Source: Pezizomycotina sp. ARF18 (Eukaryota; Ascomycota). From it: a DNA stretch of 64,000 nt. The notes under the pieces are model-generated. The model ran no database searches. It was not told where the DNA came from and saw nothing but the letters and a program-made list of their open reading frames with translations. Of the stretch, positions 1 through 64,000 are shown in pieces; the stretch's first letter is position 1, and each line of letters begins with the position of its first letter. The position numbers and the translations under genes were made by a program. The stretch covers positions 170,830 to 234,829 of the forward strand of contig AZLU01000027.1 of NCBI GenBank assembly GCA_002224055.1, given 5' to 3'.

Positions 1-107
1 AATCACCAAGTCACCTGCGTTTAGCGAATAAACACTATCCCCAGATAACTTCCTCTTCCCTCACCACGCCGTCTCATCTCATCTCGCCGAGAATCAATGT
101 TCCATTC

Positions 108-3100
108 ATGCCGCCGCACCGTTCAAATGGTTCGTTCATGAAGGCCTCGTCCTCGCAACCGCACACCATTAGTCAACACCAAGATCAGAATGCGAGCTTC
201 CGATCACCCCAACCTGTCCGCTCACACTCACATTCTATCATCTCCACTCCTCCTTCCGACTCAAACTTCGACGCCATATTTTCCGAAGAACGGGAATATG
301 GCAACCTGGTGTTAAGGTTTGGCTACCCCTAATCTATCCGCATTTTCTTTTTTATTTTTCTCTAGAGAGGACTAGGACGAGTCCGCTAACATATAGGAAC
401 AGAATACCCACGATCAAAGCAGTAGCCGCCCTCCCACAGATATGCACCTTATGACACTGTTAGTTTCCCCACAAACCTGACACTTTTGTCGTTCTTCCTA
501 TGTGTTCCTAATCTAATACTTCTTTCTGTGATCAAAGTGACGGTAGCGGGTTGTCGGTACAGACGGCCACGGCCGCTGAGCAAAGCGGCCCAACCGATGA
601 CGACGACGATTTTGAAATCATCCCCAGCGCAAACGAGATCATGAACGATAAGAGGTTGCAATCGTTAACAAAAAGCCCTAGGACACCCTCTCCTGGATCG
701 TCGCCATCGTTAGGCCACTTTTCACAATCCACGCTTCCACCTTCTCCCCGGCCTCTGGCCCCAAGAGACCTGCGCCATTGAAATCCCGCGCTTTCCGGTC
801 ACCACAATTCCTGGTCACGTCAACACTTTCTTATTGCCCTCTTCGATACCGCACAGCAGCACCGCCGGTCTCCTTGCCGCGGACCTCGGTGATGGACTCC
901 ACAAAGTATTACCTCCTTTTATTAGCCCGGTCGAGAGCCCAATTCGGATGCTTTCTCCGGATAGGTTCTTGGGTTCCTCGACGCCGTCACCCAAGACTTT
1001 AGCTGCCGATATTCTTTTCGAAGGGAAAATGAAGGAGTGGGCGAATAGTCAGAACCTGGATGATTCGAACGAACATGTAGGAAGTGGCAGCGGGGTGGTA
1101 ACGCCTACAACCTCAATAATATCAGCAGCAAGCGCTACGGGGTCGACCAGGTCTCGTCGTGCCATCACAGAAGTCATCACTGACAGCAATTCGCGAAGTC
1201 GAAAATCAAGCCAGTCTCTTCGTATTTTCAAAGAAATAAATCCGCCGGAGGATCGAGAAAGGGCCAGGGAAAAGCGCGAGAGAGACAAGCTGCTGAATCG
1301 ATACAAAGAGAAAGAGAAAGATCAGAAGGATAAGGATCTCAAGAGAAGGCCCCACTACCCCCGCGAAGTTACAATCATGAAAAACGTCAGAGCAGCTTTG
1401 AGGTCAAAAAGCGCTCGATGTAGAAACAAAGGACAAGTTCACACCGTCTTCCAGTACTGTCGATTCTTCTTCTCTTGCTTCTCCCTTTGTTACTTCCAAG
1501 CACCATTCCGAGCATGGTGTACGTCTAGTTGACAAACCCGAGCAGCCGAAGCCTTTAAGCGCTCATGGCTCGTTGCTGGTCACTATGCAAGTATATCTCA
1601 TATTTCGCGTGCTCCTACATATGAACGTGATCATGCAAAATCCGTAGATACTCTTAGGATCCTGCAGCTTCGATCTGAAGCCAACCGACGCTTCTATCAG
1701 TTCTGTTCCCGCCGTATCCTCCAAAAATATTCCCCATCGTCCGATCAACCTGTCGAATCTAAGTCTGCTGCTGAGGTCCGTCGTCAATCGTTTCACCACG
1801 TTGGCGTTGATGAAGATGATGAATCATGCTCCACTACGCCAACACAAAAGTCTCCGATGCTGCATAATGGTCATATGGCGTCTCAGCGGCTTCTCAGGCC
1901 CCAGATTTCACCACTGCAAGGTTCAGGAGAGGGTTATTCCGACTCCTCATCTTCAGGAATGCAGGATGATGGACAAATGGACATAGAAGGGAGGCTTATG
2001 AAGGACTCGGATGATCAAGATGAAGAGGATGAGGAGGAGGAAGATGACGACGATTCCGAGAAGAACAGCTTTTTTCGGCGACATACATCCGCACAAGACT
2101 CCTAAACTCGACCAGTTTCATCTGCTGTACAGGATGGTGTCGACAGCGATGCATTTGATGCGGCAGAAATCAAACTTTCCGAACTAGACCTTGATCAAAC
2201 GCTAGATAAACACGGCTACAAAACGGAGACTCATCATTTCGAAGGTGAAAGTACCAACAAGGATGGTGAGAGTCTCAATTCGAGCTCACCTTTCATGGTG
2301 AAGTCGACCAGTCATCAAAGACAGCCAAGCATTACCATGACGGGGCACCGCTGAGATCCTTACTAATGACATCGTGCCCGGAGTCTCAGATCATGCGGTT
2401 GCTCAATCCGACGATGAGAATGCTACAGTCTTGCAGAGTGGCGCGGAAAGTACTGATGATTATGAATCTGGAATTGAGAGCCTTTCCAACTTTTCATCGG
2501 CGGCGTCTTCAAGGACAAGTTCAGAGAATGAGCTCTATGACTCCACCGACCAGGAATTCGACCTTGCTGGTTCCGATCAAGATATGACGCCGACCGCAAC
2601 ACCGACTTCAAATAACCATCATAAACCTAAGAGTTCTCGCGTGCATCATCGACACAGCCATCACCGTCACCAGCGCGTCGCATCTCAATCGATGAATAAG
2701 TCAGCGACCCAGCCTCTTGCTGAACCTCTGGTGCTGTTGAATTGAAGCCCTATAACCACCAAGTTGGCGGACACACAGCGCTGTACCGGTTTTCGAGAAG
2801 AGCCGTGTGTAAGAGTCTGAACAACAGAGAAAATGAGTTCTACGAAGCTATAGAGAGGACTCATGAGGAACTACTAAAATTCATGCCAAGGTATGTGTTG
2901 ACATCATGAAGTAATGTGTTTTCACCGGTTCTCAAAAAAAAAACCCCCCTTTTTTCAATGATGATTATATCTCGAATTAGTTATGTGACTATTCTAAACC
3001 CTCTTGATTAAAATGAAACAGATATATCGGAGTTCTCAACGTCACTTTTCGAAAGGGCCGAAGAAGAAGAAGAGCCGAAAAGATACCATGAACGGAGCCG

Positions 3101-5037
3101 TCAAGGAGAAATCACTATTCAATGGTCACGCGAATGACGACCTCTCCACGTCTGCCCTGATAAAATCGGAAGACGGCTCAACAGTCGACCAAACGTCCGC
3201 CGCACACAATTCAACATCAGTTCCAATGGTTCACAATAATAGCAGCATTGGTCCGACGCCGCTTCCACAGGTTGTCTTCGAGAACAACCGCCATATAATT
3301 CCCGAAAATCTCTTTCGGTTCTCGAGCAGCGCGCCTATCTTTGCATCCAAGTCCGCTCAGAAAGGGAGCGAAGATGATTCACCGCTGAAGGACCCTCGGC
3401 TACGTGATCTAGCAACGGAAGACGATCGTGAGGTGGTAGAGCAAAGAAACAGCAGCAGTAACAGTAGTCAAAAGAGAAATTACCCATCCTGGGGAGCGAC
3501 TACCGTAAATCGCAAGCTGCAGGAACAAGTGTTGCGGGAAGTTTTTGGGCCGCCATTGCACCAACGCCACCACCACCACCACCACCATCAGAGTTGCAGC
3601 CACGCGCATAGTAGAACCCGATCGTCAACACTGAGTTGTCGACACCACAGGAATAGTGACCCCCACAGGAGCAATACGGATTACGGACACTCAAAGATCG
3701 AAACGCCAGTTAAGAAACGGTTATCGAGGAGGACTCCGGGCGGAAGTATGCTAGCAGTACAATCTTCGCGTGTACAAATCTTGTGAGGAGAGTCATGATG
3801 GCGGCAGCGAGGACCAACCATCCAATTGCAAGGAAGGTAGTACGCTTAACGCTCGGGCCAGATCCGTTGGAGGGGTTTCCCGCTTCAAGGAGGGTGGAAC
3901 GCGTCCTCGCACGGCCAGTAATTCTGTTTTCAAGGCTGCAGAATGCTTTCCTTACGCCTGAGGACGATGGATATGGCGGTGATCGGGAGGATGAAGTGTT
4001 TACCTTTGATGACTCCGATGACTTGAAGAAGACAGGTGGTACCGGATGAACAAATTGCCATGGCTCGAAAGATGTGCTAGCCGCCGAGCAGTGACAGTCC
4101 CGTCGTCACCAGCGCTCTGGCCGAAGCATGATGACACGCCGGTTGAAAGTCGACCTCTTACGCCAACGATGACGGCCAAAAAGATGAAAAGAAGGCGGTG
4201 CCGGAAACCATACCTGATACTGTAAACGAGGAAAGCCGCTTGGCCAACGATGTTGATGCTGATCCAGAGGCAACACCTATGCTACCAGGGCCTATGGTGA
4301 ACATCGAGCCTCCTGTGCTGCAACCCCCAGTGGAGCGTGTTGAGAAATTTTGCTCCTCGAGGATCTCACAGCCGGCATGAAACACCCTTGCGTGCTTGAC
4401 TTGAAGATGGCACTCGGCAGTACGGCTTGGATGCGGACGAGAACAAGAAGGCATCTCAAAGGCGCAAATGCAAACTGACGACGTCTCGTGACCTGGGTGT
4501 CCGCGTCTGCGGTATGCAGGTTTGGAATGCGAAGAAGAACGGTTACCATTTTGAAGACAAATATAAAGGCCGGGATCTCAAAGCGGGTCCTGAATTTCAG
4601 AATGCTCTTTATCGGTTCTTGCACGACGGTGAGAATCCTAAGAGCGTGCTCCGCTATATACCGACAATTTTAGACAAGCTGAAGGCCCTCGAAGCGATCA
4701 TCCGACAACTGCCAGGTTATCGATTCTACGCCAGTAGTCTCTTGATGTTGTACGACGCCGGCGACCACTCTAAACCAATCGACATGCGCATTGTTGATTT
4801 TGCCAACTGTGTTACAGACGAAGATTTGCCATCCACGGTCAAGTGCCCTCCGAAAGATCGACATGGAATTGATCGCGGTTATCTGCGCGGTCTTCGTGCT
4901 CTGCGTATATACTTACGCGGATCATGAAAGATGTCATGGATGAAGAACCAGAGCAGAGGGGAGACGTTATTGTTTTCGGTCGTGCTCATGGTTTGGAGGA
5001 GGTTCGGATGTCGGACGAAGGAGAAGTCTCAACCTGA
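108..5037 (+). CDS. KCS1: Inositol hexakisphosphate (diphosphoinositol) kinase, Kcs1 family
   Basis: Kinase of the IPK family that makes inositol pyrophosphates from IP6. The N-terminal part is a long Ser/Thr-rich, locally acidic low-complexity region. The Kcs1 block [17 protein letters not shown] and [11 protein letters not shown] lies at about 2760-2870. A GT-AG intron at 2891-3021 joins KFMPR to [10 protein letters not shown] linker with a short His run (about 3570) follows. The catalytic PxxxDxKxG motif is seen as PCVLDLKM at 4386-4409, and the C-terminal signature SSLLMLYD...DMRIVDFAN lies at 4733-4809. The GTRQYG that normally follows DLKM is readable only one base out of frame, as if a G were missing from a GGG at 4409. 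Several other frame changes lie in the N-terminal half and one near 4910. The last frame ends ...[10 protein letters not shown]... at TGA 5035-5037. The start is a best guess because the gene sits at the left edge. A first intron near 320-540 is likely. Family assignment is firm. Confidence 0.88.
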
Positions 5038-7219
5038 GTGACCCAGATGCCGTCCAAAGAAGGGTCCAAGAAAATGGAAAGAGGGGAGAGAAAAAAACAT
5101 ACAGGAATGCTGCGTTTGGAACAAGCTTATATGCACGAAAATATTTATCGTTTATTTACTTGTCCTTATTTCTTTAAACTGTATATCCCTTATATTTTGC
5201 TACTCAAAATTCGCTCCTTTTATTGATTGGTGTCTGTATTCTTGCATTATTGCCTTTTCGGTTCCACTTCTTGTACAGGGTTTTGGGCAACTTTTTTTTT
5301 CTTTCTTTCTAACCTCTTTGCTTCAAATTTTTTTTGTTATCCTTTGTGTTGACCAAGTTCACTCCTCTCTTTTGCTTTTTGTCGGCTCCTGTGTTCCTCC
5401 TTCCTTTCCCTTCCCTTACGGTCATACTATAAATCTATATAAATTTGTTCTTGATTTATTTCCTTTCAAGATTCCCTACTGTAGCCTTTTATTCCTTTTC
5501 CGTTGCCTTTTCCTTTCCAAATATATCATATCCATTCCGATCCCTATTATTTGGCTGGACGAATGCGATGATTTTTACGTTTGAAAATTTTTATTCTTTC
5601 TTTTTTTTCTTGGTTTTCGCTTTCTTTGATTGCTGTAGTTGCAGTTAGTACCGCTTACATTACTTTACAAGTACTCCATATACTTACAGGAGTTCTCTGG
5701 CTGTAATATGTTTAGCACTATCTGTCCTGTTATCGATCACGATCCGGTCCCGTTCGCATGTTCTGACGCAGAATGTTATCAAGCCCATGTTATTGTCTTA
5801 CGTTGCTACCGTATGCCTATATAGAGCTGATTGCCAGCTTAACCTTTCTACCTACTTCAGCATGATACACGATACTAGCGCTTGTTAGTAATTTTACGTA
5901 ATATATACGTGCCCAAATTTTATCTTATCCAATTTACTCATTAACATTATTATATAAATGTGCTCTCGAGGCTCGTGTAAGTTATAGGTATCGTTTATAA
6001 ATCGCAAGGTTAGAATTCGAGGATGTATATCTAATCTAATTTATAGTTTCTAGCTACGATATTCTTTAGAAGCACCTTGCCCCTTTGGAGAGTGACAATT
6101 CAGTGGAATCTAACTGAGAACCTATCCGGATGGGCGATCTGAATATACACGTAGCATTAGATGACCAAGATATGCTACGCTCGTTGATACGTGCGGTCCG
6201 AGTTTTAATTTTTATGTATGTATTCTTGAAACTTCCAAAGTTGTTTTCATTGAGCGATGATAATTGAAAAAATATTTAGATAAACACTAGCACAGTAGAT
6301 ACTACTACTTCTCACCTACGCAGGACTAAAAAGATGATTATAATTATAATTATTTATTCTTAGTTTATTGTTTTTGTTTTGTTTTGTTTTGTTTTGTTTT
6401 GTTTTATTTTATTTTATTTTATTTTATTTTATTTTATTTTATTTTATTTTATTTTATTTTATTTATTTTATTTTATTTTTTTATTTTATTTTATTTTATT
6501 TTATTTTATTTTATTTTTTTATTTTATTTTATTTTATTTTTTTATTTTATTTTATTTTATTTTATTTTGTTTTATTTATTTTTTTTATTTTGTTTTATTT
6601 TATTTTATTTTATTTTATTTTATTTTATTTTATTTTATTTTATTTTATTTTATTTTTTTCTGTATATTATCCAAATCAAATCAAAAATAAAGCCAAAGCC
6701 AACCAACCTCTCTTATCAACGCTACTAAGTATTTCATCAATCAAACTCCATCCGTTTTTTTTTTTTTTTTCCCAACCCCCACCGTTTTACTTCTCCCGCA
6801 TCTCATCTCATCTCATCCATCAATCTATCGATCTAACATTTATTTTATCTGTCAGGCGCCATCGAACAGTCCTTATTTACAATAAAATACATAGATAGAA
6901 GGCAAAGAAAAGGGGAAAACTACAGACCTTTCCTCAGTCCCGCTTTATTCGTTTAGATCCAAAAGGTTCGGCTCTTTAGCAAGCGATTCGGACGCCAAGC
7001 CCTTTTTCTTCAGTCTTTCCTGCACCTCACTTTAAACCCAATCCCCTTTCAACCTTATATACTAAAAAAAAAAAAAAAAAAACACTTCCGCATTCTCAAC
7101 CTTTTTTTCATTTTCACTTCCTGGCCAAACACCTTTGTCTAACTTCTTAGGAATCTCAATCCTTATTCAAACATTATAGCAGAAAAAAGAAGTTAGTTAA
7201 AAAAAAAACTAGCAACACC
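5038..7219. other. Intergenic region between KCS1 and TAF10
   Basis: No gene is supported here. The first 600 bases after the KCS1 stop are T-rich, as expected of a 3' UTR. The middle is AT-rich without a plausible reading frame. A pentanucleotide microsatellite occupies about 6369-6657. From about 6740 onward there are T-rich and CT-rich stretches and an A18-type run near 7065. These lead into the A-rich sequence just before the TAF10 ATG, so this end is probably the TAF10 promoter and leader. Confidence 0.6.
6369..6657. repeat. TTTTG/TTTTA pentanucleotide microsatellite
   Basis: About 290 bases of near-perfect pentamer repeat: a short TTTTG block at the left end followed by some 50 TTTTA-type units, interrupted by a few units of four, six or seven bases. 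All three + frames stay open through it and translate to Phe/Leu/Tyr-rich strings. This is a repeat artefact and not a protein. Confidence 0.97.
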
Positions 7220-8454
7220 ATGTCGGACGCGCCGCAACCGAACATCGCTGCCTCCACCAACCCATCTGCTCCTCCATCATCCTCCGCCGCTTCCACAGCG
7301 ACAGCCGCAGCTCCCGCCGCGTCATCACAGCAGCAGCAACAACAACCATCGTCTTCATCGTCCGCACTCCCCAACACAGCGCCAAATTCAAGTGCGACGC
7401 TATCATCGACACAACCTCTCTCCCAGCAGCCGCAACCGCAATCACAACAATCACAACAGCAGCAACAGTCGTCAGGCACAGCAACAGCGGCGACCGCAGC
7501 GGACCCGCTGGAAGGTGACGATATAGCTGACGCAGATGTAGACATGCTAAACCCTCCCCCAGGTCACGAGAACGTCCTCGACGAAGGCAACAAAGCGGAC
7601 GGCGGCGCTGATGCTGCGGACAAAGAAGGTGGTGAAAAGGACAAAGAGAAGGAAAAGGCGCCACCCGTGTTACCGGCCTAGGTATGGATGCCGGCGGCGC
7701 AGAGAACGAGCTGGCTGGTTTGGAGCTGAAAACAACGCGGAAGGATCGAAACTTGCGAGAGTTTTTGAACATGATGGACGAATACGCTCCCATTGTACGT
7801 TTTCCTTTTTGTTTTCCAATTTTTTTTTTCTCCGCACAGTTCGTGCCATGTAACGCAAGAGGAATACTGTTTTCGTGCAAGTTTTAAAGAAACCGACTAT
7901 TTTTTTTTTTTTTCGCTAATAGATTTGCTTTCATAGATACCCGACGCAGTGACGGACTACTACCTCGCCCTCGGCGGATTCGCCTCCAACGACCCCCGCA
8001 TCAAGCGCCTCCTCGCCCTCGCCACACAAAAGTTCATCGCAGACATCGCCGCCGACGCGTACCAGTACTCGCGGATCCGAACGTCGGCGTCGGGGGCATC
8101 GGCGTTCGCACCCGGCGGAGCGGGAGGCGGCGGTGTGGCTGGAGGAGCAGCCGGCGGTGGTGCAGGTGGCGGCATAAACTTCCTTACGGGATTCGGCGCG
8201 AGTAGCAGCAAAAAGGGCGGAAGGGTCGTGCTAACGATGGAGGACCTGACGGCTGCCGCGGCGGAGATTGGCGTTAACAGCAGGAGGCCTGAGTTTTACA
8301 GGTAAAGAGGGAATTGCGTTTTTTTTTTTTTTTTTTTTTCTTCTCTCCTTTTTCCATTTCTATCTCTCTCCAACAAATTGAGTTGTTATTGTTCTCGCAT
8401 TATAGAATGAGGTTGCTTAGTACACAGTCAAGGTCTTTAAAGCTGAAAAGATAG
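7220..8454 (+). CDS. TAF10: TFIID/SAGA subunit TAF10
   Basis: Histone-fold TBP-associated factor shared by TFIID and SAGA in the nucleus. The N-terminus (from ATG 7220) is a Ser/Ala/Gln/Pro-rich tail of about 150 residues with Gln runs. The conserved fold follows: [14 protein letters not shown], then an intron at 7795-7936 with a clean junction to [14 protein letters not shown]. Next come [17 protein letters not shown] and [10 protein letters not shown], a Gly/Ala-rich loop at about 8095-8180, then [19 protein letters not shown] second intron at 8302-8405 contains a T21 run. The last exon encodes [16 protein letters not shown], ending at TAG 8452-8454. The frame changes once near 7679, where an in-frame TAG interrupts the linker just before [12 protein letters not shown] read this as a one-base indel, not a second gene. 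Confidence 0.93.
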
Positions 8455-9350
8455 AAGCTGTAGTTCTTTCTCTTTCACTCTTTTCTTTCTTTTCTTTCCT
8501 TATTTTTCAACTATGGCGTTCGAAATGGAGGAAGCATAATAAATTTTTTCAGATTGTAAATATACTCTCGTGCCTTTGCCTATTTTCTACCGATTTTCTG
8601 GTTAAATCCCACATACTTCTCGCGCAGGGGTTAAAGTCGCTCTCGAAATGTATTGTTGATTACACAAATTACACATTACTAAATAGTTTATAAGTTGCAT
8701 TACAGGCGTAGTCGTCTTAATTTGCTCACAATAGGAAAAGAAAACAAAACAAGAAACAAAAAATTTAGTAGTTGGAGAGAGGTTTCATGTGTACGTTGAT
8801 ACTGGTATCTAGGAAAAATGTTCTGAGGTGCAAAGACTCCAAAAAAGAATAGCAAAAATTAAAGAAAAAAAAAAAAATGACAATCATCTCCTGGACAAAG
8901 TGTATATGTAACATACACGGAAGTATATAGTATACGCTTATGAAGTGTACCGAATTGAAAAAAAAAAAAAAAAAACGAAAGAACAGAGCGTTACCAGATT
9001 ACAGACAGCTAGAGACCCATACAATTTGATGCAAGCAAAATAGCAGAATGCTGTTTAAAACACGCCGCAAGAAATTGAACTATAAAAATGATTGCTCCGA
9101 TGAACGCCGCTAGAAATGTGAAAGTATCTCTGTATGTTGGTGATGTTGAAAGATATGCCAGCCGTCTACTCATATATCTTATATGAAGAATGGAAACAAT
9201 TACGAGGCAAAAAGAATCTAAAATCCAAACAGCACATATCGTAGGGGGAAAAAAAATAATAATTAAACCACCCTTCTACTCTTCTATAGAAGAAAAAGAA
9301 AGAGTAATCCAAAATATCAATAAGATTTTAAACAACGATACCGCGCTGCT
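8455..9350. other. Convergent intergenic region TAF10/MCH1
   Basis: The 3' ends of the + strand TAF10 and the - strand MCH1 face each other here. The stretch is A-rich, with runs of 12-18 A near 8867 and 8958. I see no coding potential, only probable 3' UTR sequence. Confidence 0.5.
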
Positions 9351-11196
9351 TCAGCCGTTTCTACCCTTCCAGGCGAAAAGCCAAAGCAAGCAAGCGATGA
9401 AAACGGATCCTGCCATGACCCAAAACGTTGTGTTGTAGCAGCCGACGCCGTAGCAGGTTCCATCAGTGATTTCTGCCTGGTGGCTTCAGCGTCGTAGACA
9501 CGGGCAAAAAGAATCCCGTAGAAAGTTGCGCCAAGAGCGGGCATCATAGTAATGATACCTAGAGAAGAATAAAAAGAGTTAGTGAAAGATTCAAGGTGGA
9601 AATAGAAATAGGGAAAAAAAAATTTATTTCTAGACTTACCCCAGAAGGTAGAAAAGTTGTTGTGTCCCCAAATGCTGATAGTCACATTTGGCGCGAGGAG
9701 AATACGGCGCCATAAGCAATACCAATAGAACCTGAGACGATCCAAAAGAGGTAAGGGAACTGTTGTATAAGGCCGGTCGCCAGGGACAGATGCGCAATCG
9801 GCATGAAGAGAGCAAAGAAGATAATGAGTGTAACACGAGAGATGTGGAACGACTTGTTATCATCTTCAGATTCAGTCTCATCGGTATCCCTAGCTTCTTC
9901 GTTTGGTGGAGCAAAGTAATCGGAGACGAGGCCAGACGCGACGCGGGCAAAAGTCGAAGTAATCGCGATAATGGATACGTGAGTGGCCGGGTTTGACTCG
10001 TACTGCTCGGCCGAAACTCCGCCAGACATATCGGATTTGGTAGAATTAACAGAGTGGATCAGGCTACCCATGTTGGCAAGGAAAGCTTCCCCGGGCCCGT
10101 AATGAGAAAGAAACCCATCGCGAATAACCACATTGTCGGATCCTTCAAAAAGGCTCGCGTCTCAGCATTAATGTGGCGGTTGTCTACCGTTTCAGGGGTA
10201 GGTTTCGGGGAAGATGAACCGGAGGATGTCCTCTCAATGTTATCGGTAGCACCGTAAGCAAGAGTACCGGACGAGTCGTCATCATTTGAAGCAGCAGCAG
10301 CAGGTGCCAAAAGGGGAACCCTCTCGTTTGAAAAGATCTCCTCGTTATCCTCTGGGAGGATCCTCAAGCCGAACATACCCAAGCCACCAACACCCAGGAG
10401 CAAGAAAGCAAAGAATATGAACAGTCGCTTAACATCGATCTCAGTACCTCCGGAATCCCCGATGCCGCCGTCCCTTTCATAAAGAACGAGTTCGCAATCT
10501 GGCTAAGCCAGAAACTGCTCAGGCCAAACGCCGCGATCGGAAGGGCCAGAGCCAGCCCCTCCGCTTCGTAAATTTTTGGCGCAGGTACTAACACCGCTAA
10601 GGTACATAGACGATGTACCAGCACCGATAAGGAGAAATGCGGAGACCATGACGCCATAGGTCATTTTATTCGCATACGCGTACGAGGCTATCAGGTAACC
10701 AGGCGTGAAGAAGAGCGTAGACACCAAGGACAGGCGAGCTGGCCCGTATCGGTCACAAAAGTACCCAAATAAGGGGACCGGCAGGTACATCCCCAACTCT
10801 CCACCGATAGCGACGGCATTAATCTGCATCTGGTTGTAGTGTAGCCTTTTCTGGAAAATCGGAGCGTAAAGTGAGAAAAGGAGGAAAGAACCGGCCGATA
10901 GACTATTTTTGTATTCCTAGGTCAGCCAACTCAGAACTGATTTAAAATAAAAATAACTAAGTATATTTTTGAGGGTATCTCTCACCAGCTAATCATCGCA
11001 GACACGAACGCTACCCGTCTCATCCACTTATTCTTCCCTTCGCGTTTGGAGATGAGATGCTCGCTGATGGAGCCGGTCATGGACGACATCGAATCTCCAT
11101 CGGCCGCAACGCTTTCTCTCCGTATCAGCTTCGAATACCCTTTGGGAACATTCTTGACGCCGAGTCCGCGGTTTTACTGGTACTTTGAACCGTCAT
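9351..11196 (-). CDS. MCH1: Mch1-like major facilitator transporter
   Basis: Polytopic MFS carrier of the fungal Mch1 (monocarboxylate-transporter-like) group; substrate unknown. Matching blocks in order: a short N-terminus ending RRVAFVSAMIS, then an 83-base intron (10903-10985), LSAGSFLLFSLYAPIFQKR, MQINAVAIGGELGMYLPVPLFG with CDRYGPARLS, and GLALALPIAAFGLSSFW. A cytoplasmic acidic loop, KDPTMWLFAMGFFLITGPGE and THVSIIAITSTFARVASGLVSD follow. After a second intron (9559-9639) the tail is IITMMPALGATFYGI and CYNTTFWVMAGS, ending at TGA 9351-9353. At least six frame changes separate these blocks. Two look like single-base losses: a G in GPGE (about 10090) and a C before LAPNVT (about 9698). 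The start ATG at 11196 is inferred. The family is clear; the transported compound cannot be told from sequence. Confidence 0.88.
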
Positions 11197-12383
11197 GATG
11201 GGCTATAGCGGGGTCATAAAATATGTGCAGAAGAATAGATGATAACAATAACAATAGTATACGATGCTAAAAAAAAAAAAAAAAACGCTTTAAAGTTGCG
11301 TGGATGATTGTTTAGGATTGGTGACGTATTTTGGTATGATGACAACGTGATCGCTCCTATTTCAAAAACTCCCACAAGAACTTTTTCCTAGAATAATACC
11401 CGGGGTTTGCGGAAAAGAGATCAAATATGAAGAGGAATACGGGAGAAAATAGATGATAGAAATAAGCTGGTAGTAAAAGATGGAAAAGAAAAAGGCTTTC
11501 CTGCTATTTTCTATGTCATTCCGATCGATGGCTGTTTTCTTTCGTAGTTGAAGAAAAGTCGTGTGCTGGTGACTCGTACTTGATTTCCCGCAGCGGACCC
11601 TTTTTAGTTAGGTTCCCGGTAAGGCTGACCATAAAATAGGCGGACTTTAGTGGCCTCCGACCAGCGCGAACCCCCGTCGTCAACAAGATTTCGGAGAACG
11701 ATATAGAGTATAACGCAGAACGTGAAGATGATGGAAAGGCTAATGAAGAGGATACTTAAGGGGAAGGGATTAGTATATAAATAAAAAAAAGAAAAGGATG
11801 AAGAAATGGAAGATGACGGAATTGTGAAATACGATTAGGAAATACCCCGAATTAAATATATATATATATATATAGGTGTGGGAGAGAAGAGAGGAGCGTG
11901 AGTGGTGTCCTGCTGGCCCTGGAATTACTTAATTATTATTATTATTATATTTATTATTTTTAAGTTCCAAGGCCCCTTTATCAGCTGGACACCCGGGGGA
12001 GGGGGGGGCTATGACAAGGGGCTTCTTTTTTTTTTTTTCCCTCCACACCCCAAAAACCCTCAACAAATTATCTTTGATAAAATATTAACTACTGCAACCC
12101 CCGGTCTATCTGACAGCGCAGCAAGAATCTGGAGAAACCTTGAGGGATTTCTTAGCTACGATGAAGTACGATTAACTATACTATAAGAGGAAGTATAATA
12201 GAACAGGGGCCGCTTTCCCTTCTTTCTTTCTTCCTTCCTTCAGTTAGTAGACTCTCAAACTCTGCCGGTTCACAGTTTCTACAAGTTAGAGGACGCATTG
12301 CAAATTTTATTTTATTTATTTTTATTTATTTTTATTTATTTTATTTTTTTTTTTTATTTTATTTTATTTTTATTTTATTTTTA

Positions 12384-12414
<31 letters not shown>

Positions 12415-13044
12415 TTAACTCTCTTTATCTGCTGAGCTTGGAGATTTCTCACTGGAATGCAAGAAACTCATGCAGGCAGTTGCACCCCACGCATTAGTTC
12501 CAGCGGATAAGCCCTTAGCCAGCGAATAATACAACAGTTAAAAAAAAAAGATATATAAAAAGAAGCCGCGATATCGGAAGACCACCGTGTGGAGAAGTGC
12601 ATCTGTCGATTTTAATAGCCGTCTTTTTCGCTTCGAATATATATATATATATATATATCGGAATACATTAATATTTGATTTGCAAAGAGTATCGTAGTGA
12701 AAGGGTATTACTTGTTCCTTCTATTTAGGTTGACACGATACAGAAAGAGACAAAAAAAAAAATTGGGAAAAAGAACTGATTGATATCAAAGAACGAAAAC
12801 GAAAACGTGAAATACGTTGATAGACTTGGAAACCCTTCGAATGCATCGGTTCAGCGTTATGATAGAACAACCTCGGAATGAAAAAGAAGTGCAAAGGAAA
12901 GAAGAAGGGAATATATATAGAAAACAAACAGGTTCTATGCCACAAATGACAAGTAACATATAATACACAATCCAACACCACTGATCATCCGAAAGAAAAA
13001 CCCTTCAAAAGATGGGAGATAAAATGAGCGTAATTCAATTGTTT
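11197..13044. other. Intergenic region with TA and TTTTA tracts
   Basis: About 1.85 kb between the 5' end of MCH1 and the 3' end of the dehydrogenase kinase. It contains a (TA)n tract near 11857-11874, a G8-type run near 12001, a T12 run near 12030, a TTTTA/TTTTTA block at about 12306-12416 and another (TA)n tract near 12639-12658. Open frames here are short and lack family motifs. No gene is supported. Confidence 0.5.
12306..12416. repeat. Imperfect TTTTA/TTTTTA microsatellite
   Basis: About 110 bases of almost pure T/A built of TTTTA, TTTTTA and TTTA units, ending in a T8 run. It is the same class as the larger tract at 6.4 kb but more degenerate. Confidence 0.9.
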
Positions 13045-14942
13045 TCATGATTCCACATCCACAGACAGGCCACGGAGGCCAACGTAGACGTCTGTGCCCC
13101 ATCCGTAGAGACTTTCCACCTTGAGATCCCCGCCGAAGAATTGAGCATAGCTCCTGCTAAGTCCCATGCCGAATCCCAAACCAGCGATCGTAGAGTTTTC
13201 AATGTCACCAAGCGTAGAAGATATTGCGTCCATACCATCGGCACCGGAATCGGTGTACGCCGAGAAGGAATTGCCCGACGGTCCGGATCCAGAAAATGAA
13301 GACTGCGGGTTGAATGTCGTGAACGAATAAGAGAAGATATTGGGTAAATGCTCGGGGCTGATACCGCCTCCCGGTCGCAAATCCGGATCGTGACGGCTTT
13401 CGTTTCCTCCGAGGGTTGAATGCCTTCAGAATCACTACCGTTGCCATTGTTGCCGTTACCATCACCGGCGCTTCTGTTGTTATCGTTGCTATTTCCAGAG
13501 CTCGAAGAAGACCCGCCGAAGCCGCCACCAAAGCCGCTGCCGAAGGGGTTGTTGGCGAACCACTTGCCGCCGTCGCCTTGCCGTTTAGTTTCCGGCTTGA
13601 CGACGTGCATGCGTTCATCGCCCCAGCGGCCATTCGTGCCCCGCCCGCCGTAGGACCCGGACGAGCCGCTTCCGCTCTTGCCACTCCGCTCTTGCCACTG
13701 GTGCTGCCGCCATTGTAACCGTCGACGTCGTCAATCTCGTCGGTCGTCGGTCGTCAATCATCTCACGAGCAGCGATGGTAACCCGTATGGGTATATCTGC
13801 CGTCCCATTCTCCACCGTCGCGCGGAACGCATTCTTGAGGAGCTCGGTCATGATGTATTCCAAGTGCACGGGCACGTACGCGAACGTCGCGTCAGACATG
13901 CCGTCGATCTCAACCTTCGGCCGGACGCCGTAGCGCAGGTCGCAAATGTCCCCGACGAACTCGGCCGCGGAAGCTATAATCTTGCTTGGGTTTAACCGCG
14001 TGTCGATGGTACCGATGTACGTGCTGTCCCACCGCTCGACGTCTGGTCTCCCGCTCGAAGTCATCGGGGCGGGTGTCACGACGGCCCTCGCTTTCGGTTC
14101 GCAGCCACCGGAGCTCCCTCCTGCTCCTGCAGCTGCTGCGCGATGGTCGATTCGGACGCCTGGTGGAGGCCAGGTGCTGCTCTGCCAGGAGCCTGGTTCC
14201 TATCCGGGCCCGCAGGTGCTCGTCGAGGAACGACGTCGTTTCCTCGGCGCTGACGTACCTCCTGCATTCCAAAAGCCTCTCGCCAGCGTGGGGATAGTGT
14301 TGCTGTGGATGTCTACGACCTCGGCCAGAACGTCGTTGAACCTGGCTTCCTCCTTCAGGTTCGAGGGGAAATCGGATTGGGGGAAGCTCAAGAGCAGCCT
14401 GAGCGAGTGGAGGTAGTTGTTGTATATCGAAGAAATGTGTGGATTCGATACGACGATGTAAGGTAGGTTTCGGAGAGACAGGACGCGCCTTGCGAGGCGG
14501 ATAGGGAGGACGCGGAGGGTGAATGCGGCTGAAGATAGGAGATGCGCAGGTGGTAGGGGCGGTCGGCCGAAGCGTACGAGGTCTGTTAATGTGAGAGGTT
14601 GAAGCGGTAACGTCGCGAGTTGCGCGATTTCTTGATCAAAGGCTGGCGTCGACGATCGGAGAAAAGCCGGGCTGCCTCTAGGTGTTGCTGTCGGTGCTGC
14701 AGGGCAGCCGCAGAAGATGCAGCAGCTGGCGCAGTGCTCAGCCTCCTCCCGCCCCAAGAATTTCTTACCCTGATGCCATATCTCCATAGATTTCCGGCCC
14801 CCTTACCGCGTAACTGCAGCTGCCCCCATTCGCACGACGGCAGCGACCTGCACGTACACCTCAAGGACATTAAACGACACTCTTTTCTTATTCTGCTCCT
14901 AATTCGATCGAAGAATCCGTTACACTTTGAGAGTGTTTCCAA
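13045..14942 (-). CDS. Mitochondrial pyruvate/branched-chain dehydrogenase kinase (PDK/BCKDK family)
   Basis: GHKL-type protein kinase that inactivates a mitochondrial 2-oxoacid dehydrogenase complex by phosphorylating E1. The N-terminus is Arg-rich and acid-poor (NLWRYGIRVRNSWGGRRLST...), like a mitochondrial presequence. Then come EIAQLATLPLQPLTLTDLVRFGRPP, LPIRLARRVLSLRNLPYIV, and ECRRYVSAEETTSFLDEHL. The HVEYI-type block is seen as VPVHLEYIMTELLKNAFRATVE, which carries the N-box Asn. The G1 box reads GGGISPEHLPNIFSYSFTTF and the G2 box GLGFGMGLSRSYAQFFGGDL. The stop is at 13045. A single-base loss in a G run at 13370-13372 puts the frame out inside the ICDRGGG motif, and several other frame changes lie upstream. 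A Ser/Gly-rich insert sits near 13440-13540. The start is uncertain. It could be the Pkp2-type paralogue, and I cannot separate PDK from BCKDK by eye. Confidence 0.85.
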
Positions 14943-16226
14943 ACGAGCACAATTGATTATCCTTTTTGGTTCCCTTTATCAACTTGGCTTTTCTTCGGCT
15001 GTACATTAAACGATATATAGACGATATACACGAAGGCGACAGGCCAATTGATTTATTGAGGTGGTTTTAAGGTATAGACGTAGGTGCTGCTGCTGGCTCG
15101 CTATTTTATTTGTTCAATTGATTCACCCTGTAACGCCTTGATTCGTATATTGTTATTATTGATCTTCCTTTATCGAGACAATCGCAAGTTGTTGCCGTAT
15201 AAGAAAAAAAAAAAATAAAAAATAAAAAAAATAAAAGTATATCAAGTATACAAAAAATATATAAAATAGGTCCTGAACAATACGAAAATATGCCTAAGTA
15301 AGTCGCCGTTTATTCAAAAAATAGACGCCCACTGGATGAGTCGAATCTAGATCTTCACCAGAATTGAAGAGAAGAGAACATGTGAATTCTGGGGGAGCCT
15401 TAACTCTTGGCCGATGTCGGACGGTTTTAAGTTAGAGTAAATCGACGGATTGATGATAAGGGAAATAGCACAGCACGACTTCGTTACCACTGCACGTCCT
15501 CATAAGTCTAGAAAGCTCTCCTTTGAAATTCCTTCTTCAACTACTAAACCCGGTGCGTAATCTTGTAGAATTTATCATTGAGCATAACCATGGACATTGC
15601 CTTCCTTTCAAGTAGAGTCCAAACAACAAAGAGATATTGGCCAAGCCAATAGTAGAATCCGTTTCGAGCCTTTGCCGAAGATTTATATAAATACACGCTC
15701 ATCAGTAGTCGCCAGCGAGTATACATGTCCTAGGTGCTTCACAACGTGCGGATGTCGGCATATGCCATACGAACATACCGGTACATTAAAAATAATAATA
15801 ACAGAAAGGTGCTTCAAATCGAATAATTATTTACTAAGTCTGACGTACAGGACGACCGCATACTAAGCGTAGTACTCTCCGCAACGAGACCGAAGAAAAA
15901 GGGTAATACATCGAAGAAGACGAAGGGAAAGAAAAAGAACGGCGTTGGTCTCTCATACTCACCTCCTACATGAAGAGACAAAGTCTGTTCTATCCACCCG
16001 AGGTAACATAACAATTTACTGAATAAAAGGGAAAAGCTAGACGTCAGGGAAAGTCATGAATCCACGCGCCAACACCGTTATCCAAAAGAAAAAGGCAGAC
16101 CCCAAACTTAGTCTAGAGATGGAATGGTCTCCAGACTAGCCGAATTATACTTTGAAAATGGATAATAAAGGAGCGAATGAAGATGAGAAGAAGTCATTCC
16201 AGTACTCACAAATTCGTATAGGTACG

Positions 16227-16258
<32 letters not shown>

Positions 16259-16321
16259 GTTGTTGTAGAAAAGGAAGGTCAGAAACCCCAATGCTACAGC
16301 AGCTCAACCGTCTCGTTTTTC
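14943..16321. other. Intergenic region
   Basis: AT-rich with scattered short frames and an A28 run at 16227-16254. I found no frame with family motifs or codon bias on either strand. It should hold the promoter of the dehydrogenase kinase and the 3' UTR of the phosphatase-like gene. Confidence 0.45.
16227..16254. repeat. A28 homopolymer
   Basis: Run of 28 A just downstream (in gene sense) of the phosphatase-like gene's stop codon. A genomic T28 on the coding strand, probably in the 3' UTR. Confidence 0.95.
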
Positions 16322-18108
16322 TCAAGTTCTGTCTTCGAGATCCTTAAGGTGTGCATTTCCTGGCATCTTAAGAAGCCCCGCATCTCCTGGCTTTGGGGAG
16401 TCCCACGTTCCATGGCCACCTTGACCCATAGCGCTAGCCCTTGGGCTTAGAGGAAGCTCGATCTCACTTTCATTGCCCTGCTTTTCCCTCTGCAGGCCGC
16501 TCATGATGCTCGTCCGCCTCCGCCGCGGATCACGCGTAAGGAAAAATCCAAAGACGAAGAACGCCAGAGTCGCAAGGGCTGCAGTCAGGAACAACGTTAC
16601 GATCGCGCCGATGACTCCCGCGACTGCAGGCGATACCTTCTTCTTCGACGCAGAGCTGCCGAGACTAATCGTTCCACCGTTGACAATGATCTTCTTGGAA
16701 CAGAATGTTGCATATGAGGCGCAGAGATTGCACCAATCCGCCACCAGAGTGACGGAAGCGTCCGCGAAAGCTTGCGAAAAGTCATTCCACAGCATGGTCT
16801 TGTTCTCATTCTTCTTATTAAAGAGAGGGTAGACTGTTGCCTCAGCATCGGTGCCATTCTTGAAGAGGAATCGAACGTGCAACTTGCTCGAGTCCACATA
16901 TCCCGCCGCGGTAATTGCTGGCGCATCTGCAAGCGAGAAGACTTCCAAAATCAAGGCAGCGCCGAAGTTTGGTAGCGCTTTGAAACTGTCATCGAGGCTA
17001 GAAAGTTCTGTGATGGCGAAGAAAGATAAAAAGGATTCGAAAGAACCCATTAAAAAGTTGAATTTATTTTGGTTGAAGAGGAACTCGGCGGAATTGGAGA
17101 GCAAGCTGTACATATACGACATTAAGGTGCGAGCACCTATATCTCGCATGCCAGGCGGCGTTTGGGCAGCAAATGACCTCCAGCTCGAACTTGGAGAAGT
17201 TGTTACGTTGGCGTACCTGTTGAATTCGAATACCGAAGCGAGGCTACGAAGTTCGAAGAGATCCGTCTCGGAGAAGTTACCAAGAGCCTTGAGGGTGTCG
17301 AAATTTGAGCGATGTAATCGTAGATACGGTAAGCATCAGCATAACTTGGATTCACGTCGATGCCATTCATGAATTGTTCGACGATACGCAAGTAGAATTC
17401 ATTGGTGGCTAGAAGCATCGTGGAGAACTCTTCTGTTTTCAAGTACGCGTCCGCGGCGTGGTCGTGCTGAGGGCACAACTCTGTCCCGAGACTCCTATCG
17501 AATTAGGGTCCATTTTGCTAAACGCATCAATGACAAAGTACTGATAGCCATTGACTGGGTTCTGCGAGGCGTCACTAATTGACCCGTTGCCCTGGGATTC
17601 CGCGCCGGTGATGATGCCACTTTGTGCAACGGGAGGGAAAAGTCCTTGCATAAAAGCAGTGCCTAATTTTGCCAAAACGTATCATCATTATTATACATTA
17701 GCAAGTTTGATCATGACTTTTTCACCTGCTTCTTAGTATTTGATCTCGAACGCATATAGAAACCAATCCCATCGTTGATAATCTAGACAAACCTGCTTGA
17801 ATAAACTGGAGGTTGGCGTCTGCTCCCTGGGGAGTGACGGCATTGATAACGCCAGCAGCGTTATCGCTATAGTCCGGAAACGTTCCATTAATTTGCGTAA
17901 CTCCGCTCGAGAAGTAGCGGTTCCTGAAAAAGGTACCAGAACTGTAACACTGGTTCGCTCCCTTGGAGGTCAGTTTTCCTCCGCTCACAATGGCGGTGCG
18001 ATCGCAGCCGTTATGATAAACAACCACGGAATGGATTGTCTCATTGCTCGACTGCGCGACTGTGTATCGCAAGGAAGCGAGAAGCAAGGCTAATTTTAGC
18101 CAGGACAT
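16322..18108 (-). CDS. Histidine-phosphatase-fold membrane protein with degenerate active-site motif
   Basis: Resembles fungal histidine acid phosphatase-like secretory proteins. ATG 18106-18108 opens a signal peptide (MSWLKLALLLASLRYTVAQ). Next is TIHSVVVYHNGCDRTAIV, aligning with the family's VxxxRHGxRT strand but without the RHG. An intron at 17663-17792 joins LQFIQA to GTAFMQGLFPP. Later blocks are LCPQHDHAADAYLKTEEF, FMNGIDVNPSYADAYRIYDYI, MRDIGARTLMSYMYSLLSNS, and C-terminal PAVAGVIGAIVTLFLTAALATLAFFVFGFFL. That last stretch is a transmembrane helix followed by RDPRRRR and a 60-residue cytosolic tail ending at TGA 16322-16324. So it looks like a type I surface or secretory membrane protein with a luminal phosphatase-like domain. 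Two or three frame changes occur near 17250, 17300 and 17490. The catalytic motif region itself is in one open frame, so its divergence is not an obvious indel. Enzymatic activity is doubtful. Confidence 0.72.
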
Positions 18109-20555
18109 ATTGCAGCAATATATTTACCCCCCACAGATGCGATGAAGTTCTCTTTCTTGTCTAATTCAAAACCACCCAATGAGTACTGAGCAAAGAGTGC
18201 TTGGACTATTGGCAATAGTAGAAGATGAATCGTCAACGAAAGTATGCGATCAAGTCCAGCTTCCTTCGAGGGGGGTAGACTGGACTAAACAAAAGATACT
18301 CAGCAGAGTAAATACAGCGAAAAAGTCCAAGGTGATAAAGCAATTATCTTATGAACAAAAACAAAACGGAGAGTGGGAACTGTCCGCGTTTTGTAGCACA
18401 CGCCTGGGGTAGCACATCATTTCTTACTGTCATCAACGTCATTACAATGCGTTCGACCTACGCACCAGGCGGCCGTGTGCAAAGCATGGCCGTGCGGGGT
18501 CACTGTAGTTTAACATGGTAAGCAACTAGGAAAGAAAGTTGCGTGGGAAAAATACCAAATACCCACTTCCTCACAGATGATTTTGAATGAGAAACCCTCT
18601 CCAGCCATTTTCTTTCTTTCTATTTCTTTTCTTTTCTTTTTTTCTTTCCTTTTCAATAACTTCTCTTCATGATTGTTTGCGACTCGTATAGGAAACAAAG
18701 CCCGCAACTACCGGGCTTTCCCCCCACCGTCTCTGGCCGATTGGTCGATATGCCCTTCACCCCCTCCTTGTCTTTTTTTTATTTTTTGTGGGACGATAAG
18801 AGAATTTCTTGGGACTTTTTTGAGTCGCGCACCCATTTTATGAATATACGTATATATATATATACACCTTCCAAGTCCAGTCAGCAGAGAAACAATGACG
18901 AAATATACGTTGTTAATGAATGAAAGTTAGTATGAGAATACATGAGTAACACAAAGACGGAGGAATAACTGTTCAAGAGAGGAAAGAAGAAACAGACGCG
19001 AAGGACTTCTCTCTAGATCGTTTCTTAGATATACATGCTGCTTCTCTCATCAGGACGGAAGATTCGCGCCGTCCGCACCAGTCGTCTTGATTTTCCTTTT
19101 TTTCTGAGGTTTTTTTTTTTTTTTTTTTTTTTGTGAGGCATGGACACATGGCACCACACTCGCGCAAGGATTTGTGAGCTCGCTTAGATAGAGATCATTG
19201 GTGCCGGATTGGCTGCCGATACGCCGCGACGCTTTATCGGAGCCTATCGTAGCTTCTCGCCTACTCGAACGGGTAATATCAAACAGTAGATATTCTAAAG
19301 TGGAATGGCGAGAAATAGGATCCACTACGCCGTTTGTGCGAGTTTGGTGATTATGGGAATTCCATCTCTACGCGTCTGGCGTCCTATATGTAGCATCAGC
19401 AAGGATTGCGTGTTCCTGGCAAGGCGTCGATATATCCGACCGGGACAAATCTATATCTTCAAGTCAAAGGAGCTTTAGCATGAGGTACTTATTTTGCCTA
19501 AGTCGAGAGGTTTTGGGACTCAAGTTCAACGCTATAGGAGAATACTTACCTGGCGTGTGACGTATTTGCCCTCTCTTGGATTAGTAACTCATGAGCTGTA
19601 TTGTTTTCACGAGCGCTTCGAACTTTTAGCGCTTATCTAAGTGGAGTTAAGTAGCTATCCCGTAGGCAAGTCGCCGCTATCATCGGTGTAAACGAAACCT
19701 GCACCTAACACGCTCGCCGGTTTTCGTATATGAGAAATGAGAAGTAGCCTTAGTGATGAATTATTTGTCTCGTTAGCGTTGGAGGTTTTGACTACTCTCG
19801 TACTTCTGCTGCTATGAAGAGAGGGCTATTCAACCCTCGCCAAAATGAGCTTGCTTCTATATATATACTCAAATAAGAATAAAACCCGTCTCTTCGATTC
19901 TTAGTAGTTTAGGCAAGGACGGGGCAAAATTGGTCCTGAACGTAATATATAAGTACTGTACAGAAGCCAGGAGAATATTTACTCACTTGATTGAAGGTTC
20001 TTGCTAGCAAATAAAAGATGTTATCACGCTAATTGCTACGTACTTACTTCTTACTTTATTACGAAGAGAGTGATAATATATAATAATAATAATTCCTGCT
20101 AAAAGGGAAATGCTGAAGCTATTTTTCTTTTCTTCACAAGTGTTATTTATTTATTACTTAAGTACTATCAAGGGCTTTAAAATAAAAAAGCAACAGTAAT
20201 ACGTGAGTAAGTAAGTAGAAAATAAAATCGCAAACAGACTGCAGTACTGCCCCAGAACTTCAGGGTGAAGCCTGCCTCTTCCAAATATTATTCTATCACT
20301 TCTTTCAAAACAAATACAATAACCCTCCTGTCGAGAACCTTCTACATATATACATCACCATACATTTCTTCCTATTCCTTTCCGGCCCCCGTTAGCTTTT
20401 ATTATTATCTACTAAGTAGTTCCCGGGGCTTGCATTGGAACCTTGAGGAAACAAACTAACAACAAAGGAATAATATATATACGAAGTCTTGTGAAAAATC
20501 TATTACTTACTGGCCTGGAGGGTTGCCGAACTCGATTGTACAAAACTCGCTCGCA
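18109..20555. other. Long intergenic region (2.4 kb)
   Basis: No gene recognised on either strand. It contains a T-rich tract near 18600-18660, a (TA)n stretch near 18850, a T22-type run near 19111, and many short A/T runs. It must include the divergent promoters of the phosphatase-like gene (left) and the unrecognised + strand gene (right). Short frames are not supported by motifs. Confidence 0.45.
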
Positions 20556-22115
20556 ATGGCTACGAGAAGACCCCCTTCGGGACTTCGTAACGAGGTAGAC
20601 AGGCGTGATAGGTCTATCAACAACAGCAGCCAGAGCCGCTACGAGGGCGAAGAGTTTATGCCTACGCCAAACGTACCTCGCAGTATACTGTCGCTCAGCT
20701 GCTTCTTCTTGGAGAGATTCTCCCTTATGTCATGTGCCGACGTGATCGTGAGTGTCATCCTATTCTGCTTTCTTCATTATTTGATGTTTGGGTTGTTTGC
20801 CAATCTACAAACTTTGTGTAAGCTTTGTGGAGCTGCTATACAAAACTCAAGCTAATAATCAATCGCGTTGGTTTAGGTCTCCATGACAATGCTTTTAGGT
20901 GCTACATTGTGAAGATTAAAGGGCTTCGTAACGAATCAACCCATGACAATATTATCGACGAGTATATCATCCGCAAGCAAGTCAAGCAGGAGCTTGCCAG
21001 GAAGGCTTTGATTATGAAGAAAGGTTATCAATACCTACAGCGCTTCAAGGATAGCGAGCAGGATTTGAGGGTCAAGGCTCTCTGGGTCGAGATCCATGCT
21101 GCTAAGCCTGGTTCGGGTGGCTACAGGAGTGCGTACAGGCCATCTAAAATGACCGAGGAAGAGCTTGAAGCCGCTGTAACTTTGGACAGAAGAGAAAAGG
21201 TTCAGAATATCTTTCCCCCTCGTTTTCTTTGCTTCCTCCACTTTATTTTAGCAAGTCCGAGATCTGCTTTGCGACGACCAAGCATGATGTGAGAAGTGAA
21301 ATAGGGGTTGAACTTGAAAAGATAACCATAGCTCATTACCTCTGCTCTTTAGATAGGGTTGAGAATCCGCGTTACCACCGAGGCGCCCTACGAAACGGAA
21401 TCTGAGCCAGTTGAAAAGCCGAGTGTTCCTGCTGAAGTGTCAACTCCGAGCCCCCCGGCGAAGAAGAGTTTCGAAGGACCGGCTACTAAATGGGGAACGC
21501 CTTATGGCTACAAAGTCGAAAACTTCACTCCACGAACAAGCCACCGCCAAACTTGGGGTATGCGCGTTTCAAGATAATCCAAATCTGGTTTTGGAGATAT
21601 GGTTGATTATTCAATTCATTCTCATAACAATGCTAACTCAGCTTTGCAACAGCACTGCTTCTTCTGGCCAAGATCAACTTGCCTACATCCAATACATGCT
21701 TCAAGCACCTCTGGCACCTGTCGTCACGTCACACACTGTCAATTCAACCTCGAATGGTGAAGAAGGCGGCAAAACGTCCGAAGAAAGCTTGAAGGAAAGT
21801 TTCGGCAAGAGCGGTATCAAGTATATTGGCACTATCCCTAAAGCTACATTGACGCCAGTCCTCACTCCGCACGTGGTTAGTGCAAGTGCGCATCGCGGGG
21901 ATGGATCTAGGACCTCAGTCTCGGATTGGTTCAAGGACCTCGATTTGAAGAGTTCTCCTAGCAGGAATAACTCCAGATCGTCGGTTAGGAGCCTGAAGGA
22001 TCGCGATAATATGAGTGTCAATTTCCAGGGCGGGAACGGATCTAAACATCTGGGCCATAAGGTTGTCAAGGATGCGGAAGGTGTCAAAAATGCCGCTTCC
22101 TTGATAGGAGTATGA
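20556..22115 (+). CDS. Unrecognised protein, basic/disordered with a charged helical core
   Basis: I do not recognise this family. A start at ATG 20556 gives MATRRPPSGLRNEVDRRDRS. After a probable intron (about 20752-20900) comes a charged, likely helical block of roughly 120 residues: YIVKIKGLRNESTHDNIIDEY, VKQELARKALIMKKGYQYLQRF, RVKALWVEIHAAK, KMTEEELEAAVTLDRREK. A second intron near 21200-21250 appears to join it to QVRDLLCDDQA. Then comes a Pro/Ser/Glu-rich stretch (EPVEKPSVPAEVSTPSPPAKK) with GPATKWGTPYGYKVENFTP. The Ser/Lys-rich C-terminus (SRNNSRSSVRSLKDRD) runs to TGA 22113-22115. Exon joints are unsettled because frames do not all match. It could be a small scaffold or nuclear protein; no function is claimed. 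Confidence 0.5.
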
Positions 22116-22187
22116 TGTTTCATAAAGGTTCAAGGCGCCATTGGTTTAAAGCTGCAGTTTTGCGGAATACTTGCTAAAGGAAAATTA

Positions 22188-22189
<2 letters not shown>

Positions 22190-22223
<34 letters not shown>
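22190..22223. repeat. A34 homopolymer
   Basis: Uninterrupted run of about 34 A, 75 bases after the stop codon of the preceding + strand gene. Candidate 3' UTR poly-A tract in the genome. It is among the longest single-base runs in the window. Confidence 0.95.
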
Positions 22224-22227
<4 letters not shown>

Positions 22228-22711
22228 CGGAATATCGAGAAAATTGGGGAAAGAGGATCAGAACACTAGAGAAAAATGGCGTTATATTTTTTCCCAGAAC
22301 GTAAAGTAGATACTAGGCAGTCTTCAAACTTCGGAAGAAATCCGAGAATCGATTTAACATTGGTAGCTTAGCATTCTCCTCTGCTTGTCCGTGATTTGAT
22401 GAAAATTATTTAAAGTCTGCTCGCTGAACAACTGTCCCATCTAATACTGTAATTCAATAATGCTATTGCTAAATAAAACCTGAAATACCCATTCAGAACT
22501 CCATTTCCTTCCAATAGCTAAGGTCTGCATGATCTTAGTATATAGGTCAAGGTGCGATAACCACACCGACTAATGCCTCAACTTGGCCTAGAAGGACAAG
22601 TACACGAGTAGATAAAAAGACAGTAGCATGGACTTAAAGGCTATGTAAAATGTAAAAGAAAGATAGAAATAGCTGAAAAGTGGGCACCAATATTTATGTA
22701 TCCGTGATAAA

Positions 22712-25700
22712 TTATCTTCTAGTCTTGACCGCAGGTGCAAAATCATCGGACTCGTCATCTTCTTCAATATCGTCGTCTGACTGTTAAAAAAAGAAGAATA
22801 ACGGAATCAGCTACAACTGTTCGGTGGTATCACGGGGTTTTCTTATCTTTTCTTTCAGAACTCACAGGTACGTTTTTAGCTGACGACCTCGCTTGGCTTT
22901 GAGAAAAATTCAAAGTTGATTGGCGAGTCTTCGGGGCTGGCTTAGGGGCGGCTTTTCTGGCTGATGATCGCGTGGCGGTTGCTTTTGCAGGCGGTGCCTT
23001 TTGTGATGCAGCTTTCGATGCAGCGGCTTTTGGAGCTGCTTTCTTGGATGCTGTCGAGGCACCGAGCTTCTCGGGCGCCGCTGTCTTTCGGCCGCTTAGC
23101 GTTCTAGATAGAGGCGGAAATGTAAGCAGCTGCCATAAAGGTACTCCTTTTTTATTTTATTTATTTTTTTTTTTTTGGGAGTGGGGATTGGTTGTACACA
23201 CGTTGTCTTCTTCGGTATAACTTCCTCCGCGCTGTCATCCATCATGGGCAAATCTTCGGCCTCAACATCGTCGTCCATTAAGATGACATCTCCTTCGTCG
23301 TCATCGTCGTCGCTGTCCTCTATAATTATTTCCTCTTCTTCGCTTTCATCGACCTGTTTCTTGCCCCGAGCTTTTGCTGGGGTCTTTTTCGGTGCTGTTT
23401 TCGTTGTGGGTTTTGCAGCCGCTCTGGATGCGGCTGCTTTCGAAGTAGTAGCCTTTGTTGCGCGTCCACTTGAAGCAGCTTTGCCCTTGGAAAATGTCGC
23501 GAGACGGGAGGACGAGTCTCCCTCAGACTCCAACATATTGACGTCTTCATCGTCTCCAGAAACATCATCTGGATCGAATTCGCCATCCAGGTCGGTATCC
23601 CAGTCACCAGGCTTCTGCTTGTTCTTCTTTTTCTTCAGCACCTTCTTATATTCGCCCTTGGCATGAAGCTCCTCCAGCTTCGACTTCTCAGCCGAGATCT
23701 TTTTCGAAGATAGTTAGCTACGTTGCATTCTGAAATACGTGGTTATACTTCCAGATTTAACTGACCGCTTCGTCAATATCCTCCTCGTCTTTGCAGTTGT
23801 ATTCGAGAACTTTCTTGAATTGTGTTTCCAAGCTATCGCTTACGAAAGTCTCGACTGCATGGATATCGCCCTTGTCTATAAACTGGCTCACGGCATCGCC
23901 TAATCCATTTGCGGTAGAATATTCAAATTTTGCGCAGTTAAGAACTCCTTCACCAGCGCCTCCACGCGGATCTTGTCAAGATTCCCGGCGTATTGCTGCA
24001 TTAATGCTTCAGCATCTGCCTCCGTCATGACATCGCCGTCCTTTCCACGACCTATTTCCGAAAGACGTTAGGGTAAAGTCTTCGGATTCAAGGGATATGT
24101 GGAAAAATACTTACGGGTTGTCGAAGGAGTGTTCCGACGGACAAATTGGACAACATCATTTACATTGGCGACTTTCCCCACGAATCTGTTCGAGAAACGT
24201 TGGGGATTCTCGATTTCGAATTTTCCTTTGCTGTCGGGAGGATTGTAATCGACCTCAGACGTATTAGAGGAAGAGGAACCTCAGACTCGTCGGCTCTTCG
24301 GCACCACACTCCACTTGCGCAGCTATCCAGTCCCGCTTGGCTTTAGCTATGCATTGCTCCACCTTTTTACTAAGTACTGCGTAACTTCGGCCCTATTTTC
24401 TGTCTTGTTGGCAACTTTCCGCAGCTCTTCCGAATCCCTCAGAGTAATATCCTTGAGCACAAACGGCCGAACAGTTCGGAGCCTTATCGGTTCAGATGTA
24501 AACTTCTTCCAACAATAGACACAATACAGACGTGCTTCGGCAATGTCTCGGCTTCGGATAACGACGTCGCGACGGATGAGCCGGGCTGTATTACCGAGAA
24601 CCCCATCTCCGGGTTCACCTTGGGTTCTATATAGCAGTCATGCTCGTGGCCCCAGATGACGAGATCTAGAAAATCCTGCAAGAAGTTTTCGGGCAAGTAT
24701 CCGGTTCGGTTCGTGCATGGCTATGTACTTGTTAGCTAGACACAGGTATGGGTAAAAGTTAGACGTGGGAGTATAGATACTTACTGATTTTGATGTACAC
24801 ACATCAAGTTGAACCACTCATTCATCTGAGCTCCCGCCTCAGAAACTTGACTTTCTTATCTCGGAACGTCCTGTAAAGTCGCTCGTCTCGGACATTACTA
24901 AGGCCGTAGAGGGCTAATTTAGTATTGCCTTTTGAAGGAGAATGGGCGATATAACAATGTTGTCGCTCTCCGGGGCGCGGCCGAAGTAATTCACTAAACC
25001 CGCAACCTGGAGGAGATCTAATGCGCAAAGGTGACCTTCCTGTAAAGTAAAATTGTTGTGAGCAAAGAAAGACGAACAGACAGGTTGGTAGATGTGGGCA
25101 GAAACTGGATATACTCCTGAAGGGTCATCGTGATTGCCGTGGATGGAGAAAACGGGAATCGCCACGTTAATATCTGGGTCTTCGTAGTTGACATGGTTGA
25201 AGCTCCTGGAAGCAGTGACAAATTAGCGTCAGTGTTTGATTCGAGAATATTAATCAATACAAACTGAGATTAGTACAAAAATTACCCTTGTAAATTCGAA
25301 GAGACATCGCTGACGACCTCCAGTTCACACGGTTTCTCGCCATAGCAGTTCATTCTTAGCGTTCTCATGACCTGGTACATGCTCTTTCTGCTTGGTTATT
25401 GTCGTGGAACAAGTCGCCGGAAAGGAGGACCATATCGACCTAGCAGAGGTTAGGAACCAATTGGGGAGTAAGGATATCTATCGTAGAAATTTCCGAGTAT
25501 TCCGGCTCACATCTCTTTCCTTCGCCAAACACATAATCTCATGGAACGACTTCCACGAGTCATCCGCGGATGGGATCTCGCTCATTGTACCCAACATGGT
25601 TATCCGTCGCGACGAGAATTCGTATGGTATCTGCGTCTAGAAATGTGCAGTTTGTTGATCAGCATAGCGAAAAGAAACGAAGAACTGAATGTAACGGAAC

Positions 25701-25739
25701 TATAGTCGTATCATGGTACTGACCTTTAGGAGCCGGCAT
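22712..25739 (-). CDS. MRE11: DNA double-strand-break repair nuclease Mre11
   Basis: Mn-dependent nuclease of the Mre11-Rad50-Xrs2/Nbs1 complex. Exon 1 (25724-25739) encodes MPAPK. An 87-base intron (25637-25723) joins it to [21 protein letters not shown], which carries phosphoesterase motif I. Motif II is [16 protein letters not shown], motif [15 protein letters not shown] (about 25120-25155), and motif [16 protein letters not shown] (about 24620-24665). [23 protein letters not shown] follows. All metal-binding His/Asp positions I can check are present. The C-terminal third alternates acidic ([18 protein letters not shown]) and Lys/Ala/Arg-rich segments and holds [11 protein letters not shown] before the end [11 protein letters not shown] at TAA 22712-22714. 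One C-terminal intron contains a T12-type tract near 23166. Several frame changes occur within the gene. It is transcribed divergently from uS19m with 463 bases between the two start codons. Confidence 0.93.
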
Positions 25740-26202
25740 TGCTAACTTGTTTCGTTGCTTCAGATTCGGTGAGAGATTTAGTTACCCCCAAAGACGAGGG
25801 CGGCGTGAAACGAAAGAGATCCTTTGAACGTGAAGGTAATAATAAGAAGGCACATACGGAAACTGAGGTCGAAACGATCTAATGATGTTAAGTATCCAGC
25901 TTATACCGGTCGGTTATACTACAATTCTGAGTCGAACCGGTCGAACATCTTGGTGAGAGAAAAAGATTACAGGGAGCCTTGCTTTACTTATCCATTGGTG
26001 GGACGTGTATTTTTTTTGGCTCACGCGAGCACCCGTGACTCTCGCCAAGAGAAATTTAATACAATTTGACGGAGCTTCGCACTTCACCTCCGATCAATAC
26101 ATGAATTTTTTCCTTACCTCTGCTAATACCAGTTCTTGGACGACCAACCTGCAGATACTCCTCCAGAAGGCCGTCCTCCAATTCATCTTGCCGGCCACAA
26201 TC
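25740..26202. promoter_or_regulatory. Shared divergent promoter MRE11 / uS19m
   Basis: The 463 bases between the two opposed start codons must carry both promoters. I see no canonical TATA box for either gene and no factor site I would defend. The position alone supports the call. Confidence 0.45.
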
Positions 26203-26769
26203 ATGATACCGACGCGGTTCTACTAAAACGCTCAGTATGGAAAGGTCTGTGATAGATCTCGGAGCAAAGGCGGATCTTTGAACTATATTGGAATAAAATT
26301 GCTAACAGAAATTTTTGTAGGTCCTTACATCGTACCGTAAGTTCAACACAAGCTCTAATCAGGTGAATCGAGGGTCGCCTCGCGCCCCCGAGGAGCTTTC
26401 GCCACCGCCCATTTCCTACCGGAAATAGTAAGGATACCTGCTGACACAGTGCCACAGGCTGCCTCTCCAAAAGCAGAAAGGTAGCAATGAGAAAGCACAG
26501 ACGATTCGACACAAGCCCGGTCCTGCACCATCCTGCCCACCTTTGTCGGGATGAAGTTCGAGGTTCACAATGGCAAAGACTACCAGGAGCTACTGATAAC
26601 GGAAGACATGGTCGGATATAAGCTTGGGATGTTTGTTCCGTACGTTTCAAACCTTCCGTTCGGTTCGGTTCGGAACTCGAGCTGTTCTATTCACTAGGAA
26701 AAGGGTTCATATATTAACGCACTATATTGTTTTTTCAGGACAAGGAAACGCTTCGTACCGAAGAGATAG
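26203..26769 (+). CDS. RSM19: Mitochondrial small-subunit ribosomal protein uS19m
   Basis: Component of the mitoribosomal small-subunit head. ATG 26203 gives MIPTRF and then LLKRSVWKG once the frame moves by one base; a T seems lost from TTT at 26218-26220. An intron at 26245-26320 leads to PYIVP. A further intron precedes [44 protein letters not shown]. An intron at 26640-26738 joins this to TRKRFVPKR and TAG 26767-26769, the family's usual C-terminus. The total of roughly 90-100 residues fits. The middle junction (about 26337-26480) is not resolved, and one more base seems lost before TQARS. The mitochondrial rather than bacterial-type or cytosolic assignment rests on the short KRSVWKGP start and the spliced nuclear context. 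Confidence 0.85.
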
Positions 26770-28280
26770 TCATGACAAATCGAAATATCTTTTCTCATTT
26801 TTTGCTTATCTCAAAGGCTTCCCAGACATCGATGCTCACCGCTCGAGAAAGCGCAGGAGCATACTACTCCGAGGGATGACGGTCACCGCATCCCGTCAAT
26901 ACCGCAGTTGCTCGGCCACTGTGGAGGAGATATGTACATATACTATAATGGTTACCCTAATCCTCTATCCATCTGGAGTTAACTAGACTACAATTCGTCG
27001 TTTCCCCATTTTATCAATTTCAAAGGATATGACAGGAATCTTAATACGTTCTGCAGTACCAGGAACATTTACCGCAATGACGATATATTATTGAAAAATT
27101 TACCAAGCGGTGTCTGATTACCGATATAGTGTAAGAATATTTCGCTGTGATCGTATATTGAGGTTGGATGTTTCATCCAACAAAGAAATATGGACAATAC
27201 GTCAAAATTAGTCCGGAGAATTAAGCAATAGATGTTACATATGCAGGTTATGATGAATTTGAGTCTATTCTTTATTGAACTGTTTAAACTTAATAGGCGC
27301 CGTTAACGCCATTTAGTCATTGGTTAACATTAATTAGCTACTGGCGATATTTTCGCGATGTCCCTCATTATCAAACCGTGTGCTTACACTTGGAGGAATT
27401 CGTTGGGAATACATTTCAAGCTACAGTCTGCAATGAGGGTGCAGTTTCCTTCTATATCCGCGCAAAAGAGCAGGATCTGAATGGAGAACCTTGGATGTTC
27501 TTCGCCAGACGTTTATCCCCGCCTACCCTGGGTACGCATTCTCGTTTGATGGAAAATGGGTCGGGAGATGATAAATACTGCGGATGTGAGACGGAAGCGT
27601 TGGTGGTGCTACATGAAGATGCACGCACCTTGAAAAAGAGAAGATCTATGGTCACTGTGAGCATATCAGAAGCTTTGAAGCATCCATGATATTAAGTTGA
27701 ACTTCCAGGATGAAGATAAGTACAACCTTTATAGACGAGAAATAAAAATAAAAAATAAAACTAAAGAACCCCCAAAGCCGTGGCAGATAATTATATACTT
27801 GGTAAATATAACTAGGATGAGAAAGACCGTAAACCCAGAGACATATAAAGAGTTAAGAGGAAAGAAGAAAGAATAAAGAATAAGGAAATGGCTAAAATGA
27901 AGATGCAAAGTCAACCAGAGAAAAAATAATAATAACGTAAAAAAAAAAAAAAAAAAAGTTCTTTATGAGAAAGCACAAAAATATCGATACAACGACCTTA
28001 GTTTTTGTATTAATGGGTTCAGACTTTGAAAGACAGTTTCCATGCGTCGTCGACAGTCATAAGTCTTATTGCTCCAGACCCAATATAAAAAGCTGTTGCC
28101 GTAAGAAGATAAAACATGCCTATAGGAAATGGCATGTGAGTGCGTAAGAGGAAAAATCGTGATCTTATTAGGTGTTTTGGTGCTTTGAAGTTTTTTTTTG
28201 TCTTGATAAAGATGATATGTATTTTTTTTTTGGAACCCCGAAACTCCGTTCTGAAATCGTTGTGCCTATAGTTGTCGAAT
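26770..28280. other. AT-rich intergenic region with one unassigned frame
   Basis: Mostly AT-rich without recognisable genes. One + strand frame at 27378-27689 encodes 103 residues beginning MCLHLEEFVGNTFQA and ending SISEALKHP. It has a fairly even composition, so it could be an exon of an undecoded gene. I see no splice partners or family match. An A18-type run lies near 27940. Confidence 0.4.
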
Positions 28281-28873
28281 TTACTCCTCCGACTTGCCCT
28301 TTCCTTTTGCTGCAACCTTGCCGGCCTTTCCTATCTCTCCAGGATAGCCTCACGGTCCTTGTCGAGCTTTGGTTTCGTGATGATAACGTTGGAAGCGGGT
28401 ATGCCGACAGGAACTGACTGACCGTTGACCTTCTCGCGACGACACGTTCAACGTGGATGACGTACTTTAGGCGGTAGACGGACGTAACCTTTCCTTCACG
28501 GCCCTTGTAGGAGCCACGGGTGATAACGACCTCGTCGTCTTTGCGGATCGGGAGCGCGTTGACCTATTTTTTTTTTTTTAAAAAAAAAAACCCCCCATCC
28601 TCCACTGTCAGATCACCATTACATCGAATTCAATAAATACCAGCAGCGGAATTGCGCGTACATTGTACTTGTCTTTCAGCTCCTTCGACAGAGGCGCGGA
28701 CATGATAACCCGGCGTTGAGACGAAGGGGCACCAAAGTGCGACTTTCTCGATTTGCGACGAGACGCATGAAGAGCTGTAGATATTTCGCGACAAAAGGTC
28801 AGCAAAAGAAGACTCGCCGCTCCTGAACAAGAGAAATAGAAAGCGTAAATATACATGTGTTGACTTTGACCAT
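28281..28873 (-). CDS. RPL26: Cytosolic 60S ribosomal protein uL24 (RPL26)
   Basis: Large-subunit ribosomal protein next to the exit tunnel. Exon 1 encodes MVKVNT (ATG 28871-28873). The acceptor CTACAG joins it to [19 protein letters not shown] and [20 protein letters not shown] second intron, starting GTACGC and containing a T/A/C homopolymer tract near 28564-28595, joins to [12 protein letters not shown], then [23 protein letters not shown]. The remainder ([41 protein letters not shown] 28281-28283) is readable only through two one-base losses: a C near 28438 and an A near 28335. Length after joining is normal for the family. The gene is single-copy in this window, with no second copy to compensate. 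Confidence 0.92.
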
Positions 28874-29916
28874 TGTGTGAATATGTATTAAAGGGGGATT
28901 TTGGCGTCTGTGGTGATTTCTTTGTTCGATTGTCGTGGGGAGTTGTTTTTTTTTTAATGGAGGTTGAATAGTTGGGAAAGTATTCAATATCAAAGAGACC
29001 AAATTTTCCTTCCCTTTTTTTTTTTTTTTTTGCTTTGGTGTAAAGGTCCTTTTTTGTTTTTGAGTATAATTTTGCTGGGCCTTTTTTTTTTTTGTGGGTG
29101 GAAAATAGAGTCAGGTCTTGAGCCCTAATAGATCTGGGATTACCTAATTAGGGAATTTAGAATTGGACTGGGGGAGGGAGCGTGGCGTGGGTTATCCTTT
29201 TTATTTTTCAAGAAAAAAAAAAAAAAAAAAAAAAAAAGAGTACTATTAAAAGGGGTGTTGAGTATATCATATTATTATTATTATTATTTATGTATTTACA
29301 CTTGATCGTGGTAAGGGACATGGGCGGTCCCTTTCTTACATCTTCTACCTCTATCGGCGGTTATACCGTTTTGCCAAGGAAATTTCCAGGAGGCTCAGAT
29401 AGAGAAAAAATTCAATCAATCAATCAATCAATTTTACCAGATTAGAAAAGGAAAGACAGACGTATTCGCCGCTTAATTTTTTTTTTTTCTTTTTCTTTTC
29501 TTTTTGAACAAACGTGCCCATTTTTGCACCAAACCAGTAAAATCTCACGATGCCGGGATATTTACTTTGTCTCGTGAATAAACAGGTCTCTATAGCTAGA
29601 AACTCCTGAAGCATTTTAAGAATCTCAGCAAGCGCGACGGCAGCGTCGTAGTCCATTCGGAAAAACAAGACTCCTTCACGAATAGGGAGTCCGTGCGCGT
29701 TCAAAATCATTCAAGGGAAAGGGAGGAGGTCTTCCAAAAGGTGTGTGATTTTCCCCAGATCTACTTACGCGCATTGATCAGTAGATCGTATGCCTTCGAC
29801 ACGACTTATGCTCTGGTATATCCCGATATATATCATCTAATCGCGGTTTCCACCACTTACCCACGGTTGCATTTAGTAGGATTCGGGCAGCACGACTGTC
29901 TCCCTGATGCGTTCTG
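28874..29916. other. Intergenic region RPL26 / Gln-rich gene
   Basis: Divergent promoters of the two flanking genes. It carries T16-, T11- and A22-type runs (about 29015, 29081, 29213) and an ATT microsatellite near 29270. A - strand frame at about 29490-29710 (MILNAHGLPIREGVLFFRMDYD...) looks mildly protein-like but matches no family I know. Confidence 0.4.
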
Positions 29917-32900
29917 ATGGACTCTGACGGCACTGGAAATTCCTACCAGTATCCACTATCATACACCCACCATCAGCCAAGTGGCGGAAGCGCCTATCAA
30001 CAGTACACTCGTCATATTCCGAACAATCACATAATGTTCAATCATCGTACGCCCACGCCCACGGTCATGTGCAAGCCCAGCGGACGCAACAGCAGGAACA
30101 ACCGCAGCAGCAATACCAGATGCGCCAGGATTTCCAGGACCAGCGGGACCAGAGAGATCAGGAGTATCTAGAGCAACTATTTCGCGAGCAGCGCCAGCGG
30201 CATCAACTAGTTCAATATCAGCATCCTCAAACAACACAGGCGCAGCAGCCTCAACCTCAGCATGCGTTGCAACAGCAACAGCAACAGCAGCAGCAATCTC
30301 ATTACCAGCAGGGCCAATATCGGCAGAGCGATTACCAGCACAGCCACTATACGCAAAGCCAATATCAACCCGGTCAGTCTGGCCAGTCCGTTCAGCAGCA
30401 TCATCGTCAATCACAGAACACGAGAGTTCAAACACCTACGCAAGCAACTTCCGTGTTACAGAAGCATCCTCGGCACCTGCATAACCTCTCAGCACCGCGG
30501 CCTCGGCTTCGGCTGAAGCAAACAGTGCTTCGGATAGGCAAAGCGCTGGTGACGCACTCGCAGCGCTAGCTAATGCGCAGTTCAGCAATGTTGACCACCA
30601 GAGGTGGAAGGCAAAGGACTTCTCGAGTAGTAACACGCAACAACAATGGCCTGTCCAGCATCAGCAGGAAGAGCCGCCAAGGTCTCAAGTACAGACATAT
30701 GAAGCTCCTCAGACCTCACAGAGGGTCTCTGCACATCCGAGAAATAATACCACGTCTGAACTTGGCGCGCAAACCACGCACCAAAATACACCTCAGGCGT
30801 CGCATTTTCACAAAATACACCATCTTATACTACTACCACCACCACCACTACTACTACTACAGCTGATCCTGTTAGTTCGAGATCTTCATCCAGCTCTGTT
30901 CCGCAAGGAAGTCACAGCCAATCATTCCAAACCGCAAAAGCCAGCCAGGGGCACGTTTATCCAGCAGCAACGACAGCAACCTCATCGAACAAGCGGCCCA
31001 AGCAAAATCGCCAACATATGCTAACGAACAAACAGCATCGATTCCTAATTTGGGGGACAGAGCCCTTCCAACATAGGTAGAGCCTTCAATCAACTAGCCA
31101 CAACGTCGGAAGTTTCAACTTCGCAAGTTCCAACTTCGCGTAGTTCTGCTTTGCACACCGCTCAAAGTCAAGCCTACCAATCCGCGCTACCTTCGAGGGA
31201 ACAAGGATATGCATATCCAACGGCTTCTGCTGCCAGTCAGAGCCGGCAGTATGCATCGCCCGCTGTCCATCAGCACAAAAAGACATCTTCTACTTCTAGC
31301 ACAGCAAGCGTAAAGGCTGCGTCCAATAGTAATCCAGTCCCACAGGTTCGATCCGTGTCCACATCGGCCTCGAAATCAATTAATCCTTCAAACCTGCTGC
31401 TAGTATCCCAGCTCCCGATGAACCAGAACAAGGAGCTAGTTTAAATACAAGATATATAGACACTACGACTCCCGCACAATATCAACGAGACTCACTTCAA
31501 ACTATATCTCAAGCTCAAACGACGATCCCTCAAAGTCAAGAGACAAAATGTACTATAACTACTCACAAGCGAGTAATAGCGACGTACAACATGGGTAAGG
31601 AAAGGTTCCCTCGCCTTGGCCAGCAAAGGTTTATATTAATGAATCTCTCCATAGATATAATGTCAATACTGGGGCACCAATAGCTGGCAGATGACCCAAT
31701 CGGAAAATACACCTTCGAAAAACGCAGAACCTGAGGTCACAGCCACAATCGCAGATTCGACACAACAAACGATGTCAGGTACTCCGCAATCAATGCCGAA
31801 ACAGAAGGCTACCCCAAAACCCAGAGCGAAGGCGGCGCCGAAGCCAAGAGTACCAAAGGAACCAAAACAAAAAGCCCCAAAGAAGGCCCAAGAAGCCGCC
31901 GCTCAGCTAGATCAATACCAGGTTGTTCAAACCACGGATTCGCAACAGCCCTTGGGACGCAATACTATCAAGCTTATAGCGCCGAGCAAGCAAAGAGGCA
32001 AGTGGCGCTGGAGGTTCAAGAAAATATCGGAGTACAAACACAGGTACAACCGCAACAGTACCAGCAATCAGTCGCTACGAATTTGTCAAAGTCCCCGGAG
32101 CTGCAGCAGCACCCAAAGCCTCAAGCCCCTGTGCAAAGACAGCGAAAGCCTCGGGCCAAAACAGCCAAACCCCCAAGCAGCAGAAAGCTCAGCATCTATC
32201 GGATGCACAAGCTGATGTCCAAGCGCAGCAAGGGTCGACGAGCACGCCATATCAATCCCAACCGATATATCCCCCGGAAGTGCAGCAGCAACATTTTACT
32301 CCGAGCTCACAGCAGTTCCAGCAACATGAAGACACACGGGAGCAATCGCAATTGAACTCCACGGCTGCTCAAGTATCAGCGCAGCAGCATCCACCACCAG
32401 TTCAATTCCAGCATTACTCCACTCCGGCTCAGCAAACTCAACCCCGCCCAACCGCTGCGGAAGTTCAGCCCCAGCCCTATTCAAAAGTGCAGGCTCAGCA
32501 GAAAACGCGACAACAATCCGAGACGAAAGCGCATGAGAGCGCTAGGACCAGTGCTAGCGTCTCCAATCTAATCAGTCCCGAGCAGCAAGCATTTCCAACA
32601 ACGGCGGCAGAAGGTGATCCAAGTAATATGAAGAGTAAAGAGCTTGCTAAAATGGAGCATGACATGCGAGAAATGGTCGAGAGGATGAGAGAGTATCAGA
32701 GCCGTGATCCAGCTGCGTTTCAGGCTATATGGGAGCATGTAAAAAGGAGTGAACATGGAAATAGGTCGCAACGTTCGCCCTCCTTGCCGGTCGCTAAGCC
32801 ACACGAGAGGATACAGTCACCAAGGACACAGCCCCCAGTGTCGCTACTAGCCAGGTTCCTCGGTCTGTATCTCAAGTGCCGGCTCCACCAGCTCAGAATG

Positions 32901-35873
32901 CATCTCATGTACAGCCAGTTGCCTCAGGATACCAGGCGCCAGCAGCTAAAGGCCATGCCGAACAGTCTTCCGTGCACCTGCAATCTCGGGTGGAAGGGCA
33001 ATCCCATTCACCTATTTCTGGAAACGCATCTATATACGGGCCGAACAGTCATCCAGGGAGCCAAAGAAACGCCATATGCCAATCTATAATCAATTTCCTA
33101 TCTCATAGTCAGGGGGGCCCAAAGCCAGTGCCGTATAATATTGTCATGCAGCTTCTAGAAAAGCCTGTGATGCCCTCTTTCCATGAATTTTGTATCACAT
33201 TCGAAAATTATGGCTACAAATTTAACCGAAAAGCACTTGCAGAAGAACTTCTCAAGGCTTTCCCCGAAACGGGTGATACGGCACAGACGGTGAATAATGC
33301 AGGCGCCGCTCGTTCTGGTGATAATCACCAAGGGAGTCAGCTCCAATAGTAGCAACACCTAACGAACCTATTCCGTGTGGATCACAGTCTACGGCTATAT
33401 TAATCCAGGATGATGGTACGAAAGGGCAACAAACCACTCACTCTAGCCAACCGTCACCAAGCGTACAAAGTTCGACCGTTTTCGAACCTGCCTCTGACGC
33501 GCCTAAACCTCACCGCCAAACCAACGGCCCGCAAACCCTGACACCTTCCATGTTCCAACAGCTGGATCCGAGTGGACGCAGAACTAATCCTTCACATTTG
33601 CTGGACCTTCCTCGAAACCCTACACCACAGTTGATAAGATCTCTCAAGATAGTCGCTTTCGATGGTACTAAGTCTCTGTGCTTCCTGAAAGCTTCGAGCC
33701 AGAAAAGAATTACATAACACCATCCTTGATTTATAATTCTATACCGCCGCTTAGTTCGTCCTTGTCACGATCATTTAGCCGCCAGTCCCCGCTAGCCGGC
33801 AAAGAAAACGAACCGGATGCATCAAAAGTGAGCTCTCAGCCGGCCGATGCCACAGCTCCGGAAATCGCCACTCCGGTCACAACTGAAACGGCAGCGTCAA
33901 TACAACCAGAAAAACAAACGAAAATGTGGCCGAGAAAGCTTTAGAGCTACCCGACGTTGAGATGCAGGAGCCCCTCGCCGCTGAAGAAGAGCAAGAACCC
34001 CCAGAATCGAGACGCCAAAATCGCTCATTATTGTGTTAAAATTACCGTCAAATAATAGCAAGGTGCTACTCCGAGTTCTTAAATTTCGAAGTGAATATGA
34101 AGCCGCCCAACAGTCGGCAGCTAGACACAATTCTACAACGAACCAGAACGCATCCCCTGCTACTCAAGGTGTTGTTGAAACTTCAAAAGCTGCCTCAGAG
34201 CTTCCTAGCCCGAGCAATGATAAGGCCGTCGGAGGTGTGGTGCTTCTCAGCCATACAGAAACGGCTGATATCTCTATGCCGGATGCTACTGGTACTCCAT
34301 CAGGCGTCAAACCGAAAGAGGCAAAACCTCTGGGTCCTGCTCTTCCTCCGATACCGAGCTTCCATAAGAAGCAAGCTCGCAAAACCAATCTATATGATCC
34401 GAGTAATATAGCTGAAGCCGTTCTAATTGCTACTGGCCGCCATCCGGCGGAGAAGGGCCTCAATTCCAGGTTCCTTCCCTGGATGGATATGAATCCCCCG
34501 TTGGCAAACTACCATTCGGACCTTGGCCAAATTCGGTGGGAAATTTACGATCCAGCTCCAGCTTTGGGTTCCACGGACTTGGATCCAGACGGTGACGATC
34601 CTATGGAGATTGACGGAGAGGACTATGATCTTCCAGGAGATGAAAGCCCGATGAACGTGACCGGTGCTGGCAGTGGTCTTGGTATCGCTACTCTTGCTCG
34701 CACACGAGGTCGCCCAAGGGGGCCAACACGGGGTTGAGTAGCTCCCCTCACGTTGCGCCTTCTACCCGGAGCATACCTCGACCTTTGAGCGAGGCCGCCG
34801 TGGTAGAAGAGGGAGACAGAGGGGGGTCAAAATCGTCAACGGTAAAGTCGTGACCCCACACAAAGTTGCTGGAGCTGGAAGTGATGCCCAAACTCCTGAA
34901 CAAACTAGAAGCGGACCGACACCATCGGGAAGCGGACGAGGTCGACCACGCGGACGCGGGCGTGGACGTAGAGTGAATATTACTCCTTCAGATCGCCCCA
35001 CGAATGCTGGACTGACGTCGGATATTGGCTTCCGAAAACGAAGATTCTCGGCGGAAGCTCCGATACACCTCGTTCGGGATCACAGATACGCAGGTTGCGC
35101 ACGCCGCTGCATTCTTACGAGTGCAAATGGGCGAAATGCGGCGCAGAACTTCATAATTATGATACGTTGAAGCAGCATGTTGTTCGAAAACATAAGAACG
35201 TTACTACTCGCGGCAAATTTCCTTGTCTCTGGAAAGGTTGCTATCAGGATGGCGAGGATTCGACGCCACGCAAAGAGCTCAACAATGGGCTTGAATGGAC
35301 GCTCATATTCTGGGTGAACATTTGGAGGCCATTAGAATTGCGCTCGGTAATGGCCCAGAGGGTGGTTTATGTATGTATCTTTTCTTCCCTCCAGAAGATT
35401 TCTTTTTTTCATTTTTTTTCAGCTTCAATGTGCCTTGTTCACGTTGCTAACGTTACGCCAGTTTCATCGCCAATATCCCGAGTAGATGAGAGCGTCAGAC
35501 GCATGTCGGTAGACCGTGACGGACGACAAATAACCCCGATTGCCTCCCCGCGCCAAGAGGTTATCAATTCACACCTCCACCGGGCTTCCGACCAAACGAA
35601 GAATTCCGGGCTGCTCATGCTGAGGATGACGGCAGCCATATGCTCACCAGGAATACGATGGAACGGGTCACTATGATCGGGGCTGGAATGGAATCATCAG
35701 GAGAACAGACGGAGTTCTTCGCGGGCGGGCTCGATCTAGACTCTCGCAGACTTGTTCGGAGGGACAGGGACTCTGAGTGGTATTCATTCGGAAGGCCGTT
35801 CTTAGCCAGCCAGCGGAATAGCGGTGCAGGCAATGGAAGCAACGACAACGATGTTATCAATAAGGAGACGTAA
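29917..35873 (+). CDS. Gln-rich nuclear protein with AT-hooks and C-terminal C2H2 zinc fingers
   Basis: One very long gene whose pieces keep the same character across many frames. It begins MDSDGTGNSYQYPLSYTHH. About 2.5 kb of Gln/Ser/Pro/Ala-rich sequence follows, with Gln runs near 30270-30300. Folded-looking blocks are PAAFQAIWEHVKR (about 32710), VPYNIVMQLLEKPVMPSFHEFC (about 33130) and MLPESFEPEKNYITPSLIYNS (about 33680). Next comes NLYDPSNIAEAVLIATGRHP with NSRFLPWMDMNPP (about 34385-34500). AT-hook motifs lie at 34702-34735 and 34927-34975 (RGRPRG and repeats). A CX4CX12HX4H finger at about 35112-35196 (ECKWAKCGAELHNYD) is followed by a second CLWKGC finger. Clear introns are at about 31594-31656 and 35370-35420. 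TAA is at 35871-35873. Composition and AT-hooks suggest a chromatin-associated regulator. Similar ascomycete proteins exist, but I cannot name this one. There are at least eight frame changes. Confidence 0.7.
34702..34975 (+). other. AT-hook cluster within the Gln-rich gene
   Basis: Two separate RGRPRG-type cores, the second extended into a GRGRGRR tail, encoded about 200 bases apart and 150 bases before the first C2H2 finger. AT-hooks bind the minor groove of AT-rich DNA. This stretch supports the nuclear, DNA-binding reading of the gene. Confidence 0.75.
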
Positions 35874-36717
35874 ATATACATAATACGTTCCGTCTGTTTC
35901 GCTCGAAATGCCGAAGACACCAAATATGCGGAGACAGAACGTCAACTGCATCTTTAACTACTAAGCTATATCGGCATCCTGTTTCTGAGCTTTTCGTACT
36001 CTTTTTTTTTTTTTTTTTTGGACTTGGATTTTCTTCGCTAAATACCCAGTGTCATCTTGAATTCTTATATGCTATTATTATTTTCGTGATATTTCCAGTT
36101 ATCCTTTGCTGTCTTTGTTGTTTTTTAATGGTTCGTTGCTTCTAGTTCCATTCCAGGTCTATTAGCATAGCGGTGATCGGAATGACCTTTTATTTTTTCT
36201 TTGTTATTCACGCTCTATATAATTATACTAACTTAGATACCTCGCGCCTTCCCAATGTCTCAGTCTAGTTCATACCTTTCATTCCTTTTCGTTATCTGCA
36301 ATTGGAGATTGTTTCTTGTATAAATAACGTATTGTAACTCGATCTTTATGCATTCGGTTCCAAGGCGTTTTCTGGAGTTTTATCCCTCTATTCATAACTA
36401 ACGGATGTTATTTTTTGTTAAAAACTACTTAATCTGCAAAATTTAGCTTCGTATAAGCGAGCCACCTTGTGGTGGAATTTTTATTCTTACATTTCCTAAT
36501 CCATTACTCACCCAATACTATGAATACCCTAATGTATATACTTCTATCGTTATTCATCCTACATGCGCACATAGGTCACTTTTGTAAAAGCGAAACGCAC
36601 TTCGCATCCAGGATCTCGCACTATATATTTTTCCCTTTACACAGTAATAGTAGTAATATATCTCTGATCCTAGAAAATCTAGTGTCTATCAAGAAACATT
36701 ATTGCTTTCTCTCTAAT
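35874..36717. other. Convergent intergenic region Gln-rich gene/PRMT5
   Basis: T-rich sequence with a T20-type run near 36003 and no supported coding frame. It holds the facing 3' UTRs of the two neighbouring genes. Confidence 0.5.
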
Positions 36718-39409
36718 TTAATGCATCAAACATCCGTTCTTCTTACTACTGCAAAGGTCCGACGTGCCTAAACGTATCCTTACAGAACTAGCTTCAGGCT
36801 GCGTCTGATCCCCGCTAATCTTGCCGAAGAAAGTCTCGGCCATCCACTCGTACAAACCTTTCGCCATCCGTAATGCGCCAAAATGAAACATCAACTTCCG
36901 AATTATCGGGAACATACAGTGGAGTCTAGAATGCAACGATTTCATATTAGTCTTTGTGGTCTGCCTCAAGCTAATAAGAGAAAGGGGCAAAAGAGCATGT
37001 GATCCGACGTACCTTTAGCGGGAAATATATAGGAAACCAACTAGTCATATCTTTACTCTTCTCATCTATCTGATCTGGCCGGGTACTGAGCTCCACCTTA
37101 ACGCCAGTCGTCGGGCTTTCGTAGAGAATACTCTCGAAGTAGCCCGCAATGCCGTGGATGACACCCCTGTTGCGAATTTTGAACGTGCCTTTCGACTCAC
37201 GCTCGTTGTGCTCGTTCTTGTTGCCGTCGCTCCGGTCCTGGAGTACTACGATCTCCTGCGGCAATGGATGCCTGAACTCCCACGCGCACTTTATGTCCGG
37301 ATTGTCATCCTCGTCCCTCGAAAGATGCTCGAAAGCCGTAAGCATCACCACCCAGGGACACTCGAGGATGTCCGCAGCCATGGAATTGTGGGCCGTGGTC
37401 AAGCGCGACATCAAGTCGCCGTGGATCTTCGGCGTCAATATCGGAGAGTAATGCGCCGTATAAGTCGTAGGTATGGAGATACCCGTGTCTGGCTTGAGGA
37501 CCCTCTGGACGCCGTCGAGGCATTCTGGTGAGAGCTCGTTGTCGCCGAAAGAGCCCAGCAGCTCCGAGACTATGATGTCGATCTGCTGCGGCGGATTCCA
37601 GTCCCTCATATCTGACTTGACGACGGTAACGATGCCGCCCCACGTGTCACGGTTGTGACGCAGTAATGTTACGTAGGCATTGGGGTTCTTCTCAACGGCA
37701 TAGAGCGTTACGGGCATGCCGGTAGCAGCTGAAGCGTTTATACAGCGAGACACTAACGGTCCTCGACCGGCGCCAACGACAGCAATAACCCTACAAGACC
37801 ATCAGCGTTTGTGTCCGCGAATATATCTCAATTGTTTCTAGTCTCAAGTAGAGAGTGAGGTGAACATGGCTGAAGGAACTCACGTACGTTGATGTCTCGC
37901 CGGCCTTCATGCGGTCGTCCAGCGCAAATTGAACGGCTTTCTCATACTGGTTGTATTTGACAGGGTCCTTTTCAAACACTTCGTAAGTCACGCTCTCTAG
38001 ATTATGAGCGAGCGGCTGCAATGGCGCTTGTAGGTAGTCTTGATAGCCGGCTCCGTATAATTCCACAGTTGACGGCGGGGGCAGGTTTCGATGAAGGTGG
38101 CGGATATAGAACAGGTACGACTGCGGATCGTCCCTACGTTTAGTGGTTCCATGAGGCAACCGGGGTCCTGGTGCTAAACTCGGGAAGTTTGCAGCGTAAT
38201 CCGGACTCATTGGGTCCAGCATTGTGGGGCTCAACGGTTCATCTTTCACGAGGGATTCCGCGAAGTTGGGGAAGACAGTGAGGAATTCTGCGCATGCCTG
38301 GTTTCACAGAGAAATACGTATGGGCGGAGCTTCGTATACTTTGCGAGCAGAGCTTGACTCGGTTTTGTCATGACGGGGAAGCCCTTAGCATTGAGTACGA
38401 AGGATGACGAAGGTATCATGAGCACTTTGATCGGCTCCGCGTACCACCTGTCCAGGACGAAAGAAGGTGGTAATTTGAGGGGGATCTGCAAGGCTAAAAG
38501 ATCGAAAAAGAAAAAGAAAAATGAACGTAAATATCAGATCAAGGTGAAAGTTCATAAGGAAGAAAAAGATAATCTGTCTTATTGAAAGGCCAGCACATAC
38601 CCACAGAGAGCCTTAGATTGTAATTGCAACTGTCCTTATGCTGTTCCACGCATCCCATGTTTCCAAATGATCTGGCAACGCCGTGTTTGCATCCGAGTTG
38701 AGCTTTGAGTCAGCTCCGAGGTGGAATTGCAAAAGCACGGAGAAGAAATTGGTCTTCGCCAGGCCGCCATTTATAGCTTGCGCGTATGCGGACAGGTCTC
38801 GGCCTTTTCCAGCAGGGCCTTGGACAACCACCATGCTAAAGCCACAGAATGCAGCATACGCGAGCTCGTGGTGTAAAACTTGACGATGCACCGTCGCTGT
38901 TAAAGGATCCGGAGAGTCGAGCTCAAGCCACGAGGAGGTGAATGCCACACATTGCGGTATGTAAGCTGTAGGATGAACATTGACTTCCTCGACGTCGAGT
39001 CCAGGAACGGTAATGCGATCTAGAGAGGCACCGCGCGCTAGCGACACCTGCTCCTCTACACGTTCCTTGAAATTGATATTCGTTATATAAGTAGATATAA
39101 TGTCGTACTAAATAAACCAAAGCAGGCTCAGAGAAATTGCCTTGTTAGCTTCACTTCTTTTATACTCTTTGACAAACGACAACAGATAAATAAATAAGCA
39201 AGTAAAAGGCACACGTTTTTGAGATTAACAAGTAGATTCAAAGAGGAAAGGCCCGGCCGAGCCTCCGTATGTACCTACACCAGTAGTATGAGCTGCATTG
39301 ACTATACCATCGGTCACTGCCTGATTTGGAGCTGGTAGATGTTCTCCGATGCAATAGAGGGAAGCTGACGTCGAAGCATCAGACTGCCCGATGATTGGGC
39401 AGCATCCAT
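36718..39409 (-). CDS. PRMT5: Type II protein arginine methyltransferase PRMT5 (Skb1/Hsl7)
   Basis: SAM-dependent enzyme that makes symmetric dimethylarginine on histones, Sm proteins and cell-cycle regulators. ATG 39407-39409 starts MDAAQSSG. The TIM-barrel-type N-terminal domain has SLYCIGEHLPAPNQAVTDG, an intron to YDIISTYITNINFKERVEEQ, and IPQCVAFTSSWLELDSPDP. PSFVLDRWYAEPIKVLMIPSSSF comes next, then QSYLFYIRHLHRNLPPPSTVE. The methyltransferase core shows VVGAGRGPLVSR (SAM motif I) and VEKNPNAYVTLLRHN. The double-E loop is SELLGSFGDNELSPECLDG (about 37500-37560). The C-terminal barrel runs through HGIAGYFESILYESP and the end RLGTSDLCSSKKNGCLMH, stop 36718-36720. Several frame changes occur, e.g. 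near 36860 and 39385. Active-site residues look intact. Confidence 0.92.
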
Positions 39410-40069
39410 TTGAAAAATATACTGGTCAACCCCCAACCCTACTTCAATACTGCGGGTTGGTACTATATATAAAGTCGCAGGCGATCTCCCTCTCCTCTAC
39501 TAGAATCCAAGATACTCAAAAGCATAACACAGGGAAAAATAGGCAAAGTTACTTTTTTTTAGAAAAAAAAAATAAAATAAAATAAAAGAATAAATAGACT
39601 ACTTTGCCATGATTAGAGCTGCCTCGATTGATTTCAAGCAAGGATATCCTGTTTTTTATTTTTTTCAGAGAGAGGGGGGGGGTTACTTTCACAAGATGCC
39701 CGTCGATGGAGGGGGGGGGAGAAAACCGTCCGAAGTTTTTCCCCTTGTCGAAATGAAATACGCGCACCCCCCCCCCAAAAAAAAAAAAAAAAAAGAATGG
39801 CGGCTCTTCTGCAACCCCACTATTGCTGGATAGTCACGTGAGAACGGGCTTGGTCGCCGATCCGGGTCTTGGCGTTGTTTTTCTTTTATAAATCGGAGGA
39901 AAGCGCGTTCCCTTTCCCTTCTTTCTCTTCTTTTTCAAAATCAACACTATACATCTCCCTACTCTGATCATCACCACCATCGGTAGAGCGGTTCGATCCA
40001 CCTTGTTTCTTGTTTCCCTAACTTCCTCTTTGACTTTGCAGTTACTTTCATTCCTTTTGCTCTTGTATT
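39410..40069. promoter_or_regulatory. Divergent promoter region with TATA-like box and CT-rich leader
   Basis: The sequence between the PRMT5 start and the next + strand ATG contains C10A17 at about 39769-39795. It also has a TATA-like TTTTATAAAT at 39884-39893. From about 39908 a CT-rich stretch continues, as is common before fungal transcription starts. The layout fits a promoter and about 100-150 bases of 5' UTR for the + strand unit at 40070. Confidence 0.5.
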
Positions 40070-42700
40070 ATGTTTGCTTCATCAGAAATAGACGCGGGTA
40101 AGTGGGTTGCCAATCGGTATTGATCTTCGATATACACATAAGTCCTGAAGGGCGTTATTGTGGATTTCATATTGCTCAGTCTTGTATAGGGAGGTTTTAT
40201 ATATCTGTTGGAAAGCCTGTTTTCTTTTTACCTATTCTTTTGGTATTTGTAACCTGTTTTATTGGGGAACCAGCCACCAGTCGTACCTTTTCCGAATTTT
40301 TGATTTTAGCGGGATTTGTTTGGGACGTCGCGATATATGAAAAAAAAAAAAAAAAAAATGCTTGGTAATATGGGCCTACACTCCTTTTATTGATCATCCT
40401 CCTCGTTACAGAACAGTCAAGCGGAAATATGGACAGCCTCTCATGAAGATACCATTCCTCTAAGAAATGCCATCTTCAGAAATATACTGCTACGGGAATT
40501 CACAAGATGCTTCCCCTACGGTTTCACGACACTGTTTCGACAGTCACACTTTTGCCCGACGGCCATCTTCCGACCTCTGAGCATGGATCAATGGAACATC
40601 GGCCGACCGGGAAGTGCGACACCAAAAACCCTCGCGTCCTCATGATATTTTTATTTGAGGAATTTACAGGTATAAAAGATCAGTGCCGGAACTTAACCCT
40701 AAGTCCACAGTCGGATTTGTCTTGACGATATTGGTCCGAAGTTTATGAGCCTAGAAGAAGGATTTTTTCTTAGGCTTATAAAGGGTTTGTGTCTTTGGGT
40801 GATTTGCTCACAACCGGATCGTACAATCAATGGAGAGCTGCTATGGGTGATTATGCATTTTAAACCTTTTCAACAATTGGCAACAGCCTAGAGCACGGTT
40901 CCGGGATCTGATTTTCAGAGATCATGTTGCCTAACATACGAGCGAGACCACCTTCGTCCAAATAACTACATATTGCCGGAGGATCACTCGCCAGAAAGCA
41001 GGACGTTCCTTGCTAGCGAATCCTCCTTTCTGCTTTCTTCAGTTGAGGTTTGCGGACGGCTTTAAATTGGCAATGGGTGTACGTCTCGTTTTTATTTGGC
41101 ACAACCGTCACGCTCCGGAATGGCCTCGCCGGTTTGGTTTTCGCACCATTAACGGAGTGTATGCCGTGGTGTTGTCTTCTTCGGATGACAATATTAGCTT
41201 CCTTGGCTTTCTTTATACCAGAGCAACAAAAGGAGCCAGCTTGACCCATTGACGATCCCGTGCAGCTTCCCCAGACCAGTCGCCTCGTCAAAAGACATGG
41301 TGACGCTCCATTAATTGGAGAGGCCTGACTATTCTCATTAATCTTGGGAAACCAAAGAGCACCGACCAGCCATCACTGCTCTCTGGACAGAGAGGAAGAG
41401 GCTTTGTTACCATAATATATATATGTAATATATATATATTTTGAAGCGGTTTTTATGCAATGTTCTTTGTCCGCGTGCTTCTTCTGTTGTCATTTTTTTG
41501 CGAACAGAAAGCCAAATCAAAAGCATTCCCGGGAGCTCCGTACTTCACACGGAGGCGACCTCTTCTGCTTGACTGTTCGACAAATGAGTGGTAGGAGGGA
41601 GGGGGTCCTTTATCTTTATATCAGTCGCCCATTCAGTTTGCTTTTCGGAGGTATGATAGTTGGTTTTTGTTTCTCAATTCCAGGACCAAAGAAGATCAGA
41701 GCTTTTCAATGGTGAACCTTTCATGGCATAGACGGGAGTGCCGATTCTGATTGGCTTTTCACGGCTTGCAACGTCTATGAAGCGTCCTTGATACATTATT
41801 AGCGGGATGGTCGATAATTTCTAGCAGGGGAAGAGGTCTCAGTAACCAACCCTCTTCATTTTCGTTTGGGGACAACGTTTGTGTTTGCTTGAAAAGCTTT
41901 TCCACCGGTAGTAACTTCTATGGCAATGAAGGAACTATCGCTTCTCAGTATCCTGAAATGCTTATCCTCATCTCTGCTGACGTTGTAGCCTCGACTATAA
42001 ATTCGGCCCCAGAGTAGTTCAAAGGTATCCATCCGATAGCCTTCTAGCTTAAGGTTTTTGCAAGCTTGTCACCCTACATCATGGCAGAGCTGGGGCACTT
42101 ACTGCAGCCTGATGGTATGCTCTCACGCATTCGCGACAAAAAGGATCAAGGGTCTCGAGTCCTGCTCAGGAAAGGCAAGCAAAAGTTGCCCGTCTATTTA
42201 GGAAGAATAAGTAGGACCACAATGACCATTCGTTTGTGGTTAGAGTTTCGGCTCGTCTACGTTCGGGAACCTATCCTTGCGTTGCAGATGCGCGAGACCC
42301 CATCGGTATTGAAGTCTGTGCATCTTCTAGCGTTTCTTGGATTTGCCTTGAAAGCGTGCCAAAACCGCAGCTATCTTCCGCGAGAAGCCTAATTCAGGGT
42401 ATTCCTGGATCTGCTTTGAAAAGTACCGGGGCTCCCAGTTTATGTCTGCTGCAGCACCTAATCAGTACGGGAATGGGGTACGGCGTTAAAGCTTATTGGG
42501 GATGCACAGCGAGGTTCATATCACTGTCAATTACAAGAAGTTGCAACCAAAATGGCGTCGGTTTTTCTTCGCGCAGGCATTAAATGTGTTCGCAAGCAGG
42601 AGGAGTGGTGGTGCTGGTTACCTGAGGGAAGATTGATTGTTTTATCAATGGAGTAGTGTGAAGAGGGAGGAGATATTGAGTCTATCATTCTCTAGTCATG
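40070..42700 (+). CDS. Undecoded spliced gene or non-coding transcript; start exon only is clear
   Basis: A short first exon (40070-40097, MFASSEIDA) ends in a perfect GTAAGT donor. A 314-base intron containing an A18 run (near 40340) ends at acceptor TTACAG 40406-40411. Exon 2 from 40412 continues ...EQSSGNMDSLS before a stop. All three frames of 40412-40720 are open in long overlapping pieces, and I cannot choose between them. Further frames at 41010-41252, 41455-41715 and 42066-42392 carry no family motif. The region could be a fast-evolving protein gene broken by indels, or a spliced non-coding transcript with a long 5' intron. The end coordinate is a guess. No function is proposed. Confidence 0.35.
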
Positions 42701-43807
42701 GTGCGAATCGTGTCTAGGGATGATGGCTCCCATTTTTTTCGATAAGTCTCCTCATTCCCCGTTAAACTGATTAAGCTAATTTAGATCAGGTGCGCAAATG
42801 CTGGACAACCCAAATCAGACACGCACGGGTCGGGCTGTAGGAAAATGTTCCAAGCGGCATTCTACGCTTGCTGGTTAATTCTCAACCTGCAAAGTGTTCC
42901 ATTCTCGATATATAGTTAGATTGTTGCTCTTCTACCAGTATCAAGAGCTCGTTCCTGATACACTTGAAATAGAGCGGTATTTATTTTATACTTATTTAAA
43001 CATCTAATGTAAGATAAAACGAAAAACTGCCCGCAGAATACCTTTAGCCATTGTATTATTTCATCTAGCTGTACACAAACTTTGAAATATAGATACACTC
43101 CAAGTTGATGCCCGCAAGCAATATATTAAAAGGTCCACTCTTCAATTGAGATTCTTTCTACTGAAAGTATTAATCTCACTCTATGTCTCACGGAAACCCT
43201 TGGGAGCATGCATTTGAATTAGAAAAATAAATAAATAAATAAAATAAAATACAATAAAATAAAATACAATAAAATAATAAAACAGGGAAAGACATACCTG
43301 CCTAGAAACTCCTTTCTAATATTGTGGAAAAAGTATATGGATCCATCATTTTCCCTTCAATTATACGAGTAACTTCGATAACTACGTCGGAGATTGAATA
43401 TACTCAATTGCTCCAACTGAAACCTGCATTTCGGACTCCGTTCAGTAACTTGCGGGCTTATTTCTCGTGTACGGCCAACTCACCACCGCTTATAAGCTTG
43501 CAGCTTTCGTCATCCGTACATTTCTTTGCTTCTTCCTTCGGCCGCTTACTACTTACTATATTTAACTTGATAATTCCTTAAGTATTTATTATTAGTGGTG
43601 CCCTGTTCAAAAAAAAATTCCCTCGACAATTATTTTTCCAAACCAAAATCAGGCACAATCCAACCGCTTCGAAATCGCAAATTCACGACTTTTCCCGCCG
43701 ACAATTCCGTTTTTTTTCCTTGTCGCCTAAAGAACTTCCGAACATCCCCTCAAGGAATCTCGCGTGGGACAAGCTGCAAGGACGTGCCACAACCACAAGT
43801 CAAAGTC
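42701..43807. other. Intergenic region upstream of ARO7
   Basis: AT-rich, with AAATA/AAAAT-type repeats at about 43224-43282. I see no convincing gene. The last 200 bases are CT-rich and run into the ARO7 start, so they are probably its leader. Confidence 0.45.
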
Positions 43808-44895
43808 ATGGCGGATACATGGATAGATCTTTCCGACCCTGAAAAAGCGCTCAATCTCAACAATATCAGGTACCAGCTCATGTAAGTGAAAAAGAATTTG
43901 CCTTACAGCTTCACCTGCAATCTTTTCACCTCTATCTCCAGTAAACAATCTCGCCAAAAGTTTCTTTGGTAGACTTCCGGAAGTGAAAATTAACTTGGAA
44001 CTCTATAGTCGCCTCGAAGACACAATCATCTTCTTCCTCATCGAGCGCGCGCAATTCCCCCTCAACCAGAGAATCTATGACCAACAAGCCGGCCTGATAC
44101 CCGACTTTTACGGCTCCTTCCTCGACTGGCTGCTCCTGCAGCAGGAGCGCGTCCACGCCCTCGTCCGCCGCTACCAGTCTCCCGACGAGTACCTTTCTTC
44201 CGAAGGAGATTCCGAGCCATTCCTTCAGCCGCTTTCCTACCCGAAGCTCCTGCACCCGAACAAGGTCACCGTGAACGACCAAATCAAGAAATGCTACATC
44301 GAGAACATACTCCCCGCCGTCTGCCAACCGGGACCGGACCGCGGCGAGTCGTCAGAGAACTACGGCAGCTGCGGGACGATCGATGTCCCCTGCCTGCAGG
44401 CGCTGAGTAGGAGGATTCACTTTGGCAAGTTCGTCGCCGAAGCCAAGTTCCGGAAGGACGTGGAGGGTTACACCAAGATGATAAAGGAAAGGGATGTCGA
44501 AAGTCTGGAGAGGAGCATTACGAATAAGGCCGTCGAGCTGCAGTGCTCAAGCGACTGGAGCTCAAGGCGAAAACGTACGGTATGGATTTGGGCGCCGAGG
44601 GCGGTACTGGAGACGCACCAAAGATCAATGTTAAAGCGGTGGTTGATATGTACAGGGTAAGTAGCTTTGCCATCGAGCTAATTTCTCCATCCTACCCCCC
44701 ATTTTTCTTGTCCCTCTGTCTTTCCTCTTGCTAACGCTCTAATTTTTCTTTACGTAGGACTGGGTAATTCCTTTAACAAAGGTGGTCGAGGTTGACTATC
44801 TACTACAAAGGCTAGACCCAGTCCCTGACCAGAAGACGACACTTCGTTGGCCGGGATGGTCTAATGGATACCTCTCCTTTGAAATTCGATCGTAA
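43808..44895 (+). CDS. ARO7: Chorismate mutase (AroQ-type, Aro7)
   Basis: Converts chorismate to prephenate, the branch point to Phe and Tyr, in the cytosol. MADTWIDLSDPEKALNL starts at ATG 43808-43810; it was chosen over an in-frame upstream ATG because it matches the family start. An intron at 43882-44008 makes the junction YQLI-RLEDTIIFFLIERAQF. Then come DFYGSFLDWLLLQQERVHALVRRYQSPDE, LHPNKVTVNDQIKKCYIENILP, ALSRRIHFGKFVAEAKFR and ERSITNKAVE. One base is lost near 44535 before VLKRLELKAKTYGMDLG. A second intron at 44657-44757 leads to DWVIPLTKVVEVDYLLQRL, where yeast-type proteins nearly end. Here the frame continues about 26 residues to TAA 44893-44895. That extension may be real or an indel effect. 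Confidence 0.92.
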
Positions 44896-45441
44896 TAATC
44901 GATGAGCGACGGCTCGAAGATATAATAGGGAGAGGAGGTGTATAAAAACGCCAAATCGGTGCCGGCAAGAAGGACGATAGCCCAATATATCACAGCTCAA
45001 ACGGTCCGAAAAGCGATAATAGTGATACATGTTCAATTTCTTCTTAGTTTTCTAGTTATAGACTCGAAGAGCAAAGTTAGAACCTCTACCAAATAATCTG
45101 AATTATTCATTACTCCAATGTATGTATGGAAAAACAATGCTTTCATGTCTTTTATAGCGTTGTTACTTAGATCGCAGCTGCTATTCATTTTCTCTTTCAA
45201 GGTAGCGTCAAATATTCGTTAGAATGCGATTTTCTTGGTCTAACTCTATACATAGCTATCATGCCTTTTTGAACTTTATTTTGAGCTTTCCCTTGTGGCT
45301 AGCTAACTCCCGAAAGAAATGAAAACGAAACGAATGCCAGCAACTACAAGATGCGAATGGAAATGATATTAACTTATACAGGTTTTGAAATCGAATACAT
45401 ATCAAGGGAAATAAAAAATAAAAATAAAAAAGAAGTTAATT
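44896..45441. other. Convergent intergenic region ARO7/ZPR1
   Basis: AT-rich 3' flanks of both genes, with an AAAAATAAAAATAAAA stretch near 45411 just past the ZPR1 stop. No gene seen. Confidence 0.5.
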
Positions 45442-46847
45442 TTATGTGCTTGCTGCTGCCTCTTTAGTGTTTATCTGCTCGCTATATTTTTCTTTCTCGT
45501 CCGAGTAGTCCTCGACTTTCATGTCCTTCAGTCCTAAATCTTCCTCCTGCTCCTCCGTCCTCTCGTAGTCCTCGATGGTCATGTTCGGATCCGGATCGGG
45601 AGCGTAAAGGTTCTGCAGGTGGCTTGCGGCTAGGGGATCCTCCAAGATGACGGTAAACTGAATCTTAGCTTCCGCCGCGCTCTTCAGCCTTTCAAGGAAC
45701 TTGGCCCAGTTCGCCTTCTTCTCCGCTTCCATGCTATCCCCGGATTCCTGGATGAAGCGACCTTCCAGCTCGTCGGGACCTGCATGAGCAACCTTCCAGC
45801 GTCGTGAAGCGGCCGCCTAGCGTTCCGGGGTTAAGCTCGAGGTTGATTTCCGGTACGCTCAACGAGCACGTTTCGGACTTGAGGATATCGCGGGCGAGGT
45901 CGTCGGCGTCGGCTACTTTGAGCGTTATACGGCGCCCCTTAGAAGGGACGGCACCACCGGTTTTAACCTCGTTGCTCCTATAACCGCAGGCGTCGCAAAC
46001 GGTACTCATGATAACGACCTCCTTGAAGTGCGGTATGTCTACCATCTTCATGTGGGTGTCGCAGTGGTGGGTGCAGCTAGGGCAGGTAGCGGGGAAAGTG
46101 TAGACTTCGTCACGCTTGATTTCGCTATAATCATCATTGTCATCGTCATTCTTCGCCGCTCCATCCTCGCCGTCGTCCCCAGTGAGGGCTAGCTCCTCAT
46201 TCTGCTCTTGACTCCGCTTATAATCCGTCCTTACTAGTTTACCCTTCGGGTCGTCCGGCGAGGGCTCGATCCAGCTGTTTCCCGCAGGATCGTCGATGGA
46301 TACATCCCAGGGGAACTCTTTACCCTCGAGCATCTCGTTTCCTTTCTTCAAAAACTCCTCAATCTTCGCCACGAGTCCGTATCGATGTCTTTCCGCTTGT
46401 CCTGCTCCATGGACAGATCCTCGAGCACGTTCGACAGTAAACCTTCCACCGTGGTCAGCTTGCCCTTCTGCGCGGGTATCTCAAGGGAGAGTTTAGGTAT
46501 CGAGACCACGCATGTCTCTGACTTGACGACCTGCCTTGAAAGGTCCTGCACCGTCTCCACCGTGAACTTGTACTTGCAGCCCTTAATCTGTATCTCGCTT
46601 GCCGTTTGGACCTCCGTGTTCTTGAAACCGCAGGAAGGCACTCGAACGACATGAGGACTATGTCCCTGAAGAAAGGTATCGTTGTGAGAAGGAGCTTCGT
46701 AACGCCGTCTTCGTGGCAGTTCATGCAGAGCGACGTGATCTCCTCGACTACTTTCCCTTGATCGTCATCTTCGGTGGATTTGTCAACGGTTTCGGCTGCC
46801 TCCCTGACGGGCTTGAAGAGGTCCTTGTTCTTTTCGTCCGATGGCAT
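45442..46847 (-). CDS. ZPR1: Zinc finger protein ZPR1
   Basis: Eukaryotic ZPR1, a dual zinc-finger protein linked to eEF1A folding and nuclear signalling. ATG is at 46847. The first ZPR1 module has the C4 finger [22 protein letters not shown]...SFEC..CGFKN, then [20 protein letters not shown] and [10 protein letters not shown]. The second module repeats the plan: [64 protein letters not shown] and GGRFTTLEG. The C-terminus is acidic ([21 protein letters not shown]) and ends KEAAAST. Three frame changes (about 46640, 46375 and 45770) split it into four frames. Each falls inside otherwise contiguous conserved sequence, so these are one-base indels, not introns. Intronless otherwise. Confidence 0.93.
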
Positions 46848-47481
46848 GATTACCGTCGGTAAAACTCTAGGAACTTCTTACGATGGAGATAAAGTATTTA
46901 CAGGTTAGAGTAAAGATAGAATAAGAAAATAAAGCAGGGCGAAAGGGTATCTTAATAAATGAACTTGAGGAATAGTGAAAAGGTCTAAGATATGATAGGT
47001 AGAGGTTGTGAAAAGTATTTTATATATAGAAAATTTTCTTTTTAGTGCACTTCAAGCTGTTCTCGCAGCTTCCATCCAATATTTTTCCCCCACCAACAGA
47101 AGAGAGACAAGGGAGAGCTCTTTGCTTTTTTTCCCGTTCGATCCTTATCGATAAGGAGCTTTTGCTACACTAAAAAGATACATACCAACCAGCACAAATT
47201 ACTATACAGTTTCAAGTACCAAACTAGCTCCGTGTCTTCCCTTTCTAAGAACCGTCTACTCAATTTATTTATTTATTTATTATTTATTTATATTGGCCTC
47301 GAATCAAGCGCAAACAACACGTAGACCTGTATCCAGTATCCTAACAAATATACGACAGAATCAAACGATCCCTCTTACAACCTCCTATTCCACGACTCCT
47401 GCTATTCTATACCCCCCTTTTTTCTTTTTTCTTTCTTTTTTTTTTAAAAAAAAAAAAAAAAAAAAAAATCCTGCGCTAGGG
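46848..47481. promoter_or_regulatory. Divergent promoter ZPR1/ALG2 with T10A23 tract
   Basis: 634 bases between two opposed start codons. It has a TTTA-type repeat near 47262-47292 and a T10 run followed directly by A23 at 47436-47468, only 13 bases before the ALG2 ATG. The T/A tract could form a hairpin or exclude nucleosomes. Poly(dA:dT) next to fungal starts is well known. Exact transcription starts cannot be seen. Confidence 0.5.
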
Positions 47482-48997
47482 ATGGGAAGAAGATTGTTTT
47501 CATTCACCCCGACCTGGGCATAGGTGGAGCTGAACGTCTGGTCGTGGATGCCGCAGTCGGACTCCAAAAACTAGGACACAAGGTCATCATTTACACCTCA
47601 CACTGCGACCCTACACACTGCTTCGATGAAGCTCGAGACGGTGAGAATAGCACAAGGCCAACGGAATTAGAAAATCTGCTAGATATTAGCTAACGAACAA
47701 ATTAGGAACCTCGACGTCCGTGTCCGCGGCAATACTATCTTCCCGCCGAACATCCTTGGCCGCTTCTCCATCCTCTGCGCGATCCTGCGGCAAGTCCACC
47801 TCACGCTATCCCTCCTCTTCTCCGAAACCGAACTCGACCCCACTACCATAGACGCCTTCTTCGTCGACCAGCTTTCGGCGTGCATACCCCTACTAAAATG
47901 GCGCCTCGAGCGAGCTCGGATCCTCTTCTACTGCCATTTCCCGGATAAGCTGCTGGCTTCCCGCAAGTCGTTGATAAAGTCGCTTTACAGGGCGCCGTTC
48001 GACTGGATTGAAGCCTGGACGACGGGGCTGGCGGATACGATAGTCGTCAACAGTAAATTCACGGCGAGCGTGTTCCGCGAGGCGTTCCCCATGATACGCT
48101 CCGCACCGAGCATCGTGTACCCTTGCGTGGATACGGAGGCGTGGCGGACGCAGAAGCAGATGCCAGGGATAGCTACCCGTTCCTCGAGGGAAGAGAGAGG
48201 AAGATTGTACTTTCGATCAATAGGTTTGAGAGGAAAAAGGACATATCACTGGCGATAAAGGCGTTTGCGGGTTTGGAGGAGGCGGACAGGAAAAAGCCCG
48301 GCTGATTATCGCTGGTGGTTACGATCCGAGGGTTCACGAGAACGTTTCGTATCATCAGGAGCTGGTCAGTTTGGCGGAGTCATTGGGACTAGCTGCCAGG
48401 ACCTGCCGCATTATATATCTTCTCTCTCGAACCCATCCGACGAAGATGTTCTTTTCTTGCTATCTATACCCTCAACGTTAAAGTCCTTTTTGCTAAAACC
48501 GCATCGCTGCTTGTTTATACCCCTGAAAATGAACATTTCGGTATTGTGCCCTGGAGGCCATGTTAGCCGGGGTAAGTCCACGAACTTGTCAGCTATGCAT
48601 CTTCCGTGCTCGTTTTTTTGACTAACGAAATTTTATCGTTTTAGCTTCCAGTCTTGGCTACCTCATCCGGCGGCCCTCTCGAAACCATTAAAGATGGCGT
48701 AACCGGCTGGCTACGGTCACCAGACGTCCCCGAATGGTCACCGGTAATCAAGCACGCTCTCTTGAGCTTTCGGAAAGACCAAAAGAAGACAATGGCGGTT
48801 GAGGCGAAGCGGAGGGTCGAGGAGGAGTTTTCCAAGGAAAGATGGCAGAACATCTAGACGGCGAATTCGAGCGCATGTTCAAGCCCGAGTTCAAGAAAAG
48901 GAGTGGAGGAGCGGTAGGAATGGTCGTCGGACTGATTATTCTTGGAGCGCTTGGAGCTGCAACAGGAATAGCTGCAACATTAATGTTCAATAGCTGA
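47482..48997 (+). CDS. ALG2: GDP-Man:Man(1)GlcNAc(2)-PP-dolichol mannosyltransferase Alg2
   Basis: ER-cytosolic-face glycosyltransferase (GT4) that adds the second and third mannoses of the N-glycan precursor. Start at ATG 47482; the frame must shift by one base for [19 protein letters not shown]. Then come [19 protein letters not shown] and an intron (about 47640-47704). After that: [24 protein letters not shown]-type [50 protein letters not shown] and [11 protein letters not shown]. The GT4 EX7E region is [19 protein letters not shown]. Intron 2 (about 48571-48643) is followed by [15 protein letters not shown] and VTGWLRSPD. The last frame ends in a hydrophobic helix ([20 protein letters not shown]) and TGA 48995-48997. 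Five or more frame changes occur. Family assignment is certain. Confidence 0.93.
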
Positions 48998-49965
48998 TGA
49001 AGATACCAGCATTCCGGCTCTTTAATTTTCTTTTTCTCTCCCGCTCGAACAGCGTGTAATGGGAGATGTCATTGTAAGCTAAATTCAAAGATATGCTCAG
49101 CTTCACTAATCCCACAGTTTCGGTGTCACATCAACCGTTATACACTCGATCAGTCTCGCTTCGTAGGGTCGAGACTGACACTTGCCTATCTTGTTCCTGA
49201 GGTCAAAATAAATCGAAGAAAGAAATGTATCACCTTGGGCCTCCTTCGGAGGGATACTAGACTACACCTTGGGTTCGCAAATTATAAAAAAGAAAAAGAA
49301 AGAAAGAAAGAAAACGCCCACAGCAGGGAACCAAACAGAGACCGAAGCAAAAAGAAAGAAAACCAATCATTCAGCATACGCCTGCCCGGGTAAAGCCGTT
49401 GTGGTGCAGACAAGTCCGCTAAGCCAAACCCTTCGAGTGCCTTCACTGCCATGATTAATGATCGAAAGCCGGCTCTCAAATTATCCTCTATAAGGAAAGT
49501 GTTACTTATTACGCCATATAATGAATGTATTTACGACGATATCAACCGGTATAATTACTTGATTAGTTTGAAATGGACTTCAGATGCTAACTATATCAGT
49601 AAAACTTGTGACTTGGACATTAGGAATCTCCCTGAAAAGTAAATGTACACTTGTTAGCGATTCAGGATTGGGATAAAAAGCTTTCTGTTTTTATTTTAGT
49701 TTTTATTGTGGTTGAGCAATGCAATGTCGCGATGCCGGCACCGAATTATGCACAATGATATAATTTAGCGTGTGGTTATCAGAGCTTAAATCTATTATCG
49801 GAGGTCATACACATGCACATATAAGCCTTTCCCAAACTACAAGATCACGAGCTAAAAGCGATTTCCTCAAGAAGAAGAAGAAAGGAAGATATATCGATAT
49901 ATCAAGTCCTATTGTATTCAAAAACATAAGGATTAAAAAACCGGAGTACTCGAGTTGTATTGGTC
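48998..49965. other. Intergenic region ALG2/Rdx gene
   Basis: Nearly 1 kb between two genes on the same strand, with GAAA-type repeats near 49287-49312. No supported coding frame. Confidence 0.5.
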
Positions 49966-50759
49966 ATGGCGTCGCAAGCTAAGGACGGTAGCAGCAGCTC
50001 GTCGACTTCCATCCCGGTAACCGCCGCGACAGTAAACGACCTCCTCACGCCCCGTGTTACCATCCAGTTCTGCACACAATGCAAGTGGATGCTGCGGCGG
50101 CATACGTACGTTTCCAAAAAAAAAAAAAAAAACTTTTCGCCCCCGAACATGTTAATATATAATATAGAGCTAATTGAACATGCTTTTCGCTCTGCCGCTG
50201 CTAACTGGTCACTTGACAGTTTGCGCAGAGCTTCTCTCGACCTTCTCTACCGCTCTGGGGGAGGTAGCTTTAATTCCTAGCACCGGGGGCGTCTTTGTTG
50301 TCACGCTCGAAGTCGTCGCGGGGGATGCAGCGCAGAAGGAACCGCTTCGTCTGATGTAAAAATCACCAGAAGACGATATGGGATAGGAAAGTCGACGGTG
50401 GTTTCCCAGAGACCAGGAGTTAAAAGTGAGGATATTCCCGTCTTTTGTTCTGACTATTCGTATTTGCAAATATAGGGAAATTTATAGCTTTACTTTTATC
50501 TATTTCTCAGCTCTCTAATTTCCTTATACCGATATAGAAACGGGTGAGAGACATAATAGATCCGTCCCGCAATCTGGGTCATGTCGACGGTAAGAAAGGT
50601 ACGAATAGTAATAATGCGGAAGCTGCAAACACAGCGGCTTCTAGTGCATTAGGAGAAAACCCGAGCCACGACGTTCAGGTCGTCCTCAGTGAAAGAAAGG
50701 CGGAGCAAGAGAAAGCTGAAGCGGAAAAGAAAATATACGAGTGCGAAGACTGTAAATAA
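49966..50759 (+). CDS. Rdx/SelW-family thioredoxin-fold protein (Cys form)
   Basis: Fungal member of the Rdx (SelW/SelT/SelH) family, small thioredoxin-like redox proteins. MASQAKDG starts at 49966. The core begins PRVTIQFCTQCKWMLR with CxxC at 50071-50082, where animal homologues often have Cys-x-x-Sec; here both are Cys codons. An intron (about 50104-50219, with A17) precedes FAQ and ELLSTFSTALGEVALIPSTGGVFVVTLE. Then WDRKVDGGFPET and, after another intron (about 50431-50538), KRVRDIIDPSRNLGHVDGKKG. A 50-residue charged tail rich in Ala/Glu/Lys ends IYECEDCK, giving a second CxxC (50742-50753) immediately before TAA 50757-50759. One-base losses are apparent before AAY (about 50096), in QEL (about 50228) and near 50421. 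It is convergent with ARP3, 160 bases apart. Confidence 0.85.
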
Positions 50760-50918
50760 TATATAATTCCAACAACTTCACACAAAAAAGTATTCGTTTT
50801 ACAAACCCTACAAGCTCGACTCCTTGGTATTGTCTCTTTCTCACCTTTTCTTCTTTTTTTATGGCTGTAAACAAGAATTTAGAATAATTACATAAAATTG
50901 AAAACGAGCAAATATCCC

Positions 50919-52796
50919 TTAATTGCCTCCACCGGGCCACCAAGGAGCGCAAATCTCCTGACAATGCTTGGACCAATCTCGTCGTACTCTTGTTTGGTAT
51001 GGCAATAGCTTCGGAACTCTGGCGTCTGGCCAAAAGACTTCCTCCGAACCAAGGGCCGTGCCTCTGCCTCTTGTGGGTGATGACCTGAACCTCAAGACCA
51101 CCAGATTTCATATGTGACCCGACATGACCTCGGAGCGCTTGATGCGGGCGTCGACCATGTGTCGGATATCACGCTGAAGGCGGCGTCCGAAGTCCTTGAA
51201 CAGTGTTGAACCTCCAGAAAGGACGATATTCTGTGAAAGAAATGAAAGAGATTAGATAAAGTTACAAAAGTATATACAGCGACCTGGCGAATAAAATACC
51301 TTGTAGAGGCCTCTCCGGACATCGATAGGCGAGGACTGGATGACACCATCAACCACTTCGGGGAGTGGGGTCAAAAAGTCGCTGGAGTAAATTTCGGGAT
51401 TGAAGAAGATTTCCGGCGCCAAAACCGCTCGTAACCAACGTCCACAGACACCTTCCTCCCAGCACCCTGATCGGCCAGGTACTTCTGGAACCTCTCGGGT
51501 TCCCGGTCGAAGCGGCTGAACTCTTTGACGATATCGGGGCAACGTAGCAGAATTCCTCCTTGATGCTCTCGGCGGTTTTCAATGAGCTGTCGGGTTCACC
51601 GCGGTCTCGAAGTAAGGACTGAACAAAATAGGTGATGTCGCGACCGGCAATAGGTATGGATCTGATCGACGATCCAATTACGTAGCCCTCAGCGACAGGG
51701 ATGACGTGCGTCACACCGTCTCCGGAGTCGATAACAGTTCCGTCAATGACCGATCCTGACCTTCGAAGACGTCCACGACGCTGCCAGAGCTAGCACTGCC
51801 TGAACAGCGATGTAGAGACCTGCGCAGTTGAAAGACTCAAACATGATTTCGGCTGTGCTTTCACGATTCTCTGGAGGGTTCATTGGCTAGCATGACAGAG
51901 ATATCCAACATAGATTAGCAACAAGAAATATTTGCGCTCGCCGTACTCTGGGGATAGATGGTTCACTGTACCGGTTCGGTAAGGAGGAAGTAGTGATCTT
52001 CTGGTTCGACGCGGAGATACTTGAAGATAGAGCTTTGCCAGAAACGTTCCATGTGGTCCTTCATAAAGATTAGAATTATTTCACTCACAAAACTCCTTTT
52101 TAAGGCAAATTTGGAGACTTTGGTATCGGGACCTACCCAGTTCTCTATTTGACCGTGTCTAATTGGATAGTGAATCCCGTATCCTACTCGCAATGGCATT
52201 CAAATTTAGCAACGCAAAGCCAAATAAAATTTCCTACAACTCAAAATGTAAACCGGAAACTAACCAGGTCCTTGCGCTTGTGCTAATGCTTCATCGCCGA
52301 TGAAAAAGTCCAAGTCTTCTGTGCCTCGCTTCCCGGAGAGATGACCGCCCGGACCGGCACCGCCAGTGAGAAAGCTTGGCTTCTGAGCAACCGCAGGCCG
52401 GCCACTTCCAGTACCTCCGGCGCCCGCAGCAGGGCCCTTGGTCGCTATTGCCGTGGGAAATACGAAAGAAGGCGCATCGTTGCCGGCGAAACCTGAGAGG
52501 AACCGTTTAGTATAAGAACTTCTGTAGTTGGTTATTTGGCAAAGGTGTTGACGCTGACGCTGACGTACCTAGTTTCGAGTATCCAGTACCGCTACGAGCC
52601 GTGAACCGAAAACAAACATTAGTGATGGAAACTCGTTGCTGTTTTAAGATCTCAAGTCGTTCAAAACTTCGAAGGAATGTCTGGTAGGGTTGTCTCGAGC
52701 ACGAAGCCATTGCTGGTGGAGGGTATAGAACGGAAGAGCGGGTGGAGGGGCAGAAACGCACTTGTCAATAACAACGGCCGGAGTCTGGTTCGCCAT
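50919..52796 (-). CDS. ARP3: Actin-related protein 3 (Arp2/3 complex)
   Basis: Core nucleating subunit of the Arp2/3 complex that builds branched actin. ATG 52794-52796 gives [11 protein letters not shown], then an intron to GTGYSKLG, a further intron, and [19 protein letters not shown]. The Gly/Pro-rich loop typical of ascomycete Arp3 precedes [17 protein letters not shown]. Then come [15 protein letters not shown], an intron, and [52 protein letters not shown] and [21 protein letters not shown] with [19 protein letters not shown] follow. Next are [22 protein letters not shown] and [13 protein letters not shown], an intron, [14 protein letters not shown]-type sequence, [17 protein letters not shown] and the C-terminal LGGPGGN-like end at TTA 50919-50921. 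Many frame changes separate these blocks, but every block of the family is present. Confidence 0.93.
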
Positions 52797-53846
52797 GTTT
52801 CACTCTCGATAGAAACCTTTACTACGAGATAAAGCTGTCAGCAAGGAAGCGATAGCTTTATATACTGGAGAAGGAGAATGGGAGGAGCTGTAATGCATAA
52901 GGATACCTTTTCTACTCGGACGGCTTCAGTGTTTTGGAGCTCTGATATACGTTTTTTTTTTTTTTTTTTTTTCCTATGTGGAGAATGGAGAGTCAAGTAG
53001 CTTTCTCGCGAGAGTGAAACGCTTACTGGGGCCTCTTTCCCTTGGGGTGGAGCTTACTCGTTTTTGCTTGGGGGGGGGGCGTTACCGAGAAGAACTGGAG
53101 AAGATTGGACGGTGACGGAAAAGTGGTGGTACTCGATACAGCAGCAAGGGGAAGGAGCTGTCGTGGTCGGTTGATTCAGAATTCAAAAACACCAACAACA
53201 ACTAGAAAAACTTTCTTCTTTAATTTATAATTACTTAGTAGGATAATACAAAAACCCACACTCGGGTTACAGCTTTCCCTTGTTGGCTTTTTTTTTTTTT
53301 TTTTTTTCTTTTTCTTTTTCTTTCTTTTGTTTCAAGATGAGAGTAGTCATGATACAGATTTGATTTATATTTCCCTTCTACTTTCTGTGATTCTGTTTGT
53401 TTATTTATATATATAAAAAAAAGAGCAGTGCTCCTCTCTTTCTTCTGGTTCTCTTTCCCTTGTTGCAAAAGCATCTAATCAGAACCCAGAAAAAAAAAAA
53501 AAAGGACTTTCCTCCTAACTCACAGGAGATGAGCTTCAGTACCATCTTCCTCATCGTCACTCATTTGGAAGGGAGCTCAGGATAGTCAGGAAGCCGTTCG
53601 CTATCCCCACCATAAGCTCAAGCACTCATTTTTGAAACCTCCACAGAAATAGTGTCTTTACTACACATTCTTTTGTCTTCTTTGCATCACTCCCTTCTAT
53701 CCTCAGGTAGGACCAATTTTCCCAGATACACTTGCAAACGACCAACCGACTCCTTGATCCCGTTACCTACATACACAACCACTAGCTCGCGGAACTATTT
53801 TCACCCTTTAGCTTGAGAACCCGTACGTTTACGTCTTCAATTTCGC
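52797..53846. other. Divergent intergenic region ARP3/taspase
   Basis: About 1.05 kb. Contains T22 near 52951, G9 near 53072, a T/C-rich block with T20 near 53289 and A13 near 53491. No gene is supported. Both flanking promoters must lie here. Confidence 0.5.
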
Positions 53847-55531
53847 ATGGCGGCCCCAAATTCGATGGTCCGGCGACTTATTTAATTATCGAGATACCTG
53901 AGCAATGCTCGATCTTCGTCCATGCTGGTGCGGGATACCACTCACAGCAGAATGAAGCTCAGCACCTCAGAGCTTGCCAAAAGTGAGTTGCAATCTACCC
54001 CCCCCCCCTTTTTTTTTTTTTTTTTCTTTACTTTTCCCCCTTCTTCTTCCCGTTTTCTTTCCCATTTTCCGCATTTGTAGAGTTGAGATATTGTTACTGA
54101 CGGAATTCGGATCCTAGTGCTTGCCGGGCAGGAATGGCAATTATGATGAACGGAGGGGACGCGGTGGATGGCGTCGAGGCAGCCATCAAGTTCTCGAGGA
54201 TGACGGAATTACGAATAGCGGTTACGGAAGCAACCTTACCTCCGAGGGAAGAGTCGAATGCGATGCCTCAATAATGGATTGGGATGGGAGAAGTGGCGCG
54301 GTTGCCGCGGTAGACAGTGAGTTGTGAAAGACCCGATTTCTAATTTTTTTTTTTTTTTTTAAGAAAAAAAAAAATGTTTTGCCCTCTAAAATGAAATTAT
54401 AGATGCTGATGATTTTTACTGCTTTTACTATAGTGGTCAAGAATCCTATTTCCCTATCGAGGCTCATTCGAGATAACGCGATGCATCCTTTCTCTTTGAA
54501 GCGGGTGCCACCAAACTTCCTTTGCGGGCCGGGCGCTGTACGATATGCTATGGAATACAATTATCCGACCTGCAAGAACGAAGCCTTGGTTTCGCAATCG
54601 GCCAAAGCAAGATACCTAAAATGGCGAAAAGAGCTTGAAAGCGTCGAACGGACCCTCAAAAGAGCAGCAATTGGCCCCAATATACGTCCCAAGACGTATG
54701 CCTTGCCTGCTGCCGAACTTCCAATTAACACTCCTCTTCCCGCAATGGCCGCTCCACAACCGCCGCCGCCGTCAACCCCAAGCATGATAAGCGCCGATGT
54801 AGATTTTGTCTCCGATACCGTCGGCGCGATTTGCATAGACAAACAAGGGAGGATGGCTGCCGGCTCATCAAGCGGCGGTATCGGCATGAAGCACCCCGGC
54901 AGGGTTGGCCTGCCGCTCTTGTCGGAACTGGAACTTGGGTAAAAAGTGAAAATGGAGGATGCTCGGGGTCGTCACGAGCGCACTGGCGAACATATGACAA
55001 ACACTCTCATAGCCCGCACGGCATGTGATAGGCTATGGGACGAGGATGATGATATTGGCGGTACGAGGGATATTATCCAGCGGCTTTTCATGGGTTCGTA
55101 TAGAAGCTTTACTTCTTTCAAGCTTTGTTTCGGATATAAATTGACAAGACATTTTTTTTTTTTTTTTTTTTGCCGTTAATAGATTCATCAGCAGTGAAAA
55201 ATGCTTCGTGCGCCGGCGCGATCGGATTTCTATCCGCCAAAGTCGAGAATTTTTCCAGTAATAAAAGGATGATATCGTTCGTCTTTGGCCATAATACTGA
55301 TTCCATGGTAAGAAAGACAATCTCTATCTATACTGTTGGTTTCATATGTTCTGGTATAAGCTAACCGTCGAGTTATAGGCCGTTGCATCCATGAGTGCCA
55401 ACGAGAAACAGCCTCGCGTTATCATGTCGAGAAGCTATACGACACCAAAGCTTTCCGTTGGTGGTTTCTCGAGAGTTATTGCCGTGCCTGAATCAACTAT
55501 CCGCGGAATTAACCGTTATATCCCATTGTAG
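53847..55531 (+). CDS. Taspase-like threonine aspartase (Ntn hydrolase)
   Basis: Type 2 asparaginase/taspase-1 family; the precursor self-cleaves before a catalytic Thr. In order: PEQCSIFVHAGAGYHSQQNEAQHL, an intron with C10T17 near 53999-54026, CRAGMAIMMNGGDAVDGVEAAIKF and GYGSNLTSEGRVECDASIMDWDG. An intron of about 90 bases with T17 and A12 leads to VKNPISLSRLIRDN. A linker of some 90 residues follows, then SDTVGAICIDKQGRMAAGSSSGGIGMKHPGRVG with the nucleophile Thr at 54817-54819. RTGEHMTNTLIARTACDRLW comes next. After introns with T18 tracts: FGHNTDSM, AVASMSANEKQPRVIMSRSY, TAG 55529-55531. The start is uncertain (53847 or 53865). Frame changes lie near 54192 and 54930. It could be a general isoaspartyl peptidase, but GRVG and the long pre-Thr linker favour taspase. 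Substrates unknown. Confidence 0.82.
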
Positions 55532-56043
55532 ACTTGTTTCTCTTTCCGGCGTTTGTTTGGGTTTCCTTTGTCCTTTACATCAAGTAGAATTGCATAAGCC
55601 ATTCGGAGTTCGGTTTCACTGCTTTTTGTCCTCTCAAGCGACCTAGAATCATGTTTTTCGTCTGCGGTTATATTCATTTCCTTGTCTAATAATTTTTCAG
55701 CGGAGTTTCTGATAGAAAACGTTGCTTCATGGAGTACTAAACGTGAATAGCTTCTGGGTGTAAAACACAGTCCTTGTTAATTCCTGTTTGTCATTATAAT
55801 TTTTTTCTTCTGCATTTTCCCGATTAGTACCATAAACTACACTGGTCCCTCTCTAGAAGGTCTAATACAAACATAATATTCGTACATTATGGTTTCGTCA
55901 ATGTCGGAATATAGAAGTAGATAATTAAACAAAAAAAAAGAGAAGAAAAACTAAGATAATACCGTAAAAACTTGGGACCAAACTCCTATATCAAGTGAAA
56001 AGGAAGAGCAATGCAAGTTTGATAAAAAATGTGAATAGAAATA
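55532..56043. other. Convergent intergenic region taspase/TFB4
   Basis: AT-rich 3' flanks of both genes. The true TFB4 stop may lie inside the right end, near 55995, if the Lys-rich tail is read in the alternative frame. No separate gene seen. Confidence 0.5.
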
Positions 56044-57361
56044 CTACGGCGCGGACTTTCTGCAGCGCTGTTCGTCCCTGTACCGGTGCCATTGGCAACG
56101 GCCAGTTTCTTTTCTTCTTTGCCTTTTTCCGAACAGCAGGTTTGCCTTGGTGTCCAAGGAGGTTACGTCGAGCTTATTCCCACAAGTCGTACAAACGGCG
56201 CCAGACGGCGGAGCGCAGAAGACTATCGAGGTTTGGCAAGCCATTTTTAGTACCTTTGCTTCATTCTTGTTTCACCTTGACTACTCGCCCCCCCTTGGTT
56301 CAGATAATCATAGGGAAGATTGTACTTACTACTGAGGCATATCGAGCATACGAATCCAAAGTCAAGGACTTTCTTGTGGCAAAAACAGGCCGATCGAAAG
56401 TCCACGTCGACCTGGGTTGGCAATATTAGAGCTTGCCGGGAGTTGAAATCTGGGAGGAACGACACCATGAGATACTGCAAAAACCTTCGGGTGCTCCAGC
56501 GACATGTATATGCCGCCTGTTGCGTCGGAAGCTTGCTGCAGAAGCTCGTGTCGCCGCGTATTTTGGCAACATCTATGGGGATTTTCTAGAAACAAACATT
56601 CAGTAAGCTGAAAACGTCGAGATTCGTGAACCGACGCAAAAAGCAGCCAAAGGAATTCCGCCATACCATCTTCTGCGCAGCGAAGATACTGTTCATAACA
56701 GGAATATACTGCATGGAAAGGTCCCCGCTGACGCTGACGATCAGTATCTTCGCGTGCATCTCCAGCTTCGAATCGTCGTCCTTTTCCTTCGCCGCGTCGT
56801 CTGTGGCGATCTGTTCTTTCCCTTTGCTGAAGCACATCTTGTTGATGTAACTCAGGGCCATCGACAGTGCCCCCGATATGCTCGAGCTGTTGGCGTCTAT
56901 CTTGCCGTTCCTCAAGTCCGTGCTGTCCACTAGCTTCCGCATCGAGTCGGCAACCTCATCCTCAATCACCCGGAACACACGGTACTTGTTCGCGTCCCGC
57001 AGCGGGTCGACCTCCACGTCTGTTTCTGCTTCGCTTTCTTCTTCTCCTTATCGCCACCACTGCCTCCGGATGCATCGCTTTTCGACAGCGCCGAGGGCGG
57101 GACGCGGAACCTAGGGTCGGGGGGGCTGAGGAACACGGCCTTATCGACGTGGCTACCGATTACCGCGGCTTTATTCGCGTGGCTGAAGGCGAGATGGGCG
57201 TTGATGAAGATGAGGATGTCGGCGACGGCCTTCTGGAACGGCAGGATGTCCTTCAGGTGCAGCCAAGCGGACGGGTTCGTGTCGAAGACGACTACTAGGA
57301 GGGACGGCAGGTCCATCGACACCTTCGGGTTATAGTGGTCGGTGCCGTCGACGTTGTCCAT
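56044..57361 (-). CDS. TFB4: TFIIH core subunit Tfb4 (p34)
   Basis: vWA-fold subunit of general transcription and repair factor TFIIH. ATG 57361 gives MDNVDGTDHYNPKVS. Next are PSLLVVVFDTNPSAWLHL, ADILIFINAHLAFSHANKAAVIGSH, RVIEDEVADSMRKLVDST, SISGALSMALSYINKM, and LIVSVSGDLSMQYIPVMNSIFAAQK. After an intron: KIPIDVAKIRGDTSFLQQASDATGG, then LPDFNSRQALILPTQVDVDFRSACFCHKK and the C4 finger CFCHKK...FVCSICLS...IFCAPP...CTTCGNKL. The annotated end (56044) follows the frame of the finger. A one-base shift would instead give a Lys-rich tail (KPAVRKKAKKK) like other ascomycete Tfb4 proteins and a stop near 55990. About four frame changes occur. Confidence 0.9.
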
Positions 57362-58432
57362 CCTGTCCCATGGCAGAAGGACCTGCTCCGACGGGAACTC
57401 TCAGTGCAATAAAACAGAAAATAATAGTGCCCTAGCCCCCTGTATCCCCAATTTCGAAACAAATCTCCTTGTCGAGGTGGTTTCTGTTCAAGTCTGGCAG
57501 ACTTGCGACTGAGTTGTTGAATACTTGGTCAGTTGAGTTTTAACTGTGTGACGAATAAAGAAAGTTCTTGAGAAAGGTGAAGCTTCAGATAAAATAAGGC
57601 TGTCTTGCTTGGCATTTGGCGACTGAAAAAACGTGACTAAATTAGAGCTATATACAAAGCCAACGCGCCTAAGTTCAAGAGCTACCCGCTACAGATACGA
57701 GTAGACTACTAAGTAGTATTGTTACTATTTTCAGATAGACATTGAAGGGGAATACTACTTATAATCCAATAGTGACGATCACCAGCAGCTGCTGCAATCG
57801 GATAGTCCTCCTCTAGTCCTAGAACGGGGGTTTACACCTTGAAATCTTAGTAGAGGCTTTTCCGCAATCGGTTGGAGATGAGACGATAAGATTAGGAGTG
57901 ACGAAAGTAGCGAAGAGAGGAAAAAGAAAAGAAAGGTATAAAAAAAGAGAGGACATGTGCTTGCTGCAAGTTGTTGCGCCAATGCGGAATAAGATGGAAC
58001 CGCCTGCAACAATTTCGAGACTGGAAGGGAAACAGGTGTTATCTAGTACCTTAAGTACTTGATTACTTGAACTACTTATAGATCGGAGGCCCCAGCTTTC
58101 TTCTCAAAAATATCACCGTAACCTCCCTTTCATCGTATAGGTCTTCTAGAAAGTTTATATCGCAATTCTACTAAATCGGCGTATACTGTTGTAGGCAATT
58201 TTTTCTTTACCAGCAGCTTCCTTTGCAGATTATTTTCCAAAAGACTTGTTTGTCGTTATTTTTTTACTAACATTTCTGCTGCAGATAAGAGCCGCAAGGA
58301 CTTGCCATTTAAACAACACCTTGCGGCTACAGCTTGCGGTTCTTTGCCTTTTACATTTAATTTTTCATACTCGCGCTATCTGGATAAATCTACAAATCAA
58401 CTATATCTCCAATAACTCTTCCGAAAGACACT
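57362..58432. other. Divergent intergenic region TFB4/SSP120-like
   Basis: About 1.07 kb with no supported gene. The 200 bases before the right-hand ATG are T-rich, including TTTTTTACTAAC-like sequence, and may contain a 5' UTR. Confidence 0.5.
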
Positions 58433-59233
58433 ATGTTAAATCTCCTAGCAGCTGCTAGCATATGCCGCTGGCGACATTGCTATTGCTGTCCCACAGAGTT
58501 CCTTAGCACACAACACGGAAAAGAAGGATCACAAAGGCGACTGGGGAGCTCTCCACATGGAAGGTGAGCGATGGCAGGCCTTATTTCTAGTCTTGGTCAA
58601 TGGCATGTATGGGTTGCGAGCTCTGTGCTAACGGAACTTCTAATGATAAGAGGAGCATCATCTCTACAACTTCGACCCCGAGCCTTCTTCTCGCTGCACG
58701 ACTTCAACGACGACCACCAGTGGAGCGAGGATGAGATATTGCGCACGTACGGTATCAACACGGATACCTGGAGCTTGGTGACGGACACTGGCCACGACGA
58801 TGAGAGGCCCGAGGGCCACATATCGGAGGAAAGGAGAGCTCACATCGTTAATAAGATCTTGGGCTTATGGACTACAACAACGACAAACAGATCTCGCGGA
58901 CGAATTCGTGCAGTTTTGCAAGGAAGGCGGGAAGCTGCCTGATTTCGGCCTGGGACCGGGACATCATGGTGATGACGAGTATGCTTCCTCCCCCGCCCTC
59001 CTTCTGGCGAAACAGTAACTTATGCTGATAATTTCTACTAGATACGAGTATGAGATCCACCACTATGAAAGTACCACGACGAGAACACCAAGGAGGAAGA
59101 CCTGACACATCCAGAGGATATCGCGCATTTCAAGAAGCATGAGCAGGAACACGAGGCGGAAGAAGCGTTCGAGAAGCTACAGAAACAGAAGGTTATCGAA
59201 GCAAATATTCCCGCCAAGTTTAGGTCTAACTAG
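58433..59233 (+). CDS. Ssp120-like secretory-pathway EF-hand protein
   Basis: Luminal calcium-binding protein of the fungal Ssp120/nucleobindin-like group. ATG 58433 opens MLNLLAAA..., a probable signal peptide, then (one base out) GDIAIAVPQSSLAHNTEKKDHKGDWGALHME. An intron (about 58566-58658) joins EEHHLYNFDPE to FFSLHDFNDDHQWSEDEI. That stretch is EF-hand 1, with D-N-D ligands and a final E. Then GHISEERRAHIVNKILGL, and, one base out again, MDYNNDKQISR with DEFVQF: EF-hand 2 with all ligand positions. GGKLPDFGLGPGHHGDDEY, an intron, EIHHYEKYH and HPEDIAHFKKHEQEHEAEEAFEKLQ follow, ending in VIEANIPAKFRSN, TAG 59231-59233. A G is missing in the GAGGCC expected before FFSLHD (about 58680). Role in cargo sorting is known for Ssp120, inferred here. 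Confidence 0.85.
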
Positions 59234-59510
59234 TAGCTTGGCCTTTGAATACTGGGTTTGCTGTTTTATGTAATTGGAGTTCAAATTACCCTCTATGTTC
59301 TATTGAGCTTTAGTTTGGAAGCATATGCAATGGCTGTTTTAAAATCATAATTTGGCGGGCGGTTGAGAATCCTGTACCCCTTTTTGTGTGCATGCATCTT
59401 TCGTCTACTGTATATATAATCATCTGAGCTCAGTTAGGTACCGAAAGTATTTATTTCCGGAGCTAAATTTATATCAAATACATAATGGAACACCTTCGGT
59501 GCCCAGCTCT

Positions 59511-60925
59511 TTACTCGTTCCACGTGAGGCACTTTACTTGCCATTTTATGTCGCTGCTGTATAGTTCGGTTATAATCTGCGAGAACTCTGCAGTAATGTT
59601 TTGCTTCATTTCGTCTAAATCATCCTCGTTCGCATTCTCGTGCACATGAACCCAGCAAGGCCGCGGCGGGTCGTTCAGGAGCGCTATCTTTACGGCCGCC
59701 GGATATGAGTGCCGCGACGAAGGTAGGATGCCCAAATTTACGTGCGCGATCGGCGGGATCCGACCTTTCATGGCCGCTATTCTGTCGACGGCGTGAGCAT
59801 TCGACTCATGGAACAGCACTATCTTGGGGTAATTCACATGCGCACTGTGGACATCCACAACATCGGCATTCACTACCTCACCGTCGCTACCGCTGTGCAC
59901 TTCCGCCCGCCAACCGTTACCCTCCGCGCCGCGCCTGCATGCTTCAATGCTCCAGCGATTGATGTCCCACCCTAGTACAAGCGACGCCCCCGCGGCAATA
60001 TAGGAGAAAGCAAAATACCCGATACCCACGTACAAATCCACCACGGCGCATTGTTCTCTATCCACTGTTGTATCACGGTAGTGCTTCAGCAGCCTCGCCT
60101 TTTCCCGCAGGTTACCCCGAGAGAACATGACGTGCAGCGGCGGCCACGTCTGATATATCCCGTTCTGCCTGACAGAAACCCACAGTGCCTTATCAAAGTC
60201 CTTCTCATTATAGTCATCGGACCCAAAGTCGCCGCCATAGAGCGGAATGATATCTACCGGCCGCCGCATGCGGTTGTTTTCATCGTAGTCACCGGTGGTC
60301 GGGATGGGGGAATTCACCGCGATGTGCGTGACGTTGAACTCCTTTGCTACGGCCGCGTAGGCGTCGTCTCTTACCCCGTCTGGGATGGCTTTTATAAACT
60401 CGTTCACTGCTGCGACGCGAGTACGTGCGATATCCGGAGGAGGAGCAGCGGATGGTACAAGGAGTATTTTTGTGGCTTCTTAAGTAGATCCGTGAGCTCG
60501 GAGATGGGCCGTCCTCCCTCCGGCTGCAGAAATTCGGCGATGAACGGTCGGGTGATGTGATAAATGTCTCTGGGGGGTTGCGGCGGTGTGGGCTTCTTGC
60601 CCTTTTCAAATTTGAAGATTTGCAGTCTCTCGTTTTTCTCAAGATCCCGGAGCCCAAGTCTTTCGAGGATCTCTGAATCGCCTGCCGAGCTTTCCTCCGC
60701 ATTTTTCTCATCGAAATCGACATGGCTATCCTTCGATCCAGCAACATCGACTTCAAGAGCGGAAAAGACGAGGAAGAGATCGAATTCCCTGTCATCTTCC
60801 TCATACCTACCCCATTTCAGTATTCTCTCGCCGAATTGTCGTCGCTCTGTGAGCCTCTCGCGGACTGTTTTCAGAAGCGGGGCCGGAGTAGAACCCCGAC
60901 CTGCTGAGTCGTCGTCATCTTGCAT
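59511..60925 (-). CDS. TRM12: tRNA wybutosine-synthesis transferase Trm12/TYW2
   Basis: Class I SAM-dependent enzyme that transfers the 3-amino-3-carboxypropyl group to tRNA-Phe G37 during wybutosine formation. ATG is at 60925 (MQDDDDSAGRG). The N-terminal domain ends KKPQKYSLYHPLLLL. One frame change near 60405 leads into AVNEFIKAIPDGVRDDAYAAVAKEFNVTHIAVNSPIP. The catalytic domain shows LWVSVRQNGIYQTWPPLHVMFSRGNLREKARLL, then VVDLYVGIGYFAFSYIAAGASLVLGWDINRWSIEACRRGAE (SAM motif I and the acidic residue after strand 2). HVNLGILPSSRHSYPAAV (the NLGxLPSS motif) follows, and the end is DIKWQVKCLTWNE, stop 59511. Length about 470 residues, normal. No introns seen. Only one indel, making this the best-preserved gene of the window. 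Confidence 0.9.
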
Positions 60926-61136
60926 CTTAAAAAAGATCCGGGAAAAAAAGAAAAAAAGAAAAGAAGCTTAAACAGGGAAGGATTTTTGGCGTGGTGTAAA
61001 ATTAAAATTCGCTGTTGAGGAGGTCCCAAATTTAAAATTCCTCATCCCGACCTTCAACTCCGCAATTTTTTATAGTTAAGCTCCTTCTCAGCCCAAACTC
61101 ACAGATAGCTAGAATATCACGACATTCCGCCGATCA

Positions 61137-62473
61137 TGGACAAACTCAGAGGTCTTCTTCATCCAGATTAGGTTCACTTGGAGAGCTTCGCCAGAGGTGG
61201 TCTCATACCCAAAATAGCTCCTGCAGGGAAATATATTACTCTAATGGCTAACGTTTCTACCAGCAGTACCTCAAAGGACGAGCCTAAGGAATCCCTTAGT
61301 GATGTGTGAGTTCGAACCATGGCCCCCGAAATGAGATACACGCTAAATGTCAATGATATAATATCGGCAGGCTCGAAAGGCTTCCTCGCACAAAGCAATT
61401 TCTAGAGAAGTACGCGTCCGTCTATTATTATCCTCGATTTGGTTGGATTAACTTCTAACCAGTATGTACGAATAGCTCGCCTCTCAAAGTTGTCGAAGAG
61501 CAGGCTCGGAAGAATGATGTTAAAGCACTTGTATGTACAAGCTACCAACTATTTATGTTATTATTGTATGAAATTCGAAAAAACTAACGTAAGCGCCAAC
61601 ACGAATAGGAAGCTCTAGAGAAGCTAAAGCAAGTAGATAAACTGGTACGGTTGAATTCTTTAAACCAGTTTTACGACTCCGGTTTGTGCTTGAGCTAAAA
61701 AGGAGTATAGATCGGCTTGCACGAAGATACAGCCGCTGAGCTGAGAGAACACGTTTCCGAACTCTCTGCTCTCAAGGCCGACATATCTCGCGCCGTTGAG
61801 CATGCTTGTATGTAGCTTCCTTTTCGTTTTTTCATAGAATGGTGGTCTAATCCATTCATTCTCTTATTTCTAGATTCATCCAGCAGCAACTTTTCGAGCT
61901 GCAGAGAGAAATAACCGAAGCAGAGAACATCGCTACATTCTCCAAGTTACGAAGGTTAAGGGCGGAGGAGGAAGAAAAATTCAACATCTACGTAGAGTCA
62001 AAGCGGTATGGGTTTCTTCGAATCGGCACCAGCCTCTTCCCTTTTGATCGTCCTTGTCGCTAACTCTGTTTCACAGAGCGGACTTGGCTAGGAAAAAAGC
62101 AGAATATAGTCAGCAGCTCCAGCAGTTTGAACGGGAGAGATTTTCAATTGGTGCAGACACTTCGATGGAAAGGCAAGGGTGGCCGTCTAAGAGACCGGCC
62201 CCAGTGTCGGCTAGGTCAGACAATTCGGTTCCGCAGCAGGATATATCTAACCTCGACATTCGTCTCCCTTCCAAAGCTCAGCAAGAAACACGCCAAGAGG
62301 AAGACGGCGCTGGGAACTCTAATGAACTGGATGATTTCTTAGGTAATTCATCTGATGGTGGTGTGACCGCTGCTGCGCCTGCGCGCAAAACAGAAGTTAA
62401 GAAACAGTCCAAACCGCAAACCCGTCCAGCGCGGCCGCAAATTCTTTCCGATGAGGATTTCGCGGACGATTGA
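61137..62473 (+). CDS. Coiled-coil protein, intron-rich, unrecognised
   Basis: Not recognised. MDKLRGLLHPD at 61137, followed by an in-frame TAG and then VHLESFARGG. Exons joined by good GT-AG signals give STSKDEPKESLSDV, LERLPRTKQFLEKYAS (donor GTGAGT at about 61310), SPLKVVEEQARKNDVKAL, EALEKLKQVDKL, DTAAELREHVSELSALKADISRAVEHA and FIQQQLFELQREITEAENIATFSKLRRLRAEEEEKF. Then ADLARKKAEYSQQLQQFERERF. The tail is acidic and Lys-rich, DDFLGNSSDGGV to SDEDFADD, TGA at 62471-62473. So: a short helical N-terminal region, a long coiled coil in the middle, and a disordered C-terminus with an acidic end. About six small introns in 1.3 kb is unusually intron-rich for the window. Perhaps a subunit of a larger complex. 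Confidence 0.55.
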
Positions 62474-62583
62474 TCCTTCGTCACAGTTCACGTTACTTCA
62501 TGCCTTTATAGCGATTCTACAGGAAGGATATATTTCTGGGAAAATAAATCGCTGGGTATGAGCGGTACCGGATTATTCAGTTT

Positions 62584-64000
62584 CTAGCTAAGCTTCTTCA
62601 AGGCTTCAACGGCAGTACTAGAATATCCTCCGATTTCGACTTCTGAATTATAGATTTCAAAACATCAACTCCCCCCGCCTCTTTGATCTGTCGACACCCT
62701 TTTGTCCGCCGCCGCTCGCTACGTTCAGAATGCAGATAACGCCCCTGTGCGTCAGCTCCGCGTTGTCGGACGAGACCATCTCGAGCAGCGTCGATACGCC
62801 TCGCTCCTTCTCCAGGACTGCAGCCGCAGCGGCATCCCACTCCGTAAGCATTGCGAGAGCACCACCTGCAGCTCTTCTAGTCGCAAAGTCGTCAGCATTC
62901 GCGAGCGCTATCAGTATGTGCATCCGGTGCAGTGCTTGCTTGGAGCCGTCCGCAAATTTAGATACGCAAGTCGGAGATAACATCAGGTTGCATACCAGCT
63001 CCATCGCAGCCCGCTGAATCATGTCGTTCTGGGCGAGCAGGAGGTCCTCAACCAGTGGCCAGCCGAGCCGTATGATGAGATCGCGGGCTGAATCAGTAGT
63101 AGATGCTAGGTTTGTGAGCGCTAATAGCGACTCAAAGAGAGGGAGTAGGTCCGGTAGTCGGCAGTGGAACTTTGTATTGCATGCGCAAGTCCCAGAAGCG
63201 GCGCTATGGCGGACGCCAGAGGCAAAGAGGAGGCACCGAAGACATGTGCGGGGTTGATGGAGATGAGAATGCGTGCCAGAGCGTGTGGAGCTGTTTGCAA
63301 AATTTCCTTTTGGATGTCAGACCGTTTGTCTTCTTTTACGGACGCTGCGGAACTATAGTATTGTAGGAGCAGTTTGACGCCGCCTTGTTGTGCGATAATG
63401 CCTCGGTGCGAAGGGGTTTTGGATAGAGAATTCAATATGCGACACGTAGAGTCAATGATACTGGTAGATGTTGTTTTCCCAATGGCAACCAAGACGGTGA
63501 CTAGCCCGGCGTCAAGGAGACGTTTGCATCTTTGCGTGACCTTGGGGGGTTCATCGAGAGGGTCTATTTCTTCAGCCTGCTTGTTGGAATGAGGGTTTGC
63601 GTAATTTTTAAGTTGTTCATCTTTTTCTGCTCTTCCGAAAGCGCTCTAGGGTAGTTTGTGAGGTTGCAAAGCACCGTAAGTGCTCCGTAGACGGCAGCTG
63701 GCGATTGACTCCTGAGAGTTGCCAAGACGCTCTTCAAAATAGCTTCGTTCTTGACTATTTCTCCTTAACCGCAGTGTTCAACGAGGCGTATGCGAGACCT
63801 TCTATCGAAGCCTGTATCGATTCGTCGTCCTTCTTTGTCAAAATAAGGTCTCCAAAAACGCTTGCTAGAGCTTCCATCTCCCTCGCACCGCTGTCCTCTG
63901 AAGTGCCCTCTTTTCTACCTTCAGTAGCAGATAGTTCGGCCGTTCCCCTAAAATCTTAGCTAAAACCACTGCTGCGGTGCTTGTCCATCTCCGCGGCGCT
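62584..64000 (-). CDS. She4/UNC-45 myosin chaperone (partial, 5' end outside window)
   Basis: ARM-repeat protein of the UNC-45/Cro1/She4 family that folds and assembles myosin motors. Only the C-terminal part is in the window; it runs off the right edge. Seen: DSTCRILNSLSKTPSHRGIIAQQGGVKLLLQYYSS, APHALARILISINPAHVFG, SSLPLASAIAPLLGLA, TNLASTTDSARDLIIRLGWPLVEDLLL. Then MIQRAAMELVCNLMLSPTCVSKFAD, DDFATRRAAGGALAMLTEWDAAAAAVL, and ELTHRGVICILNVAS. The end reads EALKKLS with TAG at 62584-62586. These are the helix-turn-helix ARM units and the conserved central-domain block PAHVFG of UNC-45 proteins. Frame changes lie near 62640, 62700, 63100 and 63600. It is tail-to-tail with the coiled-coil gene, 110 bases apart. 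Confidence 0.85.

Follow-up and report, generated by a model that had tools for sequence, protein, structure and literature searches.

Frame breaks in conserved genes of a draft assembly are best explained by deletion-type consensus error

Conserved genes of the window and their reading frames

The window, meaning the whole 64-kb stretch of DNA analyzed here, corresponds to positions 170830-234829 of contig C27, within an assembly of 46,361,250 bases in 408 contigs. Its GC content is 41-51% per 4 kb, it contains no N letters, and nothing was found on it by ARAGORN or by Rfam at the gathering score. The genes of the window look fungal from their sequences. Queries built from joined pieces had as their best solved homologues, for ARP3, RPL26, TFB4 and two CCT genes, chains that we take to be fungal. 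Diverged simple repeats of TTTTA type lie at 6307-6710, 12262-12471 and 43217-43284, in inverted orientation at 43217. The genes and domains most closely considered are listed below by their positions in the window.

4350..4915, plus strand: IPK domain of KCS1/IP6K, with a frame change between 4409 and 4445
7937..8302, plus strand: TAF10 domain, in one open frame with no break
13130..14560 (ends approximate), minus strand: PDK/BCKDK-type mitochondrial kinase, aligned to PDB 8f5f_A
28334..28700, minus strand: part of the RPL26 (uL24) gene, aligned to PDB 7r81_a1
37040..38130 (ends approximate), minus strand: C-terminal half of PRMT5, aligned to PDB 9dod_A
45541..46740 (ends approximate), minus strand: ZPR1, aligned to PDB 2qkd_A
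50939..52500 (ends approximate), minus strand: ARP3, with four introns (GT-AG-only model)
56480..57330 (ends approximate), minus strand: TFB4 (TFIIH p34), aligned to PDB 4pn7_A

Frame breaks were called with a frame-aware aligner that fits a protein sequence to DNA in steps of whole codons, GT-AG introns or frame shifts of one or two bases. ARP3, for which the reference was actin-related protein 3 (PDB 3dwl_A, presumably an S. pombe chain; 308 of 398 aligned codons identical), carries six one-base losses in 1,239 coding nt, near 51756, 51742, 51542, 51420, 51109 and 51029. ZPR1 has two one-base losses (near 46636 and 46379) and one gain, an insertion-type break near 45785, in 1,199 coding nt, and the jr-ZPR1 profile matches its region in two overlapping frames. 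In RPL26, which has an intron at 28564-28661, a single one-base loss was called near 28439 in 269 coding nt, with the Ribosomal_L26 and KOW matches spread over three frames. The search for a PRMT5 reference gave none at an E value of 1e-90, and at 1e-40 only the C-terminal half was aligned (158 of 307 codons identical; intron at 37789-37880), with one one-base loss near 37781 in 1,016 nt. The PDK-type kinase (124 of 310 codons identical to its reference) received four calls in 1,008 nt, namely two losses, one two-base loss and one gain, with the losses placed near 14270 and 13372 and less certain breaks near 13791 and 13398; its BCDHK_Adom3 profile matches in two overlapping frames. Three calls were made in 706 nt of TFB4 (102 of 231 codons identical), comprising one loss, one two-base loss and one gain, the insertion-type call lying near 56994 and the losses near 56539 and 56484, and the Tfb4 profile matches there in three frames. 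For KCS1/IP6K, positions 2-31 of the IPK profile match in one frame and positions 22-189 in the next, the two matches overlapping in the DNA, whereas the TAF10 domain is matched over positions 15-102 of 102 (102.1 bits) in a single frame.

A first-pass annotation had proposed that nearly every conserved gene of the window is broken, and this holds for all seven of the window genes tested (six by alignment and KCS1/IP6K by profile arithmetic) but not for the TAF10 domain, which is whole. When 15 window regions were searched with Pfam in three frames, the same family was found in more than one frame in eight, in one frame only in six (chorismate mutase, TRM5/TYW2, ARMC5-like, MFS, asparaginase-like and Mre11) and in none in the SSP120 region, with the caveat that a frame change can by itself be an intron. 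The same annotation had assigned breaks to particular sites, and these fared unevenly: of the 17 or more genes it counted as broken it named eight, and the tools support three of these (KCS1 near 4409, PDK near 13370, and RPL26), and at MCH1 near 9698 and SSP120 near 58680 the break looks right in the three-frame translation. At the sites in Rdx, ALG2 and uS19m, the gaps between frames are compatible with introns, or one frame only was matched.

Pooled over the six aligned window genes, CCT4 on contig C24 and CCT3 on contig C139, all with solved homologues as references, the alignments contain 26 frame breaks in 8,164 coding nt, or 3.2 per kb, and all eight genes are broken. These genes were picked for their conservation and solved relatives after broken frames had been seen, so the sample is not random. 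The claim that the changes are mostly losses is borne out by 23 of the 26 calls, with the remaining three of insertion type. Two of these three sit in the two least similar genes, TFB4 (44% codon identity) and the PDK-type kinase (40%), which fall below the range simulated and whose calls are weaker. Without these two genes, 19 calls remain in 6,450 nt, made up of 17 one-base losses, one two-base loss and one insertion-type call.

The aligner was controlled with simulated versions of ARP3, CCT4, CCT3 and ZPR1 that contained introns and had 46-77% identity. Clean simulated genes gave no calls in 24 runs covering 30,825 coding nt, and when 0.4% of bases were dropped (163 drops, introns included) the calls were 111 one-base, 8 two-base and 2 insertion-type. 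The aligner thus makes few false calls and rarely reads a loss as a gain. Prokaryotic chaperonins had been considered as a control for the aligner, but no relative was confirmed and the simulation was used instead.

Breaks on other contigs and in untranslated genes

Every conserved family checked on other contigs carries breaks. By alignment, CCT4 has five losses in 1,303 nt, and CCT3 has two losses and one two-base loss in 1,424 nt. The whole assembly was also searched by frame for helicase C, Cpn60/TCP1 and HSP70 families, and the step in the DNA between neighboring matches was compared with the step in the profile. Of 61 neighboring pairs, 25 have steps more than 12 bases apart, where an intron is possible, and were set aside, which left 36 usable junctions. 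All 36 are out of frame, 26 at -1 mod 3 (binomial p = 0.006) and 10 at -2 or +1 mod 3. Because the search tends to fuse matches that share a frame, a lack of in-frame pairs is to be expected and carries no weight. In exact terms, the step difference is -1 at 21 junctions, -2 at seven and +1 at none. Usable junctions came from seven of eight chaperonin places and five of the seven HSP70 places listed, with six junctions within 1.78 kb in the HSP70 gene on C49. The short helicase domain gave four, and many of its 54 matches cover most of the domain in one frame.

Frame breaks are what pseudogenes usually show, and real gene decay could take the form of a dying region, a degenerate nucleus, or broken copies accompanied by working genes elsewhere. 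Breaks confined to one region or to spare copies would then be expected, but chaperonin, HSP70 and helicase genes elsewhere are also broken, and the breaks are found on many contigs, including those in CCT3, CCT4 and the five HSP70 genes with usable junctions. The sequence between breaks is moreover conserved, as in the codons that ARP3 shares with its solved homologue, and no second copy was found of the PRMT5 region, the only gene so tested. Decay is therefore a very improbable cause.

The sign of the shift bears on pervasive programmed ribosomal frameshifting, by which the breaks would be read through as they are in Euplotes. A genome with many non-triplet genes does exist in Euplotes, as described in the parts of three reports considered here (PMC10235951, PMC5011710, PMC4759687), and the two cases are alike in that many genes are spread over more than one frame. 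However, the +1 shifts described in those parts skip an extra base, so the sign is opposite to that of the 23 calls of 26 that are missing bases here. An extra base would be the signature of such shifts, and the insertion-type calls (3 of 26) and exact +1 junctions (0 of 36) give little sign of it. Unlike what those parts describe for Euplotes, genes that are never translated are affected here too, and tRNA and 5S rRNA genes that lose bases are not accounted for by frameshifting, which is considered extremely improbable.

Untranslated genes provide a view of the losses that is independent of reading frame. The search for 5S rRNA gave at least 15 copies (47 of 1,990 candidates scored), all 15 of which were aligned. 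Relative to the majority sequence, deletions affect 21 positions in the 15 listed copies, insertions 5 and substitutions 105; most of the substitutions set apart a second 5S type and a handful of diverged copies. If bases were dropped, deletions without substitutions would be predicted in otherwise near-identical copies, and the seven copies closest to the consensus, none with more than two substitutions, have seven deletions, no insertions and four substitutions. Some 5S copies may be real pseudogenes, those on C17, C77 and C39 being diverged enough, which is a point in favor of decay at these places. The two 5S rRNA types coexist in the assembly and differ at about 11 positions, and C36 holds 5 of the 15 listed copies, in both orientations. 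Base loss is thus indifferent to coding function, with tRNA and 5S rRNA genes affected like protein genes.

Two mitochondrial-type contigs

Contig C50 (231,088 bases) has many tRNA matches as well as cox1 matches and is mitochondrial in type, with a unit length of about 215 kb. Of its five matches to the cox1 profile, four follow one another in order between about 136 kb and 206 kb and the fifth is at 92 kb, which suggests a cox1 gene that is very long and intron-rich, or rearranged. Positions 1-15728 of the contig recur at 215220-231088 (about 15.7 kb), as expected of a circular molecule assembled past its start, so that one stretch of DNA is represented by two copies. Their alignment spans 16,001 columns and contains 45 mismatches and 320 gap openings, and 263 of the 320 indel events are of one base. 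Over the first part of the overlap (1-4000), the shorter of the two is the start copy 156 times and the end copy 29 times, whereas in positions 12001-15728 the end copy is shorter 54 times and the start copy 21 times (Fisher p = 5e-18 for shorter copy against overlap position, within this one contig). Each copy is therefore worse than the other toward its own end of the contig, an edge effect that falling read support at contig ends predicts and biology does not. The central 8 kb of the overlap (4001-12000) contains 60 indel events, or about 3.75 per kb in each copy, a rate similar to that of the conserved genes (3.2 per kb). Sorted by base, the one-base differences are 118 T, 89 A, 42 G and 14 C, with complements uneven, and two-G runs are affected in 7.5% of cases compared with 3.2% for two-C runs.

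The tRNA genes of the overlap follow the same course. Of three pairs compared, one is identical and two differ, and tRNA-Trp is one base longer in one copy (71 nt) than in the other (70 nt). ARAGORN found tRNA-Leu in the end copy only and tRNA-Ile in the start copy only, so that each is absent from the copy nearer its own contig end.

These observations bear most directly on base-insertion RNA editing of nuclear transcripts, in which the genome would be without the bases and the cell would add them to RNA. This reading would fit the breaks, most of which are losses of one base from genes that are otherwise conserved. Insertional editing is known from Physarum mitochondria, in which extra bases make up about 4% of mRNA residues according to the part of the source considered (PMC5192504), and there, as here, single bases needed for an open frame are absent from the genes. 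The roughly 3 sites per kb seen here would be under a tenth of that density and, in contrast to the myxomycete mitochondrial editing described in that part, they affect nuclear as well as mitochondrial-type DNA and RNA genes as well as coding DNA. Editing leads one to expect DNA copies that agree in lacking a base, but in the C50 overlap they do not: a change made in RNA would leave both DNA copies of the molecule alike, and it could not tie the short copy to the distance from the contig end. The genome also holds 5S rRNA copies both with and without the bases. We know of no nuclear insertion editing in fungi. Editing is considered highly unlikely, and the earlier judgment that it is far less likely than sequencing error is upheld by the disagreement between the C50 copies. 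Real loss compensated by editing is excluded as the main cause for the doubled C50 region only, and is disfavored for nuclear protein genes. That some nuclear one-base losses beneath the errors are real and restored by fungal base-insertion editing has only the slightest probability.

Contig C257 (56,537 bases) offers a contrast with C50. It carries mitochondrial-type tRNAs, namely tRNA-Trp (tca; SeC in ARAGORN labelling) and tRNA-Ile (tat), together with an open GIY-YIG frame, at a sample GC of 32%, and a cox1 profile search gave no match on it. Two repeat copies on this contig, 37.3 kb apart (7000-11000 and 44300-48300), show no differences over 3,979 sampled bases. C257 is probably a second mitochondrial-type molecule, a circle of about 37.3 kb, for which a plasmid, a second mitochondrial chromosome, an internal repeat or DNA of another organism are candidate identities. 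A repeat without differences means that error is not uniform across the assembly, and high read depth on C257 would explain it.

Consensus error as the probable cause, and its meaning

The frame breaks are almost certainly consensus errors of deletion type in a draft, probably long-read, assembly, as far as can be judged from the DNA itself, because losses dominate, all kinds of DNA are affected and contig ends are worse. The proposal that sequencing error of this type is the simplest explanation is therefore strengthened, as the C50 molecule, assembled twice, disagrees with itself almost only by short indels, and similar losses occur in nuclear 5S rRNA, in a tRNA copy and in protein genes of other contigs. 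A search for a nuclear locus assembled twice found none, the PRMT5 region being the one region tested, and for nuclear protein genes the verdict rests on the matching rate and kind of breaks and on 5S rRNA. Insertion-type or two-base changes account for 3 of the 26 calls and 10 of the 36 junctions and go beyond plain one-base loss.

Under consensus error, the assembled sequence would be short of a base at roughly 3 places per kb, often in short runs of the same base, and errors would strike coding DNA, RNA genes and mitochondrial-type DNA equally. There is no plain collapse of long runs, since the window still contains A runs of up to 34 and T runs of up to 23. The cause may be low read depth or a lack of polishing, and the platform was probably PacBio CLR or an early nanopore chemistry. 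Indels of long reads tied to base runs are known to fragment genes, as set out in the Kastor study (PMC12007338). Features shared with the errors described there are short indels tied to base runs, prominent deletions and split conserved genes, but for one draft, Pss508, the errors that Kastor detected are given as less than 0.05% of the assembly, compared with about 3 per kb here (PMC12007338). Four exact TTAGGG units in a row occur nowhere in the whole assembly, either because telomeres are unassembled, or because they have another repeat, or because errors break the arrays. At the end of contig C382 the sequence is only a diverged repeat.

Altogether, the broken genes are best explained as an ordinary artefact rather than unusual biology, for which editing, frameshifting and decay are unneeded. 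Real breaks that the cell mended in its RNA or at the ribosome would be extraordinary, but the duplicate copies speak against them. The circular-overlap check works without reads and could screen other drafts. The genes are presumably intact in the organism, and the importance of the finding is limited to data quality: until this assembly is polished, any gene models, gene losses, pseudogene counts or new domains predicted from it will be unreliable.
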